From Erpobdella octoculata (Eukaryota; Annelida; Clitellata; Hirudinida; Erpobdellidae), in the NCBI GenBank assembly GCA_963978895.1, contig OZ022244.1, forward strand, positions 2,956,432-3,020,431: a DNA stretch of 64,000 bases, read 5' to 3'. Shown one piece after another: positions 1 to 64,000 of this stretch. A program made the position numbers and the translations under genes. The notes under the pieces were generated by a model. The model searched no databases, was not told the DNA's origin, and saw only the letters and a list, made by a program, of their open reading frames with translations. Every line of letters starts with the position of its first letter. Position 1 is the stretch's first letter.

Positions 1-951
1 TCGGTGTCAACTTTCGTATCGTCCAGCGGATCTTTCTTCAAATTATCGCCATCGTCTCTCAAATCAGTGTTTTCTTTTTTTGTCAAGTTAACCTTGATGT
101 ATTTCTCCATTGGAGTTTCGTCCGTTTCTAAATCTTCGGTTGCTTCATCCGAGTCAGATTCTTCACTAAAATCTGACCCTGAATATTCGGTGCCGTCGTC
201 TGTTATGGAGGCTTCCGTTTCAGAACCGTCGCTGTATGGGTGAAAGCCATAGTTGTTATTGCCATTATTATAATCATCATCGTCACTTTCATCCTCATCG
301 TTTTGCATTTCGTTTTCAACATTCTTCTCATCTTCTTTAGTTTGGTTTTTGACGTCCAAACCGACTGTATCACTGTCACCATCTTTGCATGGTTCATCTT
401 GAGCATCTTTGCAAGGTTCCTTATCATGACCGTCTTTGACAGGCTCATCATCATGAGCCACCTGACTTGTGCAGTCTGTACGGCCGTCATCCGTCACATG
501 CTCTGAGACACAGCTGGTGGACTCCAGTTCAAATTGGGTTTCGCCGCAGCAACCCACATTACCAGCAGCCCGCTGGTCCAGAACCGTGTCCACCACTGCC
601 TCAGCCAAACCTGCGACCAAACTCTCAACAGTTGTACCGGCTGCTGCCACTTTGTTTCCGTGGCCAAGAATCATTCCTTCTCCTGTCTTCTTCTGTGCTG
701 CCATGTTTTCTTTCGCTCGTTGTCTTTCTTCCTCCAGCAATTTGTTTTTTTAATTTCCTTCGCTTGACCACAGCTTCCTCGTCAATGTCGAATAGATATT
801 CGTCGTCGTCAGGCCCATAGCCCTCATTCACTAACGCGGCTAAGAGGCGTTCCATAAGTACGTCCTTTTTACCTGTATCGCTCAGGCCACGTTTCTCCAG
901 CTCGTCTTTCATTTCACTCGCCCAAAGCTCATCCAATGATTTCAAAACCAT
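1..951 (-). pseudogene. Ty3/gypsy first ORF (Gag-like) with N-terminal SAP domain, frameshifted and cut by window edge
   Basis: The ATG is at 951 on the minus strand, six bases inside a tRNA-Leu primer-binding site, so this is probably the first (Gag) ORF of an LTR retrotransposon. Residues 1-45 form a SAP-type helix-extension-helix (LDELWASEMKDELEKRGL, then KKDVLMERLL), a fold known for DNA binding. The frame stops near 625. However, a different minus frame is open from about 744 to base 1, first charged and Ala/Val-rich, then strongly acidic (SEESDSDEATED, DEDESDDDDY). The frames meet at a 7-base homopolymer, 745-751, which suggests a 1-base indel or a sequencing error. No zinc knuckle or protease is seen before the edge. 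A host SAP protein is possible, but the adjoining primer-binding site argues for a retrotransposon. Confidence 0.7.
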
Positions 952-957
952 TCCTGT

Positions 958-975
958 ATCCCACTTCTGACACCA
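958..975 (-). other. Primer-binding site, tRNA-Leu type
   Basis: On the minus strand this reads TGGTGTCAGAAGTGGGAT, the complement of the 3' end of animal tRNA-Leu(CAA) as I remember it, including CCA. It lies one base inside the LTR edge at 977 and just before the ATG at 951, the normal order LTR, PBS, Gag. Confidence 0.8.
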
Positions 976-976
976 A

Positions 977-1250
977 TGTTACGATATCACCAAATCGTAT
1001 ACCGGGCTCAATAGAATGGTTTTGATGTTTTATTGGAAAATAATAAATGAAGCTTTGTTACGGCTAGTTATACCTTCTGGTTTATTAATAATGTCCATAA
1101 TAGTTATTCGAAGTCCTTTAACGTCTATCAATGGGAAAACCTTATTGTAAAAACAGCGATTTTACATTAATATAAATGTTATCGGCGACGTTTTCTATAT
1201 GGCTCGTCAACCTGATGCAGCACCTCCTTATAAATTATACACAAATTATT
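977..1250 (-). mobile_element. 5' LTR of the SAP-Gag gypsy element (outer end approximate)
   Basis: The inner edge is fixed by the PBS: on the minus strand the LTR ends in GTAACA immediately before TTGGTGTC. An AATAAA polyadenylation signal is visible on the minus strand near 1,030. The outer edge is a guess near 1,245-1,250, where the minus strand reads TGTGTATAATT. The partner LTR is outside the window, so the boundary cannot be confirmed. Confidence 0.5.
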
Positions 1251-2404
1251 TTGATGATATTTTCCCGTTAATTTTGTGATTTTGTATGTATGTATGTATT
1301 GGTAATTGAATTAACAAATGCAAGCTTATAAATAAAATTTACTCTACTCAGTGTCTTAAGCTATCACAATAAGTTATCTTATCCTGCTTCTTTTTCACTG
1401 CGTGTTTGCTGTTTCTTTTGATGCAGTATATCTAGAGTAGTTGTTTTTCAGTTAAAATAAATGTCAAAGTTAGTGTATGTAATTTTATTTCATGAAAGTC
1501 ATCACAAACAACAAAAATGTAATGTTGTAAGTAATGTTACAAAAAATCAAACATGTAATGTTACAAGTAGAATTACCAAAACATCAAAAAAATTGTTAAA
1601 AGCAATTTTACAAAAATGTAGTTGTGGATTAAAAAAATAAAAATAACTTTTGAATAAATATGGGAAAACAAATTTGTTTTATTTAAATTATGATTAATGT
1701 TTTACAAAAGTAAACTTTGAACTAATGGTTTTATTTTTACAAAAAATGTGTACTTTTTAAAAAATTTTTTAAGATTGTATTCAATGTTCTATGCATATGA
1801 TTCTGATTTAAAACAAATTGATAAAATTACAAATACGATGAAAGCAAAACGTATTTTATAAATACTAGATCAAATACTGAATTTAATCATGATCTTAATT
1901 AGAAGACTGATGATCACATATATAATTTTTTATGTATGTAAGTATGTATGTATGTATGTATGGTAGTTACCAGTTTTGCATAACCAGTCTCAAAATTAGA
2001 TAGAGATGTAAAAATTAAAAAAATATTAAATTAAAAATATCGTCAGTTGATACTTTATTATTTTTTAGATGTTTTATAAAATGAGCTGACAAGTGAGTAA
2101 AAGTTGGATAAGTAATCCGTGGCTTAGAAATCCATCGAAAACCGTCACGTTAAACACAGTTTACTTTTAAATATGTTTCGACGCTTTGCGGATATATTTA
2201 ATAAAATTATTATTAACGACATTTTACTATTTTGCATTTTTTCCTCTTATTTTAATTATTAATATTATTATTATTTACGAAAATTAACTAATTTGATAAT
2301 ATTATTCCTATTATTGGAAAGTTCGACGCTTTGCGGATATATTTTGAGCATACGTCATAACTCAATATAAACAAGTTGAAAATAAATAAATCACCGAAGT
2401 AGTA
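1251..2404. other. AT-rich spacer without genes
   Basis: I see no ORF of substance. Present are short TATG runs (near 1,285 and 1,930-1,960), three close copies of TAATGTTACAAG-like sequence (1,515-1,570), and a perfect direct repeat TTCGACGCTTTGCGGATATA at 2,177 and 2,322. Confidence 0.6.
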
Positions 2405-2700
2405 CATCGGCAGGTTTTCCCAATATCAGCTATTTAAGGTTGGGTTTTTTTTGTAGGCGGTTTTTTTCATTATCAGCCATTAAAAGTTGGGTTTTTTCGT
2501 AGGATTTTTTTTCACTATAACCCATTAAATGTTGTTTTTTTGTAGGCTGTTTTTTCTGATACCATCCAATAAATATCGTGTTTTTCGTAGGCAGTTTTTT
2601 TCACTATCACCCAATAAATGTGGTTTTTTTGTATACTGTTTTTTTCCAATATCGCCCATTAAAATTTTTTTTGTAGGCAGTTTTTCAAAAATCATCCATC
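2405..2700. repeat. Degenerate tandem repeat, about 50 bp unit, 5-6 copies
   Basis: The unit contains a T-run, GTAGGC(A/G)G, a second T-run, CACTATCACCCATTAAA and TGTTGGG. Copies begin near 2,450, 2,505, 2,545, 2,600, 2,645 and 2,675 and differ mainly in T-run length. No coding potential is seen. Confidence 0.65.
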
Positions 2701-3179
2701 AAAGATAAGACCATTCCAAAACGTTTACAATTGAAAAATCATCTGCGACTGGCTGAAAAAACTCACACGCTTTGCGCGCGAAGCGTGCGTCAAGGGCTGG
2801 TACTATGTAAAACGAAAAAATAATAATTGACACAGATTCAGTCACTGCTGTTTTAGTTCTATGTTCATCGGCATAAAAAGTGCCATTGAATTTCCCAAGC
2901 TTCAAAAAAGTGTTTTCAGTCATAGTAGTCTTCGTCTTCAAAATGTCATGACTCCACAACAACATAAAAAAAATTATTCAAAATCACAAGCCAACTACAA
3001 AAAACTATAATAATAAATAATGTAAAAATAATCCTATAAATTATCTGTAAATTAAACAATAATTAATTTTTAAATAACACGATTAATAGGGCAGGCTGCT
3101 GAAAAGTTGTAAAAACTGGTGATGAAAGACAAACGATTGACATAAACGATTGACATAAAGACTCATTTATAAACCACAA

Positions 3180-3296
3180 GTGGATGAAAAGCTGAGTCGA
3201 CTTGAGTCGTGCGAGTCAACTCCTTGCCCATGGAAGTCATGCGATGTGGGATTCCACAAGGGAATCGAACCCGGGACCTTAAAGTCCACCGCGCCT
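3180..3296 (-). mobile_element. tRNA-derived SINE fragment
   Basis: On the minus strand the sequence carries a perfect Pol III B box, GGTTCGATTCC (plus 3,261-3,271), with a tRNA-like T arm. It is followed by GGGCAAGGAGTTGACTCGCA, a body motif also present in the SINEs at 4,745-5,036, 35,724-35,936 and 63,652-63,874. The A-box end is missing, so the copy is cut at its 5' side. Being inside a repeat with no acceptor stem, it is not a functional tRNA gene. Confidence 0.6.
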
Positions 3297-3623
3297 CTAA
3301 AAAACTAAAAGTAGAAAAAACCTTATATTCTGATGACTATCTAAGGTTTTACAAAATATAAAACATGGGAAAACATAACTTTTTTATTTTGTTCTTTTAA
3401 TTAGTTTTCATTTGAATTCAGAGTTTTGTGGAACATGAGTGAGAGGCTATATAAAAAATGTCGTAAACTAAACATGCAAAAAAGGGTTTTGAGGTAAATT
3501 ATTAAATTAAAAATCGTCTTTTTAGCATTACAGCATTATTGGAAATGTCACTAGAATTATTTTGCATAGTTTTGAAATAATATCGCATTAATAAAAACGA
3601 ACAAAGGTATTTGAAATGTCAAG

Positions 3624-3661
3624 AAAACACTACTGGGTCAAAAAAGAAAACTTTATAAATA
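3624..3661 (+). promoter_or_regulatory. Two-box PSE/TATA-like module
   Basis: First box AAAACACTACTGGGTCAAAA, TATA box TATAAATA at 3,654. The spacing from the C of CAC to the TATA box is 26 bp. This is the leftmost copy of the family described in the findings; no transcript is known. Confidence 0.5.
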
Positions 3662-4574
3662 CTTAAAAGTCCAGTTGACATTCACTTGAGGTATTCTTCA
3701 AAGTTCTTGTATTTTGTATAATAATTTATTTTGCTTACTAAGTGAAGTATAATCAAATTCGCTTACCTAAATTTAGTTATTACTTATTTGTTTTTTTGCT
3801 GTGTCTGCGTATTTATCATACGATTTAAAAATACATTAATAAAAAAAGCATAACTTTGTTTCGAACATTTGTCTTCTTTTTTTATTAAGTCTTAAAATAT
3901 AAAACAAAGCATTAAATAAACTTTAAGTTTTACGCAAACACGTTGTATATTTAAAATTTTGTAATTAAGAAGTGAAAGAATATTCAATATTTGAATTTAA
4001 TTTGTTTTCATATCAAAATTAGTATTTTATGTATTTATGAGAAAAATATAATTTTAATCAACCTAAGCGATTCTTACCAAAACTCATCTATCACAATAAC
4101 CAACGTTCTATTTAAACAACGTCTCACCAGTCAGCAGTTTATAAAACAATCACTTCAAAATTGATTATTAGACCAAATTGCAACTAATGTCAGTTTTTAT
4201 AATTTTGTAGATTTTGATTAAATTGAAAAACCTCCGTTTTAGTTTTTATACATTTGTTTTACATTTTTGGGTTTTGGTTAGATTTCATTTCACTACAGGC
4301 ATGGATCTAGATATACATTCTAAAAAATTCCGAACACAAGCCATATAGCACTCAACATCGATGTTTTTTCAATTAAAAATAAACATAAAAATTACTAGTT
4401 TGTTGATAAACATTAAAAATAGCATGTTAGCAGCACGCATAAGCAAAAAGTGATTCTGTTTTGGTTAAAAAAAATTTTCGCTTTACGTTATTAGCAAGAA
4501 GACTGAATTTTTTAAATATTAAAGCATACAAAACAGCCCTAATGAAAATAAACCTGATGTTTTGAAACTCTAGC

Positions 4575-4612
4575 AAAACACCACTCGTTCAAAAAAACAT
4601 ACTTTATAAATA
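4575..4612 (+). promoter_or_regulatory. Two-box PSE/TATA-like module
   Basis: First box AAAACACCACTCGTTCAAAA, TATA box TATAAATA at 4,605, spacing 26 bp. The downstream segment contains GCAGCTTGCG, close to the GCGCTTGCGG seen after other copies. Confidence 0.5.
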
Positions 4613-4744
4613 AGTAAAACGCCAGGTAGTTGCAGCTTGCGTTATGATTAGGAAGGATAATGTTCTTGTGATTTTAAATATAATTTGTGTTTTTGAACTT
4701 GTGTATTTTAAAATAGATTGAAAAGTGAAGAAGATAAAGGTCAT

Positions 4745-5036
4745 GCTATTAGGGCGCCACGACAAGAAATACACTTTAGCAGTGCCAGGAATGGCTCGTG
4801 CATATTGGATCACACAATGTTACCTCCCACCCGCACGTGTATCCGAAATTGGGGTGTGACGAACACTATTACCCCCAGTCGCGAAACTGGCACTCATTTA
4901 TTTATCACTGAAAAATGAATGACTGACTTGGCCTGAACAGTGTGAGTGAATTCCTTGCTCAACGAAATTAATGAAATTTGAACCCACGACCGCAGGATGA
5001 TAGCATAACTGCTTTCACCAATGTGCTACGGCGCCA
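4745..5036 (-). mobile_element. tRNA-derived SINE, nearly full length
   Basis: Read on the minus strand, it starts TGGCGCCGTAGCACATTGG (A-box region, plus 5,019-5,029). The B-box-like GGGTTCAAATT follows (plus 4,975-4,985), then the body motif GAGCAAGGAATTCACTCACA. It ends in a unique tail of about 200 bp. The order A box, B box and shared body fits a tRNA-type SINE. I do not recognise the family. Confidence 0.6.
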
Positions 5037-5217
5037 GAGAAAATAAATTTGAGACTCAATTTTTGTTGATTGCGCGCAGCACATTGAGAGATTTTTGTAA
5101 CTCCGTAGCTGTGTCTGTAGTAATGTTTTTTCTAATAATACATGACTCGTCTTTCCACAATAATTTTTTCCAAAATTATTCTTTGTTGCTTTTCTAAGTA
5201 GAACTTAATTTATTTCA

Positions 5218-5412
5218 GTAATAATCAAAGCGCTCAAATCAGTCAGTGACGTCAGTATTCAATTCATACTTAAGCGTCGTCAATTTACCATCATTCCTGC
5301 TTACGCGATGACAATAAACAAATCACAAGGTCAGACCATTGAATCGGTTGGGATTTATTTCAATGAACCAGTGTTCTCTGATGGCCAGCTATATGTTACC
5401 CTCTCAAGATAA
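5218..5412 (+). pseudogene. Helitron Pif1-like helicase C-terminal fragment
   Basis: The frame ending in TAA at 5,410-5,412 reads [20 protein letters not shown], then GQT, and later [28 protein letters not shown] and GQLYVxLSR are the last conserved helicase motifs (V and VI) of Helitron Rep-helicase proteins. Only about 60 residues remain, ending at the natural C-terminus. No Rep domain or Helitron CTRR 3' end was recognised nearby. This is a decayed relic. Confidence 0.8.
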
Positions 5413-5551
5413 AAAAAATCCCCGGTGTTCCAAAATCATCATTTTCAAAATCATTTACATATTCAAGGAAATCTTTTGAAAAATAAGACATTCATGCAAA
5501 AATATTTTCTATGGCGAAATATTTCAAAAACCTTGGAAAAATATATACATT

Positions 5552-5873
5552 CATACATACATACATACATACATACATACATACATACATACATACATAC
5601 ATACATACATACATACATACATACATACATACATACATACATACATACATACATACATACATACATACATACATACATACATACATACATACATACATAC
5701 ATACATACATACATACATACATACATACATACATACATACATACATACATACATACATACATACATACATACATACATACATACATACATACATACATAC
5801 ATACATACATACATACATACATACATACATACATACATACATACATACATACATACATACATACATACATACA
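5552..5873. repeat. (CATA)n microsatellite, about 80 units
   Basis: An essentially uninterrupted tetranucleotide array of about 320 bp. Open frames across it on both strands are artefacts, because the 4-bp unit has no stop codon in some frames. The same motif flanks the LINE at 56,162-59,914. Confidence 0.97.
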
Positions 5874-7189
5874 CAAATTAAGTGACTTGTGTAGAAAACA
5901 AAAAAAGAATTATGCATCCAGTTAGCTAAGATTTCTAAGAAAACTTTGCAAAACCATTTTTTGTAAGAGCCTCTGCAGCATGCGGTACATTCTACAAATT
6001 ACGAGGATTCTTTTGGTTAAGAAATATAAACAGTTGTTATCGGCATTAAAACGGAATAATTACAACTGATATTTAAAAATAAAATATTATTAATAGAATT
6101 GAACAATGAACAATCTATGAGCAAAAAAACATCAAATTTGCACTTTCCGTCACTAATTGTACGTAGAAAACATTTATTTTGACAGAGTATTATCAAGCTA
6201 TTTAACTCAATAAATTTGAATTTTTTGGAACAACATTTATATAATGGAAAATGGCCTTTATTTTTTCGACTATCAAAAAAGGTCGCCCGGGTACGGGTCG
6301 TCCATGCAGCCCTACTACATTTTTTTCCGACTCACCAATCACCCAAGCAGCTACAGCCTCTCCTCCATTAATCTCTTTGTGGTATCGTCCTATCTTCTTC
6401 TACATGGCCGTATACATCAACAACAAACATAAATCTTGAACACACGCATTGATTTTAAATTTTATTTTACATAAACGTTGTTGTAGTGTATTTTTTACTT
6501 TTATTTAAACTGTGTTGAAGTAATTAAAACATGAAAAATATTACTGTTCTCACATTTTTTTAGTTAACAATTTTAGCTCAATCTAAAAAATAAATTTTTG
6601 TTTGTGAACAAAGGCTAACACTAAGAGTAATCGAACAGTTTTTGTGTATAAGTTAATATTAGGTTTTGAGGCTTGAAAAGCATTAAAAATTCAAAGAGCA
6701 TGTGTGATGTGCATTTCAAACGTTATAAGTAGATCCAAGTATAAGCAGCGGTGGCGTGTGGTAGTAATATAGAATAATAAAAAAATATACTGTCAGATTA
6801 TGCTAGTCGTGACATTTAAAGCATGTCATGTCATGTCATGCATGTTATGTTCTGCATATAATTTCATGCAATGAATGCATGTCATGTCAATATTAATAAA
6901 ATTGTCAAAAACATTTTTAAATAACTAATCCAAAACACATATGAAAATAATATGCAACCATTGTGGCCACCTCTTACTCGCAATTCAGACACGATCTTCG
7001 GAAAAACCTCAGACATGGCAGAAATTACATTATTCTTTTTTATGGTCATAATTCTCATTCCTGTGAGATTGTGTTAACTTTTTTTAAATCATTATTATCA
7101 CCGTGGGATTCCCAATAACCTTTATATAAATTTGATCAAAATATTACCTTTACACGATGACAAAACTGTAATATATTAGAGATAGCTCA
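5874..7189. other. AT-rich spacer with an old duplicated segment
   Basis: No gene is seen. About 6,060-6,700 is related, with many differences, to about 23,600-24,300; both share GTATACATCAACAACA and the flanking ACTCAATAAATTT. A short CATGT/CATGTCATGT cluster lies at about 6,820-6,885. Confidence 0.5.
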
Positions 7190-7395
7190 TCAAAACTGAC
7201 GGATGTTTTCAAATCTTATTATATAATATTTATCGATTTCAGCGCTGCCTTTTTTGCTTTTAGGACTGAAACAGTATGTACAATTACGTCATAACTTTAA
7301 TTACCCGCCTCCACGCACCCATTTTATCAACTGCTGACTGCTGAGATCTGCGTCCATCGCGTTATGCGAAAATGCTAACCATACATAATGACATC
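7190..7395 (+). repeat. Microsatellite-linked interspersed repeat (family M)
   Basis: Shares ACTGACGGAT, CAGCGCTGCCTTTT, TTTTAGGACTGAAACAG, AACTGCTGACTGCTGA and GCGTTATGCGAAAATGCTAA with 55,847-56,036, and in reverse with 32,143-32,202, 32,632-32,790 and 36,049-36,090. It ends in CATACAT, the start of the microsatellite seen at the same edge of other copies. No protein or tRNA boxes were recognised. Confidence 0.6.
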
Positions 7396-8048
7396 GAAAA
7401 TTATGTATGCTGATTATTAATTTTTTAATTCGGTTTCTCCTTACACGCTGCTTTCCGGATTACAACAAATAATGGTTGTGATTATTGTCCAAATCGTTTA
7501 AAACTTTGTTTATTTAAAAACGCTTCGAAGCAAAAAACACTATAGTCAATAGTTTTAATGTCGTTGATTTTAATTATAACGTTGATTTATATCACAATCG
7601 TTACAAACACTAAAACGTAGTTGACTTTAAGTATATTAGCGACTCAGAAGATGTAAAACAGTCGGTTTACTAAATAATTAAAATCTCTTTTCTTGAAAAT
7701 ATTCTAATGTTATAATCAATTGTCATATTTTGCAATAATTAACGTAAATTAATCCTTAATAATGAGAGTGATAAAAGGCGACCAAGTAGCTGCAAAATCC
7801 GATAAGCTAAGCGATATCCAGTTAAATAAAGAGAACAGTGGATATTTTCATCATTACCACCACCACCGCCTTTCTAACTCCTAGTATCATCTTTACAACA
7901 ATTATCGTTTTTATTACAACCACAAAACTTTCATAGGCGGCGATTGGGGGTCGCCCCCCCCCAAAGAATTTGTCCACAAATTGTTTTTGTTATTAGCTCA
8001 CTCATGCTTAAGTATTTATATTAGTTGGTAAAATATCAGTTTTAAAAA
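7396..8048. other. AT-rich spacer without genes
   Basis: Nothing coding is seen. A (CACCAC)-rich patch lies near 7,855 and a G/C-run inverted patch (GGGGGTCGCCCCCC) near 7,945-7,962. Confidence 0.5.
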
Positions 8049-8716
8049 ATGAAAAAAACGCGTTTTTTTATTTCTAAATATTGTAACTTTAAGTCAATAA
8101 TTTGTATCACGAACAAAAAACAGTTTTACCAACTGGAAGCTAAAATAAAGTTATTGAATCTAAGAAATCAATTGATTTTTGATTATCAGTTTTTGGACTT
8201 TATTTATTTTTATTGTGTTTTTAAAAAATATAAGATCTCTATATTATACATTGAATTAGACAACAAAAATAAGTCCTATTAAAATATGTTAAACCTATCA
8301 AACGTATGTAAATCTAAGCACAACTTGTTAACAAGTCACCTGATTAATAATTGAATTAACCAATAGTGAATTAACAAAGCAACACATATATAACAATACT
8401 AAGTGTGCCCGGCTCTGCGTTGGCGTGGCTTTGATTAAAAATAAAAAAGGGCATGTTTCTTATAGTTATTATTGCATAGGATGTTTCCTCCTTTGCTTGC
8501 TTTTCTGCTCCTTCTTGTTCTCCCAATTTCTTTCCTTTTCCCGCTCCTTTACCCGCTCCCGGTCGCTTTCCCGTTCCGTTTCAGATCCTCCTTAGATCAA
8601 TTGTTTAGTTACTGAATCAATTGATAAAATGTGCACTTTATTAGCCGTCGCTTATTAAAACATATGAAAATTTTTCAAACGTCTTTACATTAGTAATCAT
8701 TTGAAATTTTGAAGAA

Positions 8717-8754
8717 AAAACACCACCGGGTCAAAATAACAGACTTTATAAATA
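8717..8754 (+). promoter_or_regulatory. Two-box module
   Basis: CACCACCGGGTCAAAA, then TATAAATA at 8,747; spacing 26 bp. The paired copy at 33,628 is identical through the downstream segment. Confidence 0.5.
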
Positions 8755-10490
8755 TTTAAAAACACAATGAGCATTTGCTTATGGTATGTTGATGAGATTT
8801 CATTTGCTAAAAATGAATTTGTTAATCGGATATGACAAATTAAAGAACTTTATTAAACATTTTATATTAACTTCACCGTGTTAGCTTGTTTGTTTGCTTG
8901 AACCATGCGTTGTGCACTTAAAAAAACAACTTTCTGTTATCTAATCAAGCTCCAATTTAGTGTTTCTTTTTGCCGTCGTAGACTTTACATATTATTAAAT
9001 TTTCAGATCGGTTAGAACAAATTTGAATCAATTATAAAATAAATTTACATTTGTAGAAAAATAAACTATACGTTTTTAGTTTACTTAAAAAAACGATATT
9101 TAATTCTTTATTTTAAAAATGTATAATAAAAATGTTTTTTCCTTATTGATTCGAAAATTTTAAATATTTTCAATCCTTGCACGTTTTACACATCAAATAT
9201 TAAAAAAACTGTAGTTAATATTTTCTTTATTTTATTGATTAATTATCATCAACAAATAATTTGCAAACAACTTTTAGCCACCGAGCAACCAAATTATAAA
9301 GAATCAGGTTATACCATTTGAATGTACATGTTTAAGCTTTCGTAATTAATTCTAAAAAATTTTAAGCATGCTAACATTACAGCAACTTAAGAAGCATGCA
9401 CCCAAATATCGGAACACCTAATTATCCATAAATATATTTGTCGTGCACCCATATAGATCCGCTTAAGTGTGGCACGATTAATTTATGTCCACCCATGTAT
9501 CGCAATACCAAAACTACAGGTCATTGAAGATGTTTATTCTATTACACTGCTTATTGTCCTTGTCTTGCTTTGCCAGTGCCGTCAGATAATAACTATTTTT
9601 TTAAAGAACCTTTAGTCGAGTAAAATATAATACATCAGAAGCAGATGGGATGACCAGCGAAACAAAAAAGCCTTAAAACTCCGGTTTTAGAAATATCAAC
9701 ATTTGCCATCATAACATACAGAAAAGTTACTATAAGTAGGCTTACGTTGTTTCTGCAACATGTAAGCTTTTTGCATGGTGTATTACAAACGTGTTCAAAT
9801 ATTTTAACAATTACAAAAAAAACAATTGTTAGACTTGTTAGAATGTAATGTTTAAAAAAACAACTATTTTTTTTTCAAAATTATTGGCTGACTATTGAAA
9901 CTGATGGAAATTTCAGATTGTTTTAAAAAGTAATTTACCACACATTAAAGATCTCTTACTGGAATATTATTTACCTTATAAAAGTTATTATTTGGGTGAT
10001 TTTTTCATTTTTTATTGTGACAAGAACAAAAACCCAACTTTGTTTGTTTTATATGTAGAGAGCAGAGAAGCAATTGTCCCCTAACCAAGGATTTTCCGAA
10101 CAAGTTTCTAAATGTATTTATTGTCACCTATCCAAGTACTAACTGGGCTCGACTTTGTTTAAAACACACACCTGAGCAAGTCAATGTAAGCGTTGTAAAA
10201 AAAAAGCATTACGTATTTTTCCAGGCTTACATTATGAGTCAATTGTAATAGGTTAGAAAATGAAATGCGCAAATTTTTTTCAAGTGATATTCGTTATTTT
10301 CTGAAAATTATTGGTCATTATTAAAACTGCTATCAGAACCATTTTGTATAGTTTTAGAACAGTTTCGCATTAATAAAACAAGCAAATTTTTATTCAGAAA
10401 TTAAAATAATTAAATTTATAATATATAAACCGATGCTTATTAAAACTTACGAATCAATTTTAAAATGCTTTTTTTATTTTAAATTCTGAG

Positions 10491-10528
10491 AAAACACCAC
10501 TGAGTCAAAGCGACAGAGTTTATAAATA
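10491..10528 (+). promoter_or_regulatory. Two-box module with divergent downstream segment
   Basis: CACCACTGAGTCAAAG, then TATAAATA at 10,521; spacing 26 bp. The next 45-50 bp differ strongly from the otherwise near-identical copy at 35,388 (see findings). Confidence 0.5.
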
Positions 10529-11954
10529 CTTAGAAGATTAATAAGCGAACGTTTGCGGTCTTTGTAAAACAGCTTTAACTGCCAGGCATTTATTTAGTTC
10601 ACTGATTGGATTATCTTCGAAGCATGATTAATCAGCTTTGAGCCCCTAACCTTTATTCAATCTTTTTCTTAATTGTTTTAACTTTTGTTTCCTTGTGGTT
10701 GCCTATTTGTCGTTCGATTTAAATATAAATGTTTTGACAAAGCATTATTTTGTGTCGATTTTTTGTCTTCTCTTCACTTGAGAATTTGAAAATGATCTAG
10801 AGCGTTAGCGCATTTTAGCAAGACAGATAAATTGCTTTTAGCAAACTCATAGTTTTAATGATTTTAATATAACTGATAAAACTTATTATAAAATTTAATA
10901 TTATGATTTTAAATTAAATTGTTTTTTATTCAAATATTTTATGGTACAGATCTTATGCAAAAAACGCATTCTCTCTACGGAGTTTAGTTTTTAGTTTATT
11001 TTCATGTACATCCAGCTTGCGAAACTTCAAAAAAATGCGGTTGGAAATTGCAGCGATCCTCATTTTAATAATATCTCTGTTTGCTTGATATTGTTACAAA
11101 GTCAAATATTTAGGTTATTATTATTGTTATTATTATACAGGTTTTTTTAACGCATGAGGTTAACCAACAATTGTGCAGAGTTTATTTGAATAAAATTGAT
11201 ATAAGGACATGATTGATGTGTTTCAATTTATTCACTTCCTAGATATAAATTTCTAAAAATAACGGTTATGTGCTAGGTTAAAAAAACCAAAAGTTGCTAT
11301 AAATTGGTTTTTGCAATTAAAAAAAACATAATATTACTAGTTTTATGTTAAACATACAAAGTAACATTGTTACAGAACGCATGAGCTCAACATGTTGTTA
11401 TATTAGTTCGAAATGTTTTTGATTTTAAGTTAATAATAAAAAATTAAAGTATACTATTATTAAAATATACAAAGCTGCCATAATAAAGAAACTATTTTTC
11501 GAAACTCAAGCAAAACACCAATAAAATACTTACAATTGAAACAAAACAAGAAAGTTTACCAAAGTTTGAAACTATAAAAAATGAAAACTATGCTTGTAAC
11601 TTTTTGTGTTGTTCTAACTCAAACGAAACGATTTATTTAAAACCCGGAAATGAGTAAACGTATGCCAGTTTTAAAATTTGATACTATTTATAGTATTTAC
11701 TTATACGTTACAAAGTCTAACCATGATTTGCTGAATCTAAAAAATAAATATTTTTGTGAAAAAAGACTGACACTCAAAGGAATCAAACAGATTTTGTGTA
11801 AACGTTAATTTCATGTTTTGAGGTTTGAAATGCGAGTGTGTTGTGCATTTTGTATTTAAAACAAACAAACCAAAAACTCTATTACCGATTCAAAACCCAT
11901 TGCTTACTAAAACCCCAAAACAATCTTCAAAATTCCGATCATTCTGAAGCTCCA

Positions 11955-11991
11955 AAAACACCACTAAGTACAAACAACATATTTTATAAGA
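11955..11991 (+). promoter_or_regulatory. Two-box module, weak TATA box
   Basis: CACCACTAAGTACAAA, then TATAAGAA at 11,985; spacing 26 bp. A degenerate CACCAATAAAA copy lies just upstream at 11,516. Confidence 0.4.
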
Positions 11992-12533
11992 AGATTAAAG
12001 TTAAATCAGCTATGGCATGTGGTACGAACTTGTTCTCCATCCATTAATCCTATGTTTTTAAGCTTGTCAAAAGGCGAGTGTACTATGGTTCTAAATTGTA
12101 AAGTCCAAAAAACCAAAAACATTATTACCGATAGAGGTAACATTTTCACTATGTAAATTTGCAAGAACTTTTTTTTAATAAATACAGTTTTGCTTCTCTG
12201 TTAAAACCAATACGTTTTATATGCCATATGTTATCCAAATTGAGTTTTAGCTGCAAATATCAAAATTACTTCATAGTACCTCAGCTTTATTAATATTGAA
12301 ACGCAAGACTAGTAATAAAGTTAAAAAAATAAAAACAGTTGTGCAGTGTTTATTTAAATAGAATTTATATTAATTCGTAATTGATGTGTCTTAAATGTTT
12401 TACTTCTTAGCTATATTAAATTAATGGTGTTCATAATTTTGTAGTTGTAACAAAGCGTTACAATTTTACATTCATTTAAATATATTTTATTGTATTATTA
12501 TAAAAAATCTAAAAAACACCACTAAATCAGCAG

Positions 12534-12569
12534 AACACCACGAATTCGAAACAGCAAGACTCATAAATA
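12534..12569 (+). promoter_or_regulatory. Two-box module preceded by a second first-box
   Basis: CACCACGAATTCGAAA, then CATAAATA at 12,562; spacing 26 bp. A second CACCACTAAATC starts about 20 bp upstream without its own TATA box. Downstream is CTGCGCTCGTGGT. Confidence 0.45.
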
Positions 12570-12810
12570 ATCTCAATACCGTCGAATCTGCGCTCGTGGT
12601 TTAAACTCTATGTGATATGCTTAAAATGCGTGGTCACAGCAACTTAACACACTGAAACTAAAGTTACCAAATTTACCAAATGGAGCTAATAGCGGTATAC
12701 ATTTTGCTTCAACAGTTCTGATTGTTGGACACGAATTTTTTTGTTAAATTTAATAAAAACGCGCAAATAATTGAAAAGATTTGAAGGTGTTTTTGTGTGC
12801 CACCACACGG

Positions 12811-13012
12811 TGTACCGTATTTTAGCGCATATAAGCCGGGGCTTATACAATTATTTAAACACGTAAGAACCAACATGCGGCTTATAGACGGTCGCAGCCT
12901 ATTCAAGAACTTTTTTACATATAGTGCTGACACTGAGGTTCATTTTCTTAAAGTTTACATAGAATACAACTTAAAAACAAGCCATAGAATAAATGTAAAA
13001 TAATGTGATATT
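12811..13012. repeat. Palindrome-bearing DNA-transposon-like remnant
   Basis: Contains TACCGTATTTTAGCGCATA followed by the perfect palindrome TATAAGCC-GG-GGCTTATA at 12,830-12,847, then CGGCTTATAGACGG. Repeats starting TACCGTATTTT with GC-ATATAAG palindromes are typical ends of cut-and-paste element remnants in my experience; the family is not identified. A duplicate lies at about 38,104-38,300. Confidence 0.4.
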
Positions 13013-13242
13013 TAAAAAAATTATAAGTGTTCAATGTATACAGTTAGTTCATTGGCCGCGGGGGGCGGGCATTCTGAAGTTTTAAAATGGAAAGAAAGCC
13101 CGCCGCAGGCGAAAATGTTTTTGACTATCTTCAGTCTGCAGTCTTTTTTTTGGTCTCTTTAATAACTTAAATTTAATTTTATCCCAAAGTGGGGGGGGGG
13201 GGGGGCGATTGCCCCTAACGCCCCCTAGATCCGCCAATGATC

Positions 13243-13440
13243 CTCAGGAAGAGAGTCGAAATATCCTTTGGCTTGCAATGTTCATATATCATCAGCATAT
13301 TTGTGGCTAGACAAACCATATTCAAGGACAAGACCCTCCACCACAGCAACATAAAGCAAGAACAGCAGCGGAACGAGAACAGAGCCCTGCGGGCGTGATG
13401 AGCGTTTGTGTCCTGCCTGTCAGGTAGGATCAAATCCAAC
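13243..13440 (-). pseudogene. LINE reverse transcriptase fragment with YADD motif
   Basis: On the minus strand one frame reads GSVLVPLLFLLYVAVVEGLV and, shortly after, SSHKYADDI, then stops. This is the RT segment from motif B' (PQGSxLGPLLF) to the catalytic YxDD of CR1/L2-like LINEs. It is only about 50 residues, with a frame break just before GSV, so it is dead. It was duplicated with the block to 38,533-38,730. The G-run and GGCGGATCTAGGGGG-type sequence beside it (13,190-13,240) is repeated there too. Confidence 0.7.
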
Positions 13441-14245
13441 CATGTACAGTCTGACGGAGCATACCTACAAAATTACCAAGATAATTATTTGTTTATGATG
13501 AATTAATTTTTGTATTTGTCAAAGACAATTTAGACGATTTCTATGTTTGAATGTTCTGTTTGAATGTTCCAGCTTTTTAGCTGCAATACAAATAAAAAGT
13601 TATATCATATATCTAAGTGTTTATGTGGCGCGAAACAAGTGCCCGTGTACTATTTTCGGGCTTGAGTCAAAGAGCACATGACTTTTTCGTGTACATGGCT
13701 CGATTTACTTCTATTTAGCAACTGCTACTGCGCAATAGTTGGACATGCCGAATAATGAGATAAAACTCACTGATTAAAGTGCTGCTGCTGGACTTTCTAT
13801 ACCTCTCTGCCCATGCTGATTACTTGATTACTCCGTTAAACCAAAGTTGTTTACTTTTAAACGACTCTTTTAAGTCGAAATAGTTTTACAAAAAGTTTAT
13901 TGATAGGATCGAGTTTGAGATTTGGATAATATTTCATTAGGACAAAAATAATTTCAAAATTCAATCATAGAACTATTAGAAATGGAAATATGATACTATA
14001 ATTTGTTGTACATATCACAAAGTATTAGATAAAATTGAATCCCCTTTAATTAATTCATTTTTGTGGTACGTTATATAAATTTGACAGTTGAGTAGCTCTT
14101 GTTTGCCACGTTCTGTTTATTAACACAACGTGCCAAAAGCAAAAAACAGCTGAGTTTTTTTAAATGACGATTGAATAAAATAGAACTACATTTAAAATTG
14201 TGCTTGAGCTACTAGTATTATAAATTGTTTAAAACAGAATATCGG

Positions 14246-14283
14246 AAAACACCACTGACCGAAAGATCACAACAGCATAAATA
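14246..14283 (+). promoter_or_regulatory. Two-box module with SINE inserted 24 bp downstream
   Basis: CACCACTGACCGAAAG, then CATAAATA at 14,276; spacing 26 bp. The target duplication AAAGGTTTGC (14,298-14,307) ends 24 bp past the TATA box and is followed by a SINE. Confidence 0.55.
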
Positions 14284-14307
14284 ACCGATGTTATTCTAAA
14301 GGTTTGC

Positions 14308-14495
14308 TCAACTCTGCCTCGCTAATTGCGAGCCAGTCCCAAGCCTGGAGAAAGGAGGAGGGAAAAGTAAGAAGGATCAAATTCTGATTCACGACAGGAA
14401 GTGCTTTAGTCTAGAATTCCTACATACAGCCATTAGAGTCTTAAAACACTTGGTGTAAAGGACTATAAACTATTATAAAAAAAAAAAAAAAAAAT
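14308..14495 (+). mobile_element. SINE-like retroposon (family S), copy 1
   Basis: Starts TCAACTCTGCCTCGCTAATT, contains GCGAGCCAGTCCCAAGCC and GGAGAAAGGAGGAGGG, and ends CTATAAACTATTATA plus an A-run. It is flanked by the 10-bp duplication AAAGGTTTGC at 14,298 and 14,496. The matching position in duplicate copy 2 (near 39,590) has one AAAGGTTTGC and no SINE, so it inserted after the block duplicated. No Pol III A or B box recognised. Confidence 0.85.
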
Positions 14496-14620
14496 AAAGG
14501 TTTGCGTGCGTTTATCAATTTTTTCAGTTTAAGTACTTGTTTATCAGCGATTACAACTTCTTGTCATTTTAGGGCTATAATTGTTAGTCGATTCGATCAA
14601 AGAGAATTGTTTCATATTGT

Positions 14621-15105
14621 TTAATTTTATAAGATAAATCTTTAATTTTATAAGATAAATCTTTAATTTTATAAGATAAATCTTTAATTTTATAAGATAA
14701 ATCTTTAATTTTATAAGATAAATCTTTAATTTTATAAGATAAATCTTTAATTTTATAAGATAAATCTTTAATTTTATAAGATAAATCTTTAATTTTATAA
14801 GATAAATCTTTAATTTTATAAGATAAATCTTTAATTTTATAAGATAAATCTTTAATTTTATAAGATAAATCTTTAATTTTATAAGATAAATCTTTAATTT
14901 TATAAGATAAATCTTTAATTTTATAAGATAAATCTTTAATTTTATAAGATAAATCTTTAATTTTATAAGATAAATCTTTAATTTTATAAGATAAATCTTT
15001 AATTTTATAAGATAAATCTTTAATTTTATAAGATAAATCTTTAATTTTATAAGATAAATCTTTAATTTTATAAGATAAATCTTTAATTTTATAAGATAAA
15101 TCTTT
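14621..15105. repeat. 21-bp minisatellite, 23 units
   Basis: Unit TTAATTTTATAAGATAAATCT, nearly invariant. The minus-strand frame is open because 21 is divisible by three and the unit lacks stops; it reads KDLSYKI over and over, which I take as coincidental rather than a protein. The related locus at 18,747 has a single unit and the duplicate at 39,713 has 13. Confidence 0.97.
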
Positions 15106-15583
15106 CAAGCGTGCGACTTCACAACTTTCGATGGTACGTGATTTGCCTACTATAGGGTAACGGATAATCAGGATTCGATTCCGTAGAGGAAGTATGAGAC
15201 ACGGCTACCATATTAAAGGAAGGCAGCAGGCGCGCAAATTACTCATTCCAAATTCAGGGAGGTAGTGGCAAAAAATAACCATTAGCTAAGCAATTACAGT
15301 TGCTGTATTAAGCTTTTTTAAATCGTCAATTACGGACGCTTTTGTGTTGAAGTGATAAAAAATCGCAACTCACTGTCTAATTCAATCCAAACCTAATTTT
15401 CTTTTTAAATTAATTAAATAGTTAATTAAATAGTTCTTGGTGCAGCGGCTGTGCTCCAAGTTTATCTTCAGATTTAAAAATAAGACACGCATATAATAAT
15501 TTTCAATGTTTTCACAGAAATTATAATTTATTATTTGCAAAAGTATATATAATTATATTTTATCATTATTTGAAGAACTTAGC

Positions 15584-15621
15584 AAATCACTCCAGATTCA
15601 AAACAACAAAAATCATAAATA
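15584..15621 (+). promoter_or_regulatory. Two-box module, altered first box
   Basis: CACTCCAGATTCAAAA, then CATAAATA at 15,614; spacing 26 bp even though the first box has lost CACCACTG. A sister copy at 19,220-19,257 also has 26 bp. Confidence 0.4.
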
Positions 15622-17502
15622 ATTTCAATACATATTTGGATACTTTGAATAATAATTTGGATAACTCAGCAACTCATGCATTCTTGTGATATGCAATAAT
15701 GTGCATTAAAATAATTCCAAATGTCTGAAACAAATAAACATAATTCTATTAGATTCATTCAATGCTGGTTTAGGTTTTTGCAATTAAATTTTCCACATTT
15801 GAAAAAATGTGTTTTCAATGTTCGTTTTGAAAATGTTGTTTCATCACAACAACGATACGTTATGAAAACAACTTTAATAGGAAACACAACACACCATTCA
15901 ACAAACCAGTCACAGGATAAAAAAAAACAATGACATCATCCATTGTTAAACATGTTTTAAACAATCTATAAATTTAAAAAAATAAGGTTTAAAAGCATGA
16001 TAATTGGGGCAAACGGCTAAGAAGTGGTCACAATTTCATGAAATACTACTTATTTGATGTCAGCTTTAGTAATACTTGAATCGAATTATGATTTGATGTT
16101 TCCACAACCCGATTTATAGGGCAAACTACTAGAAGACTATTTGTCGGATGTTTGTTTTTAGTAATAATAGTACAAAAAAACTCAGAGTAAAAACCTTTGG
16201 ATGTGTTTTGTAGTGTTCTTTTCCAAATTGTTTTTATAATAAAAGGCCCGGTTCAATCTATAAATTTAAAATAGAACTACAGGTTAAGGTTTAGTTAAAA
16301 AAATATCATTTTTAGTTATACTCTAAATAATTGGATTTTATGTTTATTGAAACAAAGAAAACGGTTTAGATTTATTTATAATTAACGTGTTTTTATGACC
16401 AGCGATATTTCAGAAATTATTTAATAAAAATATATTTTATGAAAACTAAAATTTAGGAAAAGCAGGATAAGCTCAAGGATTGTTTTGTTCTTTAAAAAGT
16501 CAACAAATAAAAAGTTATAGAAACATTTTGGAAAACTTAACTACCCCTCCTCCGGTTATCTTAAAAGCTTGGTAAATAAAAAAAACATATTTTTCAATTT
16601 TCATTTTTTTATAAACATTTTCTACAGTAGCCAAAAATAGAAAAATAAAACATTAAAGTGATATTCGTTGTCTTCTGCAAATCTTTGGTTATAATAAAAA
16701 TTGTTACTAAAACCAGTTAGGCTTTATAAATAACTAAATAAACGATTTTTAGGGACATAATAGTTAAGAAAATTATACGACTGAACTTGTTATAAAAATC
16801 TCTATCTGACGGTATAGTTTTTTGTCTGTTTTAGTAAATATTTGTAGCGTTATTAGTAAAAAATACAAATTCAATTTTGTTGTTGTGAGCCACTCCTTCG
16901 AGTCGAATTGGCGATATTAGTGAAGAACACGAATTCAGTATTGTTGTTGTGAGTCACTCTTTCGAGTCGAATTGGCAACTGCTACTGCGCAATAGTTGGA
17001 CATGTCGGAATATGAGATAAAACTAACTGATTAAAGTGCTGCTCTGGACTTTCTATACCTCTCTGCCCATGCTGATTACTTGATTACTCCTTTAAACCAA
17101 AGTCGTTTACTTTTAAATGACTCTTTTAAGTCGAAATAGTTTTAAAAAAAAATTTATTGATAGGATCGAGTTTGAAATTTGGATAATATTTCATTAGGAC
17201 AAAAATAATTTCAAAATTCAGTCATAAAACTATTAGAAATGGAAATATGATACTATAATTTGTTGTACATATCACAAAGTTTGAGATAAAATTGAATCCC
17301 TTTTAATTCGTTCATTTTTGTGGTACGTTATATAAATTTGACAGTTGTGTAGCTCTTGTTTGCCACGTTCTGTTTATTAACACAACGTGCCAAAACCAAA
17401 AAACAGCTGAGTTTTTTTTAAATGGCGATTGAATAAAATAGAACTATACCTAAAATTGTGCTTGAGCTACTAGTATTATAAATTGTTTAAACAGAATATC
17501 GG

Positions 17503-17540
17503 AAAACACCACTGACCGAAAGATCACAACAGCATAAATA
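17503..17540 (+). promoter_or_regulatory. Two-box module
   Basis: Same boxes as 14,246, from the internal older duplication. It is followed by GGTTTGCGTGC and then sequence unrelated to that after 14,283, so homology breaks about 35 bp past the TATA box. Confidence 0.5.
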
Positions 17541-17897
17541 ACCGATGTTATTCTAAAGGTTTGCGTGCTTTAGCTAGGACAGTTTTATTTTTGTTATCTT
17601 GTTAGATTTATTGACAGGGCATAACTGCTACTACAAAGTGCTTTAGTCGATAGATGTAAACGTTTAACTTATTAAATGCAATATCAAATAATGAATTTTA
17701 ATTAATGTATCAGCAAGATTACATGCGTAAGTTTCAGTAATCATTTGAATATTGAAAAACAAATTAAGTACCAATATTAAATATGGCATTTTATAAGTTG
17801 CAATTTGTTGAAATAAAAACAAGAATTATGTTTTCAAAGTTGTTTTTGTGTTATTTAATATTTACTATGAAACAAATTTACTAATTATAAATCTTCA

Positions 17898-17935
17898 AAA
17901 ACACCCCTAGTTCAAAGCAACGGATTTAATAAGTA
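17898..17935 (+). promoter_or_regulatory. Two-box module with two stacked SINEs downstream
   Basis: CACCCCTAGTTCAAAG, then AATAAGTA at 17,928; spacing 26 bp. The site TTAGATTGCAG (17,948-17,958) ends 23 bp past the TATA box. Confidence 0.5.
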
Positions 17936-17958
17936 GTGTATAAAAGCTTAGATTGCAG

Positions 17959-18319
17959 AAACTCCGCCTTGTATTTGCAAGCCAGTCCCAAGCCTGGAGA
18001 AAGGAGGAGGGAAAGGTTAAATAGAACAAATTATGATCCAAGAGAGGAAGTACTTAGGTGCTTCCTACATACAGCCATTTCAGTTTTAAAACACCTGGTG
18101 TAAAGGACTATAAACTATTATAAAAAAAAAAAATTAGATTGCAGAACTCCGCCTTGCTAATTGCGAGCCAGTCCCAAGCCTGGAGAAAGGAGGAGGGAAA
18201 AGTTAAAAGGATCAAATTATGATCTACAACAGGAAGTACTTAGCTGCTTCCTACATACAGACATTTCAGTCTTAAAACACATGGTGTAAAGGACTATAAA
18301 CTATTATAAAAAAAAAAAA
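17959..18319 (+). mobile_element. Two SINE-like retroposons (family S) in tandem at one target site
   Basis: The first copy is 17,959-18,133 and the second 18,145-18,319. TTAGATTGCAG occurs before, between and after them (17,948; 18,134; 18,320). This pattern is expected if the second SINE inserted into the target copy left by the first. The copies differ at several positions (TTGTATTTGCAAGCC versus TTGCTAATTGCGAGCC), so they are independent insertions or old duplicates. Confidence 0.85.
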
Positions 18320-18530
18320 TTAGATTGCAGCTGCTTGAAGTGCAAATTTCAAGGAATGAAGCATTATTATTATTAGCATTTGTTGGTCTTAATTTGTAAT
18401 TAATAAATAATATAGCGTCCGAAGTACATATCATTTATGTTCCAATAGCCGGATTAATCGGTTGTGTTTATTTATTGAAATCTGAAATTAATTTATAAGA
18501 ACTTTATACACATTATTTTTTTGAAATTAC

Positions 18531-18567
18531 CAACACCACCAATTAAAAAAAACAAATATTATAAGTA
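18531..18567 (+). promoter_or_regulatory. Degenerate two-box module
   Basis: CACCACCAATTAAAAA, then TATAAGTA at 18,560; spacing 26 bp despite the degraded A-rich middle. Confidence 0.4.
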
Positions 18568-19720
18568 AACTCAAATGATTTAAGTCAGAGCACGTTGACA
18601 AAAGAGTAGATCCTCTTTAGAATAGTAATATATATTTCGTAAATCTATCATTTTAATTCTTTGTTTATCAGCGATTACAACTTTTTGTCATTTGAGGGCT
18701 ATAATCGTTAGTCGATTCGATCAAAGAAGAATTGCTTCATATTGTTTAATTTTATAAGATAAATCTTTCAAGCGTGCGACTTAACAACTTTTGATGGTAC
18801 GTGATTTGCCTACCATAGGGTAACGGATAATCAGGATTTGATTCCGTAGAGGAAGTATGAGACACGGCTACCATATAAAAGAAAAGCAGCAGGCGCGCAA
18901 ATTGCCCATTCTAAATTCAAGGAGGTAGTGGCAAAAAATAACCATTAGCTAAGCAATTACAGTTGCTGTATTAAGCTTTTTTAAATCGTCAATTACGGAC
19001 GCTTTTGTGTTGAAGTGAAAAAAAAATCGCAACTCGCTGTCTAATTCAATCCAAACCTAACTTAAATAGTTCTTGGTGCAGCAACTGTGCTCCAAGTGTG
19101 TCTTCAGATTTAAAGATACGACACGTATATAATAATTTTCAATGTTTTCACAGAAATTATAAATTATTATTTGCAAAAGTATATATAATTATTTTTTATC
19201 ATCATTTGAAGAATTTAGCAAATCACTCCAGATTCAAAACAACAAAAATCATAAATAATTTCAATACATATTTGGATATTTTGAATAATAATTTGGATAC
19301 TCAACTCAACGAATCATGAATTCTTGTGCATTAAAATAATGTATTGATTAGTAGCGTCCAAATGTCTGAAAAGAATAAACACAATTCTATTAGATTCAGT
19401 CAATGCTGGTTTAGGTTTTTGGTCGTCGTTATAAAAATTGCAATTAAATTCTCCACGTTTTTTATTGTTATAACTATTTATGTTTTATGTTTATATTTAT
19501 GTTTAAGTTTTATGTTTTTGTTCCTCCTTTAGAATTTGCTGAATTTTTTTTCATCAGCGCCTCAGTCGTGTTTTTGTTATATGGCGCTTTGCAAATAAAT
19601 AAATAAAAAAAAATTACTAACAAGCTGCAACACAAAAAACCTGTTAAGAACGCTAAACAATTTATTTATTTTGTTTTGTATTTAGTATCACAAATAGGTA
19701 AAAAAAATTAAGACTTTGCA

Positions 19721-19757
19721 AAAACACCACTGACTGTAATGTAATAACTACATAAAA
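19721..19757 (+). promoter_or_regulatory. Two-box module
   Basis: CACCACTGACTGTAAT, then CATAAAAA at 19,751; spacing 26 bp. Confidence 0.45.
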
Positions 19758-20314
19758 AGTGCATAGCTCTGTTGATTGTGAGAAAGGTTCGGGTTCATAT
19801 ATAATTTGCCTAAACCCTTTTCATTATAAATAATAAATATATGAAAGTCGTCTGTGCCGGAGACGGAGCTGGTCGGTTAAAGATCCAGGCTGAGATAGAG
19901 CTATTGAATTTTGTTTTTTAGTAAAAGTGCGCAAATTCTAAAAATTGAAAATTTCTTAACAAATTGCAGACAAATGGCATATGTATAATTAAAAACACAC
20001 TGCGTAAAAAAGCTGCATAATTGTAGGTACTACAAGTTTTGTTTATAAAACTATAAAGAAATTTCTTTACTCCAAAACATTGAAAAATCACCATTATCTT
20101 AACAAAATTCATAATTTTCAAACTTGGAATACATTAGACATGTTTTATTTTTCTATAAAATTAGTTGATCACTCAATGTGCAACAAACCACAATACAAGG
20201 ACAGTTAATCGCTTTCTAACAAACTGTAACAATAGAAACCTGCATAGAATACTAAAAGTTTATTTGTTTTATTTGTTCTAGTGTTAAAAATAAAAATTTG
20301 TTTTATTTATTTGT

Positions 20315-20352
20315 AAAAACACCAATAATTAAAATGCAACAACAACATAAGA
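20315..20352 (+). promoter_or_regulatory. Two-box module
   Basis: CACCAATAATTAAAAT, then CATAAGAA at 20,346; spacing 26 bp. A related weaker copy lies at 20,651 (CAGCACTGAGTCAAGG, TATAACAA, spacing 26), and a degraded one at 20,780 with only about 22 bp. Confidence 0.45.
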
Positions 20353-20869
20353 AGCCACGGCAACCTGTGACAACAGCCAGCGGTTATTAAAATATCACAG
20401 TCTGTTTATTTAAAATATTCCTGTATCTTGCTATATTACCAACTTGGTTTTTGTATTACAAGGATGAATAAAAACGATGAGATAATTTGTTCTTTTATTT
20501 TTTGTAAATGTATTATTACTATTTTATAAAATGTTTTTTTGTACATATATTTTAATTAATAAATTGTTATAAATGAGGTTTTTTTTTAAATTACCGCTTC
20601 TTTAATAAAAAAGGGAAATAGATTTTTCGAATTTATTTTAAAGCCCAATCAAAACAGCACTGAGTCAAGGCAAGCAACCTTATAACAATAAAAATCTTTT
20701 TAGAATACTGAAGAGTTCAATTGTTTTATTTGTTTATAGTGTTAAAAATAAAAATTAAACTTTTCATTTTATTACTTTATTACCCATTGAATTGCAACAA
20801 CTACATAAAAAGCCACACCAACCTGTGCAAGCAGCAACCTGTCTCGTGAAGTGTTTTCTGATTCTGTTT

Positions 20870-21290
20870 TTTAGGCTTCTTTGAGGCGTCGGTGTTGTCG
20901 TACCACTGCACCGTTGGCCTGTGGGTGGTAGGCAGTTACACGTTTTTGTTCATCCACCCCAAGCTTCGCAACTACTTTTTTCAAGAGAAGTGATTTGAAG
21001 TGTGATCTACGATCGGAGATGAGAAGGTCTGATACACCATGTTGAGAGATCCATTACATGAGGGCTGTAAATGCTGCTTCTGCCGTAGCTACAGACGTGG
21101 GGTGAGACGCAAACCATCGTGTTGTTCGATCAAAGATTGTAACAAGATATCGCTTGTTGTTGTTTGGTGGAAGTGGTCCAACAAAATCGATATGTACTGC
21201 AGCAAACTTCTCATGCTGTCCCATATGTTTATATGGTGGCTTAATGTGTTTGGTGATTTTGGTTGCTTGACAATCGCGACATTGCTTCAC
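20870..21290 (-). pseudogene. Ty3/gypsy integrase fragment, copy 1
   Basis: The minus strand reads KQCRDCQATKITKHIKPPYK (the CxxC half of the integrase zinc finger), then HIDFVGPLPPNNNKRYLVTI and FDRTTRW, part of the DDE core with its first Asp. After an in-frame stop near 21,054 it continues with HGVSDLLISDRRSHFKS and VTAYHPQANG, the segment holding the second Asp. The catalytic Glu region is changed or lost. Other copies are at 45,992-46,412 and 61,656-62,060, all with a stop at the same place, so the lesion predates the duplications. Confidence 0.85.
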
Positions 21291-21569
21291 TCGCTGTTTT
21301 TTTTATATTTAGTCATGTTATTAGTGTCTCTGTTTTGCTTTATATTGTTACAAAGTAAGTTATCAAAGTTAAACAACAAATGTGCAAAGCTTATTTAAAT
21401 AAAAGTGATATAAGATAATGATTCATGTGTTTCATATTATTCACTTCTAAACTGTACACAAATTAATTTTAGTCATATTATTGTAATTATAATTAAAAGT
21501 TATTTTTTTGCATTCATTCAAATATTTTATGTTACATTTTTTCATATTTAAATAGATTCTAAATAATAA

Positions 21570-21609
21570 AAAACAACCATTGATTCAAAACAACGATAAC
21601 CATAACTTA
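21570..21609 (+). promoter_or_regulatory. Two-box module, degraded
   Basis: AACCATTGATTCAAAA, then CATAACTT at 21,601; spacing 26 bp. Confidence 0.4.
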
Positions 21610-21974
21610 GATTACCAAAATTTTCCGTTTACACACTCAGTTGTGTTTTGAAAGTTTGGGAAAAAGTTCATTTGTGTGCAGCAATAACTTAAATGCAAAT
21701 TTTATTTCAGCTGTATATATAACAAGTTGATGAAATCATGCATAATTACTGAAGTTCTATTTGAAAAAAAAATATGCAAATTTTTTTTAATGTTTTAGCT
21801 AACCAATAGTTTTGAAATTTTAATATAACTGATAAAACAAATTCATTGTTTTTTTTTAATTTAATTAATTTTTAATTCAAAAACCTTATGATACAGATCT
21901 AATGCAAAAACCCTATCTCTTTACGAAGTCTAGTTTTTAGTTTTTATTTTCCCATACAGATTTTAAATAATAAA

Positions 21975-22012
21975 AAAACACCACTGATTCAAAACGACGA
22001 CAACCATAAGTA
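21975..22012 (+). promoter_or_regulatory. Two-box module with SINE inserted 26 bp downstream
   Basis: CACCACTGATTCAAAA, then CATAAGTA at 22,005; spacing 26 bp. The best match to the family consensus. The target CTAATTTGCGCTT (22,026-22,038) ends 26 bp past the TATA box. Confidence 0.55.
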
Positions 22013-22038
22013 ATCTAACAACCAGCTAATTTGCGCTT

Positions 22039-22196
22039 AACTCCGCCTCGCTAATTGCGAGCCAGTCCCAAGCCTGGAGAAAGGAGGAGGGAAAAGTAAA
22101 AAGGATCAAATTCTGATCCACGACAGGAAGTATTCAAGTGCTTCCTACATACAGTTATTAGAGTCTTAAAACACCTGGTGTAAAGGACTATAAACT

Positions 22197-22235
<39 letters not shown>
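22039..22235 (+). mobile_element. SINE-like retroposon (family S)
   Basis: Starts AACTCCGCCTCGCTAATT and ends in an A-run of more than 30. The 13-bp duplication CTAATTTGCGCTT lies at 22,026 and 22,236. It is absent from duplicate copy 2 (near 47,165), so it inserted after the block duplication. Confidence 0.88.
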
Positions 22236-22237
<2 letters not shown>

Positions 22238-22386
22238 AATTTGCGCTTGCGGTAGCTCTGACGTACTCTCCTTCTCGAGTGGCGTGTTCAAAAAAATTTA
22301 AACGACTAAGATTCTAACATTTTGTTATCTATCGAATTATTTAAGTTACAAGCTAAGAGTCCTGGTTTATTTACTGTAATGGAAAA

Positions 22387-22445
22387 ACTCAGCATCGCCT
22401 AATTTCTTTGGCGAAGTTGTACCACGCAGTTGTCATCAACTTTAA
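22387..22445 (+). repeat. Conserved hairpin-rich block
   Basis: Contains CGCC-TAATTTCTTT-GGCG and GTTGTACCACGCAGTTGTCA. The block is kept with few changes at 47,311-47,371 and 62,958-63,017 while surrounding sequence drifts. It could be a structured RNA or just a young stretch; nothing else supports function. Confidence 0.3.
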
Positions 22446-22663
22446 ATTAAACAACTTTGTATTTCTTAATGTTATTTTGTATTTTAATTAAATTTGAAAA
22501 AGTGTGTTTAAAATAGATGATATACAAATAATAAATTTTAAGAATATTAGTGAATTAGCATACAGTTTGATGATTTAATAAGGAATAGGAATCACCAAGT
22601 AAACCAACCGTTAACTGCAAAGGCGGAGAATAAAACTTATATGTTCATTATAATAATTATTTA

Positions 22664-22957
22664 TCTATAAATGTATTTTTTTGCAGTTCCTTCTACTCTA
22701 CTTTGCAGTACAACATTTGCAATTCTGTTCTTATCCATCCGTAACAGATGTCCTAGCCATTGATGTTGTCTTTGATGTACTCGTTGAACGATTGTTTGGA
22801 TGTGATTGAGAGCCATGTCTTCATTCTTCAACCTGTCCATGATGTGAACTCCTAAAATTTGTGATGTCAAAATGTCAAAGCAATTGACCCAGAATTTTCG
22901 GAAATCATCGATTTGGAACAATCGAAGAGTACCACTTTTATCTAGCACATGATGCAA
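22664..22957 (-). pseudogene. LINE C-terminal remnant
   Basis: The minus strand reads QRVHQRQHQWLGHLLRMDKN and RIANVVLQSR, matching the WxGHxxRM-x-RIP segment near the C-terminus of RTE/L1-like LINE proteins. It lacks the RT domain and a start codon of its own. It occurs where copy 1 stops matching copy 2, so it may mark the insertion that ended the homology. Confidence 0.6.
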
Positions 22958-25180
22958 TTATAAATTGAACAAAACAGCAGCAGATTGACAAGCTTGCTTG
23001 AGAACTTTGTTCATGATTTTGTTGAAGCTCAAAAATACTGTACTTGCTTTCATTTCTTTCAAATTTCATGCACCTCATATATCAGTGAAACTTTTACCAT
23101 AAATCGGTGTTGCATTTAAGATTTTCTTTAAAATGTAATTTTCTAGTTTCCTCTGAAAAGTAAAAAATAAAATAAGACCGATAAATTGATTCATAGTCTT
23201 ATAGTCATAACTACTCGTCAATAATAAATTATTACCAAATCGGCTAATGCCATCACATATAAAAACACTTACCTGCCCAAAATAATTTCTTATTTATAAA
23301 TAGCAACTCATCAGTTTAGGAAACCACGATGATTATCTTATAACATAACTTAATCACATGCAATGCAAACAAAAAAATTAAAAGATACACAATAAATTAT
23401 GATTTTAAAAACTAAAAACAAATTACCATAGATATGAACAATACATTTTTAATTTGATTTAATTTGTTAAGTCTGGAACTTTTTGTGAAGCATAGTTATA
23501 GTTAGTTAGTTATACTAATAAAATCTATACTGAAATAAAATACTAAAACTTAGTGATAATTCTTGAAAATGTCTTACACTGATATCACCTGAAATTTTAA
23601 AAACACTGAAAAAACAAAGCTATCTGATCTTTCAACATTTTAACATGTTTTAACCAATTATTTTGTTTGAGTATTATCAAACTGATAACTCAATAAATTT
23701 AAAAATTTTGAAAAACAAATTAAAATGATAAATTGCCTATATAATAGAAAAAGGACTACATATCCTTGGCCAATCTCCATAACTTTGTCGTAATGTCCTC
23801 CTAGCTTTTTTTACACAACCGTATACATCAACAACAACATGGATTTCTGCATTTTAATTTTAATAGAAGTAAAGTACGTGGGATTTTTTTCGAAATTGAA
23901 TTTTAAACACATAAAATTTTTTTTAGTGTATTTTCTACTTTCGTACAATTGTTTTTAAATAAATAAAATAGCATGTTCTGCACTAAGTTTGGTTATTCGA
24001 TGCTATTTTGGTATTCAATGAAGTAATTTTTCACGATGCGATGTCGCGGTTAAAGTTAAGTTGTTAGCTATTTTTAAAGAATGTTTTTAATTTTGCTAGT
24101 TAACTTCAATTTTTTTTATATCCCTAAAAGTTTGTTCGTATTTTCTATTTTTTTAAAAACTGCTTTGCAGTGAATAAAACATGAAACATATCACAGTACT
24201 TGTGCTAAAAATTTGCAAAACCATAAAAATTTTTTTTAGTTTAGCAGCGTTGGCTCAATATTTTTATATTTAATATTAATTTAATAATGATTACAAACAT
24301 TTGAAAAACAAATTTTTTTAAGGGCACGAATCAGCTTTAAAAAAATTATATTTTTTCTAAACTTTCAGAAAAAACACCATTGACTCAAAACAACAGACTT
24401 TATAAATAATGTGAAGCCCCGTAAACAACTGCATGAGGTAAAAAAAAACAGATTTGAAAAAAAAATGAATATAATTATTTATTTAAGTAGCAACTAATGC
24501 CCGCTATTATGTATAAGTTAACAACTAAATGACAAAATCTTGTGGCTTGATACAAGACTAATTATTGGGTTTGTTAAGTTTTTAATGACTGATAAACTCA
24601 CCCTATTTCAGCTTTGATCAAAAAAATATTGTGATTTAAATGGTAATAAAAACATGTGTTAATAATCTGGGTGAAATAACCTTATTGTATGTTAAACGTT
24701 GAGTGTTTTGAGGTGAAAATATTGGAAAAATTTCAGCCATGGCAAAGTTTACATTTTTTTTGTGAGCATATTTTTTATTTCCACGGGATTGTCCTAGTTT
24801 GTATTAAATTGTTATTATTTCCAAAGTGTTCCTACAAAACCCATAGACTTTTATGAAAATGATATCACATTCAAACTTCTACTATGAAATAGAAACAAAA
24901 TAAAACTAGAAAGCCTATTTTTCCCATTCAGCTATGCATTTTTGCTTGTCAGGTAATAGCATTATAATAAACATTTGCTATTCTAATTAACAGAAAAATA
25001 ATTCAGCAATTAAATTAAAAATGCACAATGTTTAGATTTGTTAGAATAATTTGGTTCAACAAAAATGGGTTTAGATATTTGAATAATTAAAAAAAAACAA
25101 CTGTACCACTGTGAATAATAATTATCTTTAAAAAGATTTCCTAGAACACTTTGTCTAAAAAACAAGCATTAAATAAAATA
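22958..25180. other. AT-rich DNA without genes
   Basis: Only the old duplication partner of 6,060-6,700 (about 23,600-24,300) and one two-box module (24,371) are recognisable. Confidence 0.5.
24371..24408 (+). promoter_or_regulatory. Two-box module
   Basis: CACCATTGACTCAAAA, then TATAAATA at 24,401; spacing 26 bp. It lies outside the large duplication. Confidence 0.5.
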
Positions 25181-25235
25181 AAAAATTGCTTCCAGATAAC
25201 GTTTAGAGTCTAAACGTTATCTGGAGGCAATTTTT
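25181..25235. repeat. Near-perfect inverted repeat, 25-bp arms, 5-base loop
   Basis: The left arm (25,181-25,205) carries TTCCAGATAACGTTTA and the right arm (25,211-25,235) is its reverse complement with one mismatch; the loop is GAGTC. Such a long stem with a tiny loop suggests a fold-back insertion or cruciform. The loop is small for a microRNA precursor. Confidence 0.85.
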
Positions 25236-25572
25236 ATTGCAAACAAACTAGAACTCTCTAGTAGAATCAATATTAGGATGTCGTTAGATTTTGTTTTACT
25301 ACGTATATGTGTTCGGTTAAAACAAACACCAAGTATTACTAAATATCAGTTGTTTCAATTAAAAATCAACATAAAAATTATCTGTTTAATGCTAAGCATC
25401 AAAAGTAACATGTTTATTTTTTTATTTTTTTTTGGAACAAAAAAACTGAACATTTATTAACAAAGCGACGTAGTCACAAGCAAAACAAAACACAAAAGAA
25501 ATGAAAAAAAAAAGAAAACTCAAATCAAATACAGCGAGCGTTCATTGCGATTGCAAGTGACAGTAAACTAGT

Positions 25573-25867
25573 AACAGTAAGTTCCAAGGTGAGACCCAAG
25601 GGAATTATTTCCCACTATAAGGGGCTACCTTTGTATGATTTTGTAATAAGTGAAGTTTATATGATGTTTTGAACTTAGACAAGGACGATGAAGATTTAAC
25701 GTGACATGGTATTTTAGAATAAACACAAGGTCCAAGGCATTTTAAGGACAACAGTTTCAAAGTAGTTTGAGCTTGTTCAGAACGAAATCGGTCCATATGG
25801 CGAAAAAAGTAATCGTGAATGTCAGATGATCGTACCATGTAATTTAAAAACGTGGGTGGTAACAAAC
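25573..25867 (-). pseudogene. LINE 3' end fragment, left copy of a 295-bp direct repeat
   Basis: The minus-strand frame reads PPTFLNYMVRSSDIHDYFFR and LKCLGPCVYSKIPCHVKSSS, the conserved C-terminal tail after the RT domain in CR1/L2-like LINEs. The intact element at 56,162 has the related LKSSDIHTHFLR and KCLGPRTYSVIP. By eye it is identical to 30,346-30,640. It abuts a truncated Gag at 25,868 through a short shared AAAC. Confidence 0.8.
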
Positions 25868-26496
25868 ACTTCCAAAGTCTTCGCACTAAGCAACGACCCT
25901 AGAAGCATTCCCCAATCCTTCTGAGGGTGACCATTGGCTTTTGCCAAAGACTCAAATCTCAGCAAAAATGCGTCGATGTCATCACCTTCAGAAAACTTTG
26001 GATAAGGAATCTTAGTAGCCTCCGCCGACGGTTTTGGCTCTATTTTTTTTTGGCCCTCCAATTCCAGCTTCTTCAATTCCAATTCATGCTGGCGTTGTTC
26101 GCGCTCACGTAGAAGTTCTCGTTCTTCTTTAGCTTGTTGAAGTTGGAGTTCTCGTTCTTCTTTAGCTTGTTGAAGTTGGAGTTCTCGTTCTTCACGTTCT
26201 CGTTCTTGTTGTGCTATTTTATCTTCACGTTCACGTTCCCGTTCTTGTTGTGCTAATTTATCTTCACGTTCCCGTTCTTGTTGTGCTATTTTATCTTCCC
26301 GTTCTTGTTGCGCTATTTTATCTTCCCGCTCCTGCTGAGCCTTTTTTTCTTCCCGCTCCTGCTGAGCCTTTTTCTCTTCCCGTTCCTCCATTCTCTTAAC
26401 CCTTTCTTCATCTTTTAACTCTTTGACGTAATTCCTTAAATCCACTCCGGAATAGCCTAGAGCCTGTCCCATCGCAATGAATTTCTCGTCAGACAT
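25868..26496 (-). pseudogene. Ty3/gypsy Gag, N-terminal part, older element (GypA)
   Basis: Starts MSDEKFIAMGQALGYSGVDL, then a long Glu/Arg/Gln coiled coil with repeats of QQEREDKIA and QLQQAKEERE. The start of the Gag core follows (IPYPKFSEGDDIDAFLLRFE). It breaks at LLSAKTLEVF, where the LINE fragment begins. The homologue at 27,701-29,527 continues for over 450 more residues, so this copy is truncated. Its coiled coil is longer than the relative's by several repeat units. Confidence 0.85.
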
Positions 26497-26578
26497 CTTT
26501 CACAAAAGAAAAAAAAAATTCGGTCACTTGTGATCAAATAACTTCAGAAAATATATTTACGGATGAAAATGCGTAAAT

Positions 26579-26593
26579 ACGTCGGGGTCACCA
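26579..26593 (-). other. Primer-binding site of GypA, tRNA-Trp type
   Basis: The minus strand reads TGGTGACCCCGACGT, complementary to the animal tRNA-Trp 3' end as I recall it. One base separates it from the LTR at 26,595. Confidence 0.75.
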
Positions 26594-26594
26594 A

Positions 26595-27089
26595 TGTAAA
26601 CGTAGAGGAATATGCTTTCTAGCGATTCGTAACGTTAAAGTCGAAGTTATTTATAACACAATATTTCTCGAATTTATTTTAACTTTATTATTCTTCCTTG
26701 AATATAATCCTTTTCTTGACTCTAAACTGACTTATCTCACTTTGCAGAAGTTAACCCGGTTCTGACAAATCTTTTGATAATTCCAATTTCTCTTTTCAGA
26801 ACACTTCATTTTCTCAATGAAGACCACAAAAAGGAAAAGGACCAATACCAATTATATATATATACATATATATATATACATATATATATACATATATATA
26901 TACATATATATATATACACACATACATACATCCATCCATGTATATATATACACTCAAACACACATATACATATATATACATTAATGATACAAAAATTATA
27001 CGCACACACAATGTCACAGGAGCACAAATATACACATATACATACATATACATATATATTTACATATATATACACACATATACACACAT
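26595..27089 (-). mobile_element. 5' LTR of GypA, inner part (split by GypB)
   Basis: Begins (plus strand) TGTAAACGTAGAGGAATATG and runs through TA/CA-rich microsatellite to CACAT at 27,085-27,089. There it is interrupted by the GypB element. The remaining 129 bp of the LTR resume at 30,217 after a second CACAT. Confidence 0.85.
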
Positions 27090-27671
27090 TGTAAACGTAG
27101 AGGAATATGCTTTCTAGCGATTCGTAACGTTAAAGTCGAAGTTATTTATAACACAATATTTCTCGAATTTATTTTAACTTTATTATTCTTCCTTGAATAT
27201 AATCCTTTTCTTGACTCTAAACTGAATTATCTCACTTTGCAGAAGTTAGCCCGGTTCTGACAAATCTTTTGATAATTCCAATTTCTCTCCCTACAACCTT
27301 ACTTTTTTCTATTGAGGACCACAAAAAGGAAAAGGACCAATACCAATTATATATATATACATATATATATATATACATATATACATATACATATACATAC
27401 ATCCATCCATGTATATATACACTCAAACACACATATACATATATATACATTAATGATACAAAAATTATACGCACACACAATGTCACAGGAGCACAAATAT
27501 ACATATATACATACATATACATTATATATACACATATATACACACATATACACACATATACACTCATACATAAATGACTATTGTTTCACCACAACCAAAA
27601 TATGCACACATAATAAAATAAAATAAACAAATACTATGAAAATACGTAAGATGAATCATCTTCATCTTACA
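27090..27671 (-). mobile_element. GypB 3' LTR
   Basis: TGTAAACGTAGAGG to CATCTTACA on the plus strand. Contains a TA/CA microsatellite of about 240 bp whose length differs from the other LTR; otherwise the LTRs look near identical. Confidence 0.9.
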
Positions 27672-27674
27672 TAT

Positions 27675-27685
27675 CCCCCCTCTTC
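27675..27685 (-). other. GypB polypurine tract
   Basis: The minus strand reads GAAGAGGGGGG, three to four bases before the 3' LTR, the usual place for the plus-strand DNA primer. Confidence 0.75.
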
Positions 27686-27700
27686 AAAAAAAAAAACGCG

Positions 27701-29527
27701 TCAGTGTTTCTTGATTACATCGTCACTCTCTTTATGACTTAGAAAGTCAGCACCAATGTTCTCCTTGCCTTTGAAATAGTTTACTTTCAACTTATTCTCA
27801 ATCTCTATCTCTCTGCATGCTATGTCAACAGGACGGGCATCTCCGAAGATTGCAGAATTCAACTTTCCATCTTTCCCCACCCCTCCATGTTGGCCTCTAG
27901 GCAGCAGATTGAGCCTTGGTCTTTCTTTTGGCGGATTCAAAGCCTGAACTTTTGCCTCAACTTTATTTCCTACTTTTGAAATGGCAGACGTGTTTCTTTC
28001 CTTACTTTGATACAGCTCCGAGTTAGCCGACGTTTTTCTATGATTTACCCGATCATTCCTCTGTGTGCTGTCGTAGTTGGGAGCGGATTTCTGTGGTTTC
28101 CGACCAAAGCGTTTTCCTGCAGCCATTGCATCAAAACCTCTTACTCCTTCAACATTTCCCAGCACGAGATCGCAAAGTAGGTTTTTCATGCACACAACCT
28201 CTCTGGTTCCTCTGAACCAGTTTGTTTTGATTTTTACCACTGCTGTTGGAGCTACCCGAACTGTGCCGTCGATCAAAACACAGGGTCTTGTTCTTCCGGT
28301 CATCTGACGCGGGTGCACTAATGATTCCTTTACCATTATGGCAGTACAGCCAGTGTCCCTTAAAACTTTTACCGGTTTTCTGTTCACAAACCCTCTGGTT
28401 AATTCAAACTTTTCTCCTGAGTGAAAACAACCATCCGCTATTACCGGTGAAAAGCAGCCACATTTTAATTGGACCTCATTCAATTTACCTTCCATCACCA
28501 TGACCGCGCATGCATTCACTACTCCAGAGTCTTTGCATGGTGGTGTCATGGTGGCCTCTCTACGCGTTTGACACATGGCTGGAGTTGCTTGAGTGCCTTG
28601 CCTGTAGTCCCTCGCGATCTGTCCAGCGTGATGACAATCCTTTGCCATATGGCCCAGCTTATTGCAATTGTAACAGCGTGGTCCAACCATTCCCGAGTCA
28701 GAGTCTGGTTGACTACGATTTCCGCTAATCCTGCTTGTGTTCTCGACCTTTGCCAAGCTTTTGACTGGGTGAGCTTGATTGTACTTGTTGACCCAGCGAC
28801 TTAACTCATTGACGTCACCGCTTTCTTTCTCCAACAAATACTCAGCCATTCCCGACGGACAATTTCCAAAGAACTGCTCTTTTAGAAATAAAAACAAATA
28901 GTTTTTTGTACCCGCGAGATCCACCCAGCGCCTGAGGTAACTATCCAGTCGCACCAGATACTGTTCCCAAGTCTCTTCTGGTTCAAGCTTTGACTCTCGA
29001 AACTTTATGCGGTAGTCTTCTGCCGACTTCCCAAAACGGCGAAGGAGTGCCTCTTTTACCGACTCGTAATCCTGCATCTGACTATCGCTGAGTTGGCCAA
29101 ACACTTCCAATGTTTTAGCACTGAGCAAGGAACCCAGAAGCATTCCCCAACCCTTTTTTGGATGATCATTTGCAGTGGCCAATGCCTCAAAACGGAGCAG
29201 AAATGCGTCCACGTCGTCACCTTCCGAGAACTTTGGATAAGGAATCTTTGTTACCTCTATCTTTGGCTCTTTTTTCGTTAGGGCCTCTAATTCCAGCTTT
29301 TTCAATTCTAATTCATGTTGACGTTGTTGGCGCTCATGCTCTCGTTGAAGTTCTCGTTCTTCCCGTTCACGTTCCCGCTCTTCCCGCTCTTGCTGAGCCT
29401 TTTTTTCTTCCCGTTCCTCCACTCTCTTAACCCTTTCTTCATCCTTCAACTCTTTGACATAACTCCTTAAATCCACTCCGGAATAGCCGAGAGCCTGTCC
29501 CATCGCAATAAATTTCTCGTCAGACAT
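27701..29527 (-). CDS. GypB Gag-protease joined to RNase H tail (608 aa)
   Basis: Residues 1-90: MSDEKFIAMGQALGYSG and a Glu/Arg coiled coil. About 95-265: retrotransposon Gag core (FSEGDDVDAFLLRFEA, ETWEQYLVRLDSYLRRW). About 284-297: CCHC zinc knuckle CYNCNKLGHMAKDC. About 385-420: aspartic protease with the catalytic triplet in VLRDTGCTAIMV. About 455-545: basic linker. About 575-600: NYFKGKENIGADFLS, the very end of the RNase H domain. The RT palm, RNase H core and integrase are therefore deleted, yet the frame stays open for 608 codons. The protein could still form particles and process itself if the protease is active. Start chosen at the MSDEK shared with GypA. Confidence 0.9.
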   Translation of the reverse strand: MSDEKFIAMGQALGYSGVDLRSYVKELKDEERVKRVEEREEKKAQQEREEREREREERELQREHERQQRQHELELKKLELEALTKKEPKIEVTKIPYPKFSEGDDVDAFLLRFEALATANDHPKKGWGMLLGSLLSAKTLEVFGQLSDSQMQDYESVKEALLRRFGKSAEDYRIKFRESKLEPEETWEQYLVRLDSYLRRWVDLAGTKNYLFLFLKEQFFGNCPSGMAEYLLEKESGDVNELSRWVNKYNQAHPVKSLAKVENTSRISGNRSQPDSDSGMVGPRCYNCNKLGHMAKDCHHAGQIARDYRQGTQATPAMCQTRREATMTPPCKDSGVVNACAVMVMEGKLNEVQLKCGCFSPVIADGCFHSGEKFELTRGFVNRKPVKVLRDTGCTAIMVKESLVHPRQMTGRTRPCVLIDGTVRVAPTAVVKIKTNWFRGTREVVCMKNLLCDLVLGNVEGVRGFDAMAAGKRFGRKPQKSAPNYDSTQRNDRVNHRKTSANSELYQSKERNTSAISKVGNKVEAKVQALNPPKERPRLNLLPRGQHGGVGKDGKLNSAIFGDARPVDIACREIEIENKLKVNYFKGKENIGADFLSHKESDDVIKKH

Positions 29528-29607
29528 CTTTCACAAAAGAAAAAAAATTCGGTCACTTGTGATCAAACAACTTCAGAAATTATATTTACGGATGAAAATT
29601 CGTAAAT

Positions 29608-29622
29608 ACGTCGAGGTCACCA
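29608..29622 (-). other. GypB primer-binding site, tRNA-Trp type
   Basis: TGGTGACCTCGACGT on the minus strand; it differs from the GypA site by one base (C to T at the ninth position). Confidence 0.75.
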
Positions 29623-29623
29623 A

Positions 29624-30216
29624 TGTAAACGTAGAAGGAATATGCTTTCTAGCGATTCGTAACGTTAAAGTCGAAGTTATTTATAACACAATATTTCTCG
29701 AATTTATTTTAACTTTATTATTCTTCCTTGAATATAATCCTTTTCTTGACTCTAAACTGAATTATCTCACTTTGCAGAAGTTAGCCCGGTTCTGACAAAT
29801 CTTTTGATAATTCCAATTTCTCTCCCTACAACCTTACTTTTTTCTATTGAGGACCACAAAAAGGAAAAGGACCAATACCAATTATATATATATACATATA
29901 TATATATACATATATATATACATATATACATATACATATACATACATCCATCCATGTATATATACACTCAAACACACATATACATATATATACATTAATG
30001 ATACAAAAATTATACGCACACACAATGTCACAGGAGCACAAATATACATATATACATACATATACATTATATATACACATATATACACACATATACACAC
30101 ATATACACTCATACATAAATGACTATTGTTTCACCACAACCAAAATATGCACACATAATAAAATAAAATAAACAAATACTATGAAAATACGTAAGATGAA
30201 TCATCTTCATCTTACA
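29624..30216 (-). mobile_element. GypB 5' LTR
   Basis: TGTAAACGTAGAAGG to CATCTTACA (plus strand), 593 bp against 582 bp for the partner. The difference lies mostly in the TA/CA microsatellite. Confidence 0.9.
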
Positions 30217-30345
30217 CACATATACACACAGATACATTCATACATAAATGACTATTGTTTCAACACAACCAAAATATGCACACATAATAAAATAAAATAA
30301 ACAAATACTATGAAAATACGTAAGATGAATCATCTTCATCTTACA
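30217..30345 (-). mobile_element. GypA 5' LTR, outer part
   Basis: Begins with CACAT (second copy of the GypB target duplication) and ends CATCTTACA, completing the LTR interrupted at 27,089. It has small differences from GypB (GATACATTC for CATACACTC, CAACACAACC for CACCACAACC), showing GypA is a separate, older copy. Confidence 0.85.
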
Positions 30346-31027
30346 AACAGTAAGTTCCAAGGTGAGACCCAAGGGAATTATTTCCCACTATAAGGGGCTA
30401 CCTTTGTATGATTTTGTAATAAGTGAAGTTTATATGATGTTTTGAACTTAGACAAGGACGATGAAGATTTAACGTGACATGGTATTTTAGAATAAACACA
30501 AGGTCCAAGGCATTTTAAGGACAACAGTTTCAAAGTAGTTTGAGCTTGTTCAGAACGAAATCGGTCCATATGGCGAAAAAAGTAATCGTGAATGTCAGAT
30601 GATCGTACCATGTAATTTAAAAACGTGGGTGGTAACAAACCATTATCAAGTCTATACATAAAGATGGCGTTCTGAAAGAGGCTACTTGTTGAAGTTGAAA
30701 AACATTTAAAATATTGTTTTCAGTAAATAAAAATGGAGTATGAGACATTGGATGCAAGTGTAGGAGAGTACGTATAGAACGCTTTTAAAGCATAGATAAT
30801 GGTTTCACTCGTGAAGAATAAGTAGATGCCCACAATATATAACAATAATATAGATATAGAATTATTAAAAAATAATAGAGCATGAGGGCAGTTTTAGAAT
30901 CAATAACGTTACTGACGCGTGATAAAATTCCGATGTTTCTCGCTATTTTGCATTTAATAGAAGTTATATGATCAAACCAGTTGAAATATTCATCAATCCA
31001 TACACTCACAAATATATGCAACGCCAA
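30346..31027 (-). pseudogene. LINE RT C-terminal fragment with frameshifts
   Basis: The minus strand reads first WIDEYFNWFDHITSIKCKI and SRVSNVIDSKTALMLYYFLI (thumb region after the RT core). After frame breaks it then reads PPTFLNYMVRSSDIHDYFFR and LKCLGPCVYSKIP. It is the same family as 25,573-25,867 and a relative of the LINE at 56,162. The RT catalytic core is absent. Confidence 0.75.
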
Positions 31028-31840
31028 CGTTTACATGACGAGTAAGCAAAAAAATGGTTATATTTTAGTTCCAAAGATTTGTCGTTTTACGTTATTACCA
31101 AGAAAATTAAATTTTGTATATATTAAAGCATACAAAACCGCCCTAATAAAATAAAACCAATATTTTAAACTCTAGCAAAACACCACTAGTTACAAAAGAA
31201 CAGACTTTATAAATGAAAAGAAAACCAGGTAGCTGCCGCTTGCAGTTAAAATATGAACACAACTTGGTGACGCATTGAGAAATTTTGGTACTCCGTAGCT
31301 GTGTCTATTTTTGTCAGTAAAACTTATTCTAACAAAACATGTCTCATTTTTGCACAAAATCAATCAAAAAACTCAAATTAATCCTCAAAACGATGGAATC
31401 TAGAAAGAAAACTTTGAATTAATTCAAATTACAAGGTTCAAATATTAGTAAAGTCAAAGTCAAAGTGCTAAAGCATAAAAAAGAAAAATAGTTTCGCAAT
31501 ATGGCAAAATATATATAATAAATTATTGACAATGTGAAGGAGGGTCCCCATTTTAATTTTAAAAGGGCCTGGGTCCCCAGTTACTTTATCTATATATAAA
31601 TTTATACAAAACTACGGATGTATGTTTGGTTGAAACAACAACCAAGTAGTACTAAACTACAATTTTTTAAATTAAAAAGAAACATAAAAATTACTAGCTT
31701 AATGATAAACATAGAAAGTAATAGTATTTTAATTTTAATTTAAATGATTTTTCGTTTTACGTTATTACAAAGAAAATTAAAATGTCCATATATTTATATA
31801 TAGCCCTATTAAAATAAAACAATTTTTTTGAAACTCCAGC
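31028..31840. other. AT-rich spacer
   Basis: No gene. One two-box module at 31,177. The segments around 31,080-31,260 and 31,640-31,860 resemble each other and 4,440-4,640 (TTTTCGTTTTACGTTATTA, AAACTCxAGCAA), remains of an old tandem unit. Confidence 0.45.
31177..31214 (+). promoter_or_regulatory. Two-box module
   Basis: CACCACTAGTTACAAA, then TATAAATG at 31,208; spacing 27 bp, one of the few not at 26. GCTGCCGCTTGCAGTT follows downstream. Confidence 0.4.
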
Positions 31841-31865
31841 AACAAACCACTTGTTCAAGAAAACA

Positions 31866-31910
31866 GAATGTATGTATGTATGTATGTATGTATGTATGTA
31901 TGTATGTATG
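31866..31910. repeat. (TATG)n microsatellite inside a two-box module site
   Basis: The module AACAAACCACTTGTTCAAGA (31,841) is followed directly by GAATG(TATG)n where the TATA box should be; the array ends at a family S SINE. The microsatellite grew at, or was brought to, the same site. Confidence 0.8.
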
Positions 31911-32086
31911 AACTCCGCCTCGCTAATTGCGAGCCAGTCCCAAGCCTGGATAAAGGAGGAGGGACAGTTAAAAGGATCAAACTTTGATCCACGACGGGAA
32001 GTACTTATGTGCTTCCTACATACAGCCAATTCAGTCTTAAAACACTTGGTGTAAAGGACTATAAACTATAATAAAAAAAAAAAAAA
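31911..32086 (+). mobile_element. SINE-like retroposon (family S)
   Basis: AACTCCGCCTCGCTAATT to CTATAATA plus an A-run, inserted in a TATG array that continues after it (ATGTATGTATG on both sides). Confidence 0.85.
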
Positions 32087-32142
32087 TGTATGTATGTTTG
32101 TAGATACATACATGCATGTGTGTATGTAAATATGTATGTATG

Positions 32143-32202
32143 TTAGCAAATTTGCACAACGCGATGGCCGCGGTGGTCAGCAGTCAGCAGTTGCTAAAAT
32201 TA
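32143..32202 (-). repeat. Family M repeat, first part
   Basis: Preceded by TGTATG microsatellite; reads TTAGCAAATTTGCACAACGC and GTGGTCAGCAGTCAGCAGTT on the plus strand. It is interrupted at GTTGCTAAAATTA by the LINE fragment 32,203-32,575 and resumes at 32,589. Confidence 0.7.
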
Positions 32203-32575
32203 TTATTTTTTTTTATTATAGTTTATAGTCTTTTACACCATGTGTTTTAAGACGCGAAAACAAAATCAAAATGAAAAAAATACTTATTTACACTAAATAA
32301 TTTTTCTCTATATTTACAGTTCTTTAGGATTATTTTGTATCCATTTATAGATGATGTCGTGGCATATTTCCGAGTTCAGTATGGTTTGGAGTGTAGTTGG
32401 TTTTTGGATCCTTTTACAAAAGTTCCCAAGTTCCATTCCTAGTTGTGTCGTTTCTTTGCAGTGCAGCAACCAGTGCTCGATTGTTTCCTCTGTTCCGCAG
32501 GTTTCGCACAAACCTGTCGCATGAAGATTCATTCTCTTCAAATTTTGTTTCAGCCGACACTTTCCAAGTAGCTGT
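32203..32575 (-). mobile_element. 5'-truncated LINE with C-terminal zinc knuckle; 3' tail shared with family S SINE
   Basis: On the minus strand about 90 codons remain, ending in a stop near 32,314. They contain GLCETCGTEETIEHWLLHCK, the CxxC-H-C knuckle typical of the C-terminus of I/R1/jockey-group LINEs. A 3' UTR follows, ending GTCTTAAAACACATGGTGTA, AAGACTATAAACTATAATA and an A-run. The last 45-50 bp match the end of the family S SINE. The insertion has a 13-bp duplication, GTTGCTAAAATTA, at 32,190 and 32,576. It is therefore a genuine target-primed insertion and the likely mobilising partner type. Confidence 0.85.
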
Positions 32576-32631
32576 GTTGCTAAAATTAGTGCGCGCAGAC
32601 GTGTTATAAAAGTTATATGCATGTGTGTATG

Positions 32632-32790
32632 TTAGCAAATTCGCATAACGCGATGGTCGCGGTGGTCAGCAGTCAGCAGTTGCTAAAATTAGTGTGCTCA
32701 GAAGTGTTATAAAAGTTATTACGCAATAGCACACTGTCAATCTTAAAGATCGAAAAAAGGTGGCGCTTAAATCTCAAAATTTCTTATAAA
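32632..32790 (-). repeat. Family M repeat, second adjacent copy
   Basis: TTAGCAAATTCGCATAACGC, GTGGTCAGCAGTCAGCAGTT, then GTGTTATAAAAGTTATTACG and GGTGGCGCTTAAATCT (plus strand), the reverse of 55,847-56,036. It is preceded by TGTGTATG. Confidence 0.65.
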
Positions 32791-33627
32791 TTCAATTTTG
32801 AATATAGAAGTAAAATAACGCCTATATACACTTGATCATGCAACAAAACTAAGTTTTTCTTTGAAAACTGCTAGTTGTTAGAACATACAAAACTGCCTCG
32901 AAAACGTCTGTTGATTTTAAAATCTAGAAAAACACCACTAAATTAAAGCAGCTTGAAAAAACGCGTTTATTTATTTCTAAATATTGTAACTCTAAGTCAA
33001 TAATTTGTATCACGAACAAAACAGTTTTACCAACTGGAAGCTAAAACAAAGTTATTGAATCTAAGAAATCAATTGATTTTTGGATTAACAGTTTTTGGAC
33101 TTTATTTATTTTTATTGTGTTTTAAAAAAAATATAAGATAATAATATTATACATTGAATTAGACAAATAACTAAGTTGTATTAAAATATGTTACACTGAT
33201 CTAACGTATGTAAATCTAAGCACAACTTGTTAACAAGTCACCTGATAAATAATTGAATTAACCAATAGTGAATAAACAACGCAACACATATATAACAATA
33301 CTAGGTGTGCCCGGCTCTGCGTTGGCGTGGCTTTGATTAAAAAATAAAAAAGGGCATGTTTCTAATAGTTATTATTGCATAGGATGTTTAAAGGTTTCCT
33401 CCTTTGCTTGCTTTTCTGCTCCTTTTTGCTCTCCCGATTTCTCTCCTTTTCCCGCTTCTTCTCCCGCTCCCGGTCGCTTTCCCGTTCCGTTTCAGATCCT
33501 CTTTAGATCAATTGTTTAGCTACTGAATTAATTGATAAAATGTGCACTTTAATAGCCGCCGCTTATTAAAACATAAGAAAATTTTCCAAACGTCTTTACA
33601 TTAGTAATCATTTTTAATTTTGAAAAA

Positions 33628-33665
33628 AAAACACCACCGGGTCAAAATAACAGACTTTATAAATA
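33628..33665 (+). promoter_or_regulatory. Two-box module (pair of 8,717)
   Basis: CACCACCGGGTCAAAA, then TATAAATA at 33,658; spacing 26 bp. Confidence 0.5.
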
Positions 33666-35387
33666 TTTAAAAACACAATGAGCATTTGCTTATGGTATGT
33701 TGATGAGATTTCATTTGCTAAAAATGAATTTGTTAATCGGATATGACAAATTAAAGAACTTTATTAAACATTTTATATTAACTTCACCGTGTTAGCTTGT
33801 TTGTTTGCTTGGACCATACGTTGTGCATGTAAAAAACAACTTTCTGTTATCCAATCAAGCTCCAATTTAGTGTTTCTTTTTGCCATCGTAGACTTTACAT
33901 ATTATTAAACTTTCAGATCGATTATAAAAAATTTGAATCAATTATAAAATAAATCTACTTTTGTAGAAAAATAAACTATACGTTTTTAGTTTACTTAAAA
34001 AAACGACTTTTAATTCTTTATTTTAAAAATGTTTTTTCCTTATTGATTCAAAAATTTTAAATATTTTCAATCCTTGCACGTTTTACACATCAAATATTAA
34101 AAAAACTGTAGTTAATATTTTCTTTATTTTATTGATTAATTATCATCAAAAAATAATTTGCAAACAACTTTTAGCCACCGAGCAACCAAATTATAAAGAA
34201 TCAGGTTATACCATTTGAATGTACATGTTTAAGCTTTCGTAATTAATTCTAAAAATTTTTAAGCATGCTAACATTACAGCAACTTAAGAAGCATGCACCC
34301 AAATATCGGAACACCTAATTATCCATAAATATATTTGTCGTGCACCCATATAGATCCGCTTAAGTGTGGCACGATTAATTTATGTCCACCCATGTATCGC
34401 AATACCAAAACTACAGGTCATTGAAGATGTTTATTCTATTACACTGCTTATTGTCCTTGTCTTGCTTTGCCAGTGCCGTCAGATAATAACTATTTTTTTA
34501 AAGAACCTTTAGTCGAGTAAAATATATTACATCAGAAGCAGATGGGATGACCAGCGAAACAAAAAAGCCTTAAAACTCCGGTTTTAGAAATATCAACATT
34601 TGCCATCATAACATACAGACAAGTTACTATAAGTAGGCTTACGTTGTTTCTGCAGCATGTAAGCTTTTTGCATAAAGTATTAAAAACGTGTTCAAATACT
34701 TTAACAATTACAAAAAACAACTGTTAGACTTGTTAGAATGTAGTGTTTAAAAAAACAACTATTTTTTTTTCAAAATTATTGGCTGACTATTGAAACTGAT
34801 GGAAATTTCAGGTTGTTTTAAAAAGTAATTTACCACACATTAAAGATCTCTTACTGGAATATTATTTACCTTATAAAAGTTATTATTTGGGTGATTTTTT
34901 CATTTTTTATTGTGACAAGAACAAAAACCCAACTTTGTTTGTTTTATATGTAGAGAGCAGAGAAGCAATTGTCCCCTAACCAGGGATTTACCGAACAAGT
35001 TTCTAAATGTATTTATTGTCACCTATCCAAATACTAACTGGACTCGACTTTGTTTAAAACACACACCTGAGCAAGTCAATGTAAGCGTTATAAAAAAAAA
35101 ACATTACGTATTTTTCCAGGCTTACATTATGAGTCAATTGTAATAGTTTAGAAAATGAAATGCGCAAATTTTTTTCAAGTGATATTTGTTATCTTCTGAA
35201 AATATTTGGTCATTATTAAAACTGCCATCAGAACCACTTTGTATAGTTTTAGAACAGTTTTGCATTAATAAAAACAAGCAAATTTTTACCCAGGAATTAA
35301 AATAACAAAATTTGTAATATATAACCCGATGCTTATTAAAACTTACGAATCAATTTTTAAACGTTTTTTTTTATTTTAAATTCTAAG

Positions 35388-35425
35388 AAAACACCACTGA
35401 GTCAAAGCGACAGATTTTATAAATA
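35388..35425 (+). promoter_or_regulatory. Two-box module (pair of 10,491)
   Basis: CACCACTGAGTCAAAG, then TATAAATA at 35,418; spacing 26 bp. The downstream segment is unlike that of its pair. Confidence 0.5.
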
Positions 35426-35723
35426 CTTAAAAGATTAACAAGTGACCACTTGTGGTCTCCGCTTTTTTTTCCAGGCATTTATTTAGTTCACTGATTGGAT
35501 TATCTTCAAAGTATAATTAATCAGCTTTGAGCCGCTAACCTTTATTCAATCTTATTCTTAATTGTTTTAACTTTTGTTTCCTTGTGGTTGCCTCTTTGTC
35601 GTTCGATTTAAATATAAATTTTTTGACAAAGCATTATTTTGTGTCGATTTTTTGTCTTCTCTTCACTTGAGAATTTGAAAATGTTCTAGAGCGTTAGCGC
35701 ATTTTAGCAAGACAGATAAATTG

Positions 35724-35936
35724 CTTTTTTTTATTGAGATTCAGCATACGCCTTATCAAGAGAAGTCTTGCTCAAGGGAGGGTACTTGCAAAGGCATCCA
35801 TTTATAGGCGCCTACCCCTTTAGCAAATGCGAGTGAACTCCTTGCTTAAGGGAGTTACGCTGGTGACGCCGGTGAGGTTTGAACTGCCGACCGAACGATC
35901 GACAGACGAACGCTCTACCACTCTACCACCAGCGCC
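35724..35936 (-). mobile_element. tRNA-derived SINE, full length
   Basis: The minus strand starts GGCGCTGGTGGTAGAGTGG (A box), then has CGGCAGTTCAAACC (B box). The body motif AAGCAAGGAGTTCACTCGCA follows, and it ends TGAATCTCAATAAAAAAAA. It is absent from duplicate copy 1, so it inserted after duplication. Same family as 63,652-63,874. Confidence 0.85.
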
Positions 35937-36170
35937 TTAATATAACGTAACAGGTCTATTTTATTAGGTTATGGATCCTGTAGTTATCAGCCATGGATAT
36001 CCATGTTATCAGTATACATGTCTTTATGTATGTGTATATTGTATATCTTAGCAATTTTGCATAACGCGGCGGCCGCGGTGGTCTGCGCTTCCTACAGAGA
36101 TTGATGGAGCTGATCTTCTAAATGTCCCACGGGGAAACGATTTTACCCGCTGATTTTATGATAAACAAAC
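35937..36170 (-). repeat. Partial family M repeat and flank
   Basis: TTAGCAATTTTGCATAACGC and GGCGGCCGCGGTGGTCTGC lie at 36,049-36,090 after a TATG-rich stretch. Like the SINE beside it, this piece is missing from copy 1. Confidence 0.55.
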
Positions 36171-37246
36171 TCATAGTTTTAATAATTTTAATATAACTGA
36201 TAAAACTTATTTGACAATTCAATATGACAATTTTTAATTAAATTATTTTTTATTCAAATGTTTTATGGTACATATCTAATGCAAAAAACGCAATCTCTCT
36301 ACGGAGTCTAGTTTTTAGTTTATTTTCTTGTATATCCAGCTTGCATACAGTCGAAACGTAAAAATGCGGTTGGAAATTGCCGCGATCCTCATTTTATTAA
36401 TATCTCTGTTTTGCTTGATATTGCTACAAAGTCAAATATTTAGGTTAACCAACAATTGTGCAGAGTTTATATAAATAAAATTGATATAAGGATATGATTG
36501 ATGTGTTTTAATTTATTCACTTCCTAGATATAAATTTCTAAAAATTATGGTTATGTGCTCGGTTAGAAAAACCAAAGGTTGCTATACATTGGTTTTTGCA
36601 ATTAAAAAAACATAATATTACTAGTTTTATGTTAAACATACAAAGTAACATTGTTACAGAAAGCATAAGCTCAAGGTGTTGTTATATTAATTAGTTCAAA
36701 ATGTTTTTGATCCTAAGTTAATAATAAAAAATTAAATTATACTATTATTAAAATATACAAAGCTGCCATAGTAATGAAACTATTTTTGGAAACTCAAGCA
36801 AAACATCAATAAAATACTTACAATTAAAGCAAATCAAGAAAGTTTAACAAAGTTTAAAACTATAAAAACGAAAACTATGCTTGTAATGTTTTGTGTTACT
36901 TTAGTTTTAACTCAAATGAAACGATTTATTCAAAGCCCGGAAATGAGTATAAGTATGCCAGTTTTAAAACTTGATACTATTTATAGTATTTACTTATACG
37001 TTACAAAGTCTAACCATGATTTGCTGAATCTAAAAAATAAATATTTTTGTGAAAAAAGACTGACACTCAAAGGAATCAAACAGTTTTTGTGTAAACGGTA
37101 ATTTCATGTTTTGAAGTTTGAAATGCGAGTGTGTTGTGCATTTTGTATTAAAAACAAACAAACCAAAAACTCTATTACCGATTCAAAACCCATTGCTTAC
37201 TAAAAACCCAAAACAATCTTCAAAATTCCGATCATTCTGAAGCTCC

Positions 37247-37283
37247 AAAAACACCACTAAGTACAAACAACATATTTTATAAG
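37247..37283 (+). promoter_or_regulatory. Two-box module (pair of 11,955)
   Basis: CACCACTAAGTACAAA, then TATAAGAA; the downstream segment is identical to its pair. The pair of 12,534 lies at about 37,828-37,862. Confidence 0.4.
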
Positions 37284-38103
37284 AAGATTAAAGTTAAATC
37301 AGCTATGGCATGTGGTACGAACTTGTTCTCCATCCATTAATCCTATGTTTTTAAGCTTGTCAAAAGGCGAGTGTACTATGGTTCTAAATTGTAAAGTCCA
37401 AAAAACCAAAAACATTATTACCGATAGAGGTAACATTTTCACTATGTAAATTTGCAAGAACTTTTTTTTAATAAATACAGTTTTGCTTCTCTGTTAAAAC
37501 CAATACGTTTTATATGCCATATGTTATCCAAATTGAGTTTTAGCAGCAAATATCAAAATTACTTCATAGTACCTCAGCTTTATTAATATTGAAACGCAAG
37601 ACTAGTAATAAAGTTAAAAAAATAAAAACAGTTGTGCAGTGTTTATTTAAATAGAATTTATATTAATTCGTAATTGATGTGTCTTAAATGTTTTACTTCT
37701 TAGCTATATTAAATTAATGGTGTTCATAATTTTGTAGTTGTAACAAAGCGTTACAATTTTACATTCATTTAAATATATTTTATTGTATTATTATAAAAAA
37801 TCTAAAAAACACCACTAAATCAGCAGAACACCACGAATTCGAAACAACAAGACTCATAAATAATCTCAATACCGTCGAATCTGCGCTCGTGGTTCAAACT
37901 CTATGTGATATGCTTAAAATGCGTGGTCACAGCAACTTAACACACTGAAACTAAAGTTACCAAATTTACCAAATGGAGCTAATAGCGGTTTACATTTTGC
38001 TTCAACAGCTCTGATTGTTGGACACGAATTTTTTTGTTAAATTTAATAAAAACGCGCAAATAATTGAAAACATTTGAAGGTGTTTTTGTGTGCCACCACA
38101 CGG

Positions 38104-38300
38104 TGTACCGTATTTTAGCGCATATAAGCCGGGGCTTATACAATTATTTAAACACGTAAGAACCAACATGCGGCTTATAGACGGTCGCAGCCTATTCAAG
38201 AACTTTTTTACATATAGTGCTGACACTGAGGTTCATTTTCTTAAAGTTTACATAGAATACAACTTAAAAACAAGCCATAGAATAAATGTAAAATAATGTG
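38104..38300. repeat. Palindrome-bearing remnant (pair of 12,811)
   Basis: Contains the same TATAAGCC-GG-GGCTTATA palindrome; it arrived with the block duplication. Confidence 0.4.
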
Positions 38301-38532
38301 ATATTTAAAAAAATTATAAGTGTTCAATGTATACAGTTAGTTCATTGGCCGCGGGGGGCGGGCATTCTGAAGTTTTAAAATGGAAAGAAAGCCCGCCGCA
38401 GGCAAAAATGTTTTTGACTATCTTCAGTCTGCAGTCTTTTTTTTGGTCTCTTTAATAACTTAAATTTAATTTTATCCCAAAGTGGGGGGGGGGGGCGATT
38501 GCCCCTAACGCCCCCTAGATCCGCCAATGATC

Positions 38533-38730
38533 CTCAGGAAGAGAGTCGAAATATCCTTTGGCTTGCAATGTCCATATATCATCAGCATATTTGTGGCTAG
38601 ACAAACCACATTCAAGGACAAGACCCTCCACCACAGCAACATAAAGCAAGAACAGCAGCGGAACGAGAACAGAGACCTGCGGCCGTGATGAGCGTTTGTG
38701 TCCTGCCTGTCAGGTAGGATCAAATCCAAC
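38533..38730 (-). pseudogene. LINE RT fragment with YADD segment (pair of 13,243)
   Basis: Differs from its pair by a few bases (for example within the GCCCGCAGG and ATGTTC segments). Still broken; not an independent insertion. Confidence 0.7.
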
Positions 38731-39535
38731 CATGTACAGTCTGACGGAGCATACCTACAAAATTACCAAGATAATTATTTGTTTATGATGAATTAATTTT
38801 TGTATTTGTCAAAGACAATTTAGACGATTTCTATGTTTGAATGTTCTGTTTGAATGTTCCAGCTTTTTAGCTGCAATACAAATAAAAAGTAATATCATAT
38901 ATCTAAGTGTTTATGTGGCGCGAAACAAGTGCCCGTGTACTATTTTCGGGCTTGAGTCAAAGAGCACATGACTTTTTCGTGTACATGGCTCGATTTACTT
39001 CTATTTAGCAACTGCTACTGCGCAATAGTTGGACATGCCGAATAATGAGATAAAACTCACTGATTAAAGTGCTGCTGCTGGACTTTCTATACCTCTCTGC
39101 CCATGCTAATTACTTGATTACTCCGTTAAACCAAAGTTGTTTACTTTTAAACGACTCTTTTAAGTCGAAATAGTTTTACAAAAAGTTTATTGATAGGATC
39201 GAGTTTGAGATTTGGATAATATTTCATTAGGACAAAAATAATTTCAAAATTCAATCATAGAACTATTAGAAATGGAAATATGATACTATAATTTGTTGTA
39301 CATATCACAAAGTATTAGATAAAATTGAATCCCCTTTAATTAATTCATTTTTGTGGTACGTTATATAAATTTGACAGTTGAGTAGCTCTTGTTTGCCACG
39401 TTCTGTTTATTAACACAACGTGCCAAAAGCAAAAAACAGCTGAGTTTTTTTAAATGACGATTGAATAAAATAGAACTACATTTAAAATTGTGCTTGAGCT
39501 ACTAGTATTATAAATTGTTTAAAACAGAATATCGG

Positions 39536-39573
39536 AAAACACCACTGACCGAAAGATCACAACAGCATAAATA
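39536..39573 (+). promoter_or_regulatory. Two-box module (pair of 14,246, no SINE)
   Basis: Same boxes and 26-bp spacing. The empty target AAAGGTTTGC lies 24 bp past CATAAATA and shows the pre-insertion state of the site occupied at 14,308. Confidence 0.55.
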
Positions 39574-39712
39574 ACCGATGTTATTCTAAAGGTTTGCGTG
39601 CGTTTATCAATTTTTTCAGTTTAAGTACTTGTTTATCAGCGATTACAACTTCTTGTCATTTTAGGGCTATAATTGTTAGTCGATTCGATCAAAGAGAATT
39701 GTTTTATATTGT

Positions 39713-39987
39713 TTAATTTTATAAGATAAATCTTTAATTTTATAAGATAAATCTTTAATTTTATAAGATAAATCTTTAATTTTATAAGATAAATCTTTAA
39801 TTTTATAAGATAAATCTTTAATTTTATAAGATAAATCTTTAATTTTATAAGATAAATCTTTAATTTTATAAGATAAATCTTTAATTTTATAAGATAAATC
39901 TTTAATTTTATAAGATAAATCTTTAATTTTATAAGATAAATCTTTAATTTTATAAGATAAATCTTTAATTTTATAAGATAAATCTTT
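39713..39987. repeat. 21-bp minisatellite, 13 units
   Basis: Same unit as 14,621-15,105. The ten-unit difference between otherwise near-identical copies shows change after duplication. Confidence 0.97.
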
Positions 39988-42382
39988 CAAGCGTGCGACT
40001 TCTCAACTTTCGATGGTACGTGATTTGCCTACTATAGGGTAACGGATAATCAGGATTCGATTCCGTAGAGGAAGTATGAGACACGGCTACCATATTAAAG
40101 GAAGGCAGCAGGCGCGCAAATTACTCATTCCAAATTCAGGGAGGTAGTGGCAAAAAATAACCATTAGCTAAGCAATTACAGTTGCTGTATTAAGCTTTTT
40201 TAAATCGTCAATTACGGACGCTTTTGTGTTGAAGTGAAAAAAAATCGCAACTCACTGTCTAATTCAATCCAAACCTAATTTTCTTTTTAAATTAATTAAA
40301 TAGTTAATTAAATAGTTCTTGGTGCAGCGGCTGTGCTCCAAGTTTATCTTCAGATTTAAAAATAAGACACGCATATAATAATTTTCAATGTTTTCACAGA
40401 AATTATAATTTATTATTTGCAAAAGTATATATAATTATATTTTATCATTATTTGAAGAACTTAGCAAATCACTCCAGATTCAAAACAACAAAAATCATAA
40501 ATAATTTCAATACATATTTGGATACTTTGAATAATAATTTGGATAACTCAGCAATTCATGCATTCTTGTGATATGCAATAATGTGCATTAAAATAATTCC
40601 AAATGTCTGAAACAAATAAACATAATTCTATTAGATTCATTCAATGCTGGTTTAGGTTTTTGCAATTAAATTTTCCACATTTGAAAAAATGTGTTTTCAA
40701 TGTTCGTTTTGAAAATGTTGTTTCATCACAACAACGATACGTTATGAAAACAACTTTAATAGGAAACACAACACACCATTCAACAAACCAGTCACAGGAT
40801 AAAAAAAAACAATGACATCATCCATTGTTAAACATGTTTTAAACAATCTATAAATTTAAAAATAAGGTTTAAAAGCATGATAATTGGGGCAAACGGCTAA
40901 GAAGTGGTCACAATTTCATGAAATACTACTTATTTGATGTCAGCTTTAGTAATACTTGAATCGAATTATGATTTGATGTTTCCACAACCCGATTTATAGG
41001 GCAAACTACTAGAAGACTATTTGTCGGATGTTTGTTTTTAGTAATAATAGTACAAAAAAACTCAGAGTAAAAACCTTTGGATGTGTTTTGTAGTGTTCTT
41101 TTCCAAATTGTTTTTATAATAAAAGGCCCGGTTCAATCTATAAATTTAAAATAGAACTACAGGTTAAGGTTTAGTTAAAAAAATATCATTTTTAGTTATA
41201 CTCTAAATAATTGGATTTTATGTTTATTGAAACAAAGAAAACGGTTTAGATTTATTTATAATTAACGTGTTTTTATGACCAGCGATATTTCAGAAATTAT
41301 TTAATAAAAATATATTTTATGAAAACTAAAATTTAGGAAAAGCAGGATAAGCTCAAGGATTGTTTTGTTTTTTAAAAAGTCAACAAATAAAAAGTTATAG
41401 AAACATTTTGGAAAACTTAACTACCCCTCCTCCGGTTATCTTAAAAGCTTGGTAAATAAAAAAAACATATTTTTCAATTTTCATTTTTTTATAAACATTT
41501 TCTACAGTAGCCAAAAATAGAAAAATAAAACATTAAAGTGATATTCGTTGTCTTCTGCAAATCTTTGGTTATAATAAAAATTGTTACTAAAACCAGTTAG
41601 GCTTTATAAATAACTAAATAAACGATTTTTAGGGACATAATAGTTAAGAAAATTATACGACTGAACTTGTTATAAAAATCTCTATCTGACGGTATAGTTT
41701 TTTGTCTGTTTTAGTAAATATTTGTAGCGTTATTAGTAAAAAATACAAATTCAATTTTGTTGTTGTGAGCCACTCCTTCGAGTCGAATTGGCGATATTAG
41801 TGAAGAACACGAATTCAGTATTGTTGTTGTGAGTCACTCTTTCGAGTCGAATTGGCAACTGCTACTGCGCAATAGTTGGACATGCCGGAAAATGAGATAA
41901 AACTAACTGATTTAAGTGCTGCTCTGGACTTTCTATACCTCTCTCCCCATGCTGATTACTTGATTACTCCATTGAACCAAAGTCGTTTACTTTTAAATGA
42001 CTCTTTTAAGTCGAAATAGTTTAAAAAAAAAATTTATTGATAGGATCGAGTTTGAAATTTGGATAATATTTCATTAGGACAAAAATAATTTCAAAATTCA
42101 GTCATAAAACTATTAGAAATGGAAATATGATACTATAATTTGTTGTACATATCACAAAGTTTTAGATAAAATTGAATCCCTTTTAATTCGTTCATTTTTG
42201 TGGTACGTTATATAAATTTGACATTTGTGTAGCTTTTGTTTGCCACGTTCTGTTTATTAACACAACGTGCCAAAACCAAAAAACAGCTGAGTTTTTTTTA
42301 AATGGCGATTGAATAAAATAGAACTATACCTAAAATTGTGCTTGAGCTACTAGTATTATAAATTGTTTAAACAGAATATCGG

Positions 42383-42420
42383 AAAACACCACTGACCGAA
42401 AGATCACAACAGCATAAATA
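42383..42420 (+). promoter_or_regulatory. Two-box module (pair of 17,503)
   Basis: CACCACTGACCGAAAG, then CATAAATA; spacing 26 bp. Confidence 0.5.
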
Positions 42421-42776
42421 ACCGATGTTATTCTAAAGGTTTGCGTGCTTTAGCTAGGACAGTTTTATTTTTGTTATCTTGTTAGATTTATTGACAGGGC
42501 ATAACTGCTACTACAAAGTGCTTTAGTCGATAGATGTAAACGTTTAACTTATTAAATGCAATATCAAATAATGAATTTTAATTAATGTATCAGCAAGATT
42601 ACATGCGTAAGTTTCAGTAATCATTTGAATATTGAAAAACAAATTAAGTACCAATATTAAATATGGCATTTTATAAGTTGCAATTTGTTGAAATAAAAAC
42701 AAGAATTATGTTTTCAAAGTTGTTTTTGTGTTATTTAATATTTACTATGAAACAAATTTACTAATTATAAATCTTC

Positions 42777-42815
42777 AAAAACACCCCTAGTTCAAAGCAA
42801 CGGATTTAATAAGTA
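42777..42815 (+). promoter_or_regulatory. Two-box module with three stacked SINEs (pair of 17,898)
   Basis: CACCCCTAGTTCAAAG, then AATAAGTA. TTAGATTGCAG at 42,828-42,838 ends 23-24 bp past the TATA box. Confidence 0.5.
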
Positions 42816-42838
42816 GTGTATAAAAGCTTAGATTGCAG

Positions 42839-43027
42839 AACATAGAAAAAGTAAGGTGATCTGGGTAGAAGAACTCCGCCTCGCTAATTGCGAGCCAGTC
42901 CAAAGCCTGGAGAAAGGAGGAGGGAAAAGTAAAAAAGATCAAATTCTGATCCACGACAGGAAGTACATAAGTGCTCCCTACATACAGCCATTAGTCTTAA
43001 AACACCTGGTGTAAAGGACTATAAACT

Positions 43028-43071
<44 letters not shown>

Positions 43072-43439
43072 AGATTGCAGAAACTCCGCCTTGTATTTGC
43101 AAGCCAGTCCCAAGCCTGGAGAAAGGAGGAGGGAAAGGTTAAATAGAACAAATTATGATCCAAGAGAGGAAGTACTTAGGTGCTTCCTACATACAGCCAT
43201 TTCAGTTTTAAAACACCTGGTGTAAAGGACTATAAACTATTATAAAAAAAAAAAATTAGATTGCAGAACTCCGCCTTGCTAATTGCGAGCCAGTCCCAAG
43301 CCTGGAGAAAGGAGGAGGGAAAAGTTAAAAGGATCAAATTATGATCTACAACAGGAAGTACTTAGCTGCTTCCTACATACAGACATTTCAGTCTTAAAAC
43401 ACATGGTGTAAAGGACTATAAACTATTATAAAAAAAAAA
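42839..43439 (+). mobile_element. Three SINE-like retroposons (family S) stacked at one target site
   Basis: Copies 42,839-43,069, 43,081-43,255 and 43,267-43,439 are separated and flanked by TTAGATTGCAG (42,828; 43,070; 43,256; 43,440). The first is absent from block copy 1 and so is younger. It carries about 33 extra bases at its 5' end (ACATAGAAAAAGTAAGG, then GATCTGGGTAGAAG) before AACTCCGCC. This shows that the source element is longer than the usual copy. Confidence 0.88.
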
Positions 43440-45991
43440 TTAGATTGCAGCTGCTTGAAGTGCAAAATTCAAGGAATGAAGCATTATTATTATTAGCATT
43501 TGTTGGTCTTAATTTGTAATTAATAAATAATATAGCGTCCGAAGTACATATCATTTATGTGCCAATAGCCGGATTAATCGGTTGTGTTTATTTATTGAAA
43601 TCTGAAATTAATTTATAAGAACTTTATACACATTATTTTTTTGAAATTACCAACACCACCAATTTAAAAAAAAACAAATATTATAAGTAAACTCAAATGA
43701 TTTAAGTCAGAGCACGTTGACAAAAGAGTAGATCCTCTTTAGAATAGTAATATATATTTCGTAAATTTATCATTTTAATTCTTTGTTTATCAGCGATTAC
43801 AACTTTTTGTCATTTGAGGGCTATAATCGTTAGTCGATTCGATCAAAGAAGAATTGCTTCATATTGTTTAATTTTATAAGATAAATCTTTCAAGCGTGCG
43901 ACTTAACAACTTTTGATGGTACGTGATTTGCCTACCATAGGGTAACGGATAATCAGGATTTGATTCCGTAGAGGAAGTATGAGACACGGCTACCATATAA
44001 AAGAAAAGCAGCAGGCGCGCAAATTGCCCATTCTAAATTCAAGGAGGTAGTGGCAAAAAATAACCATTAGCTAAGCAATTACAGTTGCTGTATTAAGCTT
44101 TTTTAAATCGTCAATTACGGACGCTTTTGTGTTATAGTGAAAAAAAAATCGCAACTCGCTGTCTAATTCAATCCAAACCTAACTTAAATAGTTCTTGGTG
44201 CAGCAACTGTGCTCCAAGTGTGTCTTCAGATTTAAAGATACGACACGTATATAATAATTTTCAATGTTTTCACAGAAATTATAAATTATTATTTGCAAAA
44301 GTATATATAATTATTTTTTATCATCATTTGAAGAATTTAGCAAATCACTCCAGATTCAAAACAACAAAAATCATAAATAATTTCAATACATATTTGGATA
44401 TTTTGAATAATAATTTGGATACTCAACTCAACGAATCATGAATTCTTGTGCATTAAAATAATGTATTGATTAGTAGCGTCCAAATGTCTGAAAAGAATAA
44501 ACACAATTCTATTAGATTCAGTCAATGCTGGTTTAGGTTTTTGGTCGTCGTTATAAAAATTGCAATTAAATTTTCCACGTTTTTTATTGTTATAACTATT
44601 TATGTTTTATGTTTATATTTATGTTTAAGTTTTATGTTTTTGTTCCTCCTTTAGAATTTGCTGAATTTTTTTTCTTCAGCGCCTCAGTCGTGTTTTTGTT
44701 ATATGGCGCTTTGCAAATAAATAAATAAAAAAAAATTACTAACAAGCTGCAACACAAAAAACCTGTTAAGAACGCTAAACAATTTATTTATTTTGTTTTG
44801 TATTTAGTATCACAAATAGGTAAAAAAAATTAAGACTTTGCAAAAACACCACTGACTGTAATGTAATAACTACATAAAAAGTGCATAGCTCTGTTGATTG
44901 TGAGAAAGGTTCGGGTTCATATATAATTTGCCTAAACCCTTTTCATTATAAATAATAAATATATGAAAGTCGTCTGTGCCGGAGACGGAGCTGGTCGGTT
45001 AAAGATCCAGGCTGAGATAGAGCTATTGAATTTTGTTTTTTAGTAAAAGTGCGCAAATTCTAAAAATTGAAAATTTCTTAACAAATTGCAGACAAATGGC
45101 ATATGTATAATTAAAAACACACTGCGTAAAAAAGCTGCATAATTGTAGGTACTACAAGTTTTGTTTATAAAACTATAAAGAAATTTCTTTACTCCAAAAC
45201 ATTGAAAAATCACCATTATCTTAACAAAATTCATAATTTTCAAACTTGGAATACATTAGACATGTTTTATTTTTCTATAAAATTAGTTGATCACTCAATG
45301 TGCAACAAACCACAATACAAGGACAGTTAATCGCTTTCTAACAAACTGTAACAATAGAAACCTGCATAGAATACTAAAAGTTTATTTGTTTTATTTGTTC
45401 TAGTGTTAAAAATAAAAATTTGTTTTATTTATTTGTAAAAACACCAATAATTAAAATGCAACAACAACATAAGAAGCCACGGCAACCTGTGACAACAGCC
45501 AGCGGTTATTAAAATATCACAGTCTGTTTATTTAAAATATTCCTGTATCTTGCTATATTACCAACTTGGTTTTTGTATTACAAGGATGAATAAAAACGAT
45601 GAGATAATTTGTTCTTTTATTTTTTGTAAATGTATTATTACTATTTTATAAAATGTTTTTTTGTACATATATTTTAATTAATAAATTGTTATAAATGAGG
45701 TTTTTTTTTAAATTACCGCTTCTTTAATAAAAAAGGGAAATAGATTTTTCGAATTTATTTTAAAGCCCAATCAAAACAGCACTGAGTCAAGGCAAGCAAC
45801 CTTATAACAATAAAAATCTTTTTAGAATACTGAAGAGTTCAATTGTTTTATTTGTTTATAGTGTTAAAAATAAAAATTAAACTTTTCATTTTATTACTTT
45901 ATTACCCATTGAATTGCAACAACTACATAAAAAGCCACACCAACCTGTGCAAGCAGCAACCTGTCTCGTGAAGTGTTTTCTGATTCTGTTT

Positions 45992-46412
45992 TTTAGGCTT
46001 CTTTGAGGCGTCGGTGTTGTCGTACCACTGCACCGTTGGCCTGTGGGTGGTAGGCAGTTACACGTTTTTGTTCATCCACCCCAAGCTTCGCAACTACTTT
46101 TTTCAAGAGAAGTGATTTGAAGTGTGATCTACGATCGGAGATGAGAAGGTCTGATACACCATGTTGAGAGATCCATTACATGAGGGCTGTAAATGCTGCT
46201 TCTGCCGTAGCTACAGACGTGGGGTGAGACGCAAACCATCGTGTTGTTCGATCAAAGATTGTAACAAGATATCGCTTGTTGTTGTTTGGTGGAAGTGGTC
46301 CAACAAAATCGATATGTACTGCAGCAAACTTCTCATGCTGTCCCATATGTTTATATGGTGGCTTAATGTGTTTGGTGATTTTGGTTGCTTGACAATCGCG
46401 ACATTGCTTCAC
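45992..46412 (-). pseudogene. Ty3/gypsy integrase fragment, copy 2
   Basis: Same 78-residue frame and same stop as the copy at 20,870-21,290; carried by the block duplication. Confidence 0.85.
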
Positions 46413-47110
46413 TCGCTGTTTTTTTTATATTTAGTCATGTTATTAGTGTCTCTGTTTTGCTTTATATTGTTACAAAGTAAGTTATCAAAGTTAAACAACA
46501 AATGTGCAAAGCTTATTTAAATAAAAGTGATATAAGATAATGATTCATGTGTTTCATATTATTCACTTCTAAACTGTACACAAATTAATTTTAGTCATAT
46601 TATTGTAATTATAATTAAAAGTTATTTTTTTGCATTCATTCAAATATTTTATGTTACATTTTTTCATATTTAAATAGATTCTAAATAATAAAAAACAACC
46701 ATTGATTCAAAACAACGATAACCATAACTTAGATTACCAAAATTTTCCGTTTACACACTCAGTTGTGTTTTGAAAGTTTGGGAAAAAGTTCATTTGTGTG
46801 CAGCAATAACTTGAATGCAAATTTTATTTCAGCTGTATATATAACAAGTTGATGAAATCATGCATAATTACTGAAGTTCTATTTGAAAAAAACATCAGCA
46901 AATTTTTTGGCCCGTCATATTTTAATGTTTTAGCAAACAAATAGTTTTGTAATTTTAATATAACTGATAAAACGAATTCATTATTTTTTTTTAATTTAAT
47001 TAATTTTTAATTCAAAAACCTTATGATACAGATCTAATGCAAAAAACCCTATCTCTTTACGGAGTCTAGCTTTTAGTTTTTATTTTCCCATACAGATTTT
47101 AAATTATAAA

Positions 47111-47148
47111 AAAACACCACTGATTCAAAACGACGACAACCATAAGTA
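47111..47148 (+). promoter_or_regulatory. Two-box module (pair of 21,975, no SINE, divergent downstream)
   Basis: CACCACTGATTCAAAA, then CATAAGTA at 47,141; spacing 26 bp. Downstream reads CTAATTTGCGATCGCG and diverges from its pair for about 45 bp before homology returns at GCGTGTTCAAA. Confidence 0.55.
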
Positions 47149-47961
47149 ATCTAACAATCATCTAATTTGCGATCGCGTTTAGTCTAACAGGATTTCCATA
47201 TCGGAAAGCGTGTTCAAAAAAAATTTAAACGTATAAGATTCTAACATTTTTTTATCTATCGTATTATTTAAGTTTCAAACTAAGAGTCCTGGTTTATTTA
47301 TTGTAATAGAAAAACTCAGCAACGCCTAATTTCTTTGGCGAAGTTGTACCACGCAGTTGTCAACAACTTTAAATTAAACAACTTTGTATTTCTTAATGTA
47401 ATTTTGTATTTTAATTAAATTTGAAAAGTGTGTTTAAAATAGATGATATACAAATAATAAATTTTAAGAATATTAGTGAATTAGTATACAGTTTGATGAT
47501 TTAATAAGGAATAGGAATCACCAAGTAAACCAACCGTTAACATTAAAGGCGGAGATTAAAACATTGTTGGTGTTTTTAATTATATGTTCATTGTAATAAT
47601 TATTTAGCTGTAATCACAATAATATTATAAATTTAATGATCCAAATAGTTTTTTTTTAATTTTTTCAATTCAAACTTTGACAAATTGTACATTCATTTGA
47701 CATGTAGTAACACCGATAGCTCATACATATCACAAAGTTTTAGATAAAATTGAATCCCTTTTAATTCATTCATTTTTGTGGTACGTTATATAAATTTGAC
47801 AGTTGAGTAGCTCTTGTTTGCCACGTTCTGTTTATTAACACAACGTGCCAAAAGCAAAAAAACAGCTGAGTTTTTTTAAATGGCGATTGAATAAAATAGA
47901 ACTACACTTAAAATTGTGCTTGTGCTACTAGTATTATAAATTGTTTAAAACAGTGTATCGG

Positions 47962-47999
47962 AAAACACCACTGACCGAAAGATCACAACAGCATAAATA
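47962..47999 (+). promoter_or_regulatory. Two-box module
   Basis: CACCACTGACCGAAAG, then CATAAATA at 47,992; spacing 26 bp. Further copies are at 48,314 (CACCCCTAG; TAATAAGT) and 48,574 (degraded, still 26 bp). Confidence 0.5.
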
Positions 48000-48639
48000 A
48001 CCGATGTTAATATAAAGATCTGCGTGCGTTAATTAAGAGAGGGCATAATTGGTAGTATAAAATGCTTTAGTCGATAGAAGTAGGCGTTTAACTTATTAAA
48101 TGCAATATCAAATAATTAATTTTAATTAATGTATCAGCAAGATTACATGCGTAAGTTTTAGTAATCTTTTAAATATTGAAAAACAAATTAAGTACCAATA
48201 TTAAATATGGCATTTTATAAGTTGCAATTTTTGAAATAAAAACAAGAATTATGTTTTCAAAGTTGTTTTTGTGATATTTACTATGAAACAAATTCACTAA
48301 TTATGAATCTTCAAAAACACCCCTAGTTCAAAGCAACGGATTTAATAAGTGATGTATAAAAGCTTAGATTGCAGCTGCTTGAAGTGCAAAACTCAAGGAA
48401 TGAAGCATTATTATTATTAGTATTTGTTGGTCTTAATTTGTAATTAATAAATAATATAGCGTCCGAAGTACATATCATTTATGTGCCAATAGCCGGATTA
48501 ATCGGCTGTGTTTATTTATTGAAATCTGAAATTAATTTATAAGAACTTTATACACATTATTTTTTTGAAATTACCAACACACCACCAATTTAAAAAAAAA
48601 ACTAATATTAAAAGGAAACTCAAATGATTTCAGGCCAAA

Positions 48640-49165
48640 TCGGAGGGTCCTGCAATTTTTTCAAATTCGAAGAGTTTTTTTTGGGTAGGGGGTGGTGGGG
48701 GGTACAACATTCATTCATAAACTTATTTTTTTACAATTGTTTTAACTGGTTTAAGACTGATTTTGACTTTCTCCAATTTGTAGTCTTTATTTTTTATCAT
48801 TAATAAATACTCAAAGATACCAAAAAAGACTGCAGGCTAAAAATAGTCAAAATTTTTGTTTAATCCTTTTTCAAACATTAGCTAGTTTCCCCAGGCCTAA
48901 TCAGAGGGCTTGCCATTATTCCAAATATGAGGGGATTTTCTTTGGGTGGGGTTGTTACATTTATTCATAAGCTTATTTTGTTTACTATTGCTTTAACTGG
49001 TTTGAGAATGAGTTTGACTATCTTCAGTTTGCCGTCTTTCTTTTCTTTCATTAACAAATCAATGAAGATACCAAAAAAGACTGCAGACTAAAGATAGTCA
49101 AAAAAAGGTTTTGTTTGTGGCGAGCTTTTTTTCCTTTTTCACTTTTGAGCCCCCCCCAGCCTTTA
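48640..49165. repeat. Two diverged copies of a fold-back repeat
   Basis: Each copy has left arms such as GACTATCTTCAGTTTGCCGT and right arms such as GACTGCAGACTAAAGATAGTC. The arms form inverted repeats around about 45 bp. A half copy (GACTATCTTCAGTCTGCAGT) lies at 13,118 and 38,407. No transposase, so at most a non-autonomous fold-back or MITE. Confidence 0.6.
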
Positions 49166-50269
49166 CTGCTGGTTGGTAATTTACCAGGTTTATCAAAAAG
49201 TTAACGTAGATTAGAAAAGCAGCTCTAATAATTTTGAAAATGGTCAAGTATTGAAGCAGCACTTCTGTTTGTTTTAATTCTAAGTCACACGGTTTTTAAT
49301 TAGCTTTCTAAGTAGATTATTTTCAAGGCGTAATTAATCAGTTTTAAACCCCTAACCGTAATTTAATCTTTTCCAAAAAATTTTTGCTTCTTATGTTGGC
49401 GTATTTTTTGTACAGGTTAAGAATAGATTATTTGAGAAAGCATTATTTTGTCTCCATTTTTTGTCTTCTTTTAATTTCAGAATTTGACAATGGTTCAGAG
49501 CAACTGATAGTGATTGAGCGATTATTGTTATGGTTGAAAACATTTCTTTATAATTACAGAATATTAAAAAACAATTATAAAAAAGTATTCTATTAATTCT
49601 ATGAAAAAAATTGAGACCAATTTTGTTTTAAAGTACACTTTAACACATTTAAATTTTTATCTGTTTTAATTTGTTTAAGAACCAAAATAAATTCAGATTT
49701 TTGATATTTTGAATATATTGTACATTTTGTAATGTTTATAAAAAGTTAGTCAAACACGCATTGTCTATCTATGCTCAACAAATCACAATATATGAAATGA
49801 TAATCGCTTTCTAACAAACCACAACGATGGAAACTTGTATAGAATACTGAAGAGTTGTATTGTTTGTTTTATTTCTAGTGATACAAATAAAAACACTTTT
49901 TATTTTACTACTTTTAAAAACACTACCAATTGAAATACAGCCATTACATAAGCCTTAAATTTATTAAAAAGTATTTTTAAAATTTGATTTGTTTATTAAC
50001 TTATCAATAACCCAGAAAAATGTAGGTGAACAAATACAATTCAAAAGTCCCAACCAAAGATTTTGTATCTCAGCAAGTAAGCCGTAAAAACTGGTTTTTT
50101 TAGGATACTCCGTTTTTTTCTAAATTTTCCGGCTTGTCATATATTGCAAAACAATTTATTCTAATATGACATTTTTTGGAATTTATATAAGTTAACATTT
50201 ACTTATTGTATTTAATTCTATTTGTTTTAGTTTTAAAACGTAAATAATTTTTTACAAATCAAATACTGT
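49166..50269. other. AT-rich spacer
   Basis: No gene is recognisable. One two-box module lies at 49,917 (CACTACCAATTG; CATAAGCC; spacing 26 bp). Confidence 0.5.
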
Positions 50270-50692
50270 TGTAACGGTTGTTACTAATTTTTACTAATTC
50301 GTAAATAATTATTTTTATTTTTTTTATTATTTATTTTTTTTTATCTGGGGTGTTAAATTAAATATCTATTATTTTATCTTTTATTTCTATGTTATGTGAC
50401 GATATGACGGATTTGTTTTTAAAAGATTATGATATTAGCTGTGTGCTTCGTGCTTTGCTTCGTGCTAATAAATTGTAGCTGTGTGCTTAGTGCTTTGCTT
50501 TGTGCTATTAAATTATTGTTTCGTGCTTCGTGCCTGACTTCGTGCTAAGTTGTTGATTTGATTTCTCTGTGTGTTGTACCTTGGGAGCTGATAAAGTTTG
50601 TGGGTACCTCAGAACTTGTGGTGTCTAAATAAATAAGAACCTGAACGCCGGCTCCTGTTGAAGATTTTCCTCATCGGACAACCGACGTTACA
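50270..50692 (+). mobile_element. GypC 5' LTR
   Basis: TGTAACGGTTG to CCGACGTTACA. Contains internal near-repeats of GTGCTTxGTGCTTTGCTT and AATAAATAAG near the 3' part. Confidence 0.95.
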
Positions 50693-50696
50693 TTTC

Positions 50697-50715
50697 TGGC
50701 GCAGTCGACAGGATC
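50697..50715 (+). other. GypC primer-binding site, tRNA-Ser type
   Basis: TGGCGCAGTCGACAGGATC, four bases after the LTR. TGGCGCAGTCG complements the 3' end of animal tRNA-Ser, the primer type known from 17.6/297-like gypsy elements. Confidence 0.7.
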
Positions 50716-50884
50716 AGCATCAACATCGCTGATCTTCATCACAAGGAACGGGCCTACTCAACCAAAGTCTCGCCAAAGAATCAAGGAAATTTTCTGTGTG
50801 GATTCTGTTAGTTTTTTTTTTTTTGATCATTAGGAAGTTATTGTCAGTGCTGTAGGTTAGTGATCAATTAAGGTAGTTAGGATA

Positions 50885-52918
50885 ATGAATACACCGATAT
50901 CAATAGTGATGGAGAAAGGCTCATGGATTGATTCTGAAAATGAATCGCAGGGAGAGGAGTCGCCAGGAAGGCGTAAAATAAATTTTACAGGAGTATTAGA
51001 TAGTGCGGACGCCAAAAGAATACAATACGAGAGAGATTTAGCGGAGAGGATAAGACAGGAGGAGCGTGAGGACCGCGAAGAGAAAGAAAGAGAGGAGCGT
51101 GAGGACCGCGAAGAAAAAGAAAGAGAGGATCGGAAGATGCATATAAGATTGGCCGAGATAGAGAACGCAAAGAATGTGGCGGAGATTAAAGGGTGGTTTT
51201 CAGTAGTAAATAACGTCCGGGAAGAAACCCTTTTAACTCCCGAGGTAGTCATAAAGAACCTAAGCTTTACAAGAGTATTAGAAAGTGCGGACGCCGAAAG
51301 AATACAGTACGAGAGAGATTTAGCAGAGAGGATAAGACAAGAGGAGATAGAAGACCGCGAAGAGAAAGAAAGAGAGGATCGGAAAATGCATTTAAGATTA
51401 GCCGAGATAGAGAGCGCAAAGAATGTGAAGTTGGCGGAAATTAAAGGGTGGTTTGCAGTAGTAAATAACGTCCGGGAAGAAACCCTTTTAACTCCTAGCG
51501 TAGTCAAAAGAATCCAAGCGTTGGAATCTTTCGAAATGATTACAGCTAGCGCTGCAACCATAGATATAGAAAAGGACGGCGGCACGTCGCCAACAGATGT
51601 TGAAATTGTAAGGCCAGACAATACGAACGAGACGATTCAGGACATTATGCCGGTACAAAGCGGCCCGGCCTCGGCGGATCCAACCCACTTCCGCCAGGAA
51701 ACATTGGCAACATTGGGTATGGACGATATCTTAGCCAAACAAGTTGAACAACTCGAGAAAGAAAAGAAAGAGAAAGAGGCAAAATTGCAAGCTCAAGAGA
51801 GGCAGGTTGATTACTTCGAGGAGGCACAACGTATAGAAGAAATTCCTTTGCTGTTGGAAACATACGAGATAGATAAGGTAGCTAATAAGAGCTACTGGGA
51901 AGAAAATGAAATCGAAAGGGTTAACAGAATAAAGAAAAAGAGACAACTGGTACTCTCGCGACAGAGCAGGCTTAAGAAAATTAAAGCTGATACTGAAGAG
52001 TTCTTAGCGAGACGCAGAGAAAAATTTAAACCAGCACGCAAAGAAGAGCCAGTAAAAGAAGATAGCTGGAGAAGAAATGGAAGAGAAGAAAAAGATACAA
52101 GAAGAGTAGGCGAGGACAGGGCTTTCCATGACCAAAAAGACAAAAGAGGATTTAAAGATGAAGCGGACAGATGTGGTCCCAGTGTTGAGAGTGAGAACTG
52201 GGCACCTAGAAAAGAGAAAATCATATCAGATGAGAGAGGTCCCAAAGACGAGAGAAGCCTCCATAAGTTGAGACTCGTTCAAACGACGCGAGACATAAGA
52301 AGTATCATTGTTTATTTTAGTTATTTTCGAGGATTTATTCCACAATTTGCAGAGGTAGCTGGGGTCATCATCAACTTAATGCGGGGTGGAAAAAACCAAA
52401 AGGTAGAATGGCTGGACATACATGAAGAGGCGCTGAACAAGCTAAAAAGACTCCTAGTAGAATCCGTCACCCTCTACACAATTGACTACCAACGAGAGTT
52501 TGGTTTGGCTGTCGATGCAAGCGCGGGAGGCGTTGGATGCTGCCTCTTCCAGTGGAACGCGAACCGAGAGGAACAACCCATCGCCTTTGCCAGTGCTAAA
52601 CTCAGTGACACACAACAAAGATGGGCAACCATCGAAAGAGAAGCCTATGCTGTGGTGTGGGCTCTCCAAAAGTTCAAAGGGTGGTTGCTGCTTTCACAGG
52701 TCACGGTCTTCTCCGACCATAATCCCCTTACGTTTCTAACGGAAGTATCGACAAAAAGTTCAAAACTTACAAGATGGGCCCTTGCACTTCAAGAGTTTGA
52801 TCTTCAGTTCAAGTACCGGGCGGGACGAACCAACATTCCTGCCGATTTCATGTCACGGTCCATAGAAGACGACGGCGCTGAGGTTCCCTCCACAACGATC
52901 AAGAAAACTATACAATAA
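50885..52918 (+). CDS. GypC fused ORF: charged Gag-like region plus RT connection and RNase H (677 aa)
   Basis: Residues 1-450 are highly charged coiled coil and hold a tandem duplication. About 34-110 (FTGVLDSADAKRIQYERD to REETLLTPEVV) repeats as 127-205 (FTRVLESADAERIQYERD to REETLLTPSVV). From about 464 the RT thumb/connection begins (IIVYFSYFRGFIPQFAEVAG). RNase H follows, with likely catalytic Asp near 542 (GLAVDASAGG), Glu near 583 (TIEREAYAVVWAL) and Asp near 611 (FSDHNPLTFL), then GRTNIPADFMSR. Protease, RT palm and integrase are missing. The frame is uninterrupted and starts at the first ATG after the leader. Confidence 0.92.
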   Translation: MNTPISIVMEKGSWIDSENESQGEESPGRRKINFTGVLDSADAKRIQYERDLAERIRQEEREDREEKEREEREDREEKEREDRKMHIRLAEIENAKNVAEIKGWFSVVNNVREETLLTPEVVIKNLSFTRVLESADAERIQYERDLAERIRQEEIEDREEKEREDRKMHLRLAEIESAKNVKLAEIKGWFAVVNNVREETLLTPSVVKRIQALESFEMITASAATIDIEKDGGTSPTDVEIVRPDNTNETIQDIMPVQSGPASADPTHFRQETLATLGMDDILAKQVEQLEKEKKEKEAKLQAQERQVDYFEEAQRIEEIPLLLETYEIDKVANKSYWEENEIERVNRIKKKRQLVLSRQSRLKKIKADTEEFLARRREKFKPARKEEPVKEDSWRRNGREEKDTRRVGEDRAFHDQKDKRGFKDEADRCGPSVESENWAPRKEKIISDERGPKDERSLHKLRLVQTTRDIRSIIVYFSYFRGFIPQFAEVAGVIINLMRGGKNQKVEWLDIHEEALNKLKRLLVESVTLYTIDYQREFGLAVDASAGGVGCCLFQWNANREEQPIAFASAKLSDTQQRWATIEREAYAVVWALQKFKGWLLLSQVTVFSDHNPLTFLTEVSTKSSKLTRWALALQEFDLQFKYRAGRTNIPADFMSRSIEDDGAEVPSTTIKKTIQ

Positions 52919-52977
52919 TGTAACGTGAGTTACGGGTGTTGATAACATTGCATTCCACCCTTAACTACACTCTTTTT

Positions 52978-52988
52978 GGGTAGGGAGG
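52978..52988 (+). other. GypC polypurine tract
   Basis: GGGTAGGGAGG directly before the 3' LTR. Confidence 0.75.
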
Positions 52989-53411
52989 TGTAACGGTTGT
53001 TACTAATTTTTACTAATTCGTAAATAATTATTTTTATTTTTTTTATTATTTATTTTTTTTTATCTGGGGTGTTAAATTAAATATCTATTATTTTATCTTT
53101 TATTTCTATGTTATGTGACGATATGACGGATTTGTTTTTAAAAGATTATGATATTAGCTGTGTGCTTCGTGCTTTGCTTCGTGCTAATAAATTGTAGCTG
53201 TGTGCTTAGTGCTTTGCTTTGTGCTATTAAATTATTGTTTCGTGCTTCGTGCCTGACTTCGTGCTAAGTTGTTGATTTGATTTCTCTGTGTGTTGTACCT
53301 TGGGAGCTGATAAAGTTTGTGGGTACCTCAGAACTTGTGGTGTCTAAATAAATAAGAACCTGAACGCCGGCTCCTGTTGAAGATTTTCCTCATCGGACAA
53401 CCGACGTTACA
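52989..53411 (+). mobile_element. GypC 3' LTR
   Basis: Same 423 bp as the 5' LTR; I found no difference by eye. Followed by the target duplication ACTGT. Confidence 0.95.
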
Positions 53412-53914
53412 ACTGTTTTGGTAAATTTTTTTTTAACTTTCAATATAATGCCATGTTATGAGCAGCAAGTCTATATTTTCAAATTTCAGCTCGATTGGAT
53501 AACAGGAAGTTAGTTAATTTTTACTTACTTTCAAGGTTTGCAAACATTAAAGCAAGCAAGCGATTAAACAAACAAATGGGTTTTTTATCGGTTTTCTCTT
53601 TTGTTTTTTTCTGTTTTATTTTCTTTTCCTTGCTTGCTCTCGTTTTTTCCTCATCTTTTGCGCTTTCTTGCTTTTCCTTGCTCTCCCATTTCGCTTGATA
53701 ATGTAACAAAGGGAAACATCAAAGCTGAACAAACATTGTGGAAAGTCTGTTTAAGTAAAGCTGCTATAATGTTATGATTAATGTGTTTTAAATAAATCTT
53801 AGCTGTATTAAATTAATTTTGATTACATTTTTGTACTTATAAAAAAGCGTTAAATTAATAAATCCATTAAAGCACTTTATATTGGTTTTATTTGACCATT
53901 ATGGGAAAAATCTG

Positions 53915-53953
53915 AAAACACCACTGATTCTAAAACGACAAAAACTATTAGTA
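53915..53953 (+). promoter_or_regulatory. Two-box module
   Basis: CACCACTGATTCTAAA, then TATTAGTA at 53,946; spacing 26-27 bp. Followed by CTAATTTGAGCTCGCCG. Confidence 0.45.
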
Positions 53954-54717
53954 TCTTAACAATCAAACTAATTTGAGCTCGCCGTTCTAGCCAAAAAAAA
54001 AACAGAAAGCTCATATTAAACTGTCGTTTCTACAGTATGACTGCCTTATTAGGCGCGAGTTTCACAATATTATTTGTCTACAAGTTATGTTCTATTGAAA
54101 ACGGCTTCGAATGTCTAAAACAAATTCATATTGAAATGATGTTTGATTATAATTTAATGTTTTAAAGAAAACGTAGCCAGTTTTTAATTTTTAAAAATTG
54201 GTGTTTTTCAGACTACAAAAAATTGTTATTGAAAAGAGTAATTAATTTTAATCATCAATATATTTGTTTATTTATTAAAATCAAAAATGAAATTATCAGA
54301 ATTTTAATAACAATAGTTTTGAGAATTACCAGCACACCACCAAATTAAAATAAAAAATATCATAACTAAACTCAAATGATTTAAGTCATCTTTAGAATAG
54401 TAATACTCATATTCTAAATGTATTATTTTAATTATACTTGTCTTACGAATTTGAGTATCAGCGATTTATTAAAAAGCATTAATCATCAGTTGATTTAATC
54501 AGAGAGACATGCTTCCTATTATTCAATTTCCATGTGTGTGCCCTAACAACTTTTGATGGTACACGACTTGCGTACCATGGTCATAACGGGTAACGGAAAA
54601 TTAGGATTCGATTCCCTAAAAGTGGCATGAAATACGGTTACTACATTCAATAGTTTTACATTTTTTTAAGTATTTTATGTTTAATTTTTAATTATTATAA
54701 ACATAATCTAAATATTA

Positions 54718-54756
54718 AAAAACACCACTGATTCAAAACGACGATAACCATAAGTA
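54718..54756 (+). promoter_or_regulatory. Two-box module with SINE inserted 24 bp downstream
   Basis: CACCACTGATTCAAAA, then CATAAGTA at 54,749; spacing 26 bp. CTGATCTGCGC (54,770-54,780) precedes the SINE. Confidence 0.55.
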
Positions 54757-54780
54757 ATCCAACAACTATCTGATCTGCGC

Positions 54781-54939
54781 GAACTCCGCCTCGCTTATTG
54801 CGAGCCAGTCCCAAGCCTGGAGAAAGGAGGAGGGAAAAGTAAAAAGGATCAAATTCTGATCCACGACAGGAAGTACTTAAGTGGTTCCTACATACAGCCA
54901 TTAGAGTCTTAAAACACATGGTGTAAAGGACTATAAACT

Positions 54940-54975
<36 letters not shown>
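54781..54975 (+). mobile_element. SINE-like retroposon (family S)
   Basis: GAACTCCGCCTCGCTTATT to an A-run. Flanked by CTGATCTGCGC and CTGATTTGCGC (one mismatch). The site is outside the large duplication, so this is an independent use of the same target position. Confidence 0.88.
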
Positions 54976-54977
<2 letters not shown>

Positions 54978-55319
54978 GATTTGCGCTTGTGGTCCTAAGT
55001 GATCCAAACGAAACTATATTTAACATTATATAATTTGTACGGTTCTGTATCGTGTGTAATTATAAAGCAAAATGTAAAATGTCCACTGTTATAAAGCCAT
55101 TTTTGAACGAAAAGTAAATAAAACTTGCTATAAGAAGCATAGAAAAATGTTTCGCGCTTAATAAACAAAATTTATTTGGTTTTCATTTCAGGTTTCTTTT
55201 TAACTCCATTTTAAAATAAAAATTACTTTTTGTGACTGTTTTAGGTGGCAGACTTGAATTTTGTTGACGGTGTCTGCCTCTGTTGATCCTTATGACCCAT
55301 AAACCAGACATTGAAGTTA

Positions 55320-55475
55320 AGCAGATATTCATCTATTGAAGTTATTGAATTTTATAGAAGTTTAATTAGTTGTTGACACCACATTCAAGCCTCGTCATAA
55401 TCCACTCAAAAAATGTTTGTACTTATTAAAACAACCATTAGCAGATACGTTATGTGATTAACGGAAAGTATTAAA
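55320..55475. repeat. Old repeat block with copies at 60,430-60,580 and 63,470-63,610
   Basis: All three carry CATC(A/T)ATxGA(A/G)GAAGTTAT, AAGxTTAATTAGT, GACACCACATT and CAGATACGTTAT-like sequence in the same order. Function unknown; it seems to be another part of the ancient tandem unit. Confidence 0.55.
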
Positions 55476-55846
55476 TATGAGTTATTATTTAAAGTTCATA
55501 ATCGGAAACAATTATTTACCCGATGATTGTGGATAAATAATAGCTTTTTATTTAATTTTTTGTTTTATTCTCAATAATTTTTTTAAACTGTAACTAATAA
55601 ATTTTTGACTATTAATTTGCTTTAGCAGAATTAATTTTTATTAAATCTGAATTAAAAAATTTATTTCACCATACAAAAGAATATAAAGTAAACAATGTCA
55701 ACAAATTTGATAAAAATAATAAAAACGTGTAAAAATGAGATCATTTAAAAAAAAATTGAAAACTTATGAAAAGATATTCAGCTAGCCAGAGTGCCTTATT
55801 TCACACAGTATGCAATAATGAGATATTAATGTTATTAGAATTAGCC

Positions 55847-56036
55847 CGTCAAAATGACGGATCTTTTTAAATCTCATTATATACTATTTTTAGATTGCAG
55901 CGCCACCTTTTAGACTTTTAGGACTAACAGTGTACAATTGGTTAATAACTTTTATTAAACGCCAGCGCGCACTTATTTTAAAAACTGGTGACTGCTGACC
56001 ACCACGACCGCCGCGTTAAGCAAAATTGCTAACATA
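55847..56036 (+). repeat. Family M repeat abutting a CATA microsatellite
   Basis: GTCAAAATGACGGATCTTTT to ACCGCCGCGTTAAGC and AAAATTGCTAACATAC, running directly into the CATA array. Same orientation as 7,190-7,395. Confidence 0.7.
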
Positions 56037-56161
56037 CATACATACATACATACATACATACATACATACATACATACATACATACATACATACATACATA
56101 CATACATACATACATACATACATACATACATACATACATACATACATACATACATACATAC
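56032..56161. repeat. (CATA)n microsatellite, 5' flank of LINE
   Basis: About 32 units between the family M repeat and the first LINE codons. Confidence 0.97.
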
Positions 56162-56162
56162 A

Positions 56163-56561
56163 ACTTCTAAAGCAATTCTTGTTACGGATAAAGAAAGAGA
56201 AGATATTAAAATAAGAGCCAACAATGTTATTATTACTGGATTGCCTACGCCTACTGACTCAAAAATTACTGATCAAAAACTTGTCGAAACTTTCTGCGAA
56301 GAAGCCCTCACTGTTAAACCTCGCATACTCAAAACTCGCAGACTAGGAAAAGACAATGTCAAAATCTGTGTCACGCTAAACAGTCCTGATGATGTAAAAG
56401 ATCTTCTCTCTTCTGCGGTCATACTTAGAAGCTCTTCTGAAGTCAAATTTCGCCAAGTTTACATAAACAGGGATTTAACTCGTATTCAAGCAGAGGAGGC
56501 CTACAAAAGGCGGTGTGCTAAAAGAGAATCTCGACAGCCTTTTCCATCTGCATCCTCCTGA
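56163..56561 (+). pseudogene. LINE ORF1, C-terminal part
   Basis: The frame runs from the microsatellite edge: NNVIITGLPTPT (the RRM-entry motif common in LINE ORF1 proteins), then RILKTRRLGKDNVKICVTL and VYINRDLTRIQAEEAYKRR (C-terminal domain). This is the RNA-binding chaperone half. The N-terminal coiled coil and any start codon are lost. The stop at 56,559-56,561 lies 28 bp before the ORF2 ATG. Confidence 0.8.
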
Positions 56562-56589
56562 AAAGTCTACAACTTTAACACCAACAAAT

Positions 56590-59500
56590 ATGACAAGTCT
56601 GCATAACGAGTTAGGAGAAATGAAGGAAGTCTTTTGTTTATTTGACAGACACATTGATCCAGATCAGCATTTTTTATATCAATTTTACGATCCAGTTACA
56701 TATTTAACACCAGATAATCTTTCCAATTTAATTAAAAACTCAACCAATAAGAAATTATCATTCCTTCATGTAAATTGCAGAAGTCTCGTACATAAAGTTC
56801 AAGATTTAATCTTACTAATGCACATGTCCTCAGCTAAAATTGTAGCTGTAACTGAAACCTGGCTAAATAAAGAAAACTCTGACAGTATATTCATCCCACA
56901 CTACAATTTTTTTTCAAAACCTCGTGAGGGTAAAAAAGGTGGGGGTGTGGGTTTTTTCATCGATGCTTCTATCGCCTGCTCCATTTTGGTCCACCAGGAC
57001 AAAAATTTACTAATCTCCTCATTCGAATCGTTACTGGTTTCCTTTAGTTGTAATAATAAAAAATTTATTGCTGGGGTGATATATCGACCACCAAACTCAA
57101 ATTTACAAACTTTTCTTGACGAATTGAATCTTTTATTAACTTCCATTGATCACCATAACACTACTATTCTACTGCTGGGTGACTTTAACATAAATTTGTT
57201 AGATGAAGTTCATGCTTCTCTTGTTTCTGATTTTTTGAACACATTTGCATCTCATTTATTGTTTCCTGCTTTTATAAAACCAACACGGAAAAGTTCTACG
57301 ACAGCAACAGCAATCGACAATATCTTCACAAACTTCCCTCTTCAAAATACGCTCTCAAAGATACTGATTGATGATTTGTCTGACCATTTTCCACTTTACC
57401 TTTCTCTTGATCTTGCTTTTCAAATAACCATTTCTAAAGATCAAAAAAACTTCCAAAGACAATTTAAAAACAGTAATTTGTTCCATGTTAAATTAACTAA
57501 CAAAGATTGGACTGAAGTCATTCAACAAGGTGAAAATGGTAAAGTGACATCTGCTTATTCATTATTTGTGAAAGAATATCTCCTTGCATATAATTTCTGT
57601 TTTCCTCTAGAGAAACCCAGACAGAAAAAAGTAAAATTTGACCATGAATGGATGAACTTTACACTTTTCAGACACTGCCGTAAAAAGAACATTCTCTATC
57701 GTAATTTTTTAAAACACCCATCAGAAGAAAATAGAAGAAAATTCATAACTTGTCGCAATAAATTTAAATCCTTAAAAACAACCACAATCAAACAACACTA
57801 CTCTTCTAAATTTGAATCTTATGAAGGTAATATTAATGCAATCTGGAAATTGATAAAGACTTTACTAGGCCAATTCAAATCAAAAGAGCATCAGGAAAAT
57901 TTTCTCACAAATGATGGATCCGAAATAAGTTCACCTTCTCTGATTGCTGATATGTTTAACAAGTATTTCTCAAACATTGGGTCAAGCCTTGCAAAACAAA
58001 TTCACTCTCAGGGTTCTTATTTCACTGACTTCCTCAAGAACCAAGTGGTCGATTCCATGAATGTCACACCAGTAACATCAACTGAAATCCTCAAAATTGC
58101 AAAAAGTTTAAAAACATCTAGAAGTTGTGGTCCAGATGGTATTGATCCTCTAATAGCAAGTCAATCTATCCAACTAATTGTCTCTCCTCTAACATCTCTG
58201 ATCAATAGTTCCCTAACATTTGGAATATTTCCTGACCAATTGAAAATTGCTAAAGTTGTTCCACTTCATAAATCCGGTGAAAAAAATAATGTAACAAATT
58301 ATCGGCCCATTTCAATATTATCTTATTTTTCCAAATTCTTTGAAAAAGTTATGCACACAAGATTATACAGTTACCTATTAAAGTTTTCTCTCTTTTCACC
58401 ATACCAATATGGATTTAGAAAAAACCACTCCACATACATGCCACTAGTTGTTCTTCAATCCAAAATCGCTGAAGCTCTAGATCAAGGAAACTTTGGCATT
58501 GGCCTATTCCTAGACCTTGCAAAAGCATTTGACACTGTAAATCATGAAATATTATTGAAGAAGCTTGAGTACTATGGAGTCCGGGGAGTTCCTCTTGACT
58601 GGTTTCGGGATTACATGAAGAACCGATCACAATATGTCTGCTACAACAATGTGTTATCACAATCTTTACCCATCAACTGTGGCGTACCACAGGGCTCTAT
58701 ATTGGGTCCACTCCTATTTATTATATATATCAATGACTTACCTTTAATTTCTAACCTGTTCAGTTTTTCTTTATTTGCTGATGACACTAGTCTGTTTGCT
58801 TCTGGTGACAATTTGAACATTTTATTTGACAGCGTTAATAATGGTCTCATATGTATTTATGATTGGTTTTGTGCCAATAAGCTTTCTTTAAATGTAAAAA
58901 AAACCAACTATATCATATTTCATCCAAAGAGTAAATCTATTATTACAAAGTCATGTCTCAGCATTTCTGGGGTTTCTATTACCCGTGTCACCTCATATAG
59001 ATTTTTAGGTGTGTTTCTTGATCAACATTTAACATGGACTGATCACATTAAGCATGTTAAATCTAAAGTTTCTAAGTATATTGGAATTATGTATAGATTA
59101 CGTCGTTTTATAGACACAAAAACTTGTATTATGTTGTATTATGCATTTGTCTTTCCCTATATTTCTTACTGCAATATTGTTTGGGCTTCTAATTACCCAA
59201 CTCGTCTTCTTTCTTTACACATTTTGCTCAAACGACTCATCCGTATTATTTTTTTTTTACATCCTCTTTCTTCTTGTAAGTCAAAATTTACTGAAAATAA
59301 GCTTTTAAACATTTATCAAGTCAATCTGTTTCAAATTGGTTCTTTTATGTATAAATATTCTAATTCTACTCTACCTCAATCCTTTCATGATTTCTTCTTG
59401 AAGTCGTCCGATATTCATACCCATTTTTTGCGATCATCTAATCTTTTCCGTCCAGAATTTGCAAACACAAGACTAAAAACCTTTTCTATTAAATGTTTAG

Positions 59501-59598
59501 GTCCGCGTACATATTCAGTCATCCCTATTTCAATACAGTCCTCTGAGTCCTTTTCATTATTTAAATCTCGTCTTAAATCTCACTTATTAAAATTATAA
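56590..59598 (+). CDS. LINE ORF2: APE endonuclease and reverse transcriptase (about 1,002 aa)
   Basis: I chose the ATG at 56,590; the frame is open from about 56,515. Endonuclease: FLHVNCRSL near 57, catalytic Glu in VTETWLN near 87, LLLGDFNINLL near 195, LSDHFPLYL near 263. RT: VVPLHKSGEKNNVTNYRPIS near 558, catalytic Asp in FLDLAKAFDTVNH near 640, CGVPQGSILGPLLF near 698, FADD near 729, KLSLNVKKT after it. The C-terminal tail carries LKSSDIHTHFLR and KCLGPRTYSVIP, like the fragments at 25,573 and 30,346. No RNase H. All motifs look intact and I see no stop or frameshift. Confidence 0.95.
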   Translation: MTSLHNELGEMKEVFCLFDRHIDPDQHFLYQFYDPVTYLTPDNLSNLIKNSTNKKLSFLHVNCRSLVHKVQDLILLMHMSSAKIVAVTETWLNKENSDSIFIPHYNFFSKPREGKKGGGVGFFIDASIACSILVHQDKNLLISSFESLLVSFSCNNKKFIAGVIYRPPNSNLQTFLDELNLLLTSIDHHNTTILLLGDFNINLLDEVHASLVSDFLNTFASHLLFPAFIKPTRKSSTTATAIDNIFTNFPLQNTLSKILIDDLSDHFPLYLSLDLAFQITISKDQKNFQRQFKNSNLFHVKLTNKDWTEVIQQGENGKVTSAYSLFVKEYLLAYNFCFPLEKPRQKKVKFDHEWMNFTLFRHCRKKNILYRNFLKHPSEENRRKFITCRNKFKSLKTTTIKQHYSSKFESYEGNINAIWKLIKTLLGQFKSKEHQENFLTNDGSEISSPSLIADMFNKYFSNIGSSLAKQIHSQGSYFTDFLKNQVVDSMNVTPVTSTEILKIAKSLKTSRSCGPDGIDPLIASQSIQLIVSPLTSLINSSLTFGIFPDQLKIAKVVPLHKSGEKNNVTNYRPISILSYFSKFFEKVMHTRLYSYLLKFSLFSPYQYGFRKNHSTYMPLVVLQSKIAEALDQGNFGIGLFLDLAKAFDTVNHEILLKKLEYYGVRGVPLDWFRDYMKNRSQYVCYNNVLSQSLPINCGVPQGSILGPLLFIIYINDLPLISNLFSFSLFADDTSLFASGDNLNILFDSVNNGLICIYDWFCANKLSLNVKKTNYIIFHPKSKSIITKSCLSISGVSITRVTSYRFLGVFLDQHLTWTDHIKHVKSKVSKYIGIMYRLRRFIDTKTCIMLYYAFVFPYISYCNIVWASNYPTRLLSLHILLKRLIRIIFFLHPLSSCKSKFTENKLLNIYQVNLFQIGSFMYKYSNSTLPQSFHDFFLKSSDIHTHFLRSSNLFRPEFANTRLKTFSIKCLGPRTYSVIPISIQSSESFSLFKSRLKSHLLKL

Positions 59599-59914
59599 TA
59601 TATTCTATCATCTCAGATTCGAACGTATATTGTATATTATTAAATGTTAAATTTTGTTATTTTGTTCATCTTAGTAATTTATTTCAGTTATTTTACCATT
59701 CTAAATTTATTGTATTGTATGTACCTGTATTATTATTATTCGTAAATGTTTCATCTGCACTGGTCATCCTCAAGCGAGATTCATCTCTTCGGATGTTCCT
59801 TTTGGGCACTACTCATTCATTTTTTGTTGCATGCTTTTATTTCAATTTTTATGTGTTTCTTTAATGTGTTTTTGTATGCCCAATAAACAATGATAAACAA
59901 TGATAAACAAACAA

Positions 59915-60074
59915 ATACATACATACATACATACATACATACATACATACATACATACATACATACATACATACATACATACATACATACATACATACAT
60001 ACATACATACATACATACATACATACATACATACATACATACATACATACATACATACATACATACATACATAA
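59915..60074. repeat. (ATAC)n microsatellite, 3' flank of LINE
   Basis: About 40 units, directly after the LINE 3' repeats. Could be the target array or extended from the LINE tail. Confidence 0.97.
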
Positions 60075-60892
60075 AAGATAGTAAAAGTTTAGCTAAAAAA
60101 AACGTTCGTGCCTATTTCTGATTATTCGTTTACCAATATAATCATAATGATTCAAATTAGTAATTGAGATACGTGTGCAATTATTTGAATATAAAGTATT
60201 ATATAACTAAATTCAATGTTATTTATGTTTTGTATGGGTTAATATTCTACTTCTTTTAAAATATTACACAAATACCACCGACTGAAAAATTTCAACTGCA
60301 TAAGTAGTCATGAGTTTTTTATGATATTGTTTGCGGTTGTTTAGCCGATTAATCAAGTCTAGAGGTCCTAAAACAAAAAAGATTGAACAGCAAACTGTTG
60401 AATGACCAGAAACGCTTATTTGGTAATACTCAAAATTTGTTCATCAATCGAAGAAGTTATTTAATTTTTTAGAAGTTTAATTAGTCATTGACACCACATT
60501 TAAGCCTGGTCATAATCCGCTCAAACAATGTTTGTATTTATTAAAACAGGCATAAGCAGATACGTTATATAATTACTATTAGCAGATTACAATAAAATGT
60601 AATTTCTAAATCTATTGAAGCAACTCCTTCATTTGGTTTTTCTAAGAGTTTCTTTGCTCAATTTTTGCACGAGCAGCAGCAAAAATACACTTTGGTGCTA
60701 CTGAGGTTGAAATTTCCGTTCACGATCTGTCTGCACTGGTTTAAATTTCTTTAAAAACAATCATGAACATTAATTCAAAATAAGTACTAATGTTCATAAT
60801 AAATGATGTACCTATGACGGGATCTTGTTGCTTGATGTTTAGGCAATATCCGTTTTTTCCTTCCAGAGAATATTGCAAAGCGAAAATGAAAC
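60075..60892. other. AT-rich spacer
   Basis: No gene. A two-box module at 60,268-60,307 (TACCACCGACTGAAAA; CATAAGTA at 60,299; spacing 26 bp) is followed by GTTTGCGGTTG. The block related to 55,320 lies at 60,430-60,580. Confidence 0.5.
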
Positions 60893-61655
60893 AAAATTCA
60901 TAATTTTCAAACTTGGAATACATTAGACATGTTTTATTTTTTTATAAAATTAGTTGAGCACTCAATGTGCAACAAACCACAATACAAGAACAGTTAATCG
61001 CTTTCTAACAAACTGTAACAATAGAAACCTAAAAGTTTAATTGTTTTATTTGTTCTAGTGTTAAAAATAATTTTTTTTATTAATTTGTAAAATCACCAAT
61101 AATTAAAATACAACTACAACATAAGAAGCCATTACAACCTGTGATAGCAGCCAGCGGTAAAGTAAAAATATTGTTTAAAATAGTTTTTTTTAAATATTAC
61201 TGTATCAAGCTAAATTACCAACTTGGTTTTTGTATTACAAGGATGAATAAAAACAATAAGATAATTTTTTCTTTTATTTTTTTAAAAGTATTATTACTTT
61301 TTCTTTAAAGTTTTTATGTACGTATATTTTAATTAATAAATTGTTATAAATGAGTTTTTTTAAATAACCGCTTCTTTAACAAACAAGAAAAATAGATTTT
61401 TCGAATTTATTTTAAAGCCCAATCAAAACAGCACTGAGTCAAAGCAAGCAACCTTATAACAATAAAAATCTGTTTAGAATACTGAAGAGTTCAATTGTTT
61501 TATTTGTTTATAGTGTTAAAAATAGAAATTAAACATTTCATTTTATTACTTTATTACCCATTGAATTGCAACAACTACATAAAAAGCCACAGCAACCTGT
61601 GCAAGCAGCAACCTGTCTCGTGAAGCGTTTTCTGATTCTGCTTTTTAAGCTTCTT

Positions 61656-62060
61656 TGAGGCGTCGGTGTTGTCGTTACAATGCACCGTTGGCCTGTGGGT
61701 GGTAGGCAGTTACACGTCGTTGTTCATCCACCCCAAGCTTGGCAACTACTTTTTTCAAGAGAAGTGATTTGAAGTTTGTTCCACGATCGGAGATGAGAAG
61801 GTCTGGTACACCATGTTGAGAGATCAATTACAGGAGGGCTGTAAATGCTGCTTCTGCCGTAGCTATAGACGTGGAATGAGCCGCAAACCATCGTGTTGTT
61901 CGATCAAAGATCGTAACAAGATATCACTTGTTGTTATTTGGTGGAAGGGGTCCAACAAAATCGATATTTACTGCAGCAAACTTCTCATGCTGTCCCATAT
62001 GTTTATATGGTGACTTAATGTGTTTGGTGATTTTGGCTGCTTGACAATCGCAACATTGCT
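61656..62060 (-). pseudogene. Ty3/gypsy integrase fragment, copy 3
   Basis: Same segment as 20,870-21,290 with additional substitutions. The stop after the ALL equivalent of ALM is kept, confirming that the relic was already dead in the common ancestor of the three copies. Confidence 0.8.
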
Positions 62061-62757
62061 TCATTCGCTGTTTTTTTTATCTTTAGTCATGTTATTAATA
62101 TCTCTGTATTGCTTTATATTGTTACAAAATCAATTATCAAAGTTAAACAACAAATGTGCAAAGCTTATTTGAATGAAAGTGATATAAGATAATGATTCAT
62201 GTGTTTTATATTATTCACTTCTAAACTGTACACAAATTAATTTTAGTCATATTATTGTAATTATAATTAAAAGTTATTTTTTCGCATTCATTCAAGTATT
62301 TTAGTTACATTTTTTCATATATAAATAGATTCTAAATAATAAAAAACACCATTAATACAAAATGCAACATACCATAACTTAGATTACCAACATTTTCCGT
62401 TTACACACTCAGTTGTGTTTTGAAGGTTCGAGAAAAAGTTGATTTTTGTGCAGCAATAACTTAAATGTAAATGTTATTTCAGCTGTATATATAACAAGTT
62501 GATGAAATCATGAATAATTACTGAAGTTCTATTTGAAATAAACATCAGCAAATTTTTGGGCCGTCATATTATAATGTTTTAGCAAACCAATAGTTTTGTC
62601 AATTTTAATATAGCTGATAAAACGAATTCATTATTTTTTTAATTTAATTTATTTTTAATTAAAAAACTTTATGATGCAGATTTAATGCAAAAACACTATC
62701 TCTTTACGGAGTCTAGTTTTTAGTTTTTATTTTCCCATACAGATTTTAAATAATAAA

Positions 62758-62795
62758 AAAACACCACTGGTTCAAAACGACGACAACCATAAGTA
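62758..62795 (+). promoter_or_regulatory. Two-box module (copy 3 partner of 21,975)
   Basis: CACCACTGGTTCAAAA, then CATAAGTA at 62,788; spacing 26 bp. Uninterrupted downstream: CTAATTTGCGCTCGCGG. Confidence 0.55.
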
Positions 62796-63353
62796 ATCTA
62801 ACAACCGGCTAATTTGCGCTCGCGGTAGCTCTAACGTGGTTTCCTTCTCGGGTGGCGTGGTCAAAACATATTTAAACGTGTGAGATTCTAACATTTTGTC
62901 ATCTATCGTATTATTTAAGTTACAAGCTAAGAGTCCTGGTTTATTTACTGTAATAGAAAAAAACAGCATCGCCTAATTTTTTGGCGAAGCTGTACCACGC
63001 AGTTGTCAACAACTTTGTATTTCTTAATGTAATTTTGTATTTTAATTAAATTTGAAAAATGTGTTTAAAATAGATGATATACAAATAATTAATTTTAAGA
63101 ATATTAGTGAATTGGCATACAGTTTGATGATTTAATAAGGAATAGGAATCACCAAGTAAACCAACCGTTAACGGTTAAGGTGGAAAATAAAACATTGTTG
63201 GTGTTTTTAATTATATGTTCATTATAATAACTTTTTATCTATAATCACAATAATTTTATCAATTTAATCATCCAAATAGTTTTTTTTAGATTTTTTCAAT
63301 TCAAACTTTGACAAATTGCACATTCATTCGACATGTAGTAACACCGATAGCTC

Positions 63354-63651
63354 TATTAACTCCAGGCTCACTATATTTTAATGCTTAACTCTATTCATTT
63401 TCAAGTTTTACTGAGTCACTTACTTGAACTCTGTTGAATGACCAAACAAACTTAATTGATTATAAACACGATTTCCTCATCAATCGAGGAAGTTATACAA
63501 TTTTTATAAGCTTAATTAGTTCTTGATATCACATTTGAGCATAAAACTCACGTTTTGTAAGAAATACGTAAAGCAAGTTTTAACAGATACATAAACACAT
63601 TATATATTTAACGGAAATAGTGAACTGGTGAGTGAGTGAACTGAATAGTGA
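63354..63651. other. AT-rich spacer without genes
   Basis: Only the third copy of the 55,320-type block (63,470-63,610) is recognisable. Confidence 0.45.
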
Positions 63652-63874
63652 GGCGCTGGTGGCAGAGCGGTAGAGCGTTTGCCTGTCGATCGTTAGGTCG
63701 GCAGTTCCCACCTCTCCGGTGTCACCAGCGTAACTCCCTTAAGCAAGGAGTTCACTTGCATTTGCTAAAAGGTTAGGCGCCTATAAATGGCTGCCTTTGC
63801 TAGTTCCCTCCCTCTCTCGCCTTGAGCAAGACTTGTCTTAATAAGGCGTATGCTAAATCTCAATAAAAAAAAAA
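63652..63874 (+). mobile_element. tRNA-derived SINE, full length
   Basis: GGCGCTGGTGGCAGAGCGG (A box at about 63,658-63,676), then GGTCGGCAGTTCCCACC in the B-box position. The body AAGCAAGGAGTTCACTTGCA follows, and it ends AATCTCAATA plus an A-run. The B box has lost its central GA, so internal promotion is probably weak. Confidence 0.85.
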
Positions 63875-63882
63875 CTGTGAAG

Positions 63883-63920
63883 AAAACACCCCTGATTCAA
63901 AGCAACGGACCTGATAAGTG
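63883..63920 (+). promoter_or_regulatory. Two-box module, last copy in the window
   Basis: CACCCCTGATTCAAAG, then GATAAGTG at 63,913; spacing 26 bp. Downstream: GTGGTTTGCGGTCCGCC. Confidence 0.45.
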
Positions 63921-64000
63921 ACTGAAAGCCTTGACAGATGTGGTTTGCGGTCCGCCACTTCAGTCTAATAATTAAATAAATAAATTAATATCTTTTTTTA

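Follow-up and report, generated by a model that had tools for sequence, protein, structure and literature searches.

The window, meaning the whole 64-kb stretch of DNA analysed, carries many copies of a promoter-like module in which a PSE precedes a TATA-like box. A PSE scan returned 52 plus-strand and 14 minus-strand matches above 9 bits, and 48 plus-strand and 0 minus-strand matches above 18 bits; a Markov null gave 0-11 matches per strand (10 runs). The module set comprises 49 plus-strand matches. The matches at 4529, 12512 and 37805, each overlapping a better one, were left out, as were all 14 on the minus strand, which reach 17.0 bits against 16.4 for the weakest module retained. The best TATA-like octamer lies exactly at PSE+31 in 40/49 modules (22/25 non-redundant ones), versus 4% at random sites, and a conserved block begins at TATA+30 across the 25 non-redundant modules. 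Three modules (17897, 42777 and 48313) have TATAAAAG at PSE+42 as their best-scoring TATA-like octamer; their TATA box was taken as AATAAGTA/G at the usual PSE+31, by spacing rather than best score. The module PSE, ACACCACTGA, bears a loose resemblance by eye to TYACCNTAAC, a mammalian consensus, and PSEs diverge between phyla. In type 3 promoters, the PSE lies ~31-36 bp before the TATA box and transcription starts ~29-30 bp past the TATA start (PMC3509611). The modules match this PSE/TATA spacing, which yields a predicted start position for each. Short Pol III transcripts ending in T-runs were considered as module products and are unsupported: the first TTTT downstream of the 49 modules lies at a median of 62 nt, no closer than the 48 nt of background, so Pol III termination at the modules lacks support.

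Nine sense copies of a short repeat family, S, lie downstream of two-box modules, as an earlier note on this DNA had stated. Each has a body of 162-168 bp followed by a tail of 9-36 A, and the seven unique copies differ pairwise by 4-14%. S has the features of a SINE: it is short and non-coding, ends in an A tail and is flanked by target-site duplications (TSDs) of 11-13 bp where these are unambiguous. No internal Pol III promoter was found in it. Its top-scoring B-box candidate does not outdo shuffled sequence (P=0.52). The top A-box candidate (P=0.08) lies 3' of the B-box one, whereas a tRNA-type promoter has the two boxes in the opposite order. These results fit the earlier proposal that S has no recognisable promoter of its own. 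A tRNA search with bacterial settings found none, and a tRNA or 5S origin of S gains no support from that search or the A/B-box scan. The exact S pattern has 0 matches in viral contigs, the S 3'-tail pattern has 0 in prokaryote genome contigs, and phage records hold no S match.

The copies and their modules are all on the plus strand. Module 14245-14283 (TATA-like CATAAATA at 14276) precedes the copy at 14310-14477, whose 5' TSD, TAAAGGTTTGC (14297-14307), recurs after the A tail. Module 17897-17935, with AATAAGTA at 17928 by spacing and TATAAAAG also at 17939, bears a stack of copies at 17960-18122 and 18145-18308. The TSD TTAGATTGCAG (17948-17958) flanks each stacked copy and has been reused by each, in line with the earlier description of copies piled on one site. 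Module 42777-42815 is a duplicate of that module, and its stack includes two copies with bodies identical to those at 17960 and 18145 (43082-43244 and 43267-43430, respectively). It also holds the copy at 42872-43033, which has a 36-A tail. This copy had been placed at 42,839; the inserted sequence does begin there, but a 33-nt leader (42839-42871) separates the TSD from the S body, which starts at 42872. Nothing else in the window matches the leader convincingly, and an origin in another module's transcript is unsupported. Module 21974-22012 (CATAAGTA at 22005) precedes the TSD CTAATTTGCGCTT (22026-22038) and the copy at 22039-22202. Module 54718-54756 (CATAAGTA at 54749) precedes the TSD CTGATCTGCGC (54770-54780) and the copy at 54782-54945, the nearest to the family consensus; its 3' TSD copy, CTGATTTGCGC, differs by one mismatch (CTGATYTGCGC). 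These four target duplications are the ones reported earlier. The remaining copy, at 31911-32073, lies inside a TATG array that replaces the TATA box of a PSE-like module (31840-31910). It begins +40 from the expected TATA start with an ambiguous TSD, an exception to the exact spacing of the others.

At five sites (14310, 17960, 22039, 42872 and 54782) the inserted sequence begins 23-26 bp downstream of the TATA-like box, counted from the end of its eight bases, as had been claimed. With the first TATA base as reference, TSD starts fall at +20/+21 and S bodies start at +32 to +34; the 42872 leader starts at +31. Counted from the PSE start, and hence independently of the choice of TATA box, the TSD begins at +51 or +52 at all five. 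Relative to the TATA position the TSD runs between +20/21 and +30/33, which corresponds to roughly -10 to +3 with respect to the expected start, and the G at +30 (the expected +1) is left in place by the insertions.

Two duplicate blocks, A and B, are 97.7% identical, and each has S insertions that the other lacks, three in all: 14310 and 22039 in A, and 42872 in B. Natural empty sites exist for each, at module 39535-39573 for 14310, at 47110-47148 and 62757 for 22039, and in the block A stack, which lacks 42872; module 48313-48351, matching 17897/42777, is the empty state of the whole stack. The earlier note had named two such empty-site controls, 14310 and 22039. Both are indeed one-sided, but the blocks differ by three insertions, not two. 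All three lie at +20/21 by TSD (gap placement in the block alignment reads +19 to +21), the offset also seen at 54782 and in the older stack, and none of the other four indels of at least 15 bp between the blocks is near a module TATA.

With 43082 and 43267 as block-duplicate copies, the nine copies represent 6-7 insertion events. A random same-strand insertion would fall 18-24 bp past a module TATA with a chance of 0.0027. For this 7-bp zone, picked after looking at the data, 3/3 post-duplication insertions give p=2e-8, a strong bias toward module starts within the 64-kb window, and 6/7 events give p=3e-15 with 17960 and 18145 taken as separate. Of the control mobile elements in the window (an element at 50270-53411, two tRNA-type SINEs and a LINE at 55.9-60.1 kb), none has either end 15-40 bp downstream of a module TATA. 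The closest end, at 63872, is 41 bp before one, element ends being approximate. In this window, S is thus a repeat that inserts again and again at one position of PSE/TATA modules, and the proposed docking at their predicted start is supported by three block-specific insertions at three different modules.

The 3' end of S matches that of a LINE, a feature absent from the earlier note. A 5'-truncated LINE copy on the minus strand (32200-32576), encoding a zf-RVT C terminus, has a 3' end matching the last 40 nt of S, and a 3' end common to a LINE is itself SINE-like. Identity is 36-38/40 in the four copies aligned over 40 nt and 40-41/45 in the other three; a BLAST match of 54 nt includes 14 nt of A tail, so that the body-only comparison covers 40-45 nt. 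The TSD of the fragment (32577-32588) begins at +20 of a TATAA, TATAACAC, on the LINE's own strand (chance 0.9%). The PSE scan gave no module there, the nearest module TATAs being 365 and 329 bp away. No full-length partner LINE of S was found, and six pattern matches to the LINE C terminus in viral contigs were not confirmed. Another LINE in the window encodes a 1038-aa reverse transcriptase with 391 relatives in a protein search.

The 5' end of S resembles a twister ribozyme, also absent from the earlier note. In a whole-window search the first 53 nt match Rfam RF03160 (twister-P1) in 9/9 copies with E values of 2e-10 to 7e-7, at scores of 45.6-57.8 bits that lie under the gathering cut-off of 67.2. 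The domain occupies 54782-54834 (plus strand) in the copy nearest the consensus, and corresponds to the 52-53 nt at the 5' end of all nine. HDV-like and hammerhead folds had been considered by eye only and were dropped after Rfam reported twister. S begins at AAC, the expected twister cleavage product. With pseudoknot positions assigned from a published description of twister (PMC5408937), P2, P3, P4 and pseudoknots T1 and T2 are formable in 124/125 cells over the seven unique copies. The sole broken pair is C31-G51 (T1) in 42872, where C31 is changed to A. This core-broken copy is the only one with a leader (n=1), a coincidence expected by chance in 1 in 7 for seven unique copies. Stem P1 has 2-3 of 4 pairs non-standard in the five full-length alignments printed, and 54782 and 42872 align without it; this assessment covers seven alignments, those starting at 18140 and 43262 being left out. 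The domain is called twister-like because P1 is missing or incomplete, though P1 is dispensable in vitro: twisters that lack this stem self-cleave almost as fast as the wild type and are able to remove as little as one nucleotide (PMC5408937). The ribozyme region is less variable than the rest of S (9/371 versus 56/805 differences, gaps counted, p=0.0014), and a covariation shuffle control for the twister pairs was not significant (145/500). A twister-like 5' end could account for the constant 5' end of S and for the possible dispensability of an internal promoter.

Together these features suggest that S may be a parasite that borrows host promoters and trims its own RNA end. LINE machinery probably places S at snRNA-type promoter starts, where S would be transcribed and trim its 5' end; to the same degree, and jointly with this reading, S is probably a short non-autonomous retroposon made up of a 5' twister-like ribozyme, a body of ~70 nt, a LINE-type 3' tail of ~40 nt and poly-A. 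The machinery, possibly supplied by the zf-RVT LINE with the common 3' tail, would nick DNA at assembled snRNA-type initiation complexes. Transcription from the docked host promoter would begin 2-4 nt before S, the ribozyme would cut off the short leader to leave an RNA beginning exactly at AAC, and the trimmed RNA would be reverse-transcribed into the next start site. Tentatively, this can be narrowed to a promoterless S that is placed by the LINE in the initiation bubble and whose 5' end a P1-less twister restores in each cycle. The leaders before AAC would then be GCUU, GCG, GCUC or GA, 2-4 nt long. New copies would enter the same start site and shift older ones downstream into stacks, so that a fresh copy would always hold the promoter.

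A less probable alternative, though one with a reasonable claim, is a sequence-specific retroposon: the LINE endonuclease would recognise ~YTRATTTGCG at module starts without involvement of the transcription complex, and the 5'-trimming ribozyme would be retained. TTTGC is present in one or both TSD copies at 3/4 target sites, the fourth carrying ATTGCAG; since the TSDs resemble one another in this way, sequence recognition is confounded with position. The RNA-gene specificity of NeSL- and SLACS-type elements counts for the alternative. So does the reported specificity of Utopia-type elements for RNA genes (PMC4640811, in part). However, the two strands together contain 35 TTTGCG sites, and once nine at modules and three in 3' TSD copies are subtracted, 23 off-module sites are unoccupied. 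TTAGATTGCAG likewise occurs at 55890, without a module, and is unoccupied. The nick offset is also constant though the bases at the nick differ, in a small number of sites.

It is doubtful that the 5' domain is an inactive RTE-type relic and that full-length reverse transcription of a promoter-fixed RNA keeps the 5' ends constant. In favour of a relic, P1 is missing or incomplete, the Rfam scores fall under gathering, and S would begin just 2-4 nt past the expected start anyway. Such an origin would leave leaders of 2-4 nt, whereas AAC lies within 0-2 nt of the TSD in 7/9 copies, the others being 31911 (ambiguous) and 42872 (with its leader). The reduced variation of the domain and the leader retained by the core-broken copy also speak against a relic, and truncated yet competent twisters are reported at RTE 5' ends in a brief statement (PMC7761336).

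That one or two units of module plus S were spread through the array, whether by segmental duplication or by gene conversion, is very improbable. In its favour, two of the nine copies (43082 and 43267) arose with the block duplication, an old tandem duplication could have produced 17960 and 18145, and the close paralogy of modules 21974 and 54718 (92% over 290 bp, S included) means that the two insertions there might share an origin. Yet three insertions at three modules differ between near-identical blocks, contradicting duplication for at least three events and leaving docking unexplained by one or two founders, while the unique copies diverge, TSDs vary by site and the 21974/54718 megablast match stops at the module and TSD region.

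The reading of promoter docking with 5' trimming has partial parallels. RTE elements lack the zf-RVT zinc finger; S, by comparison with RTE LINEs, is ~164 nt long and non-coding, carries a zf-RVT-LINE tail and is located at promoter starts. RTE-superfamily LINEs resemble S in having a truncated twister at the 5' end, for which processing of upstream transcripts is proposed, in one sentence referring to work "in preparation" (PMC7761336). Pr77/L1TcRz of trypanosomatids is a 5' self-cleaving ribozyme common to LINEs and SINEs (and found in SIDERs), with a SNAP50/TBP link to transcription; it differs in being HDV-like, and Pr77 is itself a promoter, whereas S appears just behind a host PSE/TATA-type promoter (PMC8190864, in part). 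The dictyostelid TRE5/TRE3 and NLTR elements are likewise non-LTR elements targeting Pol III genes. TRE5/TRE3 ORF2 is an APE-RT-zinc finger protein, and the TRE5-A ORF1 protein contacts TFIIIB subunits (PMC5911963). The dictyostelid elements are found at distances of tens of bp from a tRNA or 5S gene, or 2-6 bp upstream in the case of NLTR-A (PMC5911963), whereas S occupies PSE/TATA modules in the sense orientation and covers their expected start. Ty3 also inserts at the Pol III start site, with TFIIIB as targeting factor (PMC5911963). Ty3 is an LTR element using integrase, whereas S shows the A tail and the variable TSDs (11-13 bp) expected of target-primed reverse transcription.

NeSL, SLACS/CZAR and Keno resemble S as non-LTR elements in small-RNA genes; unlike S, they and Utopia insert inside conserved RNA sequence through a sequence-specific endonuclease, and we know of no ribozyme-headed SINE among the four. 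Utopia, too, is reported as a non-LTR element of small-RNA genes (PMC4640811). Among the matches listed by a search of open-licence PMC literature (titles and abstract starts), none describes a SINE with a twister at its head or one that sits at PSE/TATA starts.

To our knowledge, targeted insertion as a means of capturing a promoter has not previously been seen combined with trimming of the RNA 5' end by a ribozyme. If true, this reading would explain how the 5' end of a SINE stays exact in the absence of an internal promoter. It would also offer a natural test of twister function, with ribozyme-dead copies expected to carry leaders, and would imply that non-LTR machinery is able to target PSE/TATA promoters.

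BLAST and motif extraction recover nine copies of the short retroposon family S in the window, all in sense orientation. The earlier note had placed all nine downstream of two-box modules, and this observation is judged real. The bodies at 43082 and 43267 are identical to those at 17960 and 18145 and are their block-duplicate copies; the seven unique copies diverge pairwise by 4-14%.

The modules form a plus-strand array of 49 PSE/TATA-like elements with a common GCnnGYGGT block (3623-63920). A PSE-like 22-mer, refined from a starting set of eight seeds of which three carry S, gives 52 matches above 9 bits on the plus strand of the window and 14 on the minus strand, compared with 0-11 per strand in ten simulations of a Markov null; above 18 bits the counts are 48 and 0. 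Three weaker overlapping matches and all minus-strand matches were left out, the latter reaching 17.0 bits where the weakest kept module scores 16.4. The best TATA-like octamer starts exactly 31 bp past the PSE start in 40/49 modules (22/25 when non-redundant), compared with 4% of random sites. In the 25 non-redundant modules, the GC-rich GCnnGYGGT block starts 30 bp past the first TATA base. PMC3509611 puts the TATA of PSE/TATA promoters near -30 and the putative start 29 bp past the TATA start, so the block coincides with the expected transcription start. We infer that the modules are promoters and that the polymerase there is Pol III; T-runs downstream of modules are no nearer than background, which speaks against Pol III. 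The array would constitute a set of small-RNA-type genes, and an Rfam search of the window returned only twister, 18S-like and microsatellite matches.

Of 19 paralogous module pairs, about 4 are far more divergent just 3' of the expected start than in the promoter, a difference not clear in the others; examples are 10521-10600 versus 35418-35500 (11/52 downstream, 7/115 promoter) and 47141-47220 versus 62788-62870 (14/59 and 4/114). Degenerate 18S rRNA-like fragments lie 3' of some modules (15031-15266, 18691-18935, 39913-40148, 43813-44057), and a further one was recognized by eye at 54520-54650. A perfect 21-bp tandem array (14620-15105 and 39712-39987) holds 23.1 copies in one duplicated block and 13.1 in the other.

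The insertion point of S is nearly constant. At 14310, 17960, 22039, 42872 and 54782, the target-site duplication (TSD) starts 51 or 52 bp past the PSE start and 20 or 21 bp past the TATA position, with inserted sequence from +31 to +34, which supports docking at the predicted start of the module for these five. At 17960 and 42872 the TATA position was fixed by the usual spacing (AATAAGTA); the PSE+42 octamer, TATAAAAG, scores higher than this box. The G at +30 is retained at all four distinct target sites. The copy at 31911, which lies at +40 within a TATG array, does not share the exact offset; microsatellite expansion after insertion could account for this, as a guess. When the two blocks of the duplication (8000-22700 and 32900-47650; 97.7% identity over 14,000 aligned columns) are aligned, they differ by seven indels of at least 15 bp. 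Three of these correspond to S copies, each inserted at the start position (+19 to +21 by gap placement); none of the other four is near a TATA. These three are the cleanest events: they occupy different modules, postdate the duplication and have natural sites without them. S anatomy, insertion positions and recency relative to the duplication are shown by the sequence. Under uniform insertion the joint chance of the three positions is ~2e-8, for a 7-bp window picked after seeing the data. Within the 42828 stack, the member adjoining the module is the one absent from the first block and has the longest A tail (36), the order predicted if one site is hit repeatedly.

S begins with a twister-like domain. 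One copy matches twister-P1 (RF03160) by cmscan at E 2.9e-10, and across the whole window 9/9 copies match (45.6-57.8 bits, E 2e-10 to 7e-7), all below the curated cut-off of 67.2. The ten other window matches with E up to 0.01 are three 18S-like fragments and seven microRNA-family matches in microsatellites. Stem P1 is missing or incomplete, with two copies aligned without it and 2-3 of 4 pairs non-standard in each of the five full alignments shown. Pairing in P2, P3, P4 and pseudoknots T1 and T2 is possible in 124/125 cells, and P3 holds a single C-G, U-G, U-A series; the covariation shuffle control does not reach significance on this small sequence set (145/500). The first 53 nt are less variable than the remainder (9/371 vs 56/805, gaps counted; p=0.0014). 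A review reports near wild-type activity for twisters without P1 and an ability to remove a single nucleotide (PMC5408937), and another paper mentions, as work in preparation, that RTE elements carry truncated yet competent twisters at their 5' ends (PMC7761336). AAC, the expected 3' cleavage product, lies 0-2 nt past the TSD in 7/9 copies, the exceptions being 31911 (ambiguous) and 42872. The earlier reading of S is partly right: the placement holds, and the twister-like head alters the nature of the element.

In S42872, a 33-nt leader separates TSD from AAC, and C31 to A disrupts T1 pair 31-51, making it the only copy with a broken ribozyme pair. Together these would look like failed trimming (n=1); the single core-broken copy would coincide with the leader copy by chance 1 time in 7, and the substitution could be younger than the insertion.

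Over its final 40-45 nt, S matches the 3' terminus of a minus-strand LINE copy truncated on its 5' side, with 36-41 identical positions across the seven unique copies; the 54-nt BLAST match counts 14 nt of A tail. The LINE copy encodes a C-terminal zinc finger (zf-RVT, E 3.7e-6), and its TSD starts exactly 20 bp past TATAACAC. TATAA falls at offset 20 or 21 for 0.9% of positions by chance; this link to S-type targeting is only suggestive, since no kept module lies within 300 bp of the LINE copy. Elsewhere, two 423-bp direct repeats (100% identity) around an RNase H-type open frame (50270-53411) probably mark a recent LTR element, and a non-LTR element (55990-60073), flanked by ACAT and ATAC arrays, has a 1039-aa open frame for endonuclease/reverse transcriptase. 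A SINE-like repeat, labelled tRNA-type by eye (63645-63882), is 87% identical to a copy at about 35.73-35.94 kb; 0/2 are at a module start. The former ends 10 bp 5' of a PSE.

Target sequence rather than position might guide insertion, the two being confounded at S sites; 23 TTTGCG sites and one TTAGATTGCAG site away from modules are unoccupied, which leans weakly to position. Positional targeting would act via the initiation complex. S would be transcribed from the docked modules, and its twister-like motif would self-cleave. TTTT is absent from 6/7 unique copies, and also from 36% of GC-matched window stretches; its scarcity may count for transcription through S. Among the nearest relatives of S in kind are 5'-ribozyme LINEs, as well as the Pol III-targeted elements TRE5 and Ty3.
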